NCBI GenBank assembly: GCA_947447825.1
Contig: CANFLL010000019.1
Location: forward strand, 1-52,477
Length of the DNA: 52,477 nucleotides
Direction: 5' to 3'
Origin: Chitinophagaceae bacterium
GTDB lineage: Bacteria > Bacteroidota > Bacteroidia > Chitinophagales > Chitinophagaceae
How positions within the stretch are numbered: position 1 is the first letter of the stretch; each line of letters starts with the position of its first letter. The notes beneath the pieces are model-generated. The model was not told the DNA's origin and searched no databases. It saw only the letters and a list, made by a program, of their open reading frames with translations. Shown in pieces: positions 1-52,477 of the stretch. The translations under genes and the position numbers were made by a program.

Positions 1-83
1 AAATAAATAATAATTTATCGCTAAAAATTCGCTAAAATAAAAAATGAAACCATTGATAATCAATGATTTCATTATACATATTG

Positions 84-158
84 TCGGGACGACTGGATTC
101 GAACCAGCGACCTCACGCCCCCCAGACGTGTACGCTAACCGGACTGCGCTACGTCCCG
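84..158 (-). tRNA. tRNA-Pro (anticodon GGG)
   Basis: Read on the minus strand, the 75-nt segment folds as a complete cloverleaf. The acceptor arms CGGGACG and CGTCCCG pair perfectly, with A as discriminator. The T arm contains the invariant GGTTCGAATCC. The anticodon stem CACGT/GCGTG closes the 7-nt loop CTGGGGG, giving anticodon GGG, which reads proline CCC/CCU codons. No CCA is encoded. It faces away from the dihydroorotase-like gene that starts about 75 bp downstream on the plus strand. Confidence 0.95.
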
Positions 159-231
159 TTGGTTATTTGGGAAGCAAATATAAGCGCAATCAGCTTTTAC
201 ATTTATCTTGCACTAAATTTTGGATACATAC

Positions 232-1503
232 ATGAAGCTTCTTATTAAAAAAGTACTGATTGCCGATAGAAAGTCCCCCTTTTTCGAGCAAACCAAAGAC
301 ATACTAATAGTAGATGGAAACATCAAAGAAATAGCTGATGAAATAGATGAAATAGTAGAAGATACGGATGAAACAATTGACATAGAAGGACTAATAATTT
401 CTCAAGGTTGGGTAGATATCTTTACAGACTTTGCAGAACCTGGCTATGAATATAGAGAAAGTATAGATTCGGGCGCAGCAGCAGCAGTAGCAGGCGGATA
501 CTCCCACGTTTTTGTATTGCCAAATACAAAGCCGTCCATTCAGAACAAACCCCAAGTTAGTTATGTGGTCGAAAAAACAAGACTTCTTCCCGTTACTGTT
601 TATCCCATTGGGGCGGTATCTAAAAACATTGAAGGAAAAGATTTAGCAGAAATGTATGAGATGCAACAAGCTGGTGCAGTAGCCTTTTCTGATGGCTTAC
701 ATCCTGTTCAATCCTCTGGTTTATTGCTAAAAGCATTACAATATATTAACGCTTTCAATGGCACAATTATTCAAGTTCCGATAGATAAAAGCATTGGCTC
801 ATTTGGTTTAATGACCGAAGGCATCATTTCCACACAACTGGGGCTGCCCGGAAGCCCGGCTTTATCTGAGGTATTAATTATTAAAAGAGATCTTGATTTA
901 TTAAGATACACAGAAAGTAAACTGCACATAACTGGTGTATCAACGGCCGAAAGCGTGGCTTTGATTGCTGCTGCAAAAGCGGAAGGATTGCAGGTTTCTT
1001 GTAGTGTTACTCCTTATCATCTATTTTATTGTGATGAAGACATGGTGAGCTACGATACTAACCTGAAAGTAACGCCACCATTAAGAAACAGATCAGACAT
1101 GATGGCTTTAAGAGCTGCCGTTGAAAATGGCGTTGTTGACAGCATTAGCAGCCATCACTTACCGCAAAACTGGGATAATAAAACTTGCGAGTTTGAATAT
1201 GCAGCTAATGGTATGATAGGATTACAAACAAGCTTTGCGGTGGTTAACCATTTGTTGAATAACCTTTCTGCCAACAGACTTGCAGATTTAATGGGAAACA
1301 ATGCTCGTAGGCTTTTTAATTTACCTGATAACAGGATAGAAGAAGGTGGAATTGCCGACTTTACTTTGTTTACCAAAGAAGGGGATTCTGTTTTTACAAA
1401 AGAAATTAACAAAAGTAAATCTGCTAATAGTGCCTTCTTTAATGTTCCTTTGGCGGGCAAAGTAATAGGGGTTTATACAAAAGGAAAATGGAATAGGAAT
1501 TAA
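232..1503 (+). CDS. Dihydroorotase-like protein, probably non-catalytic
   Basis: This 423-residue amidohydrolase-fold protein is homologous along its length to class I dihydroorotase, the enzyme that closes carbamoyl-aspartate to dihydroorotate in pyrimidine synthesis. The family landmarks are recognisable but the catalytic residues are not kept. The metal-binding HxH after the first strand is F64-T-D66 (in GWVDIFTDFAEPG, residues 59-71). The usual HVST reads GVST, and the usual TDHAPH reads SSHHLPQ. The active-site metals therefore probably cannot bind. I infer a structural or regulatory paralogue, comparable to the inactive PyrC-prime subunits that scaffold aspartate transcarbamoylase. A TTG at 220 would extend the frame by four residues, but ATG 232 matches the family start. 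The gene is followed by DUF4199 and GT2 genes on the same strand. Confidence 0.85.
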   Translation: MKLLIKKVLIADRKSPFFEQTKDILIVDGNIKEIADEIDEIVEDTDETIDIEGLIISQGWVDIFTDFAEPGYEYRESIDSGAAAAVAGGYSHVFVLPNTKPSIQNKPQVSYVVEKTRLLPVTVYPIGAVSKNIEGKDLAEMYEMQQAGAVAFSDGLHPVQSSGLLLKALQYINAFNGTIIQVPIDKSIGSFGLMTEGIISTQLGLPGSPALSEVLIIKRDLDLLRYTESKLHITGVSTAESVALIAAAKAEGLQVSCSVTPYHLFYCDEDMVSYDTNLKVTPPLRNRSDMMALRAAVENGVVDSISSHHLPQNWDNKTCEFEYAANGMIGLQTSFAVVNHLLNNLSANRLADLMGNNARRLFNLPDNRIEEGGIADFTLFTKEGDSVFTKEINKSKSANSAFFNVPLAGKVIGVYTKGKWNRN

Positions 1504-1572
1504 GTTGTAGGTATTAGGTAATAGGTAAAAAATATTTATTACCTAATACCTACAACCTATTACTTACAACAA
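1504..1572. repeat. Heptamer-based inverted repeat after the dihydroorotase-like gene
   Basis: Positions 1504-1523 and 1537-1556 form a perfect 20-bp inverted repeat with a 13-nt AT-rich loop, made of variants of the heptamer TAGGTAT/TAGGTAA. The left arm begins right after the TAA stop. A further arm-like copy extends to 1572. There is no T-run, so it could be a structured intercistronic element or a weak terminator. Confidence 0.7.
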
Positions 1573-1580
1573 ATTAATAA

Positions 1581-2084
1581 ATGGCTGAACAACAGAAAGC
1601 ACATATAAACAAAGGATTAGTAATAGCTGTACTATTAATATTGTTGGATATTATTATACAGTTATCTCACCAAAAACTGCAACCATGGGTATTGTATGCA
1701 AACAGTGCAATATTGTTAGTAGGGGTAACAGTAGCTGTTCAATTAAGAATAAATGAGAAAGAAGAAAAGGTGCAATTCAGCAATCTTTTCGGCTACGGAT
1801 TTAAGGTATCTGTGGTAACAGCTTGTGTGTTGTTTTTGTACACTATCATATCGGTTTACCTGATTTTTCCTAGCTATGTCACCGATATTTATAACCAGAG
1901 TATTTCTTTAGCACAGAAAACGCCAGGTTTTAATGCCACTAAGATTGCTGAAAACAAAGACATGGCAATCAAAGTAATCAGAATAAGTACGCTTTCGAGT
2001 GTGGTAATGTACAACTTAGCGGTAGGGATAGTTGGGGCAGCCCTTGGTGCAATCATCAAAATGGTTACTGGAAAGAATGGATAA
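1581..2084 (+). CDS. DUF4199 family membrane protein
   Basis: A 167-residue integral membrane protein with about four hydrophobic segments (roughly residues 12-29, 35-52, 70-95 and 133-160). Overall features match DUF4199, a Bacteroidota-specific family of unknown function often found next to a family 2 glycosyltransferase, as here. The next gene starts 35 bp downstream, so the two are probably co-transcribed. A role linked to membrane glycosyl transfer is inferred only from that neighbour. Confidence 0.75.
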   Translation: MAEQQKAHINKGLVIAVLLILLDIIIQLSHQKLQPWVLYANSAILLVGVTVAVQLRINEKEEKVQFSNLFGYGFKVSVVTACVLFLYTIISVYLIFPSYVTDIYNQSISLAQKTPGFNATKIAENKDMAIKVIRISTLSSVVMYNLAVGIVGAALGAIIKMVTGKNG

Positions 2085-2119
2085 TTAAGAAATAGTATAT
2101 CAAAATAAAAGAAGCTTTC

Positions 2120-3067
2120 ATGGATTTATCAATTGTAATTCCTTTATTGAACGAAGAAGAGTCTTTGCCAGAATTGTGTGCATGGATAGAAAGGGTGATG
2201 ACTGCAAACAAATATTCGTATGAAGTAATTCTGGTAGATGATGGTAGCACAGACGATAGTTGGGAAGTGATTAAGAAACTATCTGAAAGCAATGCTAACC
2301 TAAAAGGAATAAGGTTTCAACGGAATTATGGAAAGAGTGCCGCTTTAAATGAAGGTTTTAAAGCTTCAAAAGGCGATGTAATCATCACTATGGACGCTGA
2401 CATGCAGGATAGCCCAGACGAAATTCCTGAACTAAGAAGAATGATTTTAGAAGGTGGTTATGACTTGGTAAGTGGCTGGAAGCAAAAGCGTTTTGATAAT
2501 GCATTGACTAAAAATCTTCCTTCAAAATTGTTTAATGCAGCCGCAAGGGCGAGTTCTGGTATTAAACTAAACGACTTTAACTGCGGATTAAAAGCCTACA
2601 AAAGAAAAGTAGTAAAGAGTATTGAGGTTTTTGGAGAAATGCACCGCTACATTCCAGTGCTAGCAAAGTGGGCAGGCTTCAGAAAGATTGGTGAAAAAGT
2701 GGTGGAGCATCGTGCCAGGAAGTATGGCGTAACCAAGTTTGGTTGGGAGAGATTTATAAATGGGTTCTTGGATCTTACTACCATTACCTTTTTAAATAAG
2801 TTTGGCAAACGACCCATGCACTTCTTTGGTTTATATGGCACACTGTGCTTCTTAATTGGATTTGTTGCTAGCGTATATCTAACTCTAAATAAGTTTATAG
2901 ATCCTGCGTTTTCATTAACCAATAAGCCAGCGTTTTACATTGGGTTAACCGCTATGATTATCGGAATACAATTATTCCTTACAGGCTTTATTGCAGAATT
3001 AGTGACTAGAAACAGTAGTGAAAGAAATAATTATTTGATAGAAGATAGGTTGGGGATTGAAAAATAG
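2120..3067 (+). CDS. GT2 family glycosyltransferase, membrane-anchored (DPM1/ArnC-like)
   Basis: A 315-residue GT-A fold enzyme. The nucleotide-binding segment VDDGSTD starts at residue 39 and the metal-binding D92-A-D94 lies in MDADMQDSPDEI. Two C-terminal transmembrane helices (about residues 232-256 and 268-292) are typical of enzymes that transfer a sugar from an NDP donor to polyprenyl phosphate at the cytoplasmic face of the inner membrane, as in dolichyl-phosphate mannose synthase, ArnC and GtrB. Length fits the family. The sugar donor cannot be read from the sequence. It lies in a run with the DUF4199 gene upstream and, after the toxin-antitoxin pair, a GT4 gene, suggesting a role in cell-surface glycans. 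Confidence 0.88.
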   Translation: MDLSIVIPLLNEEESLPELCAWIERVMTANKYSYEVILVDDGSTDDSWEVIKKLSESNANLKGIRFQRNYGKSAALNEGFKASKGDVIITMDADMQDSPDEIPELRRMILEGGYDLVSGWKQKRFDNALTKNLPSKLFNAAARASSGIKLNDFNCGLKAYKRKVVKSIEVFGEMHRYIPVLAKWAGFRKIGEKVVEHRARKYGVTKFGWERFINGFLDLTTITFLNKFGKRPMHFFGLYGTLCFLIGFVASVYLTLNKFIDPAFSLTNKPAFYIGLTAMIIGIQLFLTGFIAELVTRNSSERNNYLIEDRLGIEK

Positions 3068-3115
3068 CTTTCATCTAAAAGGATTAATTGTTTCTTTGTA
3101 TCAATACGAAATAAA

Positions 3116-3277
3116 ATGGGAGCTACAATTTTAAAAATAGATACTACGGTTAATAAACCACTCTCAGAAAAGCAGAAAGTTTTTTTGAAGAAATTGGAAG
3201 CTGCACCAATAATGACAGATAAAGATTACAAAGAATACCAAAAACTAAGTAAAGCACTAGGTAAATGGAAAATTTAA
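3116..3277 (+). CDS. Putative VapB-type antitoxin
   Basis: A 53-residue reading frame starting at ATG 3116, 48 bp after the GT2 stop, and overlapping the PIN-toxin start (3265) by 13 bp. That geometry is typical of type II toxin-antitoxin operons. The protein is small and charged (Lys/Glu rich) with a possible short N-terminal DNA-binding strand (ATILKIDTTVNKPL) and a C-terminal helical half ending in LSKALGKWKI that would clamp the toxin. No sequence family was recognised with confidence. The call rests on size, position and overlap. Confidence 0.65.
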   Translation: MGATILKIDTTVNKPLSEKQKVFLKKLEAAPIMTDKDYKEYQKLSKALGKWKI

Positions 3278-3669
3278 TTTGCCTCGACTCTTCAATATTC
3301 ATAAATCACTTTCGTGAAAAAGATAAACTACATACCTTCTTTGCAAAATTGGGCTATAAGTACAGTGGTTTTGTAATATCAGTTGTTGCAGAATTTGAAG
3401 TTTTGATTGGTGTGTCTAGAATTGAAGATGAAATATATTGGGAAAGCGTGTTTTTAGATTGTTCCATCATTCCATTTAGTTCTGAAATTAATATGATTGC
3501 TCTAAACGCTTCCAAAACTTTACGAAAAAATGGTCAACAACTCGAGTTTAAAGATTTGATAATTGGAGCAACAGCTATTCAGCAAAACTTACCATTAGCA
3601 ACCCTAAATGAAAAGCATTTTGATAAATTAGACAAACTAACCATCGTTACTCCCTTCTCATTATCATGA
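3265..3669 (+). CDS. PIN-domain ribonuclease toxin (VapC-like)
   Basis: A 134-residue PIN domain. The acidic active site is visible: D8 in CLDSSIFI, E43 in VAEFEVLIG and D97 in LEFKDLIIGATAI. The fourth position, usually Asp, is N115 in TLNEKHF, a tolerated variation in the family. VapC toxins cleave specific RNAs (often tRNA or rRNA) when the paired antitoxin is degraded. The start overlaps the antitoxin gene by 13 bp, and the stop overlaps the next gene by 4 bp (ATGA), so a glycosyltransferase is translationally tied to the toxin. The C-terminus looks intact. Confidence 0.85.
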   Translation: MENLICLDSSIFINHFREKDKLHTFFAKLGYKYSGFVISVVAEFEVLIGVSRIEDEIYWESVFLDCSIIPFSSEINMIALNASKTLRKNGQQLEFKDLIIGATAIQQNLPLATLNEKHFDKLDKLTIVTPFSLS

Positions 3670-4805
3670 AACAAAAAGTTATAATAATAGGTCCTGCGCA
3701 TCCTTTGCGTGGAGGATTGGCTTCTTTTGATGAACGTTTGGCTCGTCAGTTTCAACAACAAGGATATGATGCTACCATCTACACTTTTTCTATGCAATAT
3801 CCTGGGTTTCTATTTCCAGGAACTACGCAATATTCTTCCGAGCCGAAGCCTACAGATATTAATATTAAGGTTTGCATTAACTCCGTCAATCCTTTTAATT
3901 GGCTATTGGTGGGAAATGAATTGCGGAAGCTGAAACCAGCCATCATCGTTATACGCTATTGGTTGCCTTTCATGGGGCCCTGTTTGGGCACTATTCTTCG
4001 ATGTGCAAAAGCTAATGGCGTTACAAAATTGGTTTGTATTGCAGATAATGTTATTCCTCACGAAAAGCGACCGGGTGATAAGCAATTTACTAAATACTGC
4101 TTTAAGCCAATGGATGCTTTTGTTACGATGAGCGAAAAGGTATTGGCCGACTTACAATCATTTACTACTAAACCATCCAAACAAATCATTCATCCTTTAT
4201 ATGATAATTTTGGTGAAGCCATATCAAGTAGTGAGGCACGAAAGCATTTAGGTATTCCAGAAAAGGAGAACATCATTTTATTCTTTGGGTTTATTAGGAA
4301 ATACAAAGGACTCGACTTGCTGCTACAAGCCATGAAAATATTGAAAGAACAACAGCAGAAAGGGTTGTTTGTGGGATGCAAACTATTGGTAGCTGGCGAA
4401 TATTACGAAGACAAACAGCAATATGATGATTTAATTAAGCAGCTAGACATTGCCGACCAACTAATATTGCGAACTGATTTCATCTCTGATAGCGAAGTGA
4501 GGTATTATCTGAGTGCTGCCGACTTTGTTATTCAGCCTTATCGTAATGCAACACAAAGTGGGGTTACTCCTTTAGCTTATCATTTTGAGAAACCAATGTT
4601 GGTTACTAACGTTGGCGGACTACCGTCATTGGTGCCCGATGGAAAAGTTGGCTTGGTGGCAGAACCTAATCCTGAAGCTATTGCAGCCAAAATACAAGAA
4701 CTATATGCAATAGGGCAACAACATTTTTTACCATTTCTACATACTGAAAAACAAAAGTATAGCTGGAAGGTTTTGGCAGATACTATTTTACATTTGGTGA
4801 AGTGA
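3666..4805 (+). CDS. GT4 family glycosyltransferase
   Basis: A 379-residue GT-B enzyme. The N-terminal acceptor domain starts KVIIIGPAHPLRGGLA and the C-terminal GT4 domain has LFFGFIRKYKGLDLLLQA, RTDFISDSEVRYYLSAADFVIQPY (first part of the donor pocket) and a late segment VTNVGGLPSLVPDG, as in NDP-sugar-using retaining transferases. It probably acts in the cytoplasm on surface polysaccharide or lipid-linked glycans. The start at 3666 overlaps the VapC stop by 4 bp and is supported because the first residues after Met already form the glycine-rich family start. It ends at a bidirectional terminator region facing lpxD. Confidence 0.87.
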   Translation: MKQKVIIIGPAHPLRGGLASFDERLARQFQQQGYDATIYTFSMQYPGFLFPGTTQYSSEPKPTDINIKVCINSVNPFNWLLVGNELRKLKPAIIVIRYWLPFMGPCLGTILRCAKANGVTKLVCIADNVIPHEKRPGDKQFTKYCFKPMDAFVTMSEKVLADLQSFTTKPSKQIIHPLYDNFGEAISSSEARKHLGIPEKENIILFFGFIRKYKGLDLLLQAMKILKEQQQKGLFVGCKLLVAGEYYEDKQQYDDLIKQLDIADQLILRTDFISDSEVRYYLSAADFVIQPYRNATQSGVTPLAYHFEKPMLVTNVGGLPSLVPDGKVGLVAEPNPEAIAAKIQELYAIGQQHFLPFLHTEKQKYSWKVLADTILHLVK

Positions 4806-4807
4806 GC

Positions 4808-4990
4808 TAGAAGTCGAAAGTCATAAGTCGAAAGTTGAGAGTTTGAAAGCCGAGAGTTGCTAGTAAAAATAAAAGAGGCAGTTAGGAAGATATTACTTCA
4901 CAACCGCCTCTTTTATTTCATACTTTCAGACTTATAACTATCGACTTTCAAACTCTCAAACTCTCAACTATCGACTCTTGACTTTTGACT
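4808..4990. repeat. Heptamer-repeat inverted arms around a terminator
   Basis: The left arm (about 4810-4862) is built from 7-nt units such as AGTCGAA, AGTCATA and AGTTGAG. The right arm (about 4926-4995) is its approximate reverse complement (units like ACTCTCA and ACTATCG). The arms bracket the hairpin terminator at 4867-4918 in the convergent gap between the GT4 gene and lpxD. The same class of degenerate heptamer arms recurs at 10765-10970 and elsewhere in the window. Confidence 0.7.
4867..4918. terminator. Bidirectional hairpin terminator, GT4 / lpxD
   Basis: Positions 4867-4883 pair with 4902-4918 (17 bp, one mismatch; GAGGC/GCCTC core flanked by an A-rich left and T-rich right side). 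The A/T flanks give a T-run in either direction, suited to terminating both convergent genes. Confidence 0.85.
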
Positions 4991-5003
4991 CTTAACCAGT
5001 GTC

Positions 5004-6002
5004 TTACTTACATTCCTTCACTAATTTTCTCAATATAACCCATTGTTTCAAGGCATCTCGAGAGTCTATTGCAGGATAGCCCAATACTTTTTTGCCATCT
5101 GTAAAGTTGTTGATAACGCCTGATTGTCCGCCTACCAAAACGCCATTACCAAGTGTAACATGATCTGATATACAAGCACCGCCGCCAATTATTACCCCAT
5201 CACCAAGCGTAACAGAACCAGCCAATCCACTGCTTCCTGCCATAATGCAGCAACGTCCCATTTTGCAGTTATGCCCTATCTGCACCAAGTTATCAATCTT
5301 ACAACCATCGCCAATAACAGTAGAACTAAACTTGCCCCTATCCACACAACTGTTTGCGCCTATTTCTACTGCATTACCAATTACTACGTTACCAATATGC
5401 GGTATTTTTAGTAAGCCTCTACCATCAGGGCTTGGTCTAAACCCAAAACCATCGGCACCAATACTCACATTAGCATGAAAAATACAATAGCTACCTATCA
5501 CGCTGCGTTCACGTATCACCGTGCCAGACCATATCGTTGTTAAACTACCAATAGTCACGTTATCCATGATGGTTACGTTGGGGTAAATGATGGTTCCATT
5601 ACCTATCACCACGTTTTTACCAATGTAGCATCCTGCCCCAATCTTACTTCCTTTACCAATTGAAGCCGTAGCATGAATCACCGCTGTAGGGTGTATCTCT
5701 TCTTCAAATACGGGGCCTTCTTCTACAAACAATTCTAGCAATTGCGCCATGGCAATGTCAGCATTCTTCACCACTATCAATGCCCTGTTTTCGCCGGGTT
5801 CTATATCAAAACCTTCGTTAACGATGGCTGCACAAGCCTTAGATGTTTCCCACAGCTTACTATATTTTTTACTCCCAATAAAAGTTATCTGGGTATCTGT
5901 AGCAAGCTCCAATTGTTCTGGGGCTGTTATTTGTTGGGTAGTGTTACCTACTAAGATACCTTTTAGGGTTGCGTTAATTTCTTCTACACTGAATGACTTC
6001 AT
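5004..6002 (-). CDS. lpxD: UDP-3-O-acylglucosamine N-acyltransferase LpxD
   Basis: A 332-residue protein. The N-terminal uridine-binding domain (about residues 1-100) is followed by a left-handed beta-helix of hexapeptide repeats (about 105-310), for example IGKGSKIGAGCYIGKNVVIG. The catalytic His is H244 in QIGHNCKMG, matching the conserved LpxD IGHN motif. It transfers a hydroxyacyl chain from acyl carrier protein to UDP-3-O-acyl-glucosamine, the third step of lipid A synthesis in the cytoplasm. Length fits the family. Here it stands alone, without fabZ, lpxA or lpxB beside it. Confidence 0.95.
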   Translation of the reverse strand: MKSFSVEEINATLKGILVGNTTQQITAPEQLELATDTQITFIGSKKYSKLWETSKACAAIVNEGFDIEPGENRALIVVKNADIAMAQLLELFVEEGPVFEEEIHPTAVIHATASIGKGSKIGAGCYIGKNVVIGNGTIIYPNVTIMDNVTIGSLTTIWSGTVIRERSVIGSYCIFHANVSIGADGFGFRPSPDGRGLLKIPHIGNVVIGNAVEIGANSCVDRGKFSSTVIGDGCKIDNLVQIGHNCKMGRCCIMAGSSGLAGSVTLGDGVIIGGGACISDHVTLGNGVLVGGQSGVINNFTDGKKVLGYPAIDSRDALKQWVILRKLVKECK

Positions 6003-6094
6003 CGTTGTTTTTTTATAATTATTGGGTTTGTGTGTTATTTAATAATTGACAAATGAAATCAATTTAATTAAAAGAAAGATAATTATAAATAAAA

Positions 6095-6934
6095 TCATCT
6101 TTCCTTTACTTTCTCGAATTCAGATGCACCTAGGACATTTTCTATTTGTTGCATATCTAATCTAAAGTTGTACAGTTTAGAAGTTATGCCCCAATTTATA
6201 CTTGATTTTATATAATATGTTTTGCCAAACTTTACTTCTAGCACTGTAGAAGCTATATTATTATACAGCTTAGATTGAAAAGTATGTATGCCTTCCGAAT
6301 ACACTTTATAGATGTAACCTGAGTTGTTTTTCATAACAAACATTGGGGTACTATCACCATAAACAGTATAACTTGCAAGTGATAAAGGTATTTTGAAGGG
6401 TCTATAAATATTTACAATTGCATATTTGGAAGTGTCCTTTGAATCTGACTTTATTGCTAATTCTTTTTTTGTCACTTTCTTGAACACCGGATTGTTAGAA
6501 ACATTCAATTTCTGATTGAACCACATCGTGTCTGTCTCAAGCGGTTTATCGCTTAATTTATCTAAGTAAACATTTATAAGGAAGCAAGAGTCAGTAATGC
6601 CGATTATTTCGCTAATAAAATTATGTTTCTTGACAAACTTCCAATTGTCTCTAATTATTTTCTCAGTACTTGTTTGGCACTTCTGACTCAACACGCAATC
6701 GGAAAGCCACTTGTTTTCATAAATTGAACTATCCCCTGATATAACATCTACATCCTTTTCAAAACCTTCATTTTGACTTATAATGTATTGCCTTCCAGAG
6801 TTTTTAGGATATTGATATAATACACTAGAATGTAAATCTTTACAAGAAGGTAGTGATTGAGCTAATGATTTATTGAGAACAAAAAGGAAAGTAAAAAGAA
6901 TAAAAAGTTTATTAAGATTTTGTATTGATGTCAT
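6095..6934 (-). CDS. Secreted hypothetical protein
   Basis: A 279-residue protein, not recognised. An N-terminal signal peptide (hydrophobic LFILFTFLFVL, cleavage probably after SLAQ near residue 26) predicts export. The mature part has scattered cysteines and a mixed polar composition without clear repeats or catalytic motifs. There is no T9SS tail. It lies about 80 bp after a 71-residue gene on the same strand and could share its transcript. Confidence 0.6.
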   Translation of the reverse strand: MTSIQNLNKLFILFTFLFVLNKSLAQSLPSCKDLHSSVLYQYPKNSGRQYIISQNEGFEKDVDVISGDSSIYENKWLSDCVLSQKCQTSTEKIIRDNWKFVKKHNFISEIIGITDSCFLINVYLDKLSDKPLETDTMWFNQKLNVSNNPVFKKVTKKELAIKSDSKDTSKYAIVNIYRPFKIPLSLASYTVYGDSTPMFVMKNNSGYIYKVYSEGIHTFQSKLYNNIASTVLEVKFGKTYYIKSSINWGITSKLYNFRLDMQQIENVLGASEFEKVKER

Positions 6935-7012
6935 TTGAGGCGTTATACTAGGTAAAATAATTTTATTTTAATATTTCGGCAGCTTCCTTTGTCCTAATTA
7001 TTATTTTGAAAA

Positions 7013-7228
7013 TCATTCTGCTGATTTTTCTTTCATTTGTTCATTGGTAATATAGTTTCCACTCTCAAAATCCTGCATTCCTTTGTCTAGTTTTGACTGT
7101 AATTCTATTGGAAGGTCTGCTTTGAATAAGCATACGTAAGCTTGTTTCAGTTCTGCCTCGTTTAATGTTTGCAGCTTCTCAACTATTTGTGTAAATGTGG
7201 GTGATTGAACAGTTGAAGTCTGTGCCAT
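7013..7228 (-). CDS. Small hypothetical protein
   Basis: A 71-residue cytoplasmic protein, largely helical by composition. The C-terminal part (KLDKGMQDFESGNYITNEQM) resembles the tail of addiction-module antitoxins that read as a helix, a glycine turn and ITxEE, but no toxin gene follows. Function is unknown and the resemblance is weak. It sits between array A (upstream) and the secreted hypothetical gene (downstream). Confidence 0.5.
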   Translation of the reverse strand: MAQTSTVQSPTFTQIVEKLQTLNEAELKQAYVCLFKADLPIELQSKLDKGMQDFESGNYITNEQMKEKSAE

Positions 7229-7373
7229 AGTATTACTTTATTGGTGCAATTTATCTTTTTTTCCTTTAAATGAAATCATTTTACTTAAAACCAAACACAG
7301 CTATTTCAACAAAACCTCCCGAATAGAACAATTCTAACCCCAAAACAAGCTCTGTTGCCTTAAAAGTGTTGAC

Positions 7374-7583
7374 TTTAAGTCTTCGGACGGAGGTTTTAGG
7401 TCTTCGGACGGAGGTTTTATATCATCAGACACTAGTTTTAAGTCTCCGAACATTGGTTTTGAATCTTCTAACGGACGTTTTATGTCTAAAGACATTGGTT
7501 CTAAGTAATCGGACGGAAGTTTTAGGTCATCGAATGTTCGTTTTAAGTCTTCAGACATTCGTTTTATATCAAAAGACCTTGGT
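7374..7583. repeat. 21-bp tandem array A (10 units)
   Basis: Ten consecutive 21-bp units starting with TTTA. The core approximates GTCT-nn-AGAC, with a variable remainder usually ending GGT or CGT. Two units carry a clear palindrome (ATGTCT-AA-AGACAT near 7482 and GTCT-TC-AGAC near 7547). Because 21 is a multiple of three, both strands hold open frames with a 7-residue period (minus strand SEDLKPP-like, plus strand LRTEVLG-like). I read these as by-products of the DNA period. The array lies between the anti-sigma gene and the 71-residue gene. Confidence 0.9.
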
Positions 7584-7623
7584 TTTTCCTTTTCTAAAAA
7601 TTATTTCAGAGAATTTACGCTAC

Positions 7624-7977
7624 TTAGTGATATAAATGAATGATGTAGAAAGTAATTATGATTAACACCAACGTTATGCCCACCGCTATTATTGCCCATT
7701 GATTGGAAGGGAGCTTACGTTTACGTTTTTTATCAATCCTTGTTTGAACAATTTTATTTAGCTGTCTATTCAAATTTTCAACAGATGCCTCAATTGCTTC
7801 CTTGCTTTTAATGGCAGACAATCCCTCCATTGCGTCATTAACAAACCCATCTTCTAGCATTTCTTTTTCAATAAGGTGCGCTTCTTCTGGCGATAATTCT
7901 TGGTTTAAGTAGTGCAGATAATCCTCTTCTGTAAAGCCCTCTTCTCCCTCTGATAATATTTTATTGATGTTACTCAT
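7624..7977 (-). CDS. Putative anti-sigma factor, single-pass membrane protein
   Basis: A 117-residue protein with a cytoplasmic N-terminal helical part (residues 1-88), a basic stretch KKRKRK, and one transmembrane helix near the C-terminus (about 94-113). It overlaps the ECF sigma gene by 4 bp, the usual layout for a sigma/anti-sigma pair. No HxxxCxxC zinc-binding motif is present, so it would be a non-zinc anti-sigma. There is no large periplasmic domain for signal sensing. Role is inferred from the gene pair, topology and size. Confidence 0.65.
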   Translation of the reverse strand: MSNINKILSEGEEGFTEEDYLHYLNQELSPEEAHLIEKEMLEDGFVNDAMEGLSAIKSKEAIEASVENLNRQLNKIVQTRIDKKRKRKLPSNQWAIIAVGITLVLIIITFYIIHLYH

Positions 7978-8540
7978 AATTGTTGTTTTAACTGTTTCTC
8001 TACCAAAATTTTCAGGTTGCGTTTACCATTTTGAATGTAGCTTTTCACCTGCAAAACACTGTATCCCGTAGCATCACAGATTGTTTGATAGCTTTTCTTT
8101 TCCAAATAAAACTGTGTTATGCAAACTCTTTGATCAAAACTTAATTGAACCAAGCATTCCTCGATGGCCATCAACGTTTTTTCATTGTGTTGTTTTGCAA
8201 AAAAATCAGATTCATCAGTTTCCAATTCAAAATTATCAGCCAATATTGTTGTACGGTTATGATTACGCAGCAAAAGCAAACAATGATTTTTGGCAACCAT
8301 GTAAAGCCAGCTTTTAAAGTAAGTGACCTTATACTTTTTTAGTTCTGTAATGGTTTTCAGAAATATCTGTTGAACAGCATCCTGTGCTGCCACTTCATCT
8401 TTCAGGTACTTCATGCACACGCCAAAAAGCAGTAGGGTATAGCGTTGCAATAAAGCACCAATCCATTTACTATCGCCATCAGAAAGATAGTTGGAAAGCA
8501 ATTCTTCGTCAGTTATATGGTCGTATTTATTTGTTGGCAC
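7974..8540 (-). CDS. ECF-type RNA polymerase sigma factor
   Basis: A 188-residue sigma-70 family protein of group 4. Region 2 is visible around residues 30-95 (YLKDEVAAQDAVQQIFLKTI then FKSWLYMVAKNHCL). Region 4 is a helix-turn-helix near residues 135-180 (LSFDQRVCITQFYLEKKSYQ and the recognition part SVLQVKSYIQNGKRNLK). It would redirect RNA polymerase to a small regulon under control of the overlapping membrane anti-sigma gene. The regulon is unknown. The divergent TonB-like gene starts about 320 bp away. Confidence 0.92.
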   Translation of the reverse strand: MPTNKYDHITDEELLSNYLSDGDSKWIGALLQRYTLLLFGVCMKYLKDEVAAQDAVQQIFLKTITELKKYKVTYFKSWLYMVAKNHCLLLLRNHNRTTILADNFELETDESDFFAKQHNEKTLMAIEECLVQLSFDQRVCITQFYLEKKSYQTICDATGYSVLQVKSYIQNGKRNLKILVEKQLKQQL

Positions 8541-8856
8541 AGAATAAAGATAGTTTTTTCAATCACTTTCCATAATTGATTACTAAAAAAGTTAAAATAA
8601 ATTACTACTAAGGAAGTTGTTAGGAATAGGTGATAGGAAATAAGTAAACCAAATATTGCATGATAGAATAAAAATTTTTTGCTAAATAAGGACTTCGGCT
8701 TTCTGAAATTTCTCAACTTTCGAGAAGTTTCTATTAACCCAATAATAAGCCACAATCCTAGTGTTGCTTTTGGCGAAAATTATTCGAGAAAAATTTCTAT
8801 TTGCCTTTTATGGAAAAAACAAAGTACGTGCATCTCATTAAAAAAATAGTATTGCC
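8541..8856. other. Intergenic region between sigma factor and tonB-like gene
   Basis: 316 bp between divergent genes. I see no gene I can support; the minus frame at 8513-8755 mostly overlaps the sigma start and has no family features. A short run of heptamer-like units (TAGGAATAGGTGATAGG near 8620) is present but without a clear inverted partner. Promoters for both genes presumably lie here, but I could not place a good TAnnTTTG element. Confidence 0.5.
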
Positions 8857-9681
8857 ATGAACAGAGACAACATTTTAACAGCCGATGTATTAGACATCAT
8901 CTTCGACGGAAGAAACAAAGCGTATGGTGCTTACAACCTTCGCAAAACGTATGATGAACGCATTAAGTTTGCGCTCATGGGAACAGCCACACTCAGCTTC
9001 CTTTTCTTTTTGAGTACTGTCATTAACTTTAGTAAGAAGAAACCAACTCAGATTTATGTTGGTGATGAAATTTCTTTAACAGGAGTCATTAAAGAAGTAG
9101 AAAAAGTGGTACCACCTCCCCCACCTCCTGCCCCAAAGCAGCAACAAATTAAAGTTGAAACTGTGGCGTTTACAACGCCAGTGATTACGGAACAAGTAAT
9201 TGACCCTCCACCATCTGTTGATGTATTGACCGACGTTAAAATAAGCACACAAAATATTGAAGGTGTGAAATCTGATGGAACAATTACGCCACCAGTGGAA
9301 GCAAGCACCACAAATGGTACTGGCCCTATTGCTAAAAAAGCGGATGACCCAGAGGGAGAATTTAAAACAGTACAGATTGAGGCCGCTTATCCGGGAGGCA
9401 AAGATGGCTGGATGCGATTTTTAGAAAGGAATCTAAACAGAGAAGCACCAAGTGAGGCTGGTGCGCCAATGGGAAAATATACGGTGGCTATCTCTTTTAG
9501 GGTAGATGAAAAAGGAAATCTTAGTGATATAATTGCAGAAAACAACCCAGGCTATGGCACAGCAGAAGAAGCAGTAAGGGTAATAAAAAAATCTGGTTCG
9601 TGGAAGCCGGCCATACAAAATGGTAGAACAGTTGCGTTCAGGGCAAAACAAACAATAACTTTTGTGGTGCAAGAACCATAA
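8857..9681 (+). CDS. TonB family energy transducer
   Basis: A 274-residue inner-membrane protein. A short cytoplasmic N-terminus carries the Bacteroidota TonB signature DGRNKAYGAYNLRK (residues 18-30), followed by one transmembrane helix (about 38-58), a proline-rich periplasmic linker with PPPPPPAPK (86-94), and a C-terminal TonB domain (about 175-273, starting YPGGKDGWMRFL). It couples proton motive force through ExbB/ExbD to outer-membrane TonB-dependent receptors. No exbBD genes are adjacent. Confidence 0.9.
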   Translation: MNRDNILTADVLDIIFDGRNKAYGAYNLRKTYDERIKFALMGTATLSFLFFLSTVINFSKKKPTQIYVGDEISLTGVIKEVEKVVPPPPPPAPKQQQIKVETVAFTTPVITEQVIDPPPSVDVLTDVKISTQNIEGVKSDGTITPPVEASTTNGTGPIAKKADDPEGEFKTVQIEAAYPGGKDGWMRFLERNLNREAPSEAGAPMGKYTVAISFRVDEKGNLSDIIAENNPGYGTAEEAVRVIKKSGSWKPAIQNGRTVAFRAKQTITFVVQEP

Positions 9682-9682
9682 A

Positions 9683-9736
9683 TTAGTTATTAGTTTGAGG
9701 CCTTTAATTAATCACTAACAACTAACCATTAATAAA
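9683..9736. repeat. Short heptamer inverted repeat
   Basis: Units TTAGTTA-TTAGTTT (about 9683-9697) face a looser complementary run (ACTAACAACTAACCATTAAT, about 9714-9733) after the TonB gene. It is a weaker member of the heptamer class and possibly a terminator. Confidence 0.45.
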
Positions 9737-9785
9737 TTTATTTGTGTTGGTTAATCATTTCTTTTATAGCCATACATAATTTATT

Positions 9786-9793
9786 TAGTTTTG
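9786..9793 (+). promoter_or_regulatory. Candidate -7 element upstream of polyprenyl synthetase
   Basis: TAGTTTTG matches the Bacteroidota -7 consensus TAnnTTTG. It ends 4 bp before the ATG at 9798, so transcription would begin at or next to the start codon, giving a leaderless or nearly leaderless message. No good TTTG -33 element is found at the usual spacing, which lowers confidence. Confidence 0.4.
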
Positions 9794-9797
9794 CCAC

Positions 9798-10763
9798 ATG
9801 CACAGCTTCCAAGAATTAGCAAAAAAGTTTATAGACCGCTTTAATACTTCTCATTTCCCTCAGCAGCCTTCTACCTTATATGAACCCGGGGAATACTTTT
9901 TGGGAATTGGCGGTAAAAGAATTCGTCCTGTAATGTGCTTAATGGGCAACGAACTGTTTGGCGACATTACCGAAGATGCTTACAACGTTGCCATCGCTAT
10001 TGAACTTTTTCACAATTTTACTTTAGTGCATGATGACATAATGGATGCCGCAACACTAAGACGGGGAATGGAAACTGTTCATGCTAAATATGGCAGCAAC
10101 GTAGCAATACTTTGTGGAGATGTAATGATTATAAAGGCTTATGATTACATCAATAAAACAAGCATTGAACACATACATGCAGTGCTAGAATTGTTTAATA
10201 AAACAGCAAGGGAAGTGTGCGAAGGACAACAATATGACATGGACTTCGAAAAACAATCTACTGTTTTGTTTGATGAATACCTGCACATGATTACCTTAAA
10301 AACTTCTGTACTATTGGCTGCATCCCTAAAACTAGGTGCAATCATTGGTGGAGCAGGAGAGGCAAATTGCAACCACATCTACAACTTTGGACTTAATCTT
10401 GGCTTGGCTTTTCAGATTCAGGATGATTATCTTGATGCTTTTGGCGATCCTGCAAAATTTGGAAAAGATGTGGGCGGTGATATTAGGCAGAATAAAAAAA
10501 CCTTTCTTTTATTGCATGCTTTAGAAGTAGCTACGCCTGAGCAAAGAATAGTGATTGATGAATTGTTAAGTTCTGACAGAGCTGATAAGGTAGAAAAAAT
10601 GCTTGAAATATTTAAAGCTTGTAACGTAGGTGCTTGGGCTAATCAGTTGAAAGAGCAATATTTAGCAAAGGCTTACAAACACCTTGATGACATTGCTGTT
10701 ACCGCTACTCGCAAGAATGCTCTTACTGAATTAGCGGCATATTTAATTCAAAGACAATCATGA
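9798..10763 (+). CDS. Polyprenyl (isoprenyl) diphosphate synthase
   Basis: A 321-residue all-helical trans-prenyltransferase. Both aspartate-rich motifs are complete: D79-D80-x-x-D83 in LVHDDIMD and D209-D210-x-x-D213 in QIQDDYLDAFGD. The GGKRIRP diphosphate-binding motif is at residues 38-44. It condenses isopentenyl diphosphate onto an allylic diphosphate in the cytoplasm. The aromatic residue five positions before the first motif (F74) suggests a short product such as geranylgeranyl diphosphate, but chain length cannot be fixed by eye. A near-leaderless promoter candidate precedes it. Confidence 0.92.
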   Translation: MHSFQELAKKFIDRFNTSHFPQQPSTLYEPGEYFLGIGGKRIRPVMCLMGNELFGDITEDAYNVAIAIELFHNFTLVHDDIMDAATLRRGMETVHAKYGSNVAILCGDVMIIKAYDYINKTSIEHIHAVLELFNKTAREVCEGQQYDMDFEKQSTVLFDEYLHMITLKTSVLLAASLKLGAIIGGAGEANCNHIYNFGLNLGLAFQIQDDYLDAFGDPAKFGKDVGGDIRQNKKTFLLLHALEVATPEQRIVIDELLSSDRADKVEKMLEIFKACNVGAWANQLKEQYLAKAYKHLDDIAVTATRKNALTELAAYLIQRQS

Positions 10764-10764
10764 G

Positions 10765-10970
10765 TTTATAGTTGAAAGTGAAAAGTTGAGAGTTGAGAGT
10801 TGAGAGTCAAGAGTTGTAAGTGGAAAGTGTAGCATTGAAAATATTAATTAATAATTTCATTGGAATCAACAACTAAAAGTCTCTTATAATATCTTAACTC
10901 TAAACTCTTAACTCTAAACTCTTGACTCTAAACTCTTGACTCTAAACTCTTGACTTTAAACTTTCAACTA
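10765..10970. repeat. Heptamer tandem arms forming a long imperfect inverted repeat
   Basis: The left arm (about 10768-10830) has repeated GTTGAGA units. The right arm (about 10894-10970) has repeated AACTCTA and AACTCTT or GACTCTA units with a strict 7-bp period. The outer ends match exactly (TAGTTGAAAGT / ACTTTCAACTA). The right arm ends 8-10 bp before the ATG of the SpmAB-like gene, so a hairpin could place its start at the foot of a stem. Confidence 0.75.
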
Positions 10971-10978
10971 ATCAATAC

Positions 10979-12253
10979 ATGGCATTAAGCAGAATTTGGA
11001 GTGCATTTATACTTATTGCCATCAGTGTGGCACTGTTTAAATGTGTTTATTTTCAGGATGTAGACATTTTTAGTAGGATGGTTGTGGGTAAAGCTGATGA
11101 CCCTACTAACCTTTTAAAAGTGGATGGTATTATCCCCACTTGCAAAACTGCCGTTGATTTATGTATTAATCTTGTTGGGGTAATGGCCTTATTTATGGGC
11201 TTTATGTGCATTGCTGAAAAAGCAGGAGGCATCCGTTTGTTATCTAAAATTATTGGTCCATTCTTTAGTAAACTATTCCCCGAATTGCCCAAAGATCATC
11301 CAGCTATGGGCTACATGATGATGAATTTTTCCGCCAATCTATTAGGGTTAGACAATGCCGCAACCCCTTTTGGCATAAAAGCAATGGAGAGTTTGCAAGA
11401 AATTAATACAGAAAAAGAAACAGCTTCCAATGGACAGATTATGTTTTTGTGTCTCCATGCGGCTGGCTTAACCTTAATCCCTGTAAGCATCATAGCCACA
11501 AGGGCTTCTATGAAAGCAGCTAATGCCACCGACATATTTGTGCCTTGCATGATTGCCACTTTCATTGCCACACTTGCCGCCATGCTCATTATTGCTTTTA
11601 AACAGAAGATAAACATGTTTCAGCCCATCATTTTGGTTTGGGTACTGGGACTGTCAGCTGTTATTGCTTCTTTAGTTTTTTACCTCACCACACTTAATGC
11701 AGTAGGTGTTCAATCATTCTCGAAAGTATTAAGCAATGGATTAATTCTGTTCATTTTTGTATTAATAATTCTTGGGTCACTATATAAAAAGATAAACATT
11801 TTTGATGCTTTTGTTGAAGGAGCAAAAGGTGGTTTTGAAACGGCCATACGCATTATTCCATACTTAGTGGGAATGCTGGTAGCTATTAGTTTGTTGCGGA
11901 GTAGTGGCACATTTGAAGTCATCATTTCTGGAATGAAATCCCTGTTTGGGTACTTAGGTGCAGATACTCGCTTTGTGGATGGCATCCCTACAGCACTCAT
12001 TAAACCATTGAGTGGGGGAGGCGCAAGAGGAATGATGGTAGACACCATGAAAACTTACGGGGCAGATTCGTTTGCCGGCAGACTTGCCTGCATTCTGCAA
12101 GGCTCTTCCGATACTACCTTCTATGTAATATCTGTTTATTTTGGTGCGGTTGCGGTTAAAAATACCCGTTATGCAGTTGGGGCAATGCTATTAGCTGATT
12201 TGGTGGGCATCATCACATCGATCCTTTTATGTTATTTATTTTTTGGAAAATAG
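10979..12253 (+). CDS. Nucleoside-recognition (Gate) domain membrane protein, SpmA/SpmB fusion
   Basis: A 424-residue polytopic membrane protein whose two halves resemble SpmA (with the segment MMNFSANLLGLDNAATPFGIKAM, here interrupted for brevity after 20 residues: MNFSANLLGLDNAATPFGIK) and SpmB (GGARGMMVDTMKTYGADSFA then LQGSSDTTFYVISVYFGAV). In Bacillus these are two spore-maturation proteins. In non-sporulating Bacteroidota they are fused and their substrate is unknown; Gate domains are thought to sit in transporters. At least eight hydrophobic segments are visible. The gene follows the polyprenyl synthetase after a heptamer inverted repeat. Confidence 0.85.
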   Translation: MALSRIWSAFILIAISVALFKCVYFQDVDIFSRMVVGKADDPTNLLKVDGIIPTCKTAVDLCINLVGVMALFMGFMCIAEKAGGIRLLSKIIGPFFSKLFPELPKDHPAMGYMMMNFSANLLGLDNAATPFGIKAMESLQEINTEKETASNGQIMFLCLHAAGLTLIPVSIIATRASMKAANATDIFVPCMIATFIATLAAMLIIAFKQKINMFQPIILVWVLGLSAVIASLVFYLTTLNAVGVQSFSKVLSNGLILFIFVLIILGSLYKKINIFDAFVEGAKGGFETAIRIIPYLVGMLVAISLLRSSGTFEVIISGMKSLFGYLGADTRFVDGIPTALIKPLSGGGARGMMVDTMKTYGADSFAGRLACILQGSSDTTFYVISVYFGAVAVKNTRYAVGAMLLADLVGIITSILLCYLFFGK

Positions 12254-12259
12254 AGCGAT

Positions 12260-12652
12260 TCATTTTGAGAAATTTCTTATAAAACAACATATAATTGTAC
12301 CATTACGAAGTTTGAAGGCAATCACTTTAATCCAATTAACAATCCGATAGACCTGTTTGTCAATCTGATTGTTAATCGAGACAATCAGATTGACAATCGG
12401 GACAATATGATTGTCGACTAGGTCAATCCGATTGTCAATTGAAACAATAAAATTTACAATTTTCTCAATCTGATTGTCAATGGAGACAATAATAATGTCG
12501 ATTAGGACAATCCGATTGACAAAAGGGGTAATCGGATTGTCAATTAGAAATGTAGCCAAAACACATTTTCCCTCAAAAGTTTTATACTCGTTTTCATCCT
12601 TAAATTGAATGGCATATACCAATTTACTTCTTCCTATGATTCTTCTTTGCAT
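12260..12652 (-). CDS. Doubtful open frame spanning array B
   Basis: A 130-residue frame with a non-repetitive N-terminus of about 36 residues, followed by eleven-odd heptads such as IVSIDNQ and IVNFIVS that are simply the translation of the 21-bp array. The N-terminal part matches no family I know. No signal peptide or promoter was seen. It converges on the SpmAB-like gene with 6 bp between stops. It is listed because the start and 36 residues lie outside the array, but it may not be expressed. Confidence 0.25.
   Translation of the reverse strand: MQRRIIGRSKLVYAIQFKDENEYKTFEGKCVLATFLIDNPITPFVNRIVLIDIIIVSIDNQIEKIVNFIVSIDNRIDLVDNHIVPIVNLIVSINNQIDKQVYRIVNWIKVIAFKLRNGTIICCFIRNFSK
12319..12549. 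repeat. 21-bp tandem array B (11 units)
   Basis: Eleven 21-bp units, most starting CAAT. The core is the 11-bp palindrome CAATC-n-GATTG, in which the centre base is C, T, A or G in different units while the arms stay the same in the best units. The remaining 10 bp vary (often TCAATTGGAGA-like). The outermost units (first, and those at 12445 and 12487) are degraded. It sits 66 bp after the SpmAB-like gene stop. Confidence 0.92.
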
Positions 12653-12761
12653 TATATCATTGCAGACTTTGCAGTTATACTGAGAATAAATTGATTTGCG
12701 ATAATTTCAAAAAAAATATGGAGTTGCAAAATAAATGTTAGTGTTATTTCGTTATTTAAAT

Positions 12762-13037
12762 ATGGGATTTCAAAAACTCAACAATACCGACAGATCAGTA
12801 TCAGTCCTTCGGGAATATCAACGTAATGCTGATGACAAACTTGTTTATATACGAGTCACGGTCATACTAATGCTTGATATGGCTAAATCTGTGGAAGAGA
12901 TTGAGTTTTTTTGGGGGATTGATGCGAGTACCATTTACCGTTACTCCAAGTACTGTAAGGAAAAGGGATTGGATGAGTACCTGAAAACAGGGTTTACAGG
13001 TTATGAGGGGGAAAGTGAAGCATTGTTTTTCGCATAG
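12762..13037 (+). pseudogene. Truncated IS630-type transposase N-terminus
   Basis: About 91 residues from ATG 12762 (an upstream in-frame ATG at 12735 is also possible). The segment VTVILMLDMAKSVEEIEFFW followed by GIDASTIYRYSKYCKEKGLD is a helix-turn-helix as found at the N-terminus of IS630/helix-turn-helix transposases, ending with the family-like FTGYEG. The frame then stops. No DDE catalytic domain follows in the next 260 bp in any frame, and no terminal inverted repeats were found. I read it as a decayed insertion-sequence remnant; a stand-alone DNA-binding protein is the alternative. Confidence 0.55.
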
Positions 13038-13300
13038 CAATTTCTTGTTAGTATAAATAAGGACAACGTGTTTCACTTTAATTGATTTAAGTAAAGATTG
13101 ATAAATGTGTTGAATATTTAATGGGGGACTTCTAAACTAAACGAAGTTGTTATTCCTTTATGATTAAGTAATTGTGTGCTAACACTTTTTTTATTAAATA
13201 TATATCCTCAAAAAGGTTTTATAATTTATAATTCCTTATTTTTAAATTTTATAGGCAGTATCGTTGTACCGACTGTTGTTTTTGTTTAAGCTTAATATTA

Positions 13301-15904
13301 ATGATAGCAACCCGGCAAGCATCTCTTTTTCAAAACTATTTTAGTTCAAATTATTCTTATAATGAGTTATTGGGCGAAGATGGTGTTCTACGCCCTTATT
13401 GGCAAACCTTTTTTCAATCTTTTGCCCTTCTTGGTTCTGATGAACTACATGAGCGTAGGCAGGCAATCCTTAGATTCCTTAAGGAAAATGGGGTTACTTA
13501 TAATATTTATGGTGACCCGCTTGGTTTAAACAGACCCTGGAATCTGGATGTTATTCCCTTTTTAATCGGTAAACAAGAGTGGGCAACTATAGAATCGGGT
13601 CTTGTTCAAAGAGCTGAACTTTTTGATCTTATCCTAAAGGATATTTATGGTCCTCAACAGTTAATTAAAAAAGGATTACTGCCCATAGAACTGGTCTATA
13701 ATCATCCGGGTTTTTTACGTCAATGTGCTGGAATAAAACAAAAAGGGAATCATCAGCTAGTGTTGTATTCTTCTGATATTGCACGTAGTCCTGATGGTAA
13801 AATATGGGTACTAAACGATAGAACACAAGCCCCATCTGGTTCTGGCTACGCACTAGAAAACAGAATGGCTATGGCTCGCATTCTGCCTGAATTTTTTGAA
13901 GGGCTAAAGGTAAAACAACTGTCTCCCTACTTTACCGATTTAAGAAATGCTCTTACTGACATGATGCCGCAGCACAATCAGCCCCGCATTGTGATTCTTA
14001 CGCCAGGTCCTAGAAATGAGACCTATTTTGAGCATTCTTATCTTTCATCCTATCTTGGCTACACCCTTGTGCAAGGCGATGATTTGATGGTTAAAGATAA
14101 TTTTGTTTGGTTAAAAACAGTTGGCGGACTAGAAAGAGTTGACGTTATTTTGAGACGTGTGGATGATAATTATTGCGATCCACTTGAACTAAAAGAAGAC
14201 TCTCAACTAGGGGTTGCTGGTTTGTTGCAAGCCGTTAGGAGTGGTAATGTACAAATAGCCAATCCATTGGGTAGTGGCATTTTGGAGAATCCTGGCATAT
14301 TGCCTTTTTTGCCAGCAATTGCAAAATATTATTTCAACAAACCTCTTATTCTCCCAAATATTGCTTCATGGTGGTGCGGTCAACCAGCTGAATTAAAATA
14401 TGTATTAGACAACATTTCTACACTTATCATCAAAAAAATTTATAGGGATTCCAATATAAGTACCTCTATAGATGGCTCTTTATTGACCGCTAAAAAGATT
14501 CAGGAATTAAAGGAGCAAATAAAAACCCATCCTTATTTATATGTGGGTCAGGAAAGAGTGGCGTTTTCTTCTACGCCTTCCCTTTCCGACAAAAAAGTTG
14601 AGCCAAGAGATGCTCTATTTAGGAGTTTCTTGGTAAGCAATGGGAATAGTTACACCGTAATGAAAGGTGGCTTAACACGCACCTCTAGCGATTCGGGCAA
14701 CATGATAATTTCCAATCAACTAGGTGGATTGAGTAAGGATACTTGGATTATTAGTCCTGATTCAGATAACCAATTCTCTCAGCAACAATCATTTAGGAAT
14801 TCCTTTGGGGGAATGACGCAGTCTCAATCGCAGCTTCAATTGCAAAGCCAGCAAATGCCTGCTGCCATCATGCCTACCTACAAAAGTTCTTTGCCTAGTC
14901 ACACAGCAGAGAACTTATTTTGGGTTGGTAGATACGCAGAACGCTTTTTAGGGAATGCACGTTTTCAGCGTACGGTCATGCAAGCTATTTCAGAGGGAAA
15001 TCATCTACAATTTGATAGTAATCGCCAAACTGAGGAAAACCTATTAATGGCATTAACACATTATACCTTCACTTACCCAGGTTTTATTGGAGATACAGGC
15101 AAAGCGAAATTGGGTAATCCTTGGAAAGAATTATCTGAAATGATGTTCGATGCTACTAAAAATGGAGGTCTTTCTTACAACTTTTCTTTGTTTAGCAGAT
15201 CGGTTAATGCGGTGAGAGATCATTGGAGTACAGATACTTGGCGTGTGCTGAGGAGTATGGAAGAGCTTTGGGTGGAGGCATCAACCTCGCATCTTACTCA
15301 TTTTAAGATGATTGCAATGTTGGATGAATTGATTACTTCTATGGTAGCTTTTATTGGGTTAAATAGAGAAAGCATATCAAGAGAACAGGGTTGGTCGTTA
15401 TTAAATACTGGAAGAAAGATTGAATCTGGGCTTCTGTTGGTGAATATGATGCGAGCAACCTTGGTAAACAAGCACGATGAGCAAGTGGCTTATAATCTTC
15501 AAGAGGCAGTTTTGCGTAGCAATGATTCTTTAGTTAATTATCGATATAAATATAAGGTTCACCTTCAACTGCCTTTAGTTTTAGATCTAATGTTGCTTGA
15601 TTCAAACAATCCAAGATCTCTTATTTATCAGGTAGTGCGTATAAAAAACTATCTGGAAAGTATGCCAAACCCTCAAAAGGTAGCGATGCCAGAACATTTA
15701 AGGCTTACCACAGAACTTTATGAACAACTAAAAAATGCAGATAAAGATTTTCTGACAGCAATAGATAACACTATGGGTTCTTATGAAAACTTAGATAGCT
15801 TCTTGGCTGACATGTACACTTATCTGGCTACTATTCCCAATGCCATATCGAAAACATATTTTAAACATACACAGCCACAGCGGCAATTATTTACTGCAGG
15901 CTAG
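13301..15904 (+). CDS. Circularly permuted ATP-grasp protein fused to alpha-E domain
   Basis: An 867-residue fusion. Residues about 60-480 are a circularly permuted ATP-grasp domain (RPWNLDVIPFLIG near residue 77, then a segment ending RTQAPSGSGYALENR). A Gln/Ser-rich linker (about 490-525) leads to an alpha-helical alpha-E domain from about residue 529 (SHTAENLFWVGRYAERFL). ATP-grasp enzymes of this type are thought to form peptide-like amide bonds. The pairing with a transglutaminase-like gene 16 bp downstream is the recurrent arrangement for predicted peptide tagging or small-peptide synthesis. No substrate is known. Confidence 0.9.
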   Translation: MIATRQASLFQNYFSSNYSYNELLGEDGVLRPYWQTFFQSFALLGSDELHERRQAILRFLKENGVTYNIYGDPLGLNRPWNLDVIPFLIGKQEWATIESGLVQRAELFDLILKDIYGPQQLIKKGLLPIELVYNHPGFLRQCAGIKQKGNHQLVLYSSDIARSPDGKIWVLNDRTQAPSGSGYALENRMAMARILPEFFEGLKVKQLSPYFTDLRNALTDMMPQHNQPRIVILTPGPRNETYFEHSYLSSYLGYTLVQGDDLMVKDNFVWLKTVGGLERVDVILRRVDDNYCDPLELKEDSQLGVAGLLQAVRSGNVQIANPLGSGILENPGILPFLPAIAKYYFNKPLILPNIASWWCGQPAELKYVLDNISTLIIKKIYRDSNISTSIDGSLLTAKKIQELKEQIKTHPYLYVGQERVAFSSTPSLSDKKVEPRDALFRSFLVSNGNSYTVMKGGLTRTSSDSGNMIISNQLGGLSKDTWIISPDSDNQFSQQQSFRNSFGGMTQSQSQLQLQSQQMPAAIMPTYKSSLPSHTAENLFWVGRYAERFLGNARFQRTVMQAISEGNHLQFDSNRQTEENLLMALTHYTFTYPGFIGDTGKAKLGNPWKELSEMMFDATKNGGLSYNFSLFSRSVNAVRDHWSTDTWRVLRSMEELWVEASTSHLTHFKMIAMLDELITSMVAFIGLNRESISREQGWSLLNTGRKIESGLLLVNMMRATLVNKHDEQVAYNLQEAVLRSNDSLVNYRYKYKVHLQLPLVLDLMLLDSNNPRSLIYQVVRIKNYLESMPNPQKVAMPEHLRLTTELYEQLKNADKDFLTAIDNTMGSYENLDSFLADMYTYLATIPNAISKTYFKHTQPQRQLFTAG

Positions 15905-15920
15905 TACATAGACATATATC

Positions 15921-16811
15921 ATGAAATATAAGATTATCCACAAAACAGAATATATCTATTACGAACCTATTAGTCTTTGCCACAATATGGCTCGTTTGGT
16001 GCCAAGGAGTACTACTTCTCAAAAATGCAATAAATCTACGGTAGTGATAGATCCAATGCCTGATGTGCTGAATGAATTCGAAGACTTTTTTGGTAATAAT
16101 GTTACCTATTTTGCAATTCAACGGGAGCATAAGTCATTATCAGTTACTGTTTCTTCTGAAATTGAGCGTGTGCCTGTAGATTTAAAACAAAGTATTGAAA
16201 CGTATGGAAAGGTTTCTTGGGAAGATGCAAGAATGCAGTTATACCAACAACGACTTGATTATATTGATGCACGCCAATATGTTCCAGAAACTGAGGCTAC
16301 AAAATTCGAGTCGGGAATTACCAATTATGCCTTAAAGTCTTTTACACCGGGTAGACCGATATATGAAGCAGTTTATGATTTGATGGAGCGCATCTTTAAG
16401 GATTTTCAATTTAAACCAGGGTTTACCACGGTGGCTACACCAATAGCCGAAGTGATGCAGTTGCGTAAAGGTGTTTGTCAGGATTTTGCACATGTGGGTA
16501 TCGCATGCCTTCGTTCTGTTGGTTTGCCAGCTAGATATGTTAGTGGATACATTGAAACGTTGCCACCACCTGGTGTAGAAAAGTTAGTAGGAGTAGATGC
16601 TTCTCATGCTTGGTTCTCTGCATTTATTCCAAATATTGGTTGGCTCGACTTTGACCCAACAAACAATGTTGTTCCCTCCAATCAACACATTACTATTGGA
16701 TGGGGTAGAGACTATTTTGATATTACACCACTCAAAGGAGTCATCCTCAGTAGTGGACCACATCGCCTTTCCGTTTCAGTAGATGTGAGGAGAATAGTAG
16801 TTGGTGGATAG
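15921..16811 (+). CDS. Transglutaminase-like cysteine protease/ligase family protein
   Basis: A 296-residue protein with an N-terminal beta-rich domain (about 1-95) and a transglutaminase-like core. The Cys-His-Asp triad is complete: C186 in GVCQDF, H229 in ASHAWF and D243 in WLDFDPTN. In this genomic setting such proteins are predicted to hydrolyse or transfer peptides made by the adjacent ATP-grasp/alpha-E protein. It starts 16 bp after that gene, so the two are surely one operon. The Anbu-type proteasome-like peptidase often found with the pair is absent here. Its last codons lie within a 28-bp perfect inverted repeat. Confidence 0.92.
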   Translation: MKYKIIHKTEYIYYEPISLCHNMARLVPRSTTSQKCNKSTVVIDPMPDVLNEFEDFFGNNVTYFAIQREHKSLSVTVSSEIERVPVDLKQSIETYGKVSWEDARMQLYQQRLDYIDARQYVPETEATKFESGITNYALKSFTPGRPIYEAVYDLMERIFKDFQFKPGFTTVATPIAEVMQLRKGVCQDFAHVGIACLRSVGLPARYVSGYIETLPPPGVEKLVGVDASHAWFSAFIPNIGWLDFDPTNNVVPSNQHITIGWGRDYFDITPLKGVILSSGPHRLSVSVDVRRIVVGG

Positions 16812-16893
16812 TTATTAGTTATTAGTGGTTTTGAAAATATATTCTCCTCTTACTTTTATATCATGAACCACTAATAACTAATAACTATCCACC
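16803..16893. terminator. Perfect 28-bp inverted repeat, convergent gene end
   Basis: Positions 16803-16830 are the exact reverse complement of 16866-16893, built from the heptamer-like units TAGTTAT/TAGTGGT. The left arm includes the last codons and TAG stop of the transglutaminase gene. A partial third copy of the right arm follows at about 16894-16912, next to the stop of the DUF2723 gene. It probably ends transcription of both convergent genes. Confidence 0.75.
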
Positions 16894-16914
16894 AACTATC
16901 CACTAATAACTATA

Positions 16915-19900
16915 CTAATGTGTTCCCAATTCAGGGGAAACAGCTTTTACTGATTCGAAGTTCTTCTTCATGTCTTCAAGACCTTTAATATAGCTTTCAG
17001 CAATTCTTCTTTCTTCTCCCATATTATCAGCTTTCTTACCTTCCAACGTATTGTAATATTTAATTTGTTGCTCCAAATCTTTCTTAACAGAAGCGTAAAC
17101 CTTTGCTGCCAATGTTTTATCATCTGCTCTGTAACAAGCCTCTAAAAACAATAAACTAGTACGGTTGTGCATGTTTCCACGACTAACCATTCCATATCCA
17201 AAGTTTTCTTGACTCATACCCTTATCAGCTTTTTCTAATAGTTTACGAGCATCTTCTTTTCTATTTCTTGAAGCAAGATAACTAGCCAATTCTCCATAAG
17301 CAGCACGAATAGAAAGTAAATGTCTGCGGTTTTCTTCATCATAATAAACACTTGGCAAATCTGCATTGCCAAAACCAAACTTGTTCATCATTTTGTCCAT
17401 TGCCCAATCTGCATTCCACTCATCACCTTCCACTGGAACTAACCGGTAGCTTAAACCATCCTTACGCAAGTACTTACCAAAGCCTAATTCACCAAAAGAA
17501 GAAGTGAAATAGATAGGACGTTTCCATTTGTTTGCAGCGATAATATTTAAGACGGCAATATCATTTTTGTATAAAGATGATTTAGGAATATCAAATTTCA
17601 ATTCATTCACCACACTGTCTTTTGCAGTAACTGTACCATTGCTACGAACAAGGTTTTTATCTACAGGAACAGTAATTTTATGTACAGGGAAAGTGTTTAT
17701 GAATTCATCTCCACCACGGCTTTGAACCTTATCAGCGTCATCACTGCCTACATATCTACGCATAATGGAGTCAATGTCATAGTATCTGGTATCTGGATAA
17801 CTAGCATTTGCTTGGAAAGGAACATAATCTCTCTTGCGCCCCTCTATCTGATCGATACTAAAGATTACATCTATAGAATCACTCTGATTAATTTTATAAC
17901 GTAGCTGGTTAATGTACCAGTCTATGCCTAATAAACTATTGTTTATAACCCTAATGTCTGGTCTGATACCTTCTACTTCTTGTGCATACCATAATGGATA
18001 AGTGTCGTTATCGCCAAAGGTGAATAGGATAGCGTTTGGTGCACAACTTTCCAGATAATCCTTTGCCAAATCTCTTGATAATGTTTTCTTACTACGGTCA
18101 TGGTCATCCCATTCTTGTTGTCCCATGATTACAGGTACTGCCAACAGACAGCTAAGAGTAGCCAATGTAGCAGCAACAGTTTGTGATAGTTTAAGTTTCG
18201 TTAACCATTCACTAACCATTAAAACGCCTAATCCAATCCAGATAGCATAGGCATAAAAACTTCCAGCAAATGCATAGTCACGCTCACGAGGCTGGTAGCC
18301 AGCCTGATTTAGGTAAAGTATGATTGCCAATCCTGTGAAAAAGAAAAATAAGAAAGTGACAAATCCATCACCTCTATTCTTTTTATATTGATAGTAAGCA
18401 CCCAATAAACCAAGAATAAATGGAAGCATAAACAATGTGTTATGCGCTTTATTGTTTTTCATACTATCAGGCATGGCAGATTGATCGCCTAAAAAGATGT
18501 TATCTATAAATGGTATACCAGAAAGCCAGTTACCATCGCGAACATTACCACCAAACATACCTTCTATATCATCTTGTTTGCCACTAAAATTCCACATGAA
18601 ATAACGGAAGTACATCCAGTAGAACTGATAAGAAACAAAGAAATAAACGTTGTCAGCTTGATTAGGTGTACGATCGTAACTTCCGTCCTTGTTTTTGTTT
18701 ATATCCAACATGTAAGCATAATAATCAGCATGATTCTGATCGTTACTAGCATCCCAAACACGTGGTAAAACCATTTTGTCGTCAGGAGAATACACATAGT
18801 GTCCATCCTTTCCAATTTCTATATACTTTTCCTTTCCTTTTTGGTATTTGGTATTAGTGGTTTTGTAGTCAACTGGTTGTGCCGTAAACTTCTGACCGTA
18901 TAATAATGGGAAATCACCATATTGATCACGGCCAAGATAACCAACAAGGCTAATAGGATTATCAACGTTATACATGTCAATTGCAGGGTCTGCACTACTA
19001 CGAATCATGGTAGTAAGGTACGAGCTATACCCTATCAGCATGAAAGCAAAACTCCAAAGTCCAACACGCAACATAGCCCAACCATTCTTGTTTGCAATGC
19101 GCAATCCATACCAAATTCCTACTGCTATTAAGATGAAAGCAAACGTAAATCCAGAGAAGAAAGGCAGATTGAAATTATTAACAAAAAGTCTGTCGAAATA
19201 GCCAGCAAAGCCGATACTGTACTGAATTACCCCTACTTGAACGATGCCAAGTAAAACTCCTCCAATTACAAAGAATATGTAAACACCACCTGCAAATTCT
19301 TTATTTCCCTTACTAATCTTTTCAATTAAAAATAATATGGCAACCGCAATAATAGTTCCCAATATCATCAAACCTCCAACGGTTGTGTCAACAGCTAAAC
19401 CGCGTGATTCGTTGGCTTCACCATTTGCGCTTAACAAAGCTAAGATGAAAGCAAGAATACCGCCTCCAATTACGATTCTTAAAAACCACGTACGAATTTC
19501 TTTGTAGTTAAATGTATGTTGTCTTCTGTAATAGTACACCATCACAGTTGCAGGTATGGTTAATAAGCTTAGTAAGTGTACACCAATAGATAAACCAATC
19601 ATAAAGAATACAGCGATAATCCATCTGTCAGAGCCTGGTTCATCAGCGTTTTGTTCCCATTTAAGGATGCACCAAAACACCACTGCGGTAAAAAAGGAAC
19701 TCATGGCATAAACTTCACCTTCCACTGCACTATACCAAAAGCTATCACTGAACGTGTAAGCCAATGCTCCTACCACACCAGCACCCATAATGCTCCATGT
19801 TTGGTAAGCTGTAAGGGTATCAGTAACATTTACTTTTAGTATTCTACGAGCGAAATGGGTGATGCTCCAGAACAGAAATAAGATAGAGAAACCACTACCT

Positions 19901-20151
19901 AAAGCACTTAGGGTATTGACTGCTTTGGCAGCAGTGAGGGGATTGTTTCCAAAAAGTATAATGAATATTCTTCCTAACAAAATAAATAACGGGGCTCCTG
20001 GTGGGTGAGGTATCTGTACTTTAAAACAGCTACTTACAAACTCTCCACAATCCCAAAAGCTACCTCCAGCCTCTGCGGTTAGGATATAAACGGTACAAGC
20101 TATGAGGCATACTGCCCATCCTACAATGTTGTTGACCTTACTAAAATTCAT
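16915..20151 (-). CDS. DUF2723 family polytopic membrane protein (predicted glycosyltransferase-like)
   Basis: A protein of 1078 residues from ATG 20151. The N-terminal half is a polytopic membrane domain carrying the DUF2723 signature GGSFWDCGEF and HPPGAPLFILLGR close to the first helices, which resembles the acidic loop of GT-C type mannosyltransferases (PMT, TMEM260). The C-terminal third is soluble and helical, with TPR-like segments after residue 950. An upstream in-frame ATG at 20184 is unlikely because a TAnnTTTG element (20178-20185) overlaps it. Protein O-glycosylation at the membrane is a plausible role by homology, but the donor and acceptor are not shown. Confidence 0.88.
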   Translation of the reverse strand: MNFSKVNNIVGWAVCLIACTVYILTAEAGGSFWDCGEFVSSCFKVQIPHPPGAPLFILLGRIFIILFGNNPLTAAKAVNTLSALGSGFSILFLFWSITHFARRILKVNVTDTLTAYQTWSIMGAGVVGALAYTFSDSFWYSAVEGEVYAMSSFFTAVVFWCILKWEQNADEPGSDRWIIAVFFMIGLSIGVHLLSLLTIPATVMVYYYRRQHTFNYKEIRTWFLRIVIGGGILAFILALLSANGEANESRGLAVDTTVGGLMILGTIIAVAILFLIEKISKGNKEFAGGVYIFFVIGGVLLGIVQVGVIQYSIGFAGYFDRLFVNNFNLPFFSGFTFAFILIAVGIWYGLRIANKNGWAMLRVGLWSFAFMLIGYSSYLTTMIRSSADPAIDMYNVDNPISLVGYLGRDQYGDFPLLYGQKFTAQPVDYKTTNTKYQKGKEKYIEIGKDGHYVYSPDDKMVLPRVWDASNDQNHADYYAYMLDINKNKDGSYDRTPNQADNVYFFVSYQFYWMYFRYFMWNFSGKQDDIEGMFGGNVRDGNWLSGIPFIDNIFLGDQSAMPDSMKNNKAHNTLFMLPFILGLLGAYYQYKKNRGDGFVTFLFFFFTGLAIILYLNQAGYQPRERDYAFAGSFYAYAIWIGLGVLMVSEWLTKLKLSQTVAATLATLSCLLAVPVIMGQQEWDDHDRSKKTLSRDLAKDYLESCAPNAILFTFGDNDTYPLWYAQEVEGIRPDIRVINNSLLGIDWYINQLRYKINQSDSIDVIFSIDQIEGRKRDYVPFQANASYPDTRYYDIDSIMRRYVGSDDADKVQSRGGDEFINTFPVHKITVPVDKNLVRSNGTVTAKDSVVNELKFDIPKSSLYKNDIAVLNIIAANKWKRPIYFTSSFGELGFGKYLRKDGLSYRLVPVEGDEWNADWAMDKMMNKFGFGNADLPSVYYDEENRRHLLSIRAAYGELASYLASRNRKEDARKLLEKADKGMSQENFGYGMVSRGNMHNRTSLLFLEACYRADDKTLAAKVYASVKKDLEQQIKYYNTLEGKKADNMGEERRIAESYIKGLEDMKKNFESVKAVSPELGTH

Positions 20152-20177
20152 GTCCTTTGTTTTATTAAAAGTGTGGG

Positions 20178-20185
20178 CAAACATA
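20178..20185 (-). promoter_or_regulatory. Candidate -7 element for the DUF2723 gene
   Basis: Read on the minus strand, TATGTTTG fits TAnnTTTG. A start of transcription near 20174 gives a leader of about 23 nt to ATG 20151 and would exclude the upstream ATG at 20184. No TTTG at the standard -33 spacing was found. Confidence 0.4.
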
Positions 20186-20332
20186 GTTTATTGAATTGAA
20201 ATATGGAATTTTGGATGCTAAACAAAACGGTGTGATTATTACTTAAATACAAAAAATGCAAATTATTTAACAATATTATCCTGCAAACAACTTGTAAAGC
20301 ATTTTTACTTTTCCTTTGCCACCGTAGATAAA

Positions 20333-21157
20333 ATGAGTTTAATGAAAAGAATGATAAATAATACAAAATACCTTTTGCCCCTTTTCTTCCTTGTAGCATG
20401 TGGTAATGGTGACATTAAAAACCCTCCTACAACCAATAACGCAACTAATGAACCTCCACAACTTACCTACACCATTGCAAATCAATTTCCACATGACACG
20501 TCTACTTACACGGAAGGATTGGAATTTAATGATAATGTTTTATATGAAAGTGGTGGACAGTATGGGGTAAGTAAATTGGCAACAGTCGATTTGAAAACAG
20601 GACAATCTACCAAAAAGACACCATTAGATAAAAAATATTTTGGTGAAGGAATAACCATCTTGAACAACAAGATTTATCAAATGACATGGAAAGAAAAGAC
20701 CTGTTTTCAATATGATGCTAAAACCTTTGCCAAGCAAAAAGAATTTACTTACGATGGGGAAGGGTGGGGCATGACAAACAATGGCAAGCAGCTAATCAAC
20801 AGCGATGGCAGCAACAACCTTTATTTCCGTGACCCTGAAACGTTTAAAGTGTTGAGCATTGTGGGAGTAACAGATAATAATGGACCCGTTGCGAACATTA
20901 ATGAACTGGAATATATTAATGGATTTATATTAGCCAATATTTGGCAATCGGACATCATCATTAAGATTGACCCTGAAAGTGGAAAGGTTTTAGGCAAAGC
21001 AGATTTTAGCGGAACGAAAGAGAAATATTTTCCTGAGTATGCAGAAAAAGCGGAAGTGCTAAATGGTATTGCTTACGATAATGCCACCAAAAAATTGTTT
21101 ATTACAGGGAAGTATTGGCCAAAAATATTTGAAGTGAAAGGCCTTACAGAAAAGTAG
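20333..21157 (+). CDS. Glutaminyl-peptide cyclotransferase, lipoprotein
   Basis: A 274-residue protein with a lipoprotein signal peptide (LLPLFFLVAC; lipidation at the Cys about residue 23). The mature part is a beta-propeller of the plant/bacterial glutamine cyclotransferase family: HDTSTYTEGLEFNDNVLYES, GEGITILNNKIYQMTWKEKT, a stretch ending NELEYINGFILANIWQSD, and the C-terminal VLNGIAYDNATKKLFITGKY-WP. It converts N-terminal Gln of peptides to pyroglutamate, outside the cytoplasm. A second ATG (20342) could also serve as the start. It is followed by a strong terminator. Confidence 0.9.
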   Translation: MSLMKRMINNTKYLLPLFFLVACGNGDIKNPPTTNNATNEPPQLTYTIANQFPHDTSTYTEGLEFNDNVLYESGGQYGVSKLATVDLKTGQSTKKTPLDKKYFGEGITILNNKIYQMTWKEKTCFQYDAKTFAKQKEFTYDGEGWGMTNNGKQLINSDGSNNLYFRDPETFKVLSIVGVTDNNGPVANINELEYINGFILANIWQSDIIIKIDPESGKVLGKADFSGTKEKYFPEYAEKAEVLNGIAYDNATKKLFITGKYWPKIFEVKGLTEK

Positions 21158-21176
21158 GTTTAAGATGTGGAAATTT

Positions 21177-21210
21177 AATAAACGCCCTTAATAATTTAAG
21201 GGCGTTTATT
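21177..21210 (+). terminator. Intrinsic terminator after the cyclotransferase gene
   Basis: AATAAACGCCCTTA (21177-21190) pairs perfectly with 21197-21210 across a 6-nt loop. The GC-rich centre and T-rich 3' end fit rho-independent termination about 20 bp after the stop codon. Confidence 0.85.
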
Positions 21211-21372
21211 AAAATGTTATGTAGGTTTTCTTGATAGAAAGTATAGTTCAAGTGCTAAAATTTATCAAGTAACAAGTTTTTTTAAGGAATCTAGTCTAAA
21301 AAAGGTTAGCAACTTTAACTTCAATGCAGTGTCATTTCAAATGATTACTTTCAAATTACACCTTTCAATTTC

Positions 21373-21816
21373 CTAAGCTTCCGAAGTTTCATCTTTTGTT
21401 TCTTCTGCTGCATCTACCTCATCAGCTTCGTCCTCTATAAGTTCTATGGTTATTGCATGTTGTTTAATAGATTTAAACCATCGCACCATCTTCTTCATAT
21501 CACTGGCATACACTCTGTCAAAATCCAGATCAGGAAATACAATTGTGAAGTATTCTTTTGTTGCTTTTGCATCTTTTTCATCTGGAACAACCTCTTTTGA
21601 AGCATCCATTGCTAAAAACACTTTCGCCAGTTTAACGTTTTCTCTTATAGTAAAAACTTCAATTGATTCTAATTGCGAGAATGTGTTGCTTCTTGATGAA
21701 ACAAATTTTACTGACTTATCGTCTAGGCTTCTAACTAAAATGCCTTCTCCTTTTTTTCCAAAGATTTCATACAAACCAGATAATCCTGTTACTGCTATTA
21801 ATTTGCTATATTCCAT
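21373..21816 (-). CDS. DUF5606 family protein
   Basis: A 147-residue cytoplasmic protein with the N-terminal pattern LIAVTGLSGLYEIFGKKGEG of DUF5606, a small Bacteroidota family of unknown function, and an acidic low-complexity C-terminus rich in Glu/Asp/Ala. The N-terminal half looks like a small beta-barrel. No enzymatic motif is visible. It diverges from tex across a 1.15-kb gap containing array C. Confidence 0.8.
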   Translation of the reverse strand: MEYSKLIAVTGLSGLYEIFGKKGEGILVRSLDDKSVKFVSSRSNTFSQLESIEVFTIRENVKLAKVFLAMDASKEVVPDEKDAKATKEYFTIVFPDLDFDRVYASDMKKMVRWFKSIKQHAITIELIEDEADEVDAAEETKDETSEA

Positions 21817-22235
21817 TTATTAATTTTTCATCGGCAAAATAAAGGGAAATGAAGAAAACTAGATTTCTTTTTAAGTTCGTGTATAAAATCATTCTCATAA
21901 ATAACAGGCTGGTAACATTTTAAAAGATGGGTTATTTTATTGAATAATGTGGATTGTGTACCTCTAAAAACCCGTTTTCTGTTGATGAATATTTTTTCAT
22001 TCCATAAAATTTCACCACTCACCATTAGCCATTAATCAATGATCAATAATTCTACTTTCACTGATTATATTGATTGTTATCCATCAGGGGCTATACTGCT
22101 AATTTCAGGAGGAAAAGCGATAAACTTTTATACACCCGTTCCAACTCTAAGAATGTTCTAAACATTCTAGAAGCTTATCCCAAACACGCAGAATATAAAA
22201 TTGAGTACATTCTTTTGTCCTCTTTCTTCTATTTA
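21817..22235. other. Intergenic region upstream of the DUF5606 gene
   Basis: No gene I can support; a 65-residue minus frame (21828-22025) has no family features. A perfect 8-bp inverted repeat (AGAATGTT-cta-AACATTCT, 22150-22168) could be an operator, but its position about 330 bp from the nearest start leaves that open. Confidence 0.45.
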
Positions 22236-22441
22236 TTCAACTGAATCAAGCTTAAATTCACTTGAGTCACTCAATGACTCAGGTGAGTCAGTCCACGACT
22301 CACCTGAGTCAGACAAAGATTCACCTGAGTGAGTCGACGACTCACTTGAGTCAGACAAAGATTCAGTTGAGCGAGTCGACGACTCACCTGAGTCAGACAA
22401 GGACTCACCTGAGTCGTGGACTGACTCAAGTGAATAAATGA
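22236..22441. repeat. 21-bp tandem array C (9 units plus a partial)
   Basis: Nine full 21-bp units and a 17-bp remnant. The core is GACTCA-nn-TGAGTC, with centre CC or GG and minor variants. Spacers alternate between an AGACAAAGA type and a GTCGACGA type, so units 4-5 and 6-7 form a 42-bp dimer repeat (22299-22340 versus 22341-22382, 4 differences). The minus strand has an 83-residue frame (22233-22484) that translates the array as S-x-S-D-S-G-E heptads; I treat it as a by-product. It lies in the divergent region between the DUF5606 gene and tex. Confidence 0.93.
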
Positions 22442-22837
22442 CGCTTTTTGATGCTAAAATTGCTAAAGTAAATGATGTATTCATTGACAGTAAAGGGTTT
22501 TAAGGAGTTTATAGATTATACTCAGCAGAATTTGGTTTGCGCAATGAGAGAAACTTCAATCATTTGGAGTAAAGGGAGTTAATCATTCCTTTCGGTCAAA
22601 AATCAATATTCACACGTGTAACCAAACTCAATAATTTATTTTTACAAAACAAGGGTTTGTCTGTTTTAATAAGGATTTTGAATAATAAAAAATGCTTAGC
22701 CTAAAATATTACACACAAACTATATGAAATCTAATGTGTCAATGTAGAATTAATATCTCAAAAAAACCTTATCCCCACCCTTTGTTCTTTAGTTCGCATC
22801 CCTTTACATTCGCCACCCGATTAATTAATAAAAGTTC
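22442..22837. other. Intergenic stretch between array C and the tex-proximal hairpin element
   Basis: About 400 bp of AT-rich sequence. I found no gene, clear promoter or RNA in it. Confidence 0.5.
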
Positions 22838-22932
22838 ACCACAAGGAACACAAAGAAAAGATGCACTAGGAACACAAAGATTTGCTTAATACCTTGTGGT
22901 CCTAGTGATAATCATTGTGTTCTTTGTGGTAA
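22838..22932. repeat. ACCACAAAG-type hairpin element, copy 1 (upstream of tex)
   Basis: The outer arms ACCACAAGGAACACAA (22838-22853) and TTGTGTTCTTTGTGGT (22917-22932) pair with one mismatch. The inner arms CACTAGGAACACAAAG and CCTTGTGGTCCTAGTG also pair imperfectly. The element ends 36 bp before the tex start. Related elements precede ccmC and gdh. Confidence 0.75.
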
Positions 22933-22968
22933 AGATTTTCTAATAATAAAATAGAACAAGTAAGAGAT

Positions 22969-25209
22969 ATGAATCAGTTTGAACAAATCATTGCAGGTAA
23001 AATGAACCTGAAAATAGCACAAATAGAAGCAGTTTTGGCTCTATTTGCTGAAGGTGCCACCATCCCATTTATTGCTCGTTACCGAAAAGATAAAACAGGT
23101 GCATTGGATGAAGTGCAGATTCAACAGATTCAAGATGAGATGAAAACCTTGACAGAATTTGCTGAAAGAAAAGAATTTATCATTAAAACAATTACCGAAC
23201 AAGGTAAAATGACGGAAGATCTGCAAGGCAAAATTGATAAAGCAATAACGATCACCGACTTGGAAGATATTTATCTCCCTTATAAACCAAAACGGAAAAC
23301 CAAGGCTCAAACAGCAAGAGAAAATGGCTTAGAACCTTTATCTGTATTGATATTATCGCAAGTGCCAACAGATTTAGAATCAGTTGCAAAAGAATACCTA
23401 AATGATAAGGTTTTAACGGTGGATGATGCATTGCAAGGTGCAAGAGACATCATTGCCGAACAGGTAAACGAAGATGCAACGGTGCGTGCCAAATTGAGAA
23501 AGTGCTTTGAAGATACTGCTACTTTTCAGAGTAAAGTGCTACCAGAAAAGGAGGCAGAAGCCATTAAATACAAAGATTATTTCGATTTTAGTGAACCTAT
23601 TCACAAGATTCCTTCACACAGAATATTGGCCATATTGCGTGGCTTTCTTGAAGGACACTTACGAATGAATATTGCTCCACTTGAGGAAGAAGCCATTGAT
23701 TTGATAGAAAACATCTATATAAAAGAAAGCCTGAACAGCTCGGTAGAACAGGTAAAGAAAGCCATTAAGGATTCGTACAAAAGATTGTTGCATCCTAGTT
23801 TGGAGACAGAATTTAGAACTACTTTAAAGGCAAAAGCCGATGAGGAAGCGATAAATGTGTTTGCCGAAAACCTAAAGCAGTTGTTGTTGAGTGCACCATT
23901 GGGAAGTAAGCGTGTATTGGCTATTGACCCCGGTTATCGTACAGGTTGCAAAGTGGTTTGCCTAGATGAACAGGGTGCGTTATTAAAAACAAGCCTCATC
24001 TACATTCACGAAGGAAACAAGCAGCTTGAAGCTGGATATATCATCAAAGATTTAGTAGCTAAATATAACATTGAAACATTTGCCATTGGCGATGGAACGG
24101 CGGGCAGGGAAACGGAACAATTTATTAAATCGCTACAATTAAACATCCCTATTTTCTTGGTGAATGAGGATGGCGCTAGCATTTATTCCGCTTCGGAAGT
24201 AGCAAGAGAAGAGTTTCCGAACGAGGATATTACTGTGAGGGGTTCTGTGAGCATTGGGCGCAGATTGATGGATCCATTGGCTGAATTGGTTAAACTTGAC
24301 CCGAAAAGTATTGGCGTAGGGCAATATCAACACGACGTTAACCAGAGCAGACTTAAAGAAAAGCTCGACCAGACAGTGGTGAGCTGCGTGAACCAAGTGG
24401 GGGTTAACCTTAACACTGCCAGCAAAAACCTATTGAGTTATGTGAGTGGCATTGGCAACACGATTGCCGAAAACATCATTACACACCGAAACGAAATTGG
24501 TAAGTTTACAAGCAGGGATCAGTTGATGAAAGTGCCTCGTTTGGGTGGCAAAGCATTTGAACAATGCGCGGGTTTCTTGCGCATTAAAGAAGGAACGAAT
24601 CCATTGGATGCGAGTTCTGTTCACCCCGAAGCTTACCCTATTGTGAAGAAGATTGCAGCCGACCTTAATGTGGATGTGAAGGAATTGGTGGGTAATGAAA
24701 CGCTCTTGAAAACAGTAGAACCTAGAAAATATGTTACCGAGCAGATTGGGGTATTAACCATTCAGGATGTATTGAAAGAGTTGAAAAAACCTGGCCTTGA
24801 CCCTAGAAGTTCTTTGGAACAGTTTGAATTTGCGGCTATATACAAAATAGAGGATGCCCAAGTTGGAATGATTGTGCCAGGTATGGTAACCAACATCACT
24901 CGCTTTGGTGCTTTTATAGATATTGGGGTTAAACAAGATGGATTGGTACATGTGAGCGAGATTTCGCATACGTACATCACCGACCCAAATGAGATTTTGA
25001 AGCTGAACGATAAGGTGATGGTAAAGATTACGGAAGTGGATATATCAAGGAAACGTATTGCACTTTCCATCAAACAAACACAAGAAGCTCCAGCTAAGAA
25101 AGGAGGTAGCCGACAATATAATAATGACAGAACAAAACCACAACAACCCGTGGAATCCAACAACATCAATGATGCTTTGTCGATGTTGAAAAAGAAGTTT
25201 GGGAAATAA
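22969..25209 (+). CDS. tex: Tex-type RNA-binding transcription accessory protein
   Basis: A 746-residue protein with the full Tex layout: an N-terminal helical domain (about 1-190, beginning with EGATIPFIARYRKDKTGALD), a YqgF-like RNase-H fold domain (from about 317, VLAIDPGYRTGCKV), tandem helix-hairpin-helix motifs (about 480-565) and a C-terminal S1 RNA-binding domain (about 630-700, GMVTNITRFGAFIDIGVKQD). Tex binds nucleic acids and influences transcription and RNA fate in the cytoplasm. Length is normal. A hairpin element precedes the gene, perhaps within its leader. Confidence 0.96.
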   Translation: MNQFEQIIAGKMNLKIAQIEAVLALFAEGATIPFIARYRKDKTGALDEVQIQQIQDEMKTLTEFAERKEFIIKTITEQGKMTEDLQGKIDKAITITDLEDIYLPYKPKRKTKAQTARENGLEPLSVLILSQVPTDLESVAKEYLNDKVLTVDDALQGARDIIAEQVNEDATVRAKLRKCFEDTATFQSKVLPEKEAEAIKYKDYFDFSEPIHKIPSHRILAILRGFLEGHLRMNIAPLEEEAIDLIENIYIKESLNSSVEQVKKAIKDSYKRLLHPSLETEFRTTLKAKADEEAINVFAENLKQLLLSAPLGSKRVLAIDPGYRTGCKVVCLDEQGALLKTSLIYIHEGNKQLEAGYIIKDLVAKYNIETFAIGDGTAGRETEQFIKSLQLNIPIFLVNEDGASIYSASEVAREEFPNEDITVRGSVSIGRRLMDPLAELVKLDPKSIGVGQYQHDVNQSRLKEKLDQTVVSCVNQVGVNLNTASKNLLSYVSGIGNTIAENIITHRNEIGKFTSRDQLMKVPRLGGKAFEQCAGFLRIKEGTNPLDASSVHPEAYPIVKKIAADLNVDVKELVGNETLLKTVEPRKYVTEQIGVLTIQDVLKELKKPGLDPRSSLEQFEFAAIYKIEDAQVGMIVPGMVTNITRFGAFIDIGVKQDGLVHVSEISHTYITDPNEILKLNDKVMVKITEVDISRKRIALSIKQTQEAPAKKGGSRQYNNDRTKPQQPVESNNINDALSMLKKKFGK

Positions 25210-25369
25210 GTAGGAAGAATTCAACATTCCGAAAGCCACACATTTTCGGAATGCTGAATAACCCTACAAGAAACTATACAACTTTTATTGAGAACACTGT
25301 AATGATTCTGGGGTAGCTTAATGTGAATATTTGTTGGTTGAAATTAATCAACAAATAAAACTTAGTAAA

Positions 25370-25687
25370 ATGAGAAAAACATTGCTTGTAGCCTTAGCCA
25401 TCATGATGACTACAATGATTTGCCCGAATACAAAAGCAGCATTCGTGAATAGATTAACTGTTGTAAGTTTACCAGTCATAGATTTGGCAAAGGAAAACTC
25501 AATTACAGTCCGTGTTAATGAGATAAGGACTATGGATAAATCGAGGCTTACTCATGAGGAAAAGAAAGGCTTAAGAAAAGAATTACGTTCACTAAAAACA
25601 CAATTAAAAGACCTTGGCGGCAGGGGCATTTATCTTTCTGCTGGGGCAATTATCATTATTATTTTGCTACTTATCTTGATATTGTAA
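25370..25687 (+). CDS. Small exported membrane protein
   Basis: A 105-residue protein (start chosen at ATG 25370, where a signal peptide begins: LLVALAIMMTTMICPNTKAA). The middle is a charged, probably coiled segment (KSRLTHEEKKGLRKELRSLK). The C-terminus is a single strongly hydrophobic helix (AIIIIILLLILIL) ending the protein. This layout, short secreted helix plus C-terminal membrane anchor, recurs in Bacteroidota, but the function is not known to me. Confidence 0.65.
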   Translation: MRKTLLVALAIMMTTMICPNTKAAFVNRLTVVSLPVIDLAKENSITVRVNEIRTMDKSRLTHEEKKGLRKELRSLKTQLKDLGGRGIYLSAGAIIIIILLLILIL

Positions 25688-25709
25688 CTTTTAGGGGTAA
25701 GGGATTATT

Positions 25710-25758
25710 AAAAAAGAAGGAGTCAACAACTTTAAAAGCTGTCGACTCCTTCTTTTTT
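25710..25758. terminator. Bidirectional hairpin terminator
   Basis: Positions 25710-25724 pair perfectly with 25744-25758 (A6 GAAGGAGTC / GACTCCTTC T6), with a 19-nt loop. It serves the small membrane-protein gene and the convergent leucine-rich-repeat gene. Confidence 0.9.
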
Positions 25759-25774
25759 ATTTCCTGAACAAATA

Positions 25775-27913
25775 CTATTTCTTAATGAATTGCAATGTTT
25801 TTGCTTCTCCTAAAGAGGTATTAATATGCAAATAATAAGTTCCTGCTGCCAAATTACTTACTTGCAATGATGGGTTTGAAGCATCGTTTAATTGCACAGT
25901 GGTTATTGTTTTACCCAAATTATTTGCCAAACTAAAAGATGCAATGTGTATTCCATTAATGGTAATCTTATCGGTGGTAGGATTTGGATAAACTGATAAA
26001 GTAGTAAGTCGAGAGTTGAAAGTAGCAAGTGAAGCAACATTACTGTAATTGATATTGCCTAATTTATCCAATGATTTAATGCGGTAGTAGTTAGTTCCAC
26101 TTGCCGGATGTTTATCCAATAGATTATAATTATTATTACCTTTTCCTATTGCAGATGCAATGCTGATTTCAGTGAAAGTTTTGCCATCAATACTATGTTG
26201 AATAGCAAAATTGGTTGAGTTACTTTCTCCTATAGTTTGCCATTGCAAGTTTACTACTCCATCGGTTTCTTTTGCTTGAAGAGCAATACTATTAATAGGA
26301 AGTACGGTTACATCGAGATTATTGCTATATAAAGTTAAATCTGTTGCAATAGAATTGGATGCCATCACAGAATATTGCCCAATACTGGTAACGGTAAAAG
26401 TGCTATCACCCACTTTTGTTGCCACAAGATTACCATCCTGATACCATTGGTAAGTATTGTTAGCTAGCGTTCCTCCCACAGAAAAGGAAAGCTGATTTCC
26501 ATTTTGCTGAATATTTACCGTTGATTGAGGACTATAAGTTTTAATTGAATCGGCAAATCCTGCTGGAGCAATTGCCTCCATACCTGCAAAAGTGAACTGA
26601 TTATTGTTTAAATAAAGGCTTTTTAATTTCTTTAAATTTAATAATGATGAGGGAATGCTTCCACTTAAAAGGTTATTATTAAGTGCAAGCGCAGTTAGGG
26701 TTGTTAAGTTCCCAAAAGTGGATGGGATGCTTCCGCTCAATTGATTACCGAATAAGTATAAAGTATTGAGTAAACCTAAATTGCCAATAGATTCAGGTAT
26801 TTTACCACTAAATTGATTGGTTTGTAAGTATAAATAAGTCAAGTTAGAAAGGTTACCTATAGTGTCGGGGATGGAGCCACCCAATTGATTCCCCCACAAC
26901 GACAAAAACGATAAACTTGATAGATTACCTATGGACTTTGGTATTCTGCCTGATAAAGAGTTACTACTTAAAATTAGATATTGAAGATTTGTTAGGTTAC
27001 CCAAAGTATCAGGGATGCTTCCACTCAGTTTATTTCCCCATAAATACAAGTAGTTCAAATTGGTTAAATTACCAATTGATAGTGGTATGGTACCTGTTAG
27101 AACGTTGCTGTACAAATATAAACCTGTGAGGCTTGTAAGGTTACCTAAATCTGGAATTGTGCCAGAGAGTTTGTTATAGCCCAAGTTTAAGCTAGTTAAA
27201 TTGTATAAAGAACCAATTGAGGATGGAATCGTTCCAGTTAATTGATTTGTAGATAAGGATAAGCTGGTTAAATTAGTTAATGACCCAATAGATGATGGAA
27301 TTGTTCCAGTTAATTGATTATTAGATAAGGATAAAATAGTTAAATTAGTTAATGACCCAATTGTTGCAGGAATTGTTCCAGTCAGTTTATTGCCAGATAA
27401 ATACAATGTTTGCAAATTGGTCAGATTAGTTAAAGAAGCCGGTATTGTGCCTGTCAGTGTGTTTTGATCTAACTCTAAAGTAACTAACTTAGTAAGGTTT
27501 CCAAGCGTTATTGGGATAGTGCCTGTAAATTTATTCGACCAAAGTAACAAAGTTTGCAATTGTGTTAGGTTGCCAAAACTAGATGAAATATTTCCACTCA
27601 AAGCATTGTTTCCAAAAGCCAAATAGGTAAGATTAGTCATATTGAAGAAGGAGGCAGGAATTGCACCTTTCAGGTTGTTTTTGGTAACCCTTATTTTAGA
27701 TACCCTATAATTGGCATCTAAGGTTATACCAAACCATTTACTTACAGGAGCTTTTGTAAGCCAATTGGTATGGCTTGTCCAACTTGCACCTCCTGTACTG
27801 TCGTAAAAATCTACTAGTGCAAGACTGTCTTGCGGATTTACTTGGGCTTTAACTTTTGCGGTAATGGCAATAAACAGGCATGAGGTAATCAGAATTTTTG
27901 AAAATTGTTTCAT
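25775..27913 (-). CDS. Leucine-rich-repeat protein with T9SS sorting tail
   Basis: A 712-residue secreted protein (ATG 27913 chosen because it begins the signal peptide ILITSCLFIAITAKVKAQ; an upstream open frame to 28123 would run through the neighbouring terminator). About 17 plant-type leucine-rich repeats of roughly 24 residues (LTNLTxLxLxxNxLTGTIPx) span residues about 75-470. Then come an immunoglobulin-like region (about 470-560), a fibronectin-type stretch and a C-terminal type A T9SS sorting domain beginning LSVYPNPTTDKITINGI. It would be exported across the outer membrane and attached or released at the surface, perhaps for adhesion. Confidence 0.92.
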   Translation of the reverse strand: MKQFSKILITSCLFIAITAKVKAQVNPQDSLALVDFYDSTGGASWTSHTNWLTKAPVSKWFGITLDANYRVSKIRVTKNNLKGAIPASFFNMTNLTYLAFGNNALSGNISSSFGNLTQLQTLLLWSNKFTGTIPITLGNLTKLVTLELDQNTLTGTIPASLTNLTNLQTLYLSGNKLTGTIPATIGSLTNLTILSLSNNQLTGTIPSSIGSLTNLTSLSLSTNQLTGTIPSSIGSLYNLTSLNLGYNKLSGTIPDLGNLTSLTGLYLYSNVLTGTIPLSIGNLTNLNYLYLWGNKLSGSIPDTLGNLTNLQYLILSSNSLSGRIPKSIGNLSSLSFLSLWGNQLGGSIPDTIGNLSNLTYLYLQTNQFSGKIPESIGNLGLLNTLYLFGNQLSGSIPSTFGNLTTLTALALNNNLLSGSIPSSLLNLKKLKSLYLNNNQFTFAGMEAIAPAGFADSIKTYSPQSTVNIQQNGNQLSFSVGGTLANNTYQWYQDGNLVATKVGDSTFTVTSIGQYSVMASNSIATDLTLYSNNLDVTVLPINSIALQAKETDGVVNLQWQTIGESNSTNFAIQHSIDGKTFTEISIASAIGKGNNNYNLLDKHPASGTNYYRIKSLDKLGNINYSNVASLATFNSRLTTLSVYPNPTTDKITINGIHIASFSLANNLGKTITTVQLNDASNPSLQVSNLAAGTYYLHINTSLGEAKTLQFIKK

Positions 27914-28020
27914 TTTAGGTTGTTTAATATTAATAAGTTTTTCGGTGCTAAAAGTAATATTATAAGCTGAACAAATGAAATATTTTTCAATAGAATGAAT
28001 ATTTATTGAAAAGAAGTAAC

Positions 28021-28063
28021 AATAAAAAAGTCCAAACTGAAATCCAGTTTGAACTTTTTTATT
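28021..28063 (-). terminator. Terminator after the Spy/CpxP-like gene
   Basis: Positions 28021-28039 pair with 28045-28063 (19 bp, one mismatch, loop of 5). The minus-strand transcript of the upstream gene (stop at 28083) would end in a U-run here, before the leucine-rich-repeat gene starts. Confidence 0.85.
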
Positions 28064-28082
28064 GCAGCTAATGAAATGCGTA

Positions 28083-28868
28083 CTATCCCTTCCACTCTCC
28101 TCTTGGCTTCTTATGTGCTTCAAGTTTGTTTAGCTGTTCTGGCGTAAGAATTGTCTTAACTGTTTCCTTCTGCTGTTCCATTAAAGTTTTCATCTTTTCT
28201 CTCTTTTGTTCGGGGAAAAGGGTATAGTCTTCATGCAATGCTTTCATTTGGTCGTGCAGTTTTGTTTGAGCTGCCTTCATTGATGCCACTTGTTCATCTT
28301 TTAATCCTAAATCAATTTTCATTCTTTCCAAATGAGCCGCTTGCATTACTTGCCTGTCCTCGTCTCTTTTCTTTTTAAAAGAATCTTTCTTTGTTCTTTG
28401 TTCAGGTGTAAGAATAGTTGCTAGCTTATCTTCTCTTTGCTTTCTGAGTTCACCAAGCTTCTTCTTTAAATCACCCACCTTTAGCTTGTCATTGTTATAT
28501 AATTCGGCTGTTTGTTTTTCAAAATCCTCATGAATTATTTTCGATTGTTTGCGTTGTTCTTCTGTTAATACAATCGGAGGCTTTCCAAAGCCTCTCTCCT
28601 TTCTTTCATGTCCCCACCTTTTTGCCATGTCCCTTTCTGGCCCTTGGTGTCCATCTCTTCCCTCTTCAGGTCGTCCCCATCTATTCACCATATCATGCCC
28701 CTTTTGATGATCATCGCGCTCATCACCATCACGCCTATCTTTCCATGGTTGGTTATTGTCCTTAAAATGAGGCGGACGATGTGGAGGAGGCGCTGCACTG
28801 TCAATTTGTGCATTCGTTACTAAAGTAAGTAACACTAAAGCCGAAGCTGTTGCAATTAACTTTTTCAT
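28083..28868 (-). CDS. Periplasmic LTxxQ-motif protein (Spy/CpxP-like)
   Basis: A 261-residue protein. Signal peptide (LIATASALVLLTLVTNAQ), then a His/Pro/Asp/Arg-rich stretch (about residues 25-95) and a long helical region with repeated LTxxQ-like motifs (LTEEQRKQ, LTPEQRTK, LKDEQVAS, LTPEQLNK) typical of Spy/CpxP periplasmic chaperones. The His-rich segment might bind metal (inference). It is longer than E. coli Spy (about 160 residues) because of that segment and extra motifs. A role in envelope stress or metal handling is plausible, not shown. Confidence 0.75.
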   Translation of the reverse strand: MKKLIATASALVLLTLVTNAQIDSAAPPPHRPPHFKDNNQPWKDRRDGDERDDHQKGHDMVNRWGRPEEGRDGHQGPERDMAKRWGHERKERGFGKPPIVLTEEQRKQSKIIHEDFEKQTAELYNNDKLKVGDLKKKLGELRKQREDKLATILTPEQRTKKDSFKKKRDEDRQVMQAAHLERMKIDLGLKDEQVASMKAAQTKLHDQMKALHEDYTLFPEQKREKMKTLMEQQKETVKTILTPEQLNKLEAHKKPRGEWKG

Positions 28869-29251
28869 TTGTTTACATTTAAATTAAAAAAAATATTTTT
28901 ATTGTGCTTTTGAGCTACAAACATATACACTGGTTTAAAGCCATTTCTTCAATTCGGTATACAGATATTTTGCTACGATGAACTAAAACTTCACCCGAAA
29001 TGATGTTATGCTCGTCGATAAACAAGCAGTTAAAAAACAATTAAAGATGTGTTAAAGGAATTTAATTGTGTTTTTAAAGATGGATCAATGTTCAAGATAC
29101 CCCTTGGTATAGTTAAAGAAACCAATTCTAAATTAATATTGCCGAATAAACAGTTTTACAAACAGCCTGTTAATGCTGTATTTCAATGTAAAGGTTTACG
29201 CTACTTTTGCCGCCGTTAAAATTTCTTTTGTATAACTGCTCTGGGTTAATT
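28869..29251. other. Intergenic region upstream of the ccmC-like gene
   Basis: No confident gene. A 57-codon frame after a stop (about 29050-29220, no ATG near its beginning) has no family resemblance. TACTTTTG at 29202-29209 fits the Bacteroidota -7 consensus and would make a leader of about 218 nt containing hairpin element copy 2. Confidence 0.45.
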
Positions 29252-29390
29252 TAACCACAAAGAACACGAAGGATGTGACAAAGCACACAATGAATAGGTA
29301 ACATTTCAAGTTTGAAGATGCCCTAAGGAAACTCTAGACCTTTGTGTACTTAGTTTTTTCCCTTACGAACTTGGTGGTAAAGTTCCTGAG
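29252..29390. repeat. ACCACAAAG-type hairpin element, copy 2 (upstream of ccmC)
   Basis: The left arm starts with ACCACAAAGAACACGAAGG (about 29254). The right arm ends with CCTTACGAACTTGGTGGT (about 29388). The arms are more diverged than in copy 1, but the outer ACCAC/GTGGT pairs and inner CACAAAG-like segments remain. It ends about 40 bp before the ccmC start. Confidence 0.6.
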
Positions 29391-29430
29391 AAGTAAACTT
29401 TTTGTTAGGATAAAAAATAAATAATATCTC

Positions 29431-30102
29431 ATGCTTCGTGCTTATTGGTGGAAAATACTCTGTTTTGTTCTATTGATGTACGTCTGTTCGTACGGTTTTT
29501 ATGTTAAGGTTCCTCGATTAGATGACAGATTGCAACAAACCATTCGCAACTTTTTCTTTCATGTACCTATGTGGTTTGGCATGATGGTATTGCTTACCGT
29601 ATCATTGGTTTATGCCATTAAATATCTAAATAACCCCACTGCAAAAAACGATATATACGCCTCTGCTTATGCTGCAACTGGAACCATCTTCGGATTTATG
29701 GGTATCACCACTGGTGCACTTTGGGCTAACTATCAATGGGGACAACCTTGGAGTGGCGACCCAAAACAAAACGGAGCTGCCATTGCCTTACTCATCTATT
29801 TGGCCTATTTTGTACTCAGAGGAAGCATGAACGATGATGAAAAGCGAGCTAGAATAAGTGCCGTATATAACATATTTGCTTTCTTTATGCTTTTCCCTAC
29901 CCTTTGGATTTTACCAAGACTTACACAATCTCTTCATCCAGGAGGACAAGGAAGTAGTGGTAACCCTGGCGTTAATGGAAAAGATTTAGCACCATCTATG
30001 AAACTAGTTTTCTGGCCCGCAGTAATTGGTTGGACACTTTTGGGTGTATGGATTACTACATTAAAAATTAGGTTACAAATTTTAATTGAAAAGCACTCTT
30101 AA
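29431..30102 (+). CDS. CcmC-like heme exporter / cytochrome c assembly protein
   Basis: A 223-residue integral membrane protein with six hydrophobic segments. The CcmC features are H44 in NFFFHVPMW, the tryptophan-rich heme-handling motif at residues 103-110 (WGQPWSGD, a variant of WGxxWxWD), and H169 in LTQSLHPGG. CcmC presents heme to the chaperone CcmE during System I cytochrome c maturation in the inner membrane. No other ccm gene except a CcmD-like one is in the window. The central motif departs from the usual WD pair (S-G-D replaces W-x-W-D spacing). Confidence 0.88.
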   Translation: MLRAYWWKILCFVLLMYVCSYGFYVKVPRLDDRLQQTIRNFFFHVPMWFGMMVLLTVSLVYAIKYLNNPTAKNDIYASAYAATGTIFGFMGITTGALWANYQWGQPWSGDPKQNGAAIALLIYLAYFVLRGSMNDDEKRARISAVYNIFAFFMLFPTLWILPRLTQSLHPGGQGSSGNPGVNGKDLAPSMKLVFWPAVIGWTLLGVWITTLKIRLQILIEKHS

Positions 30103-30111
30103 TAGTATAGT

Positions 30112-30336
30112 ATGAAAAAAATTACATCGACAATTATTTCAGCATTGGTTACCACATTTGCACTAGCTCAAAATACGATAGGCACTCAATCTCCTAACAC
30201 AGATTTTATGACCAGCAATGGAAAGATTATGGTGGTAGTGGCGGTGATTCTGATTATCATGGCTGGCTTTTTTAGCTACCTTATTAGTGTAGATAGAAAA
30301 ATAACCAAACTAGAAAAGGAAGGGCTTAACCACTAA
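30112..30336 (+). CDS. CcmD-like small membrane protein
   Basis: A 74-residue protein 9 bp after ccmC. It has a hydrophobic N-terminal segment resembling a signal peptide (ending ALAQ), a short loop, one transmembrane helix (about 41-60, IMVVVAVILIIMAGFFSYLI) and a charged tail DRKITKLEKEG. Bacteroidota CcmD proteins have this topology and position; CcmD helps release holo-CcmE from the CcmABC complex. The call depends mainly on context. Confidence 0.7.
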   Translation: MKKITSTIISALVTTFALAQNTIGTQSPNTDFMTSNGKIMVVVAVILIIMAGFFSYLISVDRKITKLEKEGLNH

Positions 30337-30491
30337 TGGTTAATGGTTAGAGATAAGTGGTTAGTGGTTAGTTGATTGTTTGGATTTGAGTTTGGATGTT
30401 ACTTTATTTGTTACTACTGATTGCTTTTACTTCAAAAAGTACACAGATTATTTGTCAAATTAGTTAATTCTAGGGTAACTGTTCAGGAGTA
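30337..30491. other. Heptamer-repeat remnant after the ccmD-like gene
   Basis: Heptamer units TAATGGT-TAATGGT and AAGTGGT-TAGTGGT occur directly after the stop (30334-30372) without a clear inverted partner. Nothing else is recognised. Confidence 0.5.
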
Positions 30492-30622
30492 ATTCACCAC
30501 GAAGGAAACAAGGAAAAAACTAAGGACACTAAGATTTAGAGTTCCCAAATGGTAGTTCTAAAGAAATTATACAACAAAATTCTTGTGTTCTTAGTGAAAG
30601 CCATAGTGGTCTTTGTGGTTAA
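30492..30622. repeat. ACCACAAAG-type hairpin element, copy 3 (upstream of gdh)
   Basis: The left arm (TTCACCACGAAGGAAACAAG, then AAGGACACTAAG) faces a right arm with TTGTGTTCTTAGTG and TGGTCTTTGTGGTTAA ending near 30622. Pairing is imperfect but follows the same order as copy 1. It ends 50 bp before the glutamate dehydrogenase start. Confidence 0.6.
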
Positions 30623-30672
30623 TATCCCCCTGAATAGTAATCTTCATTTTGGAAATAAAAAATTAAATCAAT

Positions 30673-32079
30673 ATGTATAGTTTTTTTGAGAGTGTAGAAA
30701 AAAGTTTTGATAAAGCTGCTGAATTTACAAAATGGGATAAAGGACTGTTGGAACAGATTAAAGCTTGCAATAGTGTGTATAGCATGAAGTTTCCCGTTAA
30801 AATGGACGATGGCAGAATTGAAGTAATTGAAGCCTATCGTGTGCAACACTCGCAACACAAAACACCCTGCAAAGGTGGAATCCGTTTTAGCAAAGAAGTA
30901 AATCAGGATGAAGTAATGGCTCTTGCCAGCTTAATGACTTACAAATGTGCGATTGTGAATGTACCTTTTGGTGGTGCTAAAGGTGGCATTAAAATAAATC
31001 CTCGCAATCACAGTACTTATGAATTAGAAAAAATAACGCGTAGATATACTGCCGAATTAGTTAAAAAGAATTTTATTGGCCCTGGCATCGATGTTCCAGC
31101 ACCTGATTATGGAACTGGAGAAAGAGAAATGTCTTGGATTGTTGATACTTATGCTTCCTTGAAACCTGGCGAAATTGATGCAGCTGGTTGCGTAACGGGC
31201 AAACCCATCACTCAGGGCGGTGTTTACGGCAGAAAAGAAGCCACAGGATTAGGCGTATTCTTTGGTGTAAGAGAAGTTTGTAACAACGAAAAAGCAATGG
31301 CTAAACTTGGATTATCCAAGGGCATTGTTGGCAAAAGAGTTGTTGTTCAAGGGCTTGGCAATGTTGGATACCATTGTGCAAAGTTTTTTAGAGAACATGG
31401 GGCAATTGTAATTGCAATTGCAGAGTTTGAGGGTGCTGTTTATCATGAGGCTGGCATTAACGAAGAAGAATTATTTAAACATAGGAAAGCTACAGGATCA
31501 GTTAAGGATTTTGCTAATTCCACATATATTGCTAGTAGCTCAGAAGCTTTGGAACTAGATTGCGACATTCTGATTCCTGCTGCTCTAGAAAATGTTATTG
31601 ATGGCAATAACGCACCACGCATAAAGGCTAAAATAATTGGTGAAGCTGCTAATGGACCATTAACACCCGAAGCAGATGAAATATTTATTGCGAAAGGAAC
31701 GTTGGTAATCCCCGATATGTATTTGAATGCTGGAGGTGTAACGGTTTCTTACTTTGAATGGTTGAAGAACCTTAGCCATGTTCGATATGGTCGTTTGGAA
31801 AAAAGATTTACTGAAAGTATGAACCATCATATCCTAACAGAAATTGAGGCACTAACAGGCAAACAAGCTAGTATTAAAGCAAGAAATTTAATAGAACATG
31901 GGGCTGATGAAATAGATTTAGTACACAGTGGACTTGAAGAAACTATGATTAGTGCCACACAAGAAATAATGGATATTTGGCAACAAAACCCTTCCATTCC
32001 CGATATGCGTACTGCGGCCTATATATGTGCAATAGACAAGGTGGGAATAAGCTACACCGAGCTAGGCATATTTCCATAA
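30673..32079 (+). CDS. Glutamate dehydrogenase (Glu/Leu/Phe/Val dehydrogenase family)
   Basis: A 468-residue enzyme. The substrate-binding segment CKGGIRFSKEV is at about residues 66-76 and the catalytic lysine K103 is in PFGGAKGGI. The Rossmann motif is in VVQGLGNVGYHCAKFFREHG. These fit reversible oxidative deamination of glutamate to 2-oxoglutarate in the cytoplasm. The acidic residue after the second Rossmann strand (AIAEFEG) hints at NAD rather than NADP use (inference). The protein is somewhat longer than the usual 415-450 residues. A very strong hairpin terminator follows. Confidence 0.93.
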   Translation: MYSFFESVEKSFDKAAEFTKWDKGLLEQIKACNSVYSMKFPVKMDDGRIEVIEAYRVQHSQHKTPCKGGIRFSKEVNQDEVMALASLMTYKCAIVNVPFGGAKGGIKINPRNHSTYELEKITRRYTAELVKKNFIGPGIDVPAPDYGTGEREMSWIVDTYASLKPGEIDAAGCVTGKPITQGGVYGRKEATGLGVFFGVREVCNNEKAMAKLGLSKGIVGKRVVVQGLGNVGYHCAKFFREHGAIVIAIAEFEGAVYHEAGINEEELFKHRKATGSVKDFANSTYIASSSEALELDCDILIPAALENVIDGNNAPRIKAKIIGEAANGPLTPEADEIFIAKGTLVIPDMYLNAGGVTVSYFEWLKNLSHVRYGRLEKRFTESMNHHILTEIEALTGKQASIKARNLIEHGADEIDLVHSGLEETMISATQEIMDIWQQNPSIPDMRTAAYICAIDKVGISYTELGIFP

Positions 32080-32088
32080 ACTAATAAT

Positions 32089-32144
32089 CGATAAAAGAAT
32101 AAGGGTCTTGACAAGTATTTGTCAAGACCCTTATTCTTTTATCG
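32089..32144. terminator. Strong bidirectional terminator after gdh
   Basis: A perfect 24-bp inverted repeat (32089-32112 with 32121-32144), 8-nt loop, with A-rich and T-rich flanks. It lies between gdh and the convergent hypothetical gene. Confidence 0.92.
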
Positions 32145-32207
32145 ACATATCCTACTACTTAATCAACCTAAAATTTAACTACTAAACACTAGTTAATAAT
32201 AACTTTC

Positions 32208-32885
32208 TTATTTAATAACTTTTACAAAAAAATAATTATGGTCTTGTTTATACACCAAGGGATATTCCGAGTTTTGAAGATTCAAGGATGAAACATCTAA
32301 ACCGTCCCAATATTGTGCGTTCTGTTGTTCTGGACTTATATAACTCTGTGCATTAAATTGTTTACATACATCTGATGAAGAAACAATATCAAGTCTGTAA
32401 TATCCCTGATAGATGCTATGCCTGAATGAAAAAAGATAAAGTCCTATTTTCTTTGGCACAAAACCAACCTTCAATGTATTATGTGGCTCAACCCTATTGT
32501 ATAAAAAGTTTTCGCTAGAAATAGAACCATTTAAGCTTGTACCATCTTTCAACACCAAGTTAAAATCTGAGCCTGCATAAGAAATGTTAGGCACACTATC
32601 TACTTGCACTATTCTGTAAGGAAAAACTTCAAGTAATAATTGACTAATCGGAGATACAATTTTATCGGAAGATTGCCTGTTATACAATGTATCGGAGATG
32701 GTGCTTTGCAACCAAATAGTATCTGTCGATTTCAGGGTAGCATAACTGTTTCCTAAGTTTACTTTAAGGTAGGAGGTGTCAGTAAAATAATTGCTACAAT
32801 CTAAACTCTTATTATTACAACGAAAGCTTTGGCTGGTAATAAAAACCAACAATACTATCAATATTATATTTATTGAATTCTTCAT
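32208..32885 (-). CDS. Exported hypothetical protein
   Basis: A 225-residue protein, not recognised. It begins with a signal-like hydrophobic segment (INIILIVLLVFITSQS) followed by CNN, which could be a non-canonical lipobox or simply a signal peptide. The remainder is beta-rich with aromatic residues (for example VGFVPKKIGLYLFSFRHSIY). No T9SS tail. It probably forms a single-gene unit, starting about 310 bp from array D. Confidence 0.6.
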   Translation of the reverse strand: MKNSINIILIVLLVFITSQSFRCNNKSLDCSNYFTDTSYLKVNLGNSYATLKSTDTIWLQSTISDTLYNRQSSDKIVSPISQLLLEVFPYRIVQVDSVPNISYAGSDFNLVLKDGTSLNGSISSENFLYNRVEPHNTLKVGFVPKKIGLYLFSFRHSIYQGYYRLDIVSSSDVCKQFNAQSYISPEQQNAQYWDGLDVSSLNLQNSEYPLVYKQDHNYFFVKVIK

Positions 32886-33200
32886 ACAACAATCTTTTTT
32901 AGTTTATAAAAGTAAATACTTTAACTCAGATAAAACAGAGATGGCATAAAAGTTTTTCGCTTAATAACTGTATAACCTCCCGAAAGTTTTAAACTTTGGG
33001 TAAGTTTTATCCTAGTATATCAAAAAATTTTATGCTCCCAAAATGAGGTATAAAGCCAAGTATAAATGCCTTCAATCAAAGAATTGGTTATTACAAAAGG
33101 GAATTGAAATGAATTGTTGCATCATCAATGAACTAACTAAAGCTTTGAAACAACCAAAGACAACACTCATTTAGAAAATGCCAACAAGAAACAGGGCAAT
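32886..33200. other. Intergenic region before array D
   Basis: About 315 bp, AT-rich, with no gene or motif that I can support. Confidence 0.5.
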
Positions 33201-33545
33201 CTGGACCGGACTGGTACTCAGCTGGTCCAGTTTCAATAAAACCTGACAAGAACTGGGGTAGTCTGGACCGGACTGGTACTCAGCTTGTCCAGTTTTATTA
33301 AAACCGGACAAGAATGGGGGTAGTCTGGACCGAACTAGTACTCCGCTTGTCCAGTTTCTATAAAACCGGACAAGAATTGGGGTAGTCTGGACCGGACTGG
33401 TACTACGCTGGTCCAATTTTAATAAAACCGGACAAGAATTGGGGTAGTCTGGACCGGACTGGTACTACGCTGATCCAGATTTACTAAAACCAGACAAGAA
33501 TTGGGGTAGTCTGGACCGGACTGTTACTCCGCTAGTCCAGTTCTA
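33201..33545. repeat. 62-bp tandem array D, a trimer of ~21-bp monomers (5.6 units)
   Basis: Units begin at 33201, 33263, 33325, 33387, 33449 and 33511, exactly 62 bp apart, and differ at only a few positions each. Within a unit three related GGwC-type motifs lie at offsets 3 (CTGGACCGGAC), 24 (CTGGTCCAG) and 44 (CCGGACAAG), so monomer spacing is 21, 20 and 21 bp. CTGG-T-CCAG is a perfect palindrome, and CTGGACC pairs with GGTCCAG across the unit. This is the most homogeneous and probably youngest array in the window. Confidence 0.93.
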
Positions 33546-33645
33546 AACAGAATATAGTTTGAAAAAACTGAATGAAGAGTTCATCTCTAACCTAGTAAAT
33601 CAATCATTCTTTTAATTCAAATCATTTAAGGTATGGTATAAAATA

Positions 33646-33673
33646 GAAAAGTGCAGCCTAGGCCACACTTTTC
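33646..33673 (-). terminator. Terminator after the giant PKD-protein gene
   Basis: GAAAAGTG (33646-33653) pairs with CACTTTTC (33666-33673), and the inner GCC/GGC pairs too. It lies about 35 bp after the minus-strand stop at 33708. Confidence 0.65.
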
Positions 33674-33707
33674 CGTTTACTCACACTTTAATAATCAATC
33701 ATCCATC

Positions 33708-36700
33708 CTATCTTAATAAAACCACAGAGCCACCATGTGGATGTGCCTTTCCTTTATAATCTACCCCATCAGTCATCCAGATATAGGTTCCAGGATCGGC
33801 AGGTTGCCCCTGAATAGTGCCATCCCAACCAACACCAATTTGATTTGTGCTGAAAACTAACTGACCAGAACGATTAAATACCCTGAAGAACCCAAAATGA
33901 GTGATACCAATTGGGAATGGTATCAATTTATCGTTCTTTCCATCACCATTTGGTGAAAATGCAGTAGGCACTAATATGTCTGGTTGGGTTCTGTAGAAAT
34001 CAATATCAATACTTGCCTTAGCCTTACACTTTGCGGCATTAGTAGCGGTAACAGTGTAAGTAGTTTTAGTTGGATTAGGCAATGGCAACACCGGCAACAA
34101 AATAGGCCTAGACGTATCTGGATCATTTAGATAAGTAATAGGAAACCAAGAATAATCTAAATGTGCCTTGTAAGCAGTATCAGTTACGTAAGCTAGCATT
34201 ATCAACGAATCGCCAGGTGTTAACCTAGTAGATGTATCACTACCTACATGGATGCCAATAGCAAAGTTTGGCAATACATTAACTGTAACTGTGTCTGAAA
34301 CAGACTTAGTACAATATGAATTATCAGACACCGTAACTACAAACTTAGTAGTATCTCTAGGATTAACTACTATACTTTTAAGTGTATTAGAACCTGAAAT
34401 TGAATCCACAGGAGTCCATGTAATGTTTGGTGAGATGGTATTAACAGTCAACTTAGTATCAGCTCCATAACAAATCGTAGTTTCTTTATTACGTGGAGAT
34501 GTAATGATAACACTCGGATAGCGAGCAGCATAAATGGTAACAGTATCTGTTGTAGGGCAATTAGAGGCATTTGCTACTACTACATATTGGGTAATATTAC
34601 CAGTGGGTTTAACCCAAACAGACTTAGTGTTAGTAATGCCATTTACGAAAGTATTGTTCGGCACATCCGTTTCACTCCAAGCATATTCTCCTGCTTTGCT
34701 TATTGGTGTTAATTGAATACTATCTTTCTTACACATATTGATGGTACGAGGGTTTAATGTAACACCAATGGTATCCATCACCTGAATAACGCTATAGGCA
34801 GTATCCTTACAACCATCAGTAGTGGTGTAAATAGCTGTTATGCTATCCTTGCCAACAGCCGCTTTTTTAGGATTAAAAGATACGCCACTTACACCAGCAC
34901 CAGAATAAGTAAATGCACCAGCAAGACCAGAAGTTTCTTTTGCAGGTATGAAATCCCTTGGCGAAGCATTTGCACAAATAAAGACTTGATTAGCAAAAGT
35001 TACCACTGGCGTTCCATGAACAGTGATTGTTTGAGAATATACATCGAAACAAGTTGTACCAGAATAAGCCGTTAACTTGATGGTATAAGATTTATCAGCA
35101 GAAAGCTCAGGGTATTTATGTGTGTAGATTTTAAACTTGCCAGTAGCACCATTAGAAGGCGAAACTGAATCAACCTCCACAACGGTAGGTTTGCCTACAA
35201 CATCCCAAACAATTTCCACTTTTTTAATTGTTCCTAATGCAATACGAGAAGTATCTTTTATCTGAATAGGAAGATTGCTACAGATGCTAGTGCCAACAAT
35301 TTCGAAACTAGGGATTGGTTTTGAACCTGCAATTTCGAATATTCTAGTTGAGGTTGCCTTGCACCCATTAGATGCCGAAACAGTTTCCGCCACCGTATAA
35401 GATCCAACGCCAGCAGCAGTGTAATCGTGTTGCGCATTCTGATCTGCCGAAACATTATTTGCATTAGAAGCAGCATCGCCAAAGTTCCATGCAAACTTAA
35501 ATGGCATTAAAGAAGCATCTGTAATGGTAGATGTATCAGTAAATGTTACATTTCCACCACCCAAACAACTACTAGGCAGTCTGAAGCCTGCAACAGGTAT
35601 TGGGCTAATTTTTACAACCGTAAAAGTATCAGCCTTACAACCTTGGTCGGTAATTACAGACAGTTTTACGGTGTAAGCATTCACTGCACTAAACTTATGC
35701 TTAGGATTTTGAACAGTATCAGTTGGCGCATCAGCAAAATCCCAGTTCCATTTAACAATTTTTTGCCCATTAGCAGCAGTACTTGCATCTGTGAAGACAG
35801 TAGAATCACCGAAACAGATGTTATTAGTAACAGGTGTAATGATAGCGGTAGGTTTTTCGTAAACAGTGTTAACATTTTGACTAACATCTGCCGAACACCC
35901 GAATCTGTTGGTAGCTGTAAGCTTAACTGTATATCCTGCACTAGGCTTAGGTGGTGTATAAGTATGTGTACCATCTGTGGTGGTTGCTGAATTATTTAAA
36001 CCACTAGTAGGCTCGCCAAAATCCCATGAGTATTTATAAGGAGCAAAACCTGTTGCTGCATCACTAGTATTGGTAAAGACAGTGCTACCTGGCAAACAAA
36101 CACCACCAAAGGTGAAATTAGGTTTAGGTAAAGTAGAAACATAAACTGAATCAGTAAACACATTACTAGCACAAGTAGGTGTACCTGCCGTGAACACCTG
36201 TAAGGTTATTATATGCTTTCCAGAAGTTGTGTAAGTGTGGGTAGGATTTTGCAAGGTGGATGTATTATCAGAACTAGTAGTTTCGCCAAAATCCCATTTC
36301 CAACTTGCTGCATTAACTGAACTATCTGTAAAAGAAACAGCAGCATTTGTACATATTGTATCTAAATCCTTAACAAATTTTGCTTTAAGACTTAGTGATA
36401 AATCGAAAGAAACACTATCTATTGAAGAACACCCTACACTATTGATGGTCGTTAATGTTGGTGTATATTGATTCAAACTTGGATACTTGTGGGGATTTAA
36501 CGTAGGGTTAGGACTAACTGGATTTATTGATGAATCTTTCGTTCCGTCTCTAAAATCCCAAATCCACTTAACGATAGAACCATCCGTAGAAGAAGAGCTA
36601 TCAGTGAAAAGAACTTCTGGTTTGCCACAACCTGCTGGCACTGCTGTGAAATTAATATTGTCTGAACTTACCTGAACATAGATAGTTTGAGCATCAATGC

Positions 36701-39700
36701 CAGCACAATCACTTGCAAATGTTCCATGCGCCGTTGCAGTAATTGGATAAAACCCATTATCACTAAATGACATTCCCACAGGGCAAGTATAAACATAAAA
36801 AGTTTGTCCATTAACTACTATTACTCCACTTGTATCTGCATATTTACTACTGCTTATCGGTCCTGTGAACACAGTATCACTAGGGGAAATGTTTGCATTT
36901 GTAGGCGTACTCCAAACAATGCTATCAACTTGTGAAGGCAAATAAGGCAAAGCTATTTGAAGGCTAACAGCATTGTTTTTACAGGTATGAACTACAGAAC
37001 TTGATGTATCTGTGCCATGAGGATTACGAATAACCTTTACTGATGATAGGTTATTAATAGCAGTCCCTGCATTGTAACCATAGCTTTCGCCAACCCCAAG
37101 ACCGTAGGCAACTGCATTAAACCCGACAGTTGATGATAGTGTATGTGTTGCAGCGGTAGTAACCCAGAACGTTGCCACTGAGTAGTTTGTGTCTTGAGGA
37201 TGGTGTTTAAAAGCTGTTGCCATTGGAACTGGTTTATTACTTGCAGAAAAAGAAGCACAACTGCTATTATCCTTGGTAGAACAAGCTACTGTTGCAACTC
37301 CTATATCAGCAGTATTTTTGCCATCAAGTGTAAAACCAGCAACACCAGAATTTGGAATTATCACATTTATATAACTAGCACAGTTACCGATAGTCCCATT
37401 TGCTAATGCGGGAATATTACCAGTAGTTTTAAATGGTGCGGAATAGACTGTCGCACTAGTTATTGACTGTTGAATTGGACTTAAAATCATCATTTCAGGG
37501 CCTCCATTAACAGCAGGCGCATTACAACTTGGTGTTGTAATGAATTGACAAACACTAATAGGTTTATCACCTTCTATCAATAAAGGCTGAGTTGATTCAT
37601 ATTCATAAAAAATACCACTAGTAAAATTCGAAGCCCCAAGTTTTACCTTGTTAACCTTAACACTCGTGCTTGCATCGCTAATATAAATCCTGTAATAATT
37701 TGTTATTTCAGTTTTTGTTGAATAGGTTAAATATTTTGTACCCCAAGCAACTGATGGAAACATTTGTTGAATCAAATGGTCAGAACCAGAATTTGCGCTA
37801 CAACCTGTTGGATTTACAAAACCTCTACCAAAACCACCAAATACCGCAATTTTTTTATCACAACTAGTTTTTACTATTGTTCCACTTAAATCTAGTCCTA
37901 CATCTCCAGCAGCAAAACCTCCCATCGCATTAAAAACCTGCCCTTTATTCAATACTATCTTGTAAGGAGCATCAGTTTTTTCTGATCTTGGAGAGTAAGC
38001 TGTGTTTGATGCTGTTGTTGGTTTAGAGTTAAATAAAGAAGTAGTGCTAGAATCTAAAATTGGTTGAGTTGGCCAAAAACTAACTTCTGTATTATCATCC
38101 TTAGCAATTACAAAAAAGAATGAGTTAGGATTACTATTATTGGTTGTTCCCCCATAAGCTTGCACTGTGTAAGCTGAATTCCAAGTATTACTTGGAAACA
38201 GCATTGCTCCTGCGGCAGAATTAGAAGTAGTATATGTATGTAAAAAAGCAGCTACCGGAACAGAGTTATCCGAATAAATATGAATTGCCTTATTACTAAC
38301 ACCTGTTTTATATAAGCGAGAATCTGGCAATCCTGCATCATTGGTATTACTTTTTGGGTCACCAGTAGGGAAATCAGTAAATTCATGTACTGAATTTGCT
38401 GGAATAGGGAAACTTTTTGAGTATCCTGCATTTGGTAACTCCACATGAACTGTTGCTTCCTGATTGCCAGTAGAAACATAAATAGACATTTTAGCTTCAG
38501 CTGCATCACCTGCATTTCTACTCATTTTTTCCTCATACCCAAACCCAGTCCAAAAGTCTGTTCCCATGTTAGAGAGTTTATCGGGGGACGGTATGATATT
38601 TCCGGAAATATTAAAAACATCAGCATCACTAGGATCAACTAGAGAACAACTGTGTGTAATTGTTGCTGGGAATGAGCCATAATTACCAGTTAAAAATTTA
38701 ACATATACTGTCTTTGTAAAGTGAGTTCCTTTAAAGCTATAATTTATGCTATTTCCTGGATTAGAAGAAAAATTTGAAGAAAAGGAAATGACATAACCAG
38801 TAGTAGAGGAAAGTCCAACAGTGACAGTTCCGCCAGATGCAGGAAAATTATCCGAAGTCAATGTGTAGCTAACAATTGGAGCTTTTGAACCATAAATAAT
38901 ATTTCCAAAATCCTGCATATTAGGAATTGCAGTTAAGGATGGAACAGGTGCACTTGTAGTAAATGATTCTATATTTCCGCAACTTGTGCCAGTACCATTT
39001 TTTGCACAAGCTTGATAATAGTATTGGGTATTGGGTTTTAAAAGACTTAATCTAACAGAGTATGAAGTCCCTATTGCAGGATTAGGATTAGGTGTAGCTG
39101 TGCTAAATGTTGCCAATGTTTTATCTGTTCCATATTTAATATACTCATACTTAATTGAAAGCCCACCACTATCAACGATTACCCCTCCAACTGTTGCCCT
39201 ATTTGAACCAACATTTGTTGCTTTGATAGTGGAATCCTTAGGAGGTTCTGTCGGATCTGTATTGAATATTAGGTCATTCCCATAGATTGTATCAATTGGA
39301 GTCACCAGATAAGCTCTTATATGATAAGTTTTACCTGCCGTTAATCCCTTAATATTTGTTGCGTTAATTGAATTGATTACCCCATTTGCACCATCAGTTG
39401 TAAAGTCAGAAGTTGCAATACTTGGGTTAACATTCTGATTCCAAGTTACACCAGAAATTGTTGGGCTTTGATATGTGTTTAAAGCATCATAATCATATTT
39501 ACCTGTTCCAATTCCAGCATATTTGCCAACATTGGAAGGAGTACCGGTCGTAATTGTAGGAACTTTGGCAGCGGCTTGTACTGTGCCATAGAAAGTTACA
39601 TTAGCTAAAGTAAAATATTCGGTCTTTAAAGCTCCATTTGTACTATATATACACAATCGAACCTTATAAGTGTGTTGTTTAGTTGTTAAGTAACTATTTA

Positions 39701-40232
39701 AATAGAAAGGAATATTCAGTTTACCAAAATTGATTGTAGCCGCAGCTGTTAAAGGAATAATTTGCTGATCTGCCAGTGGCTTCCATTCTCCAACTCCATC
39801 AATTTGATAGTAGGGTTTAACGGACAAAGTTGCAGTTCCTGTTACAGTAGGAGCTACATCATCTAATGTTAATCCGTTAATAATAATGTCTTTACCAGCC
39901 AAAGAAAATAGTTCAAAATCGAGGGAGTGAGCAGAATCTAAAGTATTTGGATAAGTAGGCCATGCTTTACCTTGCTTTAATTTCAAACCAGTTGAAGAAG
40001 GTTGTACCTTACTAAATAATCTATTAAAAGTATCGGAAGGGTTTACAGGTCTTGTGGTTATGCCAGCTAAGGGTGTAGTTGATGCGAAAGCATTTCCTGT
40101 TTTTACTTGCAGTAATGGCCATTTTGCCAGAACCGTTTGCGCCTGTGCTGTGCCTGAAAACAACATTAATAAAAGAACAAAACAAACAACAAATGGCAAA
40201 CTAACAAAAAACAAAAAGGAACTCTTTTTCAT
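33708..40232 (-). CDS. Giant surface protein: PKD repeats and gliding-motility-type C-terminal domain
   Basis: A protein of 2174 residues from ATG 40232, chosen because a signal peptide follows (MKKSSFLFFVSLPFVVCF, cleavage after QAQ); an upstream ATG at 40292 would add 20 residues. In order it has a beta-rich N-terminal region, fibronectin-type repeats (about 230-450), an IgGFc-binding-like domain (about 560-1000, beginning LSNMGTDFWTGFGYEEKMSR), about six PKD domains (recognisable WxWDFG or WxFGD cores such as SWKWDFGETTSS), further immunoglobulin-like repeats, and a gliding-motility-associated C-terminal tail beginning FSPNGDGKNDKL. The tail directs type IX secretion. It is a probable adhesin or mobile surface protein. 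Confidence 0.92.
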   Translation of the reverse strand: MKKSSFLFFVSLPFVVCFVLLLMLFSGTAQAQTVLAKWPLLQVKTGNAFASTTPLAGITTRPVNPSDTFNRLFSKVQPSSTGLKLKQGKAWPTYPNTLDSAHSLDFELFSLAGKDIIINGLTLDDVAPTVTGTATLSVKPYYQIDGVGEWKPLADQQIIPLTAAATINFGKLNIPFYLNSYLTTKQHTYKVRLCIYSTNGALKTEYFTLANVTFYGTVQAAAKVPTITTGTPSNVGKYAGIGTGKYDYDALNTYQSPTISGVTWNQNVNPSIATSDFTTDGANGVINSINATNIKGLTAGKTYHIRAYLVTPIDTIYGNDLIFNTDPTEPPKDSTIKATNVGSNRATVGGVIVDSGGLSIKYEYIKYGTDKTLATFSTATPNPNPAIGTSYSVRLSLLKPNTQYYYQACAKNGTGTSCGNIESFTTSAPVPSLTAIPNMQDFGNIIYGSKAPIVSYTLTSDNFPASGGTVTVGLSSTTGYVISFSSNFSSNPGNSINYSFKGTHFTKTVYVKFLTGNYGSFPATITHSCSLVDPSDADVFNISGNIIPSPDKLSNMGTDFWTGFGYEEKMSRNAGDAAEAKMSIYVSTGNQEATVHVELPNAGYSKSFPIPANSVHEFTDFPTGDPKSNTNDAGLPDSRLYKTGVSNKAIHIYSDNSVPVAAFLHTYTTSNSAAGAMLFPSNTWNSAYTVQAYGGTTNNSNPNSFFFVIAKDDNTEVSFWPTQPILDSSTTSLFNSKPTTASNTAYSPRSEKTDAPYKIVLNKGQVFNAMGGFAAGDVGLDLSGTIVKTSCDKKIAVFGGFGRGFVNPTGCSANSGSDHLIQQMFPSVAWGTKYLTYSTKTEITNYYRIYISDASTSVKVNKVKLGASNFTSGIFYEYESTQPLLIEGDKPISVCQFITTPSCNAPAVNGGPEMMILSPIQQSITSATVYSAPFKTTGNIPALANGTIGNCASYINVIIPNSGVAGFTLDGKNTADIGVATVACSTKDNSSCASFSASNKPVPMATAFKHHPQDTNYSVATFWVTTAATHTLSSTVGFNAVAYGLGVGESYGYNAGTAINNLSSVKVIRNPHGTDTSSSVVHTCKNNAVSLQIALPYLPSQVDSIVWSTPTNANISPSDTVFTGPISSSKYADTSGVIVVNGQTFYVYTCPVGMSFSDNGFYPITATAHGTFASDCAGIDAQTIYVQVSSDNINFTAVPAGCGKPEVLFTDSSSSTDGSIVKWIWDFRDGTKDSSINPVSPNPTLNPHKYPSLNQYTPTLTTINSVGCSSIDSVSFDLSLSLKAKFVKDLDTICTNAAVSFTDSSVNAASWKWDFGETTSSDNTSTLQNPTHTYTTSGKHIITLQVFTAGTPTCASNVFTDSVYVSTLPKPNFTFGGVCLPGSTVFTNTSDAATGFAPYKYSWDFGEPTSGLNNSATTTDGTHTYTPPKPSAGYTVKLTATNRFGCSADVSQNVNTVYEKPTAIITPVTNNICFGDSTVFTDASTAANGQKIVKWNWDFADAPTDTVQNPKHKFSAVNAYTVKLSVITDQGCKADTFTVVKISPIPVAGFRLPSSCLGGGNVTFTDTSTITDASLMPFKFAWNFGDAASNANNVSADQNAQHDYTAAGVGSYTVAETVSASNGCKATSTRIFEIAGSKPIPSFEIVGTSICSNLPIQIKDTSRIALGTIKKVEIVWDVVGKPTVVEVDSVSPSNGATGKFKIYTHKYPELSADKSYTIKLTAYSGTTCFDVYSQTITVHGTPVVTFANQVFICANASPRDFIPAKETSGLAGAFTYSGAGVSGVSFNPKKAAVGKDSITAIYTTTDGCKDTAYSVIQVMDTIGVTLNPRTINMCKKDSIQLTPISKAGEYAWSETDVPNNTFVNGITNTKSVWVKPTGNITQYVVVANASNCPTTDTVTIYAARYPSVIITSPRNKETTICYGADTKLTVNTISPNITWTPVDSISGSNTLKSIVVNPRDTTKFVVTVSDNSYCTKSVSDTVTVNVLPNFAIGIHVGSDTSTRLTPGDSLIMLAYVTDTAYKAHLDYSWFPITYLNDPDTSRPILLPVLPLPNPTKTTYTVTATNAAKCKAKASIDIDFYRTQPDILVPTAFSPNGDGKNDKLIPFPIGITHFGFFRVFNRSGQLVFSTNQIGVGWDGTIQGQPADPGTYIWMTDGVDYKGKAHPHGGSVVLLR

Positions 40233-40610
40233 ATAGCGAAGCATTAAAATTTTTGCGAATATAATTGAATAGAAGCTTAGTAATTGTTTCAATACCCATA
40301 GAATATTTAGTACAACTTATAGCCCTTCATCAATCTTTTTTAATTAAATTACATTTTACTACTAATAACTTAAAATAATTAGCGGCTAAATTAAATAGCT
40401 AGGCAAAACAAGCATCCTGCCCTATCCTGCGGTTTCGTTAAAAGTTTCGTAACGAACAAATGTATTAGCGAAAAAACGCATGTAAAATGAGTATCATTAT
40501 CGTAGGAGGTAGCAAGTAATGTATAAAAAGCAAAAGCATCCGTTTTGTAGTTCTACCCCAAAACGAATGCTTCACTAAGAATCACCTCTTAACTAAATGT
40601 TTCCTCAACC
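40233..40610. other. Intergenic region between giant surface protein and DPP-IV genes
   Basis: About 380 bp with no gene I can support. It contains a hairpin (40534-40547 with 40559-40572; AAGCAT-c-CGTTTTG facing CAAAACGAATGCTT) that may terminate the DPP-IV gene, and AT-rich sequence likely to include the giant-gene promoter, which I could not place. Confidence 0.55.
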
Positions 40611-42779
40611 CTATCTTCCTCCACCAGGGCAGTGTTCCTTTAAGTATTTAGTATAAGTAACCGATAAATGCAGCCTTGTACCTGCACCTTCGCTAATGCT
40701 GTGTGTGCGGTTTGGATAACTCATAAACTGAAAATATTTTCCAAACTTCACCAACTGATTCACCAACATTTCCGAGTTTTGATAATGCACATTATCGTCG
40801 CCAGTACCATGAATCAACAATAAATTACCCTTCAATCCGCTTGCATAGGTAATAGCAGATGCCTTTATATAATCGTCTTTATTTTCTTGTGGCAAGCCCA
40901 TATAACGTTCTTCGTAAATGTTATCGTAACTAAGGCGATAAGCTACAGGCGCAATAGCAATGCCTGTTTGGTAAATATCAGGGTATTGAAACAACAGATT
41001 TAGTGTGGTAGAGCCTCCCCCACTCCATCCCCAAACTGCTATGCGGCTAGTATCTACATACTTCCATTGGCGTATTTTTTTGGCAGCCATTGCTTGGTCG
41101 TGAATATTTAATATACCAACTTTTTTATAAATACTCTTGCGCCATTCAGCACCCTTTGGCGACGGAGTTCCGCGTCCATCCAAACTTATCTGAATATATC
41201 CATCTGCGGGCATATCGCCATAATACAAAAAGTTGCCCGCATTGCCATAACTATCAGAAACAGTAGTAGCACCCGGCTCGGTATAAACATAAAACACCAC
41301 CGGATACTTTTTAGTACTATCAAAATTGGTTGGTTTTATCATCCACCCATCCATCGTAACATTATCGTCGGTAGTAACCTGAATCATCTCCACATTTCCC
41401 TTCTTATTCTTTTTACTTTTCTCTTCACTCTGTTTAATCACCTTATGATCTGGCAAACTCACCCATTCATCTTTAGGGGAAATAGTATGACTAGAAAAAT
41501 GATGTGTAGCAAATAATCCATTAGTCGAAACTTCATAATTGTGCGTTCCCTTCTCTCCCACCGGCGATAGCATTTCTGCTTTGCCTTTACCACTCATCGA
41601 TACCCTAAACAAATATTGTTGCGTGGCATTATTGGGCGAAGCAGTGTAATAAATAAAGCCATGTTCTTTATCTACCGCTTCAAGAGTAATCATATCGTAG
41701 TTGCCTTTGGTAATCAAGGTCTCTTTTTTACCATCATCCGAAATTAGGTAGATGTGCCTCCATCCGTCCTTTTCGCTCACCCAAACAAATGCTTTATCAT
41801 TGTTTACAAAGTCCCAACCAATGGGATTATCGTCATCCCAACGGCTTTTTATATCAATCCAAGCCTTATTAGTTTCAGTATAAATGCTCTTTGCCTCACC
41901 CGTTGCAGGGTTTGCCAAATAGATAATACTCTCATTTTGTTTCCTATTAAGCTGTTGCAAAATCAATTGATTGTTAGGTGTCCACTCCATTCTAGGTATA
42001 TAATGTTGCACAGCATCACCTGGCACTTTCATCCAGACAGTTTTTGCAGCAGCTATGTTTACCACACCAATTTTGCAAGAAGAAGGATCCTCACCCACCT
42101 TTGGATATTCTACGGGTTTGGTAAATGAGTAAATACTATCGGTATTATCTATCAGCAAAAAGCTTCTGATGTTGGTAGCATCAATCTGCCAATAAGCAAT
42201 CTGATTTCCATCGGCACTCCACCTAAAACCATCCCTGCAACCAAATTCTTCTTCATAAGCCCAATCAAATGTGCCGTTTATTAGTTTATCCGTACCATCA
42301 AAAGTGAGTTGGGTTATTTTATGGTTACCCACTTCTTCTACATATAAATTATGCTTGCTTACGTAGGCAACCTTACTTCCATCGGGCGAAAACTTAGCAA
42401 ACATCAATGAAGCTTCGGGCAACGACTCTCCCAATTGAGACAACTTATCTGTAGTTTTATTATACACCCAATAATCGCCACGGGTTTGGTAACGCCACAC
42501 TTTTTTACTGTTGGTGTAGATGAGTACTTTAGATTCATCTGCACTGAAGAAAAAGTTTTTGATGGATAAATAAACGCCCGAAGGTTTATCGAGTAGATTC
42601 TCTTTGGTAACAATAGTTTTTTTATTGAATGATGGTAGGCCTATTTTTAAAATTGCCCCTTCTTCTTGTTCAAAGTAAGCGTTGCCATCCTTTGCCCATT
42701 TGATGCCTGCATGTTGCGCTTTGGCATGAAGGACTGTAACCAATAAACACATCGAAATAAAGAGAGAAACAATTTTCAT
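40611..42779 (-). CDS. Dipeptidyl peptidase IV family serine peptidase (S9)
   Basis: A 722-residue exported peptidase with a signal peptide (LFISMCLLVTVLHAKAQ), an N-terminal eight-bladed beta-propeller (about 30-480) and a C-terminal alpha/beta-hydrolase. The triad is S586 in GWSGGGS, D661 in HGTGDDNVH and H693 in NRTHS. The substrate N-terminus clamp is visible as WAYEEEFGCRDGFRWS in the propeller. It removes Xaa-Pro or Xaa-Ala dipeptides from peptides outside the cytoplasm. Length matches DPP-IV. It looks monocistronic. Confidence 0.95.
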   Translation of the reverse strand: MKIVSLFISMCLLVTVLHAKAQHAGIKWAKDGNAYFEQEEGAILKIGLPSFNKKTIVTKENLLDKPSGVYLSIKNFFFSADESKVLIYTNSKKVWRYQTRGDYWVYNKTTDKLSQLGESLPEASLMFAKFSPDGSKVAYVSKHNLYVEEVGNHKITQLTFDGTDKLINGTFDWAYEEEFGCRDGFRWSADGNQIAYWQIDATNIRSFLLIDNTDSIYSFTKPVEYPKVGEDPSSCKIGVVNIAAAKTVWMKVPGDAVQHYIPRMEWTPNNQLILQQLNRKQNESIIYLANPATGEAKSIYTETNKAWIDIKSRWDDDNPIGWDFVNNDKAFVWVSEKDGWRHIYLISDDGKKETLITKGNYDMITLEAVDKEHGFIYYTASPNNATQQYLFRVSMSGKGKAEMLSPVGEKGTHNYEVSTNGLFATHHFSSHTISPKDEWVSLPDHKVIKQSEEKSKKNKKGNVEMIQVTTDDNVTMDGWMIKPTNFDSTKKYPVVFYVYTEPGATTVSDSYGNAGNFLYYGDMPADGYIQISLDGRGTPSPKGAEWRKSIYKKVGILNIHDQAMAAKKIRQWKYVDTSRIAVWGWSGGGSTTLNLLFQYPDIYQTGIAIAPVAYRLSYDNIYEERYMGLPQENKDDYIKASAITYASGLKGNLLLIHGTGDDNVHYQNSEMLVNQLVKFGKYFQFMSYPNRTHSISEGAGTRLHLSVTYTKYLKEHCPGGGR

Positions 42780-42835
42780 ATATAAATTTTTGTTTGAAAC
42801 AATAAAAGTAGGGGAATGGTTGATACCTATAAAGC

Positions 42836-43102
42836 TTATTGTATTACCTGAATATTACCCCATCCCTGATAAAAATTTTCATGCCCTAATGCACTCAATG
42901 TATAATAAAGTCGGAATCTACCTACAGGGATAAAGTGAAAAGGTATTGTGCGGGAATCTGTCAGACGCATTAAATCGCCTTGGTTATTATATTTATATAT
43001 GTTGGAAACATCAATTTTATTTGATGAAGAAGAACTTTTATTACAAGCAAAAACAATGATACTTGCAATAATTAATAAGAAAAATTGTTTTGTAGTCATC
43101 AT
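42836..43102 (-). CDS. Small lipoprotein, hypothetical
   Basis: A protein of about 88 residues from ATG 43102 (43099 also possible; an ATG at 43144 would delay the signal peptide). Signal peptide FFLLIIASIIVFAC with a lipobox Cys, then a serine-rich spacer (NKSSSSSN) and a short beta-rich domain (FHFIPVGRFRLYYTLSALGH). It was not recognised. It lies 57 bp from the DPP-IV start on the same strand, so the two may be co-transcribed. Confidence 0.65.
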   Translation of the reverse strand: MMTTKQFFLLIIASIIVFACNKSSSSSNKIDVSNIYKYNNQGDLMRLTDSRTIPFHFIPVGRFRLYYTLSALGHENFYQGWGNIQVIQ

Positions 43103-43179
43103 ATATTTTTTTGTTACCGTACAAATATTATCCATCCCATTCACTTTTCCTAATTATTCAAACGTAAATACACCAAAAG

Positions 43180-43368
43180 TTCACCCTCAACCGTCATTAA
43201 TTCACCTGAGTCAGTGTATGACTCAGGTGAGTGGAACTTAAGTTCACCTGAGTGACACTGCGACTCACCTGAGTTGGGCGATAACTCACCTGAGTCTGAC
43301 GATGACTCACCTGAGTCGCGGTCTGACTCAGGTGAATTTATTTGTGACTCAGGTGAATTTATTGGGGT
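43180..43368. repeat. 21-bp tandem array E (9 units), same core as array C
   Basis: Nine 21-bp units beginning CTCA or TTCA, with core CTCACCTGAGTC or its inverse CTCAGGTGAG; the spacer of 9 bp varies freely. Five units carry TCACCTGAGT exactly, as do four units of array C 21 kb away. On the minus strand the frame is open through the array but has no start codon: a TAA lies just upstream and no ATG intervenes. It lies in the divergent gap between the small-lipoprotein gene and the S41 protease gene. Confidence 0.93.
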
Positions 43369-43732
43369 TTTACCTGATAAAAGTTAGATAAAAGCACAGA
43401 ATTGAACAAAAATTAATCCTTTGTTTACTCATTAACTCAGTAGTATTATTTCTTTTACCTTAATCAGTCGCATTCAAATGCACGTTCCTTTCATAATCTT
43501 CTCCTGTGCATCCTTAAACTAAAACACTCTATTAATTCACCTCTTCTTGTGAATCCTTCTTCACCTAATAAATTTGCTGATTTTAGTATAAATTCATGTT
43601 CCGTGTATTATAAAAGAAGTGCTGTTTATCTCCTTTCAAAAATTTATATCCCCAATTTAAACCTTGATACCATTTACATATAACCTTTGTTAATGCCAAT
43701 CCAATTTTAAAACATTGAATGTGTAATTGCCC
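43369..43732. other. Intergenic stretch upstream of the S41 protease gene
   Basis: About 360 bp, AT-rich, no gene. It ends at the candidate -7 element at 43733-43740. Confidence 0.5.
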
Positions 43733-43740
43733 TACTTTTG
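43733..43740 (+). promoter_or_regulatory. Candidate -7 element for the S41 protease gene
   Basis: TACTTTTG matches TAnnTTTG. Transcription would start near 43744, leaving a leader of about 11 nt to ATG 43755 and arguing against the upstream in-frame start at 43719. A TTTG at the canonical -33 distance was not seen. Confidence 0.45.
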
Positions 43741-43754
43741 GGAATTCTTTCTCT

Positions 43755-45902
43755 ATGCAAAAAATATTGAGTTTTATGATTCGTAAAAAAGGTTGGGTAC
43801 TGTTTACTATAATGGTATTTGCAAGTGCATTCTTTGCTTTTAAAACAATTAATGGTAAAATAGTTTCCGATACCCCAAAGCAAAGATTACTTACCGCTAT
43901 CGGTCAATTATTAAAAGAAGAACATTACAGTCCAAAACCTTTTGATGATAACTTTTCTAAACTAGTTTTCAAGAAATACCTAAGCGAATTGGATGGTGAC
44001 AAAACTTTGTTTCTTCAATCGGACATCGATAACCTGAAAAAATACGAAACTACCATCGATGATGAAATTAAAGGTACTGCCGAAATAGCTTTCACGCCAA
44101 TGGTGGATAGCTTCTACGAAAAAGAACTTCCAGAAGTGATTAGTACTTACAAGAGCATCTTGTCGCAACCCTTTACTTTTTCAACAGATGAAACATTGGT
44201 GACTGATGCAGATAAAATTTCTTATCCTGCCAATAAAGGAGAACGTGCAGATAGATTGCGCAAGCGTTTAAAATATCTTGTTCTGGAAAGATATGTTGAC
44301 CTGCTAGACCAACGCAACAAAAGCAAAGTGGACAGCATTAGCAAAAGAACAGATGCACAATTGGAAGCCGAAGCACGTGGAAAGGTTTTGAAGAATACTG
44401 ACAGAATGTATGACCGCATTAAAGCACGATTAACAAGAGATGAACGCTTTAATATGTTTATTAATGTTATCACTAACTTAATGGATCCTCATACTGACTA
44501 CTTCCCCCCTGTTGAAAAGCGAGCGTTTGACGAACAAATGAGTGGAAGATTTTATGGCATAGGCGCACAACTACAAGAACAAGATGGTAACATTAAAATT
44601 ATGAGCCTTATTCCGGGTGGTCCGGCTTGGAAAAGTGGCGAAATAATGGTGAACGACATTATTGTAAAAGTGGGTCAAGGCGATAAAGATGATTTAGTTG
44701 ATATTTCTGGTTTTGATGTAACTGACGCAGTAAAGCTGATTCGTGGCAACAAAGGAACTAACGTGAAATTGACGCTTAAAAAGAGCGATGGCACTTATAA
44801 AACAATCACGTTGCAAAGAGATGAAATTGTGCAAGATGAAACTTTTGCAAGAAGTGTGGTGGTAAATGATGGTGACAAAAAGATTGGTGTTATCTCCTTG
44901 CCAGAATTCTATGCTGACTTTGAGCATCCGAATGGTGCAAAATGTAGTGAGGATGTGGCCAAAGAAATCATTAAACTGAAAGATGCAAAGGTTGATGGCA
45001 TCATCATGGATTTGCGTTTTAATGGTGGTGGTTCATTGTATGAAGTAATTCAGATGGTGGGATTATTTATTAAAGACGGCCCTGTTGTTCAAGTGAAAGA
45101 CAGGGATGGCAAAATAGTAGTAATGGATGACAAAGACCCTTCTGTTCTGTATAACGGTCCACTTGCAGTAATGGTGAATGAAACTAGTGCTAGTGCCAGT
45201 GAAATATTTGCTGCTGCCATTCAGGATTATAAAAGAGGTATTATTGTAGGCAGCACTTCTACTTATGGCAAAGGAACTGTTCAACGCAACATCCCGCTTG
45301 GTAAGCCATTAGATTTCTTTTCAGGACGAACAGAGTTTGGTGCTGTTAAACTTACTTTCCAAAAATTCTATAGGGTTAATGGAGGTTCTACACAACTAAA
45401 AGGAGTTAGTTCGGATGTTGTTTTGCCAGATCCTTATGATTACATTAAAATAAGAGAGAAAGACAATACAAGTGCTTTGCAATGGGATGAAATTAAAAAA
45501 GCAAATGCAGATATATACACAGGTTATCAAAATATTATTTCAAAAGAAAATGAAAGAATACAATCAAATCCTGCATTTGGCATTATAAAGTCTAATACTG
45601 ATTGGTTAGGTAGAAATACTGATGCACCAGTGAACTTGCAATTGGATAAATATAAAGAGCAACAAACCAAGTTGAAAAATACAGTTAATCAGAATAATAC
45701 CCTTTCAAAATTGACCAAAGAAATGGAGATGGAAGTACTGAAACCTGATTATGACAAGTTTTACAACAATCCAGATAAACAAAAAGGAGAAAGATATAAG
45801 GCTTGGATGAAAAGTTTGAAGTCGGATTTATACATCAATGAAACTGTTAAAATAGTATCTGATATGAGCAAATTACAAAACCCATTAGCATACACAAGAT
45901 AG
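43755..45902 (+). CDS. C-terminal processing protease (S41A, Prc/Tsp-like)
   Basis: A 715-residue periplasmic protease from ATG 43755. It has an N-terminal membrane or signal segment (GWVLFTIMVFASAFFAF), a helical N-terminal domain, a PDZ domain (about 255-350, starting FYGIGAQLQEQDGNIKI) and an S41 core. The catalytic dyad is S480 in NETSASASEIF and K506 in YGKGTVQ, numbered from this start; spacing and flanking residues match E. coli Prc (Tsp). The C-terminal helical domain also follows Prc. It degrades or trims proteins with exposed C-termini in the periplasm. A candidate -7 element lies just upstream, and array E lies further upstream. Confidence 0.94.
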   Translation: MQKILSFMIRKKGWVLFTIMVFASAFFAFKTINGKIVSDTPKQRLLTAIGQLLKEEHYSPKPFDDNFSKLVFKKYLSELDGDKTLFLQSDIDNLKKYETTIDDEIKGTAEIAFTPMVDSFYEKELPEVISTYKSILSQPFTFSTDETLVTDADKISYPANKGERADRLRKRLKYLVLERYVDLLDQRNKSKVDSISKRTDAQLEAEARGKVLKNTDRMYDRIKARLTRDERFNMFINVITNLMDPHTDYFPPVEKRAFDEQMSGRFYGIGAQLQEQDGNIKIMSLIPGGPAWKSGEIMVNDIIVKVGQGDKDDLVDISGFDVTDAVKLIRGNKGTNVKLTLKKSDGTYKTITLQRDEIVQDETFARSVVVNDGDKKIGVISLPEFYADFEHPNGAKCSEDVAKEIIKLKDAKVDGIIMDLRFNGGGSLYEVIQMVGLFIKDGPVVQVKDRDGKIVVMDDKDPSVLYNGPLAVMVNETSASASEIFAAAIQDYKRGIIVGSTSTYGKGTVQRNIPLGKPLDFFSGRTEFGAVKLTFQKFYRVNGGSTQLKGVSSDVVLPDPYDYIKIREKDNTSALQWDEIKKANADIYTGYQNIISKENERIQSNPAFGIIKSNTDWLGRNTDAPVNLQLDKYKEQQTKLKNTVNQNNTLSKLTKEMEMEVLKPDYDKFYNNPDKQKGERYKAWMKSLKSDLYINETVKIVSDMSKLQNPLAYTR

Positions 45903-45930
45903 TATTTGGGGGTACATTAAACATTTAAAG

Positions 45931-45968
45931 AAAGCAGCAGCAGGAAATTACCATGATGCTGCTGCTTT
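45931..45968 (+). terminator. Intrinsic terminator after the S41 protease gene
   Basis: AAAGCAGCAGCA (45931-45942) pairs perfectly with 45957-45968 across a 14-nt loop, and the 3' side ends in TTTTG. It begins 28 bp after the stop. Confidence 0.85.
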
Positions 45969-46106
45969 TGCAATAATGAAACTAATTTCATTCATTCTAT
46001 TTGTATTTTAATAAAAAAGTAGACTTTTTTGTGATAAAATACAGTAAAAACGAAGAATAATGCCATCTTATTTCAACAATTAAACATAATGTTTATCATT
46101 TTACCC

Positions 46107-46114
46107 TAGATTTG
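46107..46114 (+). promoter_or_regulatory. Candidate -7 element for the nucleotide-sugar operon
   Basis: TAGATTTG matches TAnnTTTG, 17 bp before ATG 46132, giving a leader of about 14 nt. No clear TTTG at the -33 position. Confidence 0.45.
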
Positions 46115-46131
46115 TCATCTACGGATAGATT

Positions 46132-47259
46132 ATGAGAGCATTGCAAATGGTGGATACTAAAACGCAGTATCTAAAGATTAAAAAAGAGGTTGATGAGGCA
46201 ATTCAAGAAGTATTGGATAGTGCAGCTTATATAGGTGGTAAAGCGGTGCAGAATTTTTCTTCGGCTTTGAATGAATATATTGGAAGTAAACACACCATCA
46301 CCTGTGGAAACGGAACGGATGCTTTACAAATAGCCATGATGGCATTAGGCTTGAAGCCGGGTGATGAAGTAATTACACCTTCCTTTACCTACATTGCCAC
46401 CACAGAAGTAGTTGCATTACTGAATCTGAAACCAGTTTTTGTGGAAGTAGATGCAAAAACATTTTGCATCAGTCCAGAAGCAATTAGAAAAGCAATTACT
46501 CCAAAAACAAAAGCAATCGTTCCTGTTCATTTGTATGGTCATGCAGCTCCAATGGAGGAAATTATGGCTATTGCAAAGGAGTTTAACTTATTGGTAATAG
46601 AAGATAATGCACAAGCTATTGGCAGTGATTACACTTTTAGTGACGGAACAGTAAAGAAAACAGGTAGCATTGGCCATGTAGGATGTACTTCATTTTACCC
46701 AAGTAAAAACTTAGGTGCTTATGGCGATGGCGGTGCAATATTTACAAATGATGATGCATTGGCTGAAAAGTTGAGGATGACCGCAAACCATGGCCAAAAA
46801 GTGCGTTACTTGCATGATTTAGTGGGATGTAATTCAAGATTAGATGCTGTTCAAGCTGCAATATTGAATGTGAAGCTAAAACAATTAGACAATTATAATG
46901 CTGCTCGTCAATCGGCCGCTGCATTTTATAATAAAGCTTTTGAAGGGATAAGTTGGTTGACAACCCCTTATGTTGCACCCTATACAACCCATGTATATCA
47001 CCAATATACTCTATTGGTTAATGGAATTAATAGAGACGAATTAAGTAATTATCTTACTTCGAAGGGAATACCTAATATGATTTATTATCCTGTTCCAGGA
47101 CATAAACAAAAAATGTTTGAACACCTCGGTATAGCTACCGTCGATTTGCCGACAACTGATTGGCTTACTGAAAGAGTAATTTCTCTACCCATTCACACCG
47201 AACTAGATAATGAACAACTAACATTCATAACAACAGAATTAATAAACTTTAAAAAGTAG
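46132..47259 (+). CDS. DegT/DnrJ/EryC1/StrS-family sugar aminotransferase
   Basis: A 375-residue PLP-dependent enzyme. The PLP lysine is K192 in TSFYPSKNLGAYGDGG, with the cofactor-aromatic and phosphate motifs GNGTDALQIAM and EDNAQAIGSDY. Such enzymes put an amino group on a keto-sugar nucleotide, such as a WbpE-type UDP-3-amino sugar, for surface polysaccharide synthesis in the cytoplasm. First of five same-strand genes; the next starts 5 bp after its stop. The exact substrate is not readable, although the TviB/WbpA-like dehydrogenase in the same operon makes a 3-keto or C6-acid pathway conceivable. Confidence 0.9.
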   Translation: MRALQMVDTKTQYLKIKKEVDEAIQEVLDSAAYIGGKAVQNFSSALNEYIGSKHTITCGNGTDALQIAMMALGLKPGDEVITPSFTYIATTEVVALLNLKPVFVEVDAKTFCISPEAIRKAITPKTKAIVPVHLYGHAAPMEEIMAIAKEFNLLVIEDNAQAIGSDYTFSDGTVKKTGSIGHVGCTSFYPSKNLGAYGDGGAIFTNDDALAEKLRMTANHGQKVRYLHDLVGCNSRLDAVQAAILNVKLKQLDNYNAARQSAAAFYNKAFEGISWLTTPYVAPYTTHVYHQYTLLVNGINRDELSNYLTSKGIPNMIYYPVPGHKQKMFEHLGIATVDLPTTDWLTERVISLPIHTELDNEQLTFITTELINFKK

Positions 47260-47264
47260 AATTC

Positions 47265-48566
47265 ATGAAAATTGCAGTAGTAGGCACTGGCTATGTAGGT
47301 TTAGTATCAGGAACCTGTTTTGCTGAAACGGGGAATAAAGTATTTTGTGTGGATATTGATCCAAGAAAAGTTGAGAAACTATCTAAAGGAGAAATAACCA
47401 TCTATGAGCCTGGCTTAGAAAAAATATTCTTGCGTAACCTTAATGAAGGTCGCTTAAAGTTTACCACAAGTTTAGAAGAAGGCATTAAAGATGCTGCAAT
47501 TATCTTCCTCGCATTGCCCACCCCACCAGGTGCAGATGGAAGTGCAGACTTAAAATATGTGTTGGGAGTTGCCGACCACTTGGGTAAAATAATGACCGAC
47601 TATAAAGTTATTGTTGATAAAAGCACTGTTCCAGTTGGTACTGCTGCTAAAGTTCATGCTGCAATTGCTGCTAATTATAAAGGGGAATTTGATGTGGTAA
47701 GTAACCCTGAATTTTTGCGTGAAGGGGTTGCTGTTGATGACTTTATGAAACCAGATAGAGTCGTTATTGGTGCTGGTTCTGATAGGGCAAAAAAGGTAAT
47801 GGGCGAATTATATGCTCCTTATGTACGCCAAGGAAATCCTGTTATTTTTATGGATGAAAAAAGTGCAGAGCTTACAAAATACGCAGCTAATTCCTTCCTT
47901 GCAACTAAGATTTCGTTCATGAATGAAATTGCGCAGTTGTGCGAAAAACTTGGTGCTGATGTTGACATGGTACGTCGTGGAATTGGTAGTGATGACAGAA
48001 TCGGCAAGAGATTCCTTTTCCCTGGTATTGGTTATGGAGGAAGTTGCTTCCCTAAAGATGTTCAAGCATTAATAAAATCTGCTGAAGAAGTTGGCTACGA
48101 CTTCCAAATATTAAAGTCTGTAGAGGATGTAAATGAAAAACAAAAACTTCATTTAATTCCGAAAATAAAAGCTTATTACAACAACGATTTAAAGGGCAAA
48201 CATTTTGCATTATGGGGGCTTGCATTCAAGCCAAACACTGATGACATTCGTGAAGCACCAGCCTTGTATTTAATAAACGCATTAGTCGAAGCAGGAGCCA
48301 CAGTTGCAGCATTTGACCCAGAGGCAATTGAAAATGTTCGTGGTGTTATAGGAGATAAAATTACTTATGGCAAAAGTCAGTATAGTGTTTTAAATAAAGC
48401 GGATGCTTTAATTATTGCAACTGAATGGTCTGAGTTCAGAAACCCAGATTTTGACTTCATGGAACAATTACTAAAAGAAAAAGTAATGTTTGATGGTCGT
48501 AACTTGTTTGATGCTTTACAAATCAGAGAAGCAGGCTACTTCTATGTAAGCATCGGAAGACCTTAA
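47265..48566 (+). CDS. UDP-glucose 6-dehydrogenase
   Basis: A 433-residue UDP-glucose/GDP-mannose dehydrogenase family enzyme: N-terminal Rossmann motif GTGYVGLVSG (residues 7-16), substrate region NPEFLREGVAVDDFMKPDRV, catalytic C261 in GYGGSCFPKDV, and a C-terminal UDP-binding domain (ALWGLAFKPNTDDIREAP). These match bacterial Ugd/TuaD enzymes that oxidise UDP-glucose to UDP-glucuronate with two NAD. The following UDP-glucuronate decarboxylase gene supports UDP-glucose as substrate. Confidence 0.94.
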   Translation: MKIAVVGTGYVGLVSGTCFAETGNKVFCVDIDPRKVEKLSKGEITIYEPGLEKIFLRNLNEGRLKFTTSLEEGIKDAAIIFLALPTPPGADGSADLKYVLGVADHLGKIMTDYKVIVDKSTVPVGTAAKVHAAIAANYKGEFDVVSNPEFLREGVAVDDFMKPDRVVIGAGSDRAKKVMGELYAPYVRQGNPVIFMDEKSAELTKYAANSFLATKISFMNEIAQLCEKLGADVDMVRRGIGSDDRIGKRFLFPGIGYGGSCFPKDVQALIKSAEEVGYDFQILKSVEDVNEKQKLHLIPKIKAYYNNDLKGKHFALWGLAFKPNTDDIREAPALYLINALVEAGATVAAFDPEAIENVRGVIGDKITYGKSQYSVLNKADALIIATEWSEFRNPDFDFMEQLLKEKVMFDGRNLFDALQIREAGYFYVSIGRP

Positions 48567-48603
48567 ATAAACAACAAAACAAACTAAACGAAAAACACAA
48601 CAA

Positions 48604-49581
48604 ATGAAAAGAGTATTAATTACAGGTGCGGCAGGGTTTTTAGGTTCTCACCTTTGCGATAGATTTATTAAAGAAGGCTATCATGTTATAGGAATGGACA
48701 ACTTGATTACGGGTGATTTAATGAATATTGAACACCTGTTTCCGTTGCCACAGTTTGAATTTTACCATCATGATGTTTCAAAGTTTATTCATGTTCCTGG
48801 AGAAATAGACTATATTCTTCACTTTGCTTCCCCTGCAAGCCCAATTGATTATCTAAAAATACCCATTCAGACATTGAAGGTTGGTTCATTAGGCACCCAC
48901 AATTGCCTAGGCTTAGCAAAGGCAAAAGGAGCAAGAATGTTAATTGCGTCTACAAGTGAAGTATACGGAGACCCATTGGTACACCCTCAAACAGAAGAAT
49001 ATTGGGGAAATGTTAACCCAATTGGTCCTCGTGGAGTGTATGACGAAGCCAAACGCTTTCAGGAAGCGATAACTATGGCATACCATACTTTTCATGGATT
49101 AGAAACAAGAATTGTTAGAATATTCAATACTTATGGACCTAAAATGCGCTTAAATGATGGAAGAGCATTACCGGCTTTCATTGGTCAGGCATTACGTGGA
49201 GAAGACCTAACTGTTTTTGGAGATGGTAGCCAGACAAGAAGTTTCTGTTACGTGGATGATTTAGTGGAAGGTATTTATCGTTTGCTTTTAAGTGATTATG
49301 CTTATCCGGTAAACATTGGTAATCCAAACGAAATTTCATTGAAAGACTTTGCAGAAGAAGTTTTGAAGCTAACTGGTTCTGATGTTAAAATTGTTTACAA
49401 GGAACTGCCAAAAGATGACCCTAAACAACGTAAGCCAGACATCACCAAAGCCCAAGAGATATTGAGTTGGGAGCCAACAGTTGACCGTGCAGAAGGATTA
49501 AAGAAAACTTACGAATATTTCAAATCACTTCCTGCAACAGAATGGAATAAAATGCCAAAAGAGTTTGTAAGCAATAAATAG
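48604..49581 (+). CDS. UDP-glucuronate decarboxylase (UDP-xylose synthase)
   Basis: A 325-residue extended short-chain dehydrogenase. NAD motif GAAGFLG (residues 8-14), substrate/catalytic STSEVYGDP (about 117-124) and Y146-x-x-x-K150 in VYDEAKRF; the stretch [20 protein letters not shown] is diagnostic of UXS-type enzymes. It converts UDP-glucuronate to UDP-xylose, consuming the product of the gene just upstream. Length and motifs are complete. UDP-xylose would supply a surface glycan. Confidence 0.92.
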
Positions 49582-49584
49582 TAG

Positions 49585-50877
49585 ATGATTTATCAGTCGC
49601 TAAAAAACAAAGAGACAAAAATTGCAATAATTGGTTTGGGCTATGTGGGACTCCCCATAGCCCTTTCTTTTGCACGCCAACTATCAGTGATAGGCTTTGA
49701 TATTAATCAAAGTAGAGTGGCACTCATGCAACAATCTATAGACCCAAGTAATGAATTGGATGCAAGTACCTTTATCGATTGTGATATCCAGTTTAGTCAT
49801 TCATTAGATGATTTAAAACAGGCTTCATTTTATATAGTTGCCGTGCCTACAGCAATAGATGACCATAACATACCAGACCTGTCTGCTTTGAAAAAGGCAT
49901 CTGAAACACTTGGGAAAGTGGTTAAAAAAGGGGATTATATTGTTTTTGAATCAACAGTTTATCCTGGCTGCACAGAAGAAGATTGCCTCCCAATAATAGA
50001 AAAACTTAGTGGTTTAAAAATGGGAATTGACTTTAAATTGGGTTACTCACCTGAAAGAATTAACCCAGGAGATAAAGTTCATACCATTGATAAAATCACA
50101 AAAGTAGTTTCAGGTTGTGATGAAGAGTCACTAGAAACAATTGCAAGCGTATATGAAATCGTAGTAAAAGCAGGCATTCACAAAGCCTCTAGCATTAAAG
50201 TAGCAGAAGCTGCAAAAATTATTGAAAATTCACAACGTGATTTGAATATTGCATTGATGAATGAGCTTTCTATCATCTTTGATAAAATGGGTATTAATAC
50301 GTATGAAGTGCTTGAAGCCGCAGGTACAAAATGGAACTTCTTGAAATTCACACCTGGCTTGGTTGGAGGACATTGCATCGGAATAGATCCTTATTATCTA
50401 ACCTACAAAGCAGCCAAACTTGGCTATGCTTCACAAATAATAGCTGCTGGTAGATACATCAACGACAGCATGGGAAGCTATGTTGCGCAAAAAATTATTC
50501 AACACATAATCAAATATAGTTCAAATGTGAAAGCTGCTAAGGTTTTGGTGATGGGGGCTACTTTTAAGGAGAATGTATCAGACATTAGAAATAGCAAAGT
50601 AGCAGATGTGGTGAATGCTTTGAAAGAATACCATTTGAATGTAGAAGTTACAGATGCTCTGGCCAATTCTGAAGCCTTGAAAGAGGAATATGGATTCCCT
50701 TTAATAAACACAATTGCTACAGACTACGATGCTATAATAATAATTGTTCCTCATAAACCATATTTAAGTCTTGATAATGCTTATTTTGCCTCGCTTACAA
50801 ACAAAAATGCATTAATAGCCGACATTAAAGGTATTTATAGAGGCAAAATTAAAGACCGGCAATATTGGAGTCTGTAA
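49585..50877 (+). CDS. TviB/WbpA-like UDP-N-acetylhexosamine 6-dehydrogenase
   Basis: A 430-residue nucleotide-sugar dehydrogenase of the second subfamily: Rossmann GLGYVGLPIA (17-26), FESTVYPGCTEE (121-132), SPERINPGD (155-163) and catalytic C264 in GGHCIGIDPYYLTYKA. The last motif is the TviB/WbpA/WbpO signature for UDP-GlcNAc or UDP-GalNAc oxidation to the uronic acid, unlike the upstream Ugd. Start is 3 bp after the previous stop, so translation is coupled. The product could feed an N-acetylaminouronate-containing polysaccharide. Confidence 0.92.
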   Translation: MIYQSLKNKETKIAIIGLGYVGLPIALSFARQLSVIGFDINQSRVALMQQSIDPSNELDASTFIDCDIQFSHSLDDLKQASFYIVAVPTAIDDHNIPDLSALKKASETLGKVVKKGDYIVFESTVYPGCTEEDCLPIIEKLSGLKMGIDFKLGYSPERINPGDKVHTIDKITKVVSGCDEESLETIASVYEIVVKAGIHKASSIKVAEAAKIIENSQRDLNIALMNELSIIFDKMGINTYEVLEAAGTKWNFLKFTPGLVGGHCIGIDPYYLTYKAAKLGYASQIIAAGRYINDSMGSYVAQKIIQHIIKYSSNVKAAKVLVMGATFKENVSDIRNSKVADVVNALKEYHLNVEVTDALANSEALKEEYGFPLINTIATDYDAIIIIVPHKPYLSLDNAYFASLTNKNALIADIKGIYRGKIKDRQYWSL

Positions 50878-50964
50878 TCATTTACTGAAATACCTTTAAA
50901 AATAATGGTCCATCGGCAGAAGGTAATACTATAAGCAATATAATAATACTTTAAAATAATAATT

Positions 50965-51837
50965 ATGTACAAACCTTTAGTTGTTATCACAGGAAAGAAC
51001 GGCCAATTGGGTTGGGAATTATCTCAACTGAAAGTCTTAAATAACTTTCAATTTGACTTTCTCTTTATCGATAAAGAAGAAATGGATTTATCTAATCCAG
51101 CTTCTATACCCGCATTCTTTAAACAACATAAACCTCAGTATTTTATCAATTGTGGGGCTTATACACTAGTTGATAAAGCTGAAACAGAACAAGAACTCAC
51201 ACGTGCCATAAATGCTACTAGTGTGGGAGTTATTGCTGCTGAATGTGCTAAAATTGATTGCACACTAATTTCTATTTCAACTGATTATGTTTTTGATGGC
51301 AATGGCACCTCTCCATATTTGCCTAATCAAGCAACAGATCCACTGAATTTTTATGGTTTGACAAAATACGAAGGAGAAAAACTTGCCCAAGAAAACAATC
51401 CTAAAACAATCATCGTTCGCACATCATGGGTATATAGTGTTCATGCTAATAACTTTGTGAAAACTATGCTTAGACTGATGAAAGAGCGTGAGGAATTGAA
51501 GATTGTGGCTGATCAAATTGGTTCACCTACTTATGCTGCTGACCTAGCAGAAGCTTTAATTAAGATTATTGAACAACTAGCAAGTGGAAATATACATTAT
51601 GGCATTTATCATTACAGTAATAGTGGTGTAATTTCTTGGTTTGACTTCGCTACTGCCATTAAAAACATAGCTGGCTTAACCTGTAATGTGTTACCTATTC
51701 CGACTACCAATTTCCCTACACCTGCAAAAAGACCAGCTTATTCTGTCCTTGATAAAGAAAGTATTGTTGCTGATTTTGGTATAAAATTGATCGATTGGAA
51801 ATCTAGTTTAAGGAAGTGCATTCATTCTTTGAAATAA
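50965..51837 (+). CDS. rfbD: dTDP-4-dehydrorhamnose reductase
   Basis: A 290-residue reductase of the RfbD/RmlD family: NAD(P) motif GKNGQLG (10-16), T106-D107 in STDYVFDG, Y130-x-x-x-K134 in NFYGLTKYEGEK, and RTSWVYS. It catalyses the last step of dTDP-L-rhamnose synthesis (reduction of the 4-keto sugar) in the cytoplasm. RfbA, RfbB and RfbC are not in the window; they may lie elsewhere, because the right edge of the operon is complete at a hairpin. It starts 87 bp after the previous gene, so the operon link is a little looser here. Confidence 0.92.
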   Translation: MYKPLVVITGKNGQLGWELSQLKVLNNFQFDFLFIDKEEMDLSNPASIPAFFKQHKPQYFINCGAYTLVDKAETEQELTRAINATSVGVIAAECAKIDCTLISISTDYVFDGNGTSPYLPNQATDPLNFYGLTKYEGEKLAQENNPKTIIVRTSWVYSVHANNFVKTMLRLMKEREELKIVADQIGSPTYAADLAEALIKIIEQLASGNIHYGIYHYSNSGVISWFDFATAIKNIAGLTCNVLPIPTTNFPTPAKRPAYSVLDKESIVADFGIKLIDWKSSLRKCIHSLK

Positions 51838-51880
51838 GCAATAATTGATTCAAAGAAATACACAAACTTAAAAAAGCAAA

Positions 51881-51904
51881 CAGCCATCGAAAATTCGATG
51901 GCTG
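51881..51904. terminator. Hairpin terminator between rfbD and PID-CTERM-like gene
   Basis: CAGCCATCGA (51881-51890) pairs perfectly with 51895-51904 over a 4-nt AAAT loop, with an A-run on the left that serves minus-strand termination. It lies between convergent genes. Confidence 0.8.
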
Positions 51905-51964
51905 CTGTATTAAATAAAGGTTTAGACGTAGAAATAGTATGGTTAAGACTATGCTATTTAAACC

Positions 51965-52216
51965 TTATTTCTTTCTTAATGTTCCTATTTTTTTAGAAGC
52001 ATAACTAATTCCACTTGCAGCTAGAATTAAGCTCATTCCTCCATCAAAAGGAACAACTGGGCTACCATCACCCATTGGACCATTATTTGGAGAACCAGGA
52101 CCATTAATTCCTGGATCGTCTGCAGGACTTTGTGCGCTAACATTTATTGCAGAGAAGCAGCAACTTACAACCATGGCCAAACCAATTAATCTGACACTTT
52201 TTATTATTGTTTGCAT
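51965..52216 (-). CDS. Short exported protein with PID-CTERM-like sorting tail
   Basis: An 83-residue protein. It has a signal peptide (LIGLAMVVSCCFSAINVSAQ), a Gly/Pro/Asn-rich middle (GINGPGSPNNGPMGDG), the motif VPFDGG, one hydrophobic helix (MSLILAASGISYA) and a basic tail ending KKIGTLRKK. Tripartite tail, order and small size match the PID-CTERM protein-sorting family of Bacteroidota (usually PIDGG, here PFDGG), which is thought to be processed by an exosortase-like enzyme. It is convergent to the nucleotide-sugar operon; PEP-CTERM-type systems are commonly tied to exopolysaccharide loci. No exosortase gene is in the window. Confidence 0.65.
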   Translation of the reverse strand: MQTIIKSVRLIGLAMVVSCCFSAINVSAQSPADDPGINGPGSPNNGPMGDGSPVVPFDGGMSLILAASGISYASKKIGTLRKK

Positions 52217-52228
52217 ATTTTAAAATTT

Positions 52229-52290
52229 AATGATTAAAGCTTAATGGTTAGTGTTTAATGATTAATCACTAAACACTAACCATTTATCAT
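52229..52290. repeat. Heptamer inverted repeat between PID-CTERM and T9SS genes
   Basis: TAATGGTTAGTGTTTA (about 52242-52257) faces TAAACACTAACCATTTA (about 52269-52285), a nearly perfect 15-bp stem of the TAATGGT/TAGTGTT heptamer class. It probably terminates the minus-strand gene whose stop is at 52294. Confidence 0.65.
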
Positions 52291-52293
52291 TAT

Positions 52294-52477
52294 TTAGTTT
52301 ACTGATAAATTTGTTTGACTAACAATTTTACCACTAGCTGTTTCTCTGATAGCTACGTTGTAAGTTCCAGCAGCTAATGTATTGTTTAAAGTTATTGCAT
52401 AGCTAGCATTTCCACCTGCGTGGCTGATAGCTGATACTTGTACTTTTTGTCCTAATACATTCGTGATGCTTACGGTG
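52294..52477 (-). CDS. C-terminal end of a T9SS-targeted protein (partial)
   Basis: Only the last 61 residues are inside the window; the gene continues beyond the right edge. The end TVSITNVLGQKVQVSAIS then TLAAGTYNVAIRETASGKIV is a type A T9SS C-terminal sorting domain (strand, turn, L-x-AGTYxV, short end LSVN). The rest of the protein is not visible, so its job is unknown. It precedes the PID-CTERM-like gene on the same strand. Confidence 0.75.
   Translation of the reverse strand, partial: TVSITNVLGQKVQVSAISHAGGNASYAITLNNTLAAGTYNVAIRETASGKIVSQTNLSVN

Follow-up and report, generated by a model that had tools for sequence, protein, structure and literature searches.

Intergenic 21-bp tandem arrays in a Chitinophagaceae genome: candidate helically phased protein sites, one type of which is carried by a MITE

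The window, that is, the whole 52,477-nucleotide stretch of DNA analysed here, corresponds to contig 19 in the draft assembly (4.65 Mb, 187 contigs) of a Chitinophagaceae bacterium. The nearest matches to its S41 protease are encoded in metagenome-derived genomes of Chitinophagaceae, the first of them, at 93%, being that of the congener G004. Five tandem arrays built on a 21-bp unit, or on a 62-bp one (21 + 20 + 21), lie between the larger ORFs; an earlier note on this DNA had described them as intergenic, and Tandem Repeats Finder (TRF) recovered all of them in place. The limits given below stand on inspection by eye, those of TRF being narrower (A, 7374–7556; B, 12359–12522; C, 22258–22428; E, 43262–43363), and the TRF periods are 21 for A, 21/42/63 for B, 21/42/84 for C, 62 for D and 21 for E (in adjoining stretches).

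Array A (7374–7583) has a 21-bp unit with a GTC..GAC dyad and a conserved GTTTTA. Array B (12319–12549), also with a 21-bp unit, carries the core ACAATC-n-GATTGT between strongly drifted spacers, and its arms are better conserved than the rest of the unit (permutation p 0.01); a 130-aa ORF (12260–12652) runs through it. Array C (22236–22441) consists of 10 units with the core AYTCAV-BTGART and sits inside a dispersed element described below. Array D (33200–33546) comprises 5.6 copies of the 62-bp higher-order unit, in which CTGG, CTGG and CCGG start at positions 2, 23 and 43, and the next motif at 64, by hand count; this confirms the trimer spacing of 21/20/21 proposed earlier. Four other strong matches to it were found elsewhere in the genome. 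Array E (43180–43368) has the same core as C, as had been noted for two of the loci, and is without MITE flanks. Elsewhere in the genome, matches to A, B, D and E take in the array and no more than a few tens of bp beside it. The earlier note assigned a palindromic core to each locus. When dyad symmetry was compared with that of 40 column-permuted controls for each array, this held for B, C and E, which pass at p ≤ 0.05, and not for A (p 0.17) or D (p 0.10), for which a palindromic core is not shown when they are taken alone. Other repeats are present in the window as well. Degenerate heptamer arrays (period 7/14/21), common in the genome and its congeners, lie at 10762–10828 and 10892–10962; some of them score at 21 and may have given rise to 21-bp arrays. 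At 22834–22941, inspection by eye shows short repeats, both direct and inverted (TTCACCACAAGGAACACAAAG...), which also match positions 14931–15033 of sampled locus L071. The 72-bp repeats at 27188–27407, within a large ORF that has leucine-rich-like repeats, are coding and unrelated to the arrays.

Array C is not a local array. It belongs to a dispersed MITE of ~700 bp (22047–22753), with inverted ends TTCTACTTTGACAGATTA (consensus) and no ORF of at least 100 aa within that interval. A query with 22100–22600 gave 33 matches in the genome at E ≤ 1e-64, itself included, and the terminal inverted repeats gave 51 matches versus 1 for a reversed control pattern. Of the 26 pairs of ends, 6 were discarded as spurious because one of their ends had five mismatches. 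The 20 credible two-ended copies measure 573–720 bp between ends, and 13 of them have identical 4-bp flanks, which are other than TTAA in four cases (CTAA three times and TTAC once), compared with a mean of 6.0 and a maximum of 12 in 5000 rounds of shuffled pairing of all 26 end pairs. The window copy itself is flanked by ATAA/TTAA. MITE copies carry about 5 to 11 array units, some being cut by contig ends. No transposase or transposon with the MITE ends was found at eight lone-end loci, with ORFs listed for two of them, and at locus L086; the lone-end loci that were compared carry partial MITE matches. Contigs C17, C38, C40, C83, C133 and C134 end inside or beside MITE-borne arrays, and the copy number of the element is therefore probably underestimated.

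The MITE copies allow the array to be compared with the rest of the same element. In an alignment of 16 full-length copies, gaps form 17 intervals in the body (471 bp) and 6 in the array part (205 bp); the lengths of the former are never multiples of 21, and those of the latter always are. Pairwise identity is similar in both parts, at 0.87 for the array and at 0.83 and 0.86 for the body. The spacing is either selected or renewed by recombination between units. Among the window arrays, only C is shown to ride on a MITE.

The arrays are not a local curiosity, an idea that was rejected on the basis of an own-genome sample of 20 stretches of 20 kb (400 kb), picked by contig number and blind to arrays. 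TRF found 68 arrays in this sample, of which 32, or ~80 per Mb, are at least 80 bp long and repeat roughly every two helix turns or at a multiple of that distance. In the window and the sample together, 35 of 43 arrays of at least 80 bp have a smallest period of 21 (21 arrays) or of 41, 42 or 62 (14 more), while one mononucleotide-shuffled copy of the same sequence yielded none of that length; in this genome sample, arrays of this kind are thus commoner than those of other periods, as would be expected from the earlier description. The sampled arrays split into many unrelated cores, so that one genome holds several sequence families, and the congeners sampled also carry many such arrays. Among 76 loci (L138–L213) of other Chitinophagaceae and Bacteroidota, all surrounding the S41 protease gene, a single one has a phased array of at least 80 bp; most arrays at those loci are 87-bp repeats, taken as coding. 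A small stretch sampled from congener G012 (L103, 3398–4243) contains long arrays of a 9-bp unit (AACTCCCTA) with as many as 46 copies.

All 50 arrays that could be placed in the own genome and in the congeners are intergenic; two arrays at locus edges were omitted, and ORFs shorter than 1.5 kb of which an array takes up more than a quarter were excluded beforehand. They lie between tandem genes in 25 cases, divergent genes in 19 and convergent genes in 6. Among all sampled pairs of adjacent genes (n = 528), the corresponding figures are 376, 75 and 77, and among those separated by at least 250 bp they are 76, 42 and 22. The placement is not terminator-like, and the divergent share is mostly what long gaps give; for these 50 arrays, neither an avoidance of convergent genes nor a divergent excess beyond intergenic length is clear. 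Beside some arrays there is a second dispersed repeat of ~170 bp (L070 12360–12526; also L078, L062, L079, L085 and L076), with 89–97% identity between the L070 copy and its four best matches.

Dyad symmetry is widespread among the phased arrays: 22 of 52 exceed their column-permuted controls, with ~2.6 expected, as opposed to 2 of the 15 arrays that have another period. Conservation of the arms was compared with that of the remaining columns in the arrays having at least five units, a mean information of 0.6–1.75 bits and a palindrome score of at least 4, which kept 16 of 34 period-21 arrays; A and E are among the 18 that fail these filters. In 12 of the 16, conservation is higher in the arms than elsewhere in the unit; the mean difference is +0.41 bit versus 0.00 for permuted columns, and the permutation p is ≤0.03 in 11 of the 16. 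Twelve of the tested arrays have cores other than that of C and E, nine of them being positive. Four of the 16 show no arm advantage; in L067, L075 and L080, alternating units depress the value for the rest of the unit.

The core common to C and E was defined from 97 units of 12 arrays without MITE flanks in four species, namely the own genome and the congeners G001, G006 and G010. Arrays with MITE sequence on one side (L108, L053, L057 and L058), one with a related but different core (L071) and duplicates (L002, L003 and L004) were left out. These units form a symmetric motif, [G]AYTCAV-BTGART[C], separated by almost featureless spacers: information is 1.52 bits in the arms, 0.39 at the centre and 0.25 in the spacer. 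The expression used to gather units tolerated three arm mismatches, which favours the arms, and missed in-register units were restored; centre and spacer were never specified. Steps from site to site are 21 in 73 of 79 cases and 42 in the other 6, and the MITE-borne units give the same logo. Equal divergence of arms and spacers, which would have counted against the earlier reading, is not seen in this comparison across arrays and species. The earlier suggestion that selection acts on spacing as well as on sequence is supported by the clustering of periods, by this difference between arms and spacers and by the lack of array indels shorter than a unit among the MITE copies.

The centre of the C/E core is asymmetric. 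In most units the central dinucleotide is AC/GT, AG/CT or CC/GG, and self-complementary centres occur in only 9 of the 97 units, compared with 36.8 in within-array shuffles (minimum of 5000, 24); among 265 MITE units there are 4, with 91 expected. The innermost base is therefore usually not the same in both half-sites of a C/E unit. This rule is not general, as the consensus centres of L083, L086 and L096 are self-complementary. Avoidance of a restriction site may be invoked, but all four self-complementary centres are scarce (CG 5, GC 2, AT 2 and TA 0 of 97), which no single enzyme would bring about.

We tentatively favour, at slightly less than even confidence, a reading in which the arrays are helically phased sites for a candidate dimeric and cooperative DNA-binding protein, spread by MITEs and by local amplification; helically phased binding arrays were among the options listed in the earlier note and are the best of them. 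Each palindromic core would bind one dimer. As the cores are two helical turns apart, the dimers would lie on one face of the DNA, where neighbours could touch and binding would be cooperative, and the bound dimers would form a short rod or bridge. Such a structure would act as a local nucleoid, insulation or silencing patch, not as the operator of a single gene. The arrays would lengthen or shorten by whole 21-bp units and would be copied elsewhere partly by MITEs. The observations underneath are the arrays and their period, the arms kept while spacers drift, the lack of covariation in the C/E core (see below), the indel pattern, the spread of the C type by a MITE and the near confinement of the C/E site to arrays; from them we infer the protein, its cooperativity and any cellular effect. 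The main difficulty for protein sites is the existence of many unrelated cores, which one sequence-specific protein cannot all read. Homogenisation of units by recombination could also hold the spacing constant, and the four arrays without arm advantage, as well as a small excess of Watson-Crick pairs at two of the five C/E arm pairs, count against this reading too, as do scanned flanking genes without common function and the lack of an array at most orthologous gene ends (figures below).

The main rival, which we regard as possible, is that the arrays are satellites free of function, generated by slippage or recombination with a step of ~21 bp, copied by MITEs and kept under weak selection in long intergenic regions. 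Apart from the many unrelated cores and the movement of array C with its MITE, it is favoured by the almost perfect homogeneity of the L071 and L083 arrays and by fast turnover. In congeners, an array lies within ~350 bp of the orthologous gene end in 6 of 29 cases (0 of 2 for A, 2 of 7 for B, 1 of 4 for C at the Tex start, 1 of 4 for D, 0 of 7 at the S41 start and 2 of 5 at the DPP start), an eighth B orthologue, in G010, being cut by a contig end and a 14-bp heptamer array in L249 not being counted. As 23 of the 29 lack an array, no individual array looks essential in its place, and the unit differs from that of the window in five of the six others. After the gene preceding array B, for example, there are 21-bp arrays with different units in G004 (69 bp past the stop codon) and in G002 (about 20 bp), while G010 carries an array with the C/E core between Tex and DPP; the own array E is ~420 bp from the DPP start. 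Function-free satellites nevertheless give no account of the preservation of arms beside drifting spacers in arrays with different cores, of the C/E half-sites that differ at the centre or of a period of two helical turns. Gene order is heavily rearranged relative to G004 and G003 (window 5000–24900, roughly 80–90% DNA identity), most gene blocks being on another contig or reordered in congeners, with several breakpoints in array-bearing intergenic regions.

Hairpins, that is, folded transcripts or extruded cruciforms serving as terminators, sponges or structural RNA, would be in keeping with cores that are inverted repeats, and small RNAs are among the proposals of Subirana and Messeguer for bacterial satellites (PMC8161180). 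We consider them improbable. Pair 2/11 of the C/E core, the one arm position that is free to vary, forms 69 Watson-Crick pairs in 97 units, below the 72.9 expected, and C-A and T-G mismatches are common there (27 of 97 units, with T-A in 0; in MITE units, 120 of 265, with T-A in 16). Pairs 1/12 and 5/8 are also below independence, while 4/9 (94, expected 92.1, p 0.03), 3/10 (78, expected 75.6, p 0.13) and one of three spacer pairs (34 of 95, expected 24.2, p 0.013) exceed it. This lack of covariation at the variable position favours half-sites that are read independently, and it disfavours a hairpin or cruciform for the C/E core; the half-sites seem to be kept as sequence rather than for pairing. 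In addition, two central bases leave no proper loop unless the next pair opens, convergent genes flank 6 of 50 arrays and make up 77 of the 528 neighbouring pairs, which is no enrichment, and the sole Rfam match in the window is a tRNA. Nor does the order of the C/E central dinucleotides give any sign of a long hairpin (adjacent complementary 27 of 113, expected 22.9; at lag 2, 13 of 97, expected 19.8).

Classical operators, in which a dedicated repressor or activator would bind each array to control the gene beside it, are still less probable. They would agree with the intergenic location, with the gene start (at least one) that faces 44 of the 50 placed arrays and with recurrence at orthologous gene ends (6 of 29, versus 23 of 430 for the gene ends sampled in congeners generally), an excess that is suggestive, given that long intergenic regions attract arrays, species are non-independent and numbers are small. 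Presence at orthologues is patchy, however, and confounded by intergenic length, and the flanking genes are mixed. Own-genome arrays are flanked by 67 genes, and the Pfam scan covered those below 3 kb in length (59 genes) as well as a control gene set; among the 25 of 89 families listed, three occur in more than one gene and none in more than three. None of these three families is a regulator, although single regulators may lie among the other families. The scanned genes are a mixed assortment without common function, and the idea that a core is tied to a neighbouring regulator finds no support in them. Solitary sites also argue against operators. The own sequence searched, 714 kb in part retrieved on account of its matches, contains 282 C/E motifs in clusters and 6 on their own, some of the latter having centres that arrays seldom or never show. 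Of 39 scrambled motifs, 37 score 0–9 in the same sequence and two score 146, which are taken to be array sequence hit in another register. The C/E site is therefore almost confined to arrays, without solitary operators beyond chance.

Protein sites in helically phased rows are known from plasmid iterons and partition centromeres. Here, in contrast, there are many arrays with many cores in a chromosome-sized genome, and none of the ten window genes near arrays that were scanned belongs to a Rep or Par family (Pfam). CRISPR loci consist of repeats of ~21 nt or longer, unique spacers of similar length and cas genes; a CRISPR array was rejected because the C/E core is of 14 bp with a 7-bp spacer and no Cas family was found in the ten window genes scanned. 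REP and BIME sequences are intergenic palindromes in high copy, with a GTAG or CGTC tag beside the palindrome. They are associated with RAYT transposases (PMC3733652). The C/E motif is without the GTAG/CGTC tag and its units are in tandem with a rigid 21-bp step.

Closer relatives exist, and the earlier statement that no described system fits is not borne out. Bacterial satellites of constant size and variable, unrelated sequence have been published, without a known function (Subirana and Messeguer, PMC8161180). They measure 20–21 or 52 nt in Bacillus and 20–23 nt in many groups, with 40–41 also seen, are non-coding and lineage-specific in scattered taxa, and form several unrelated families per genome (PMC8161180). 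Their authors note the two helix turns and suggest a protein that forms polymers along DNA, or small RNAs. They also report short signals within the 52-nt repeats, frequently accompanied by the reversed form, and an inverted motif in itself is therefore no novelty (PMC8161180). The window and own-genome arrays share the unit of 20–23 nt with at least four repeats (D being a 62-bp multiple), the non-coding location and the unrelated families. The second relative is BrickBuilt, a MITE of Porphyromonas gingivalis with a 23-nt minisatellite, made up of a leader, a tandem array and a tail, with inverted ends, always intergenic, with 19 copies in one strain (PMC4596501). Like array C, it is a tandem array held by a Bacteroidota MITE, the likeness being one of description; its unit is 23 instead of 21, and the C/E core also occurs free of MITEs in four species. 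The window arrays thus belong to the published satellite and MITE-minisatellite kinds. They differ from the published satellites in their density (~80 per Mb in the sample), in the common higher-order units of 41, 62 and 82 bp, in a measured palindromic half-site motif whose variable position does not covary, in the asymmetric centre and in the spread of one core by a MITE. A literature search did not find a half-site motif with a non-covarying position, an asymmetric centre or an indel comparison within a MITE.

Returning to the sites for a dimeric protein, a broader version can be conceived, which we hold to be unlikely: a DNA-organising system of the genus, in which related dimeric proteins, each with its own half-sites, would polymerise on phased rows at hundreds of intergenic places. 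Because the C/E units are asymmetric, the subunits (or those of a heterodimer) would be non-equivalent and may set the direction of assembly. Extrapolated from the sample, the genome would contain some hundreds of the arrays. The MITE copies provide an internal control for the spacing, since within one element, and at similar divergence, the array tolerates only length changes of whole units. The sharp C/E motif, found in four species, is a concrete bait for finding a reader protein and makes function testable in a class of satellites described so far without one.
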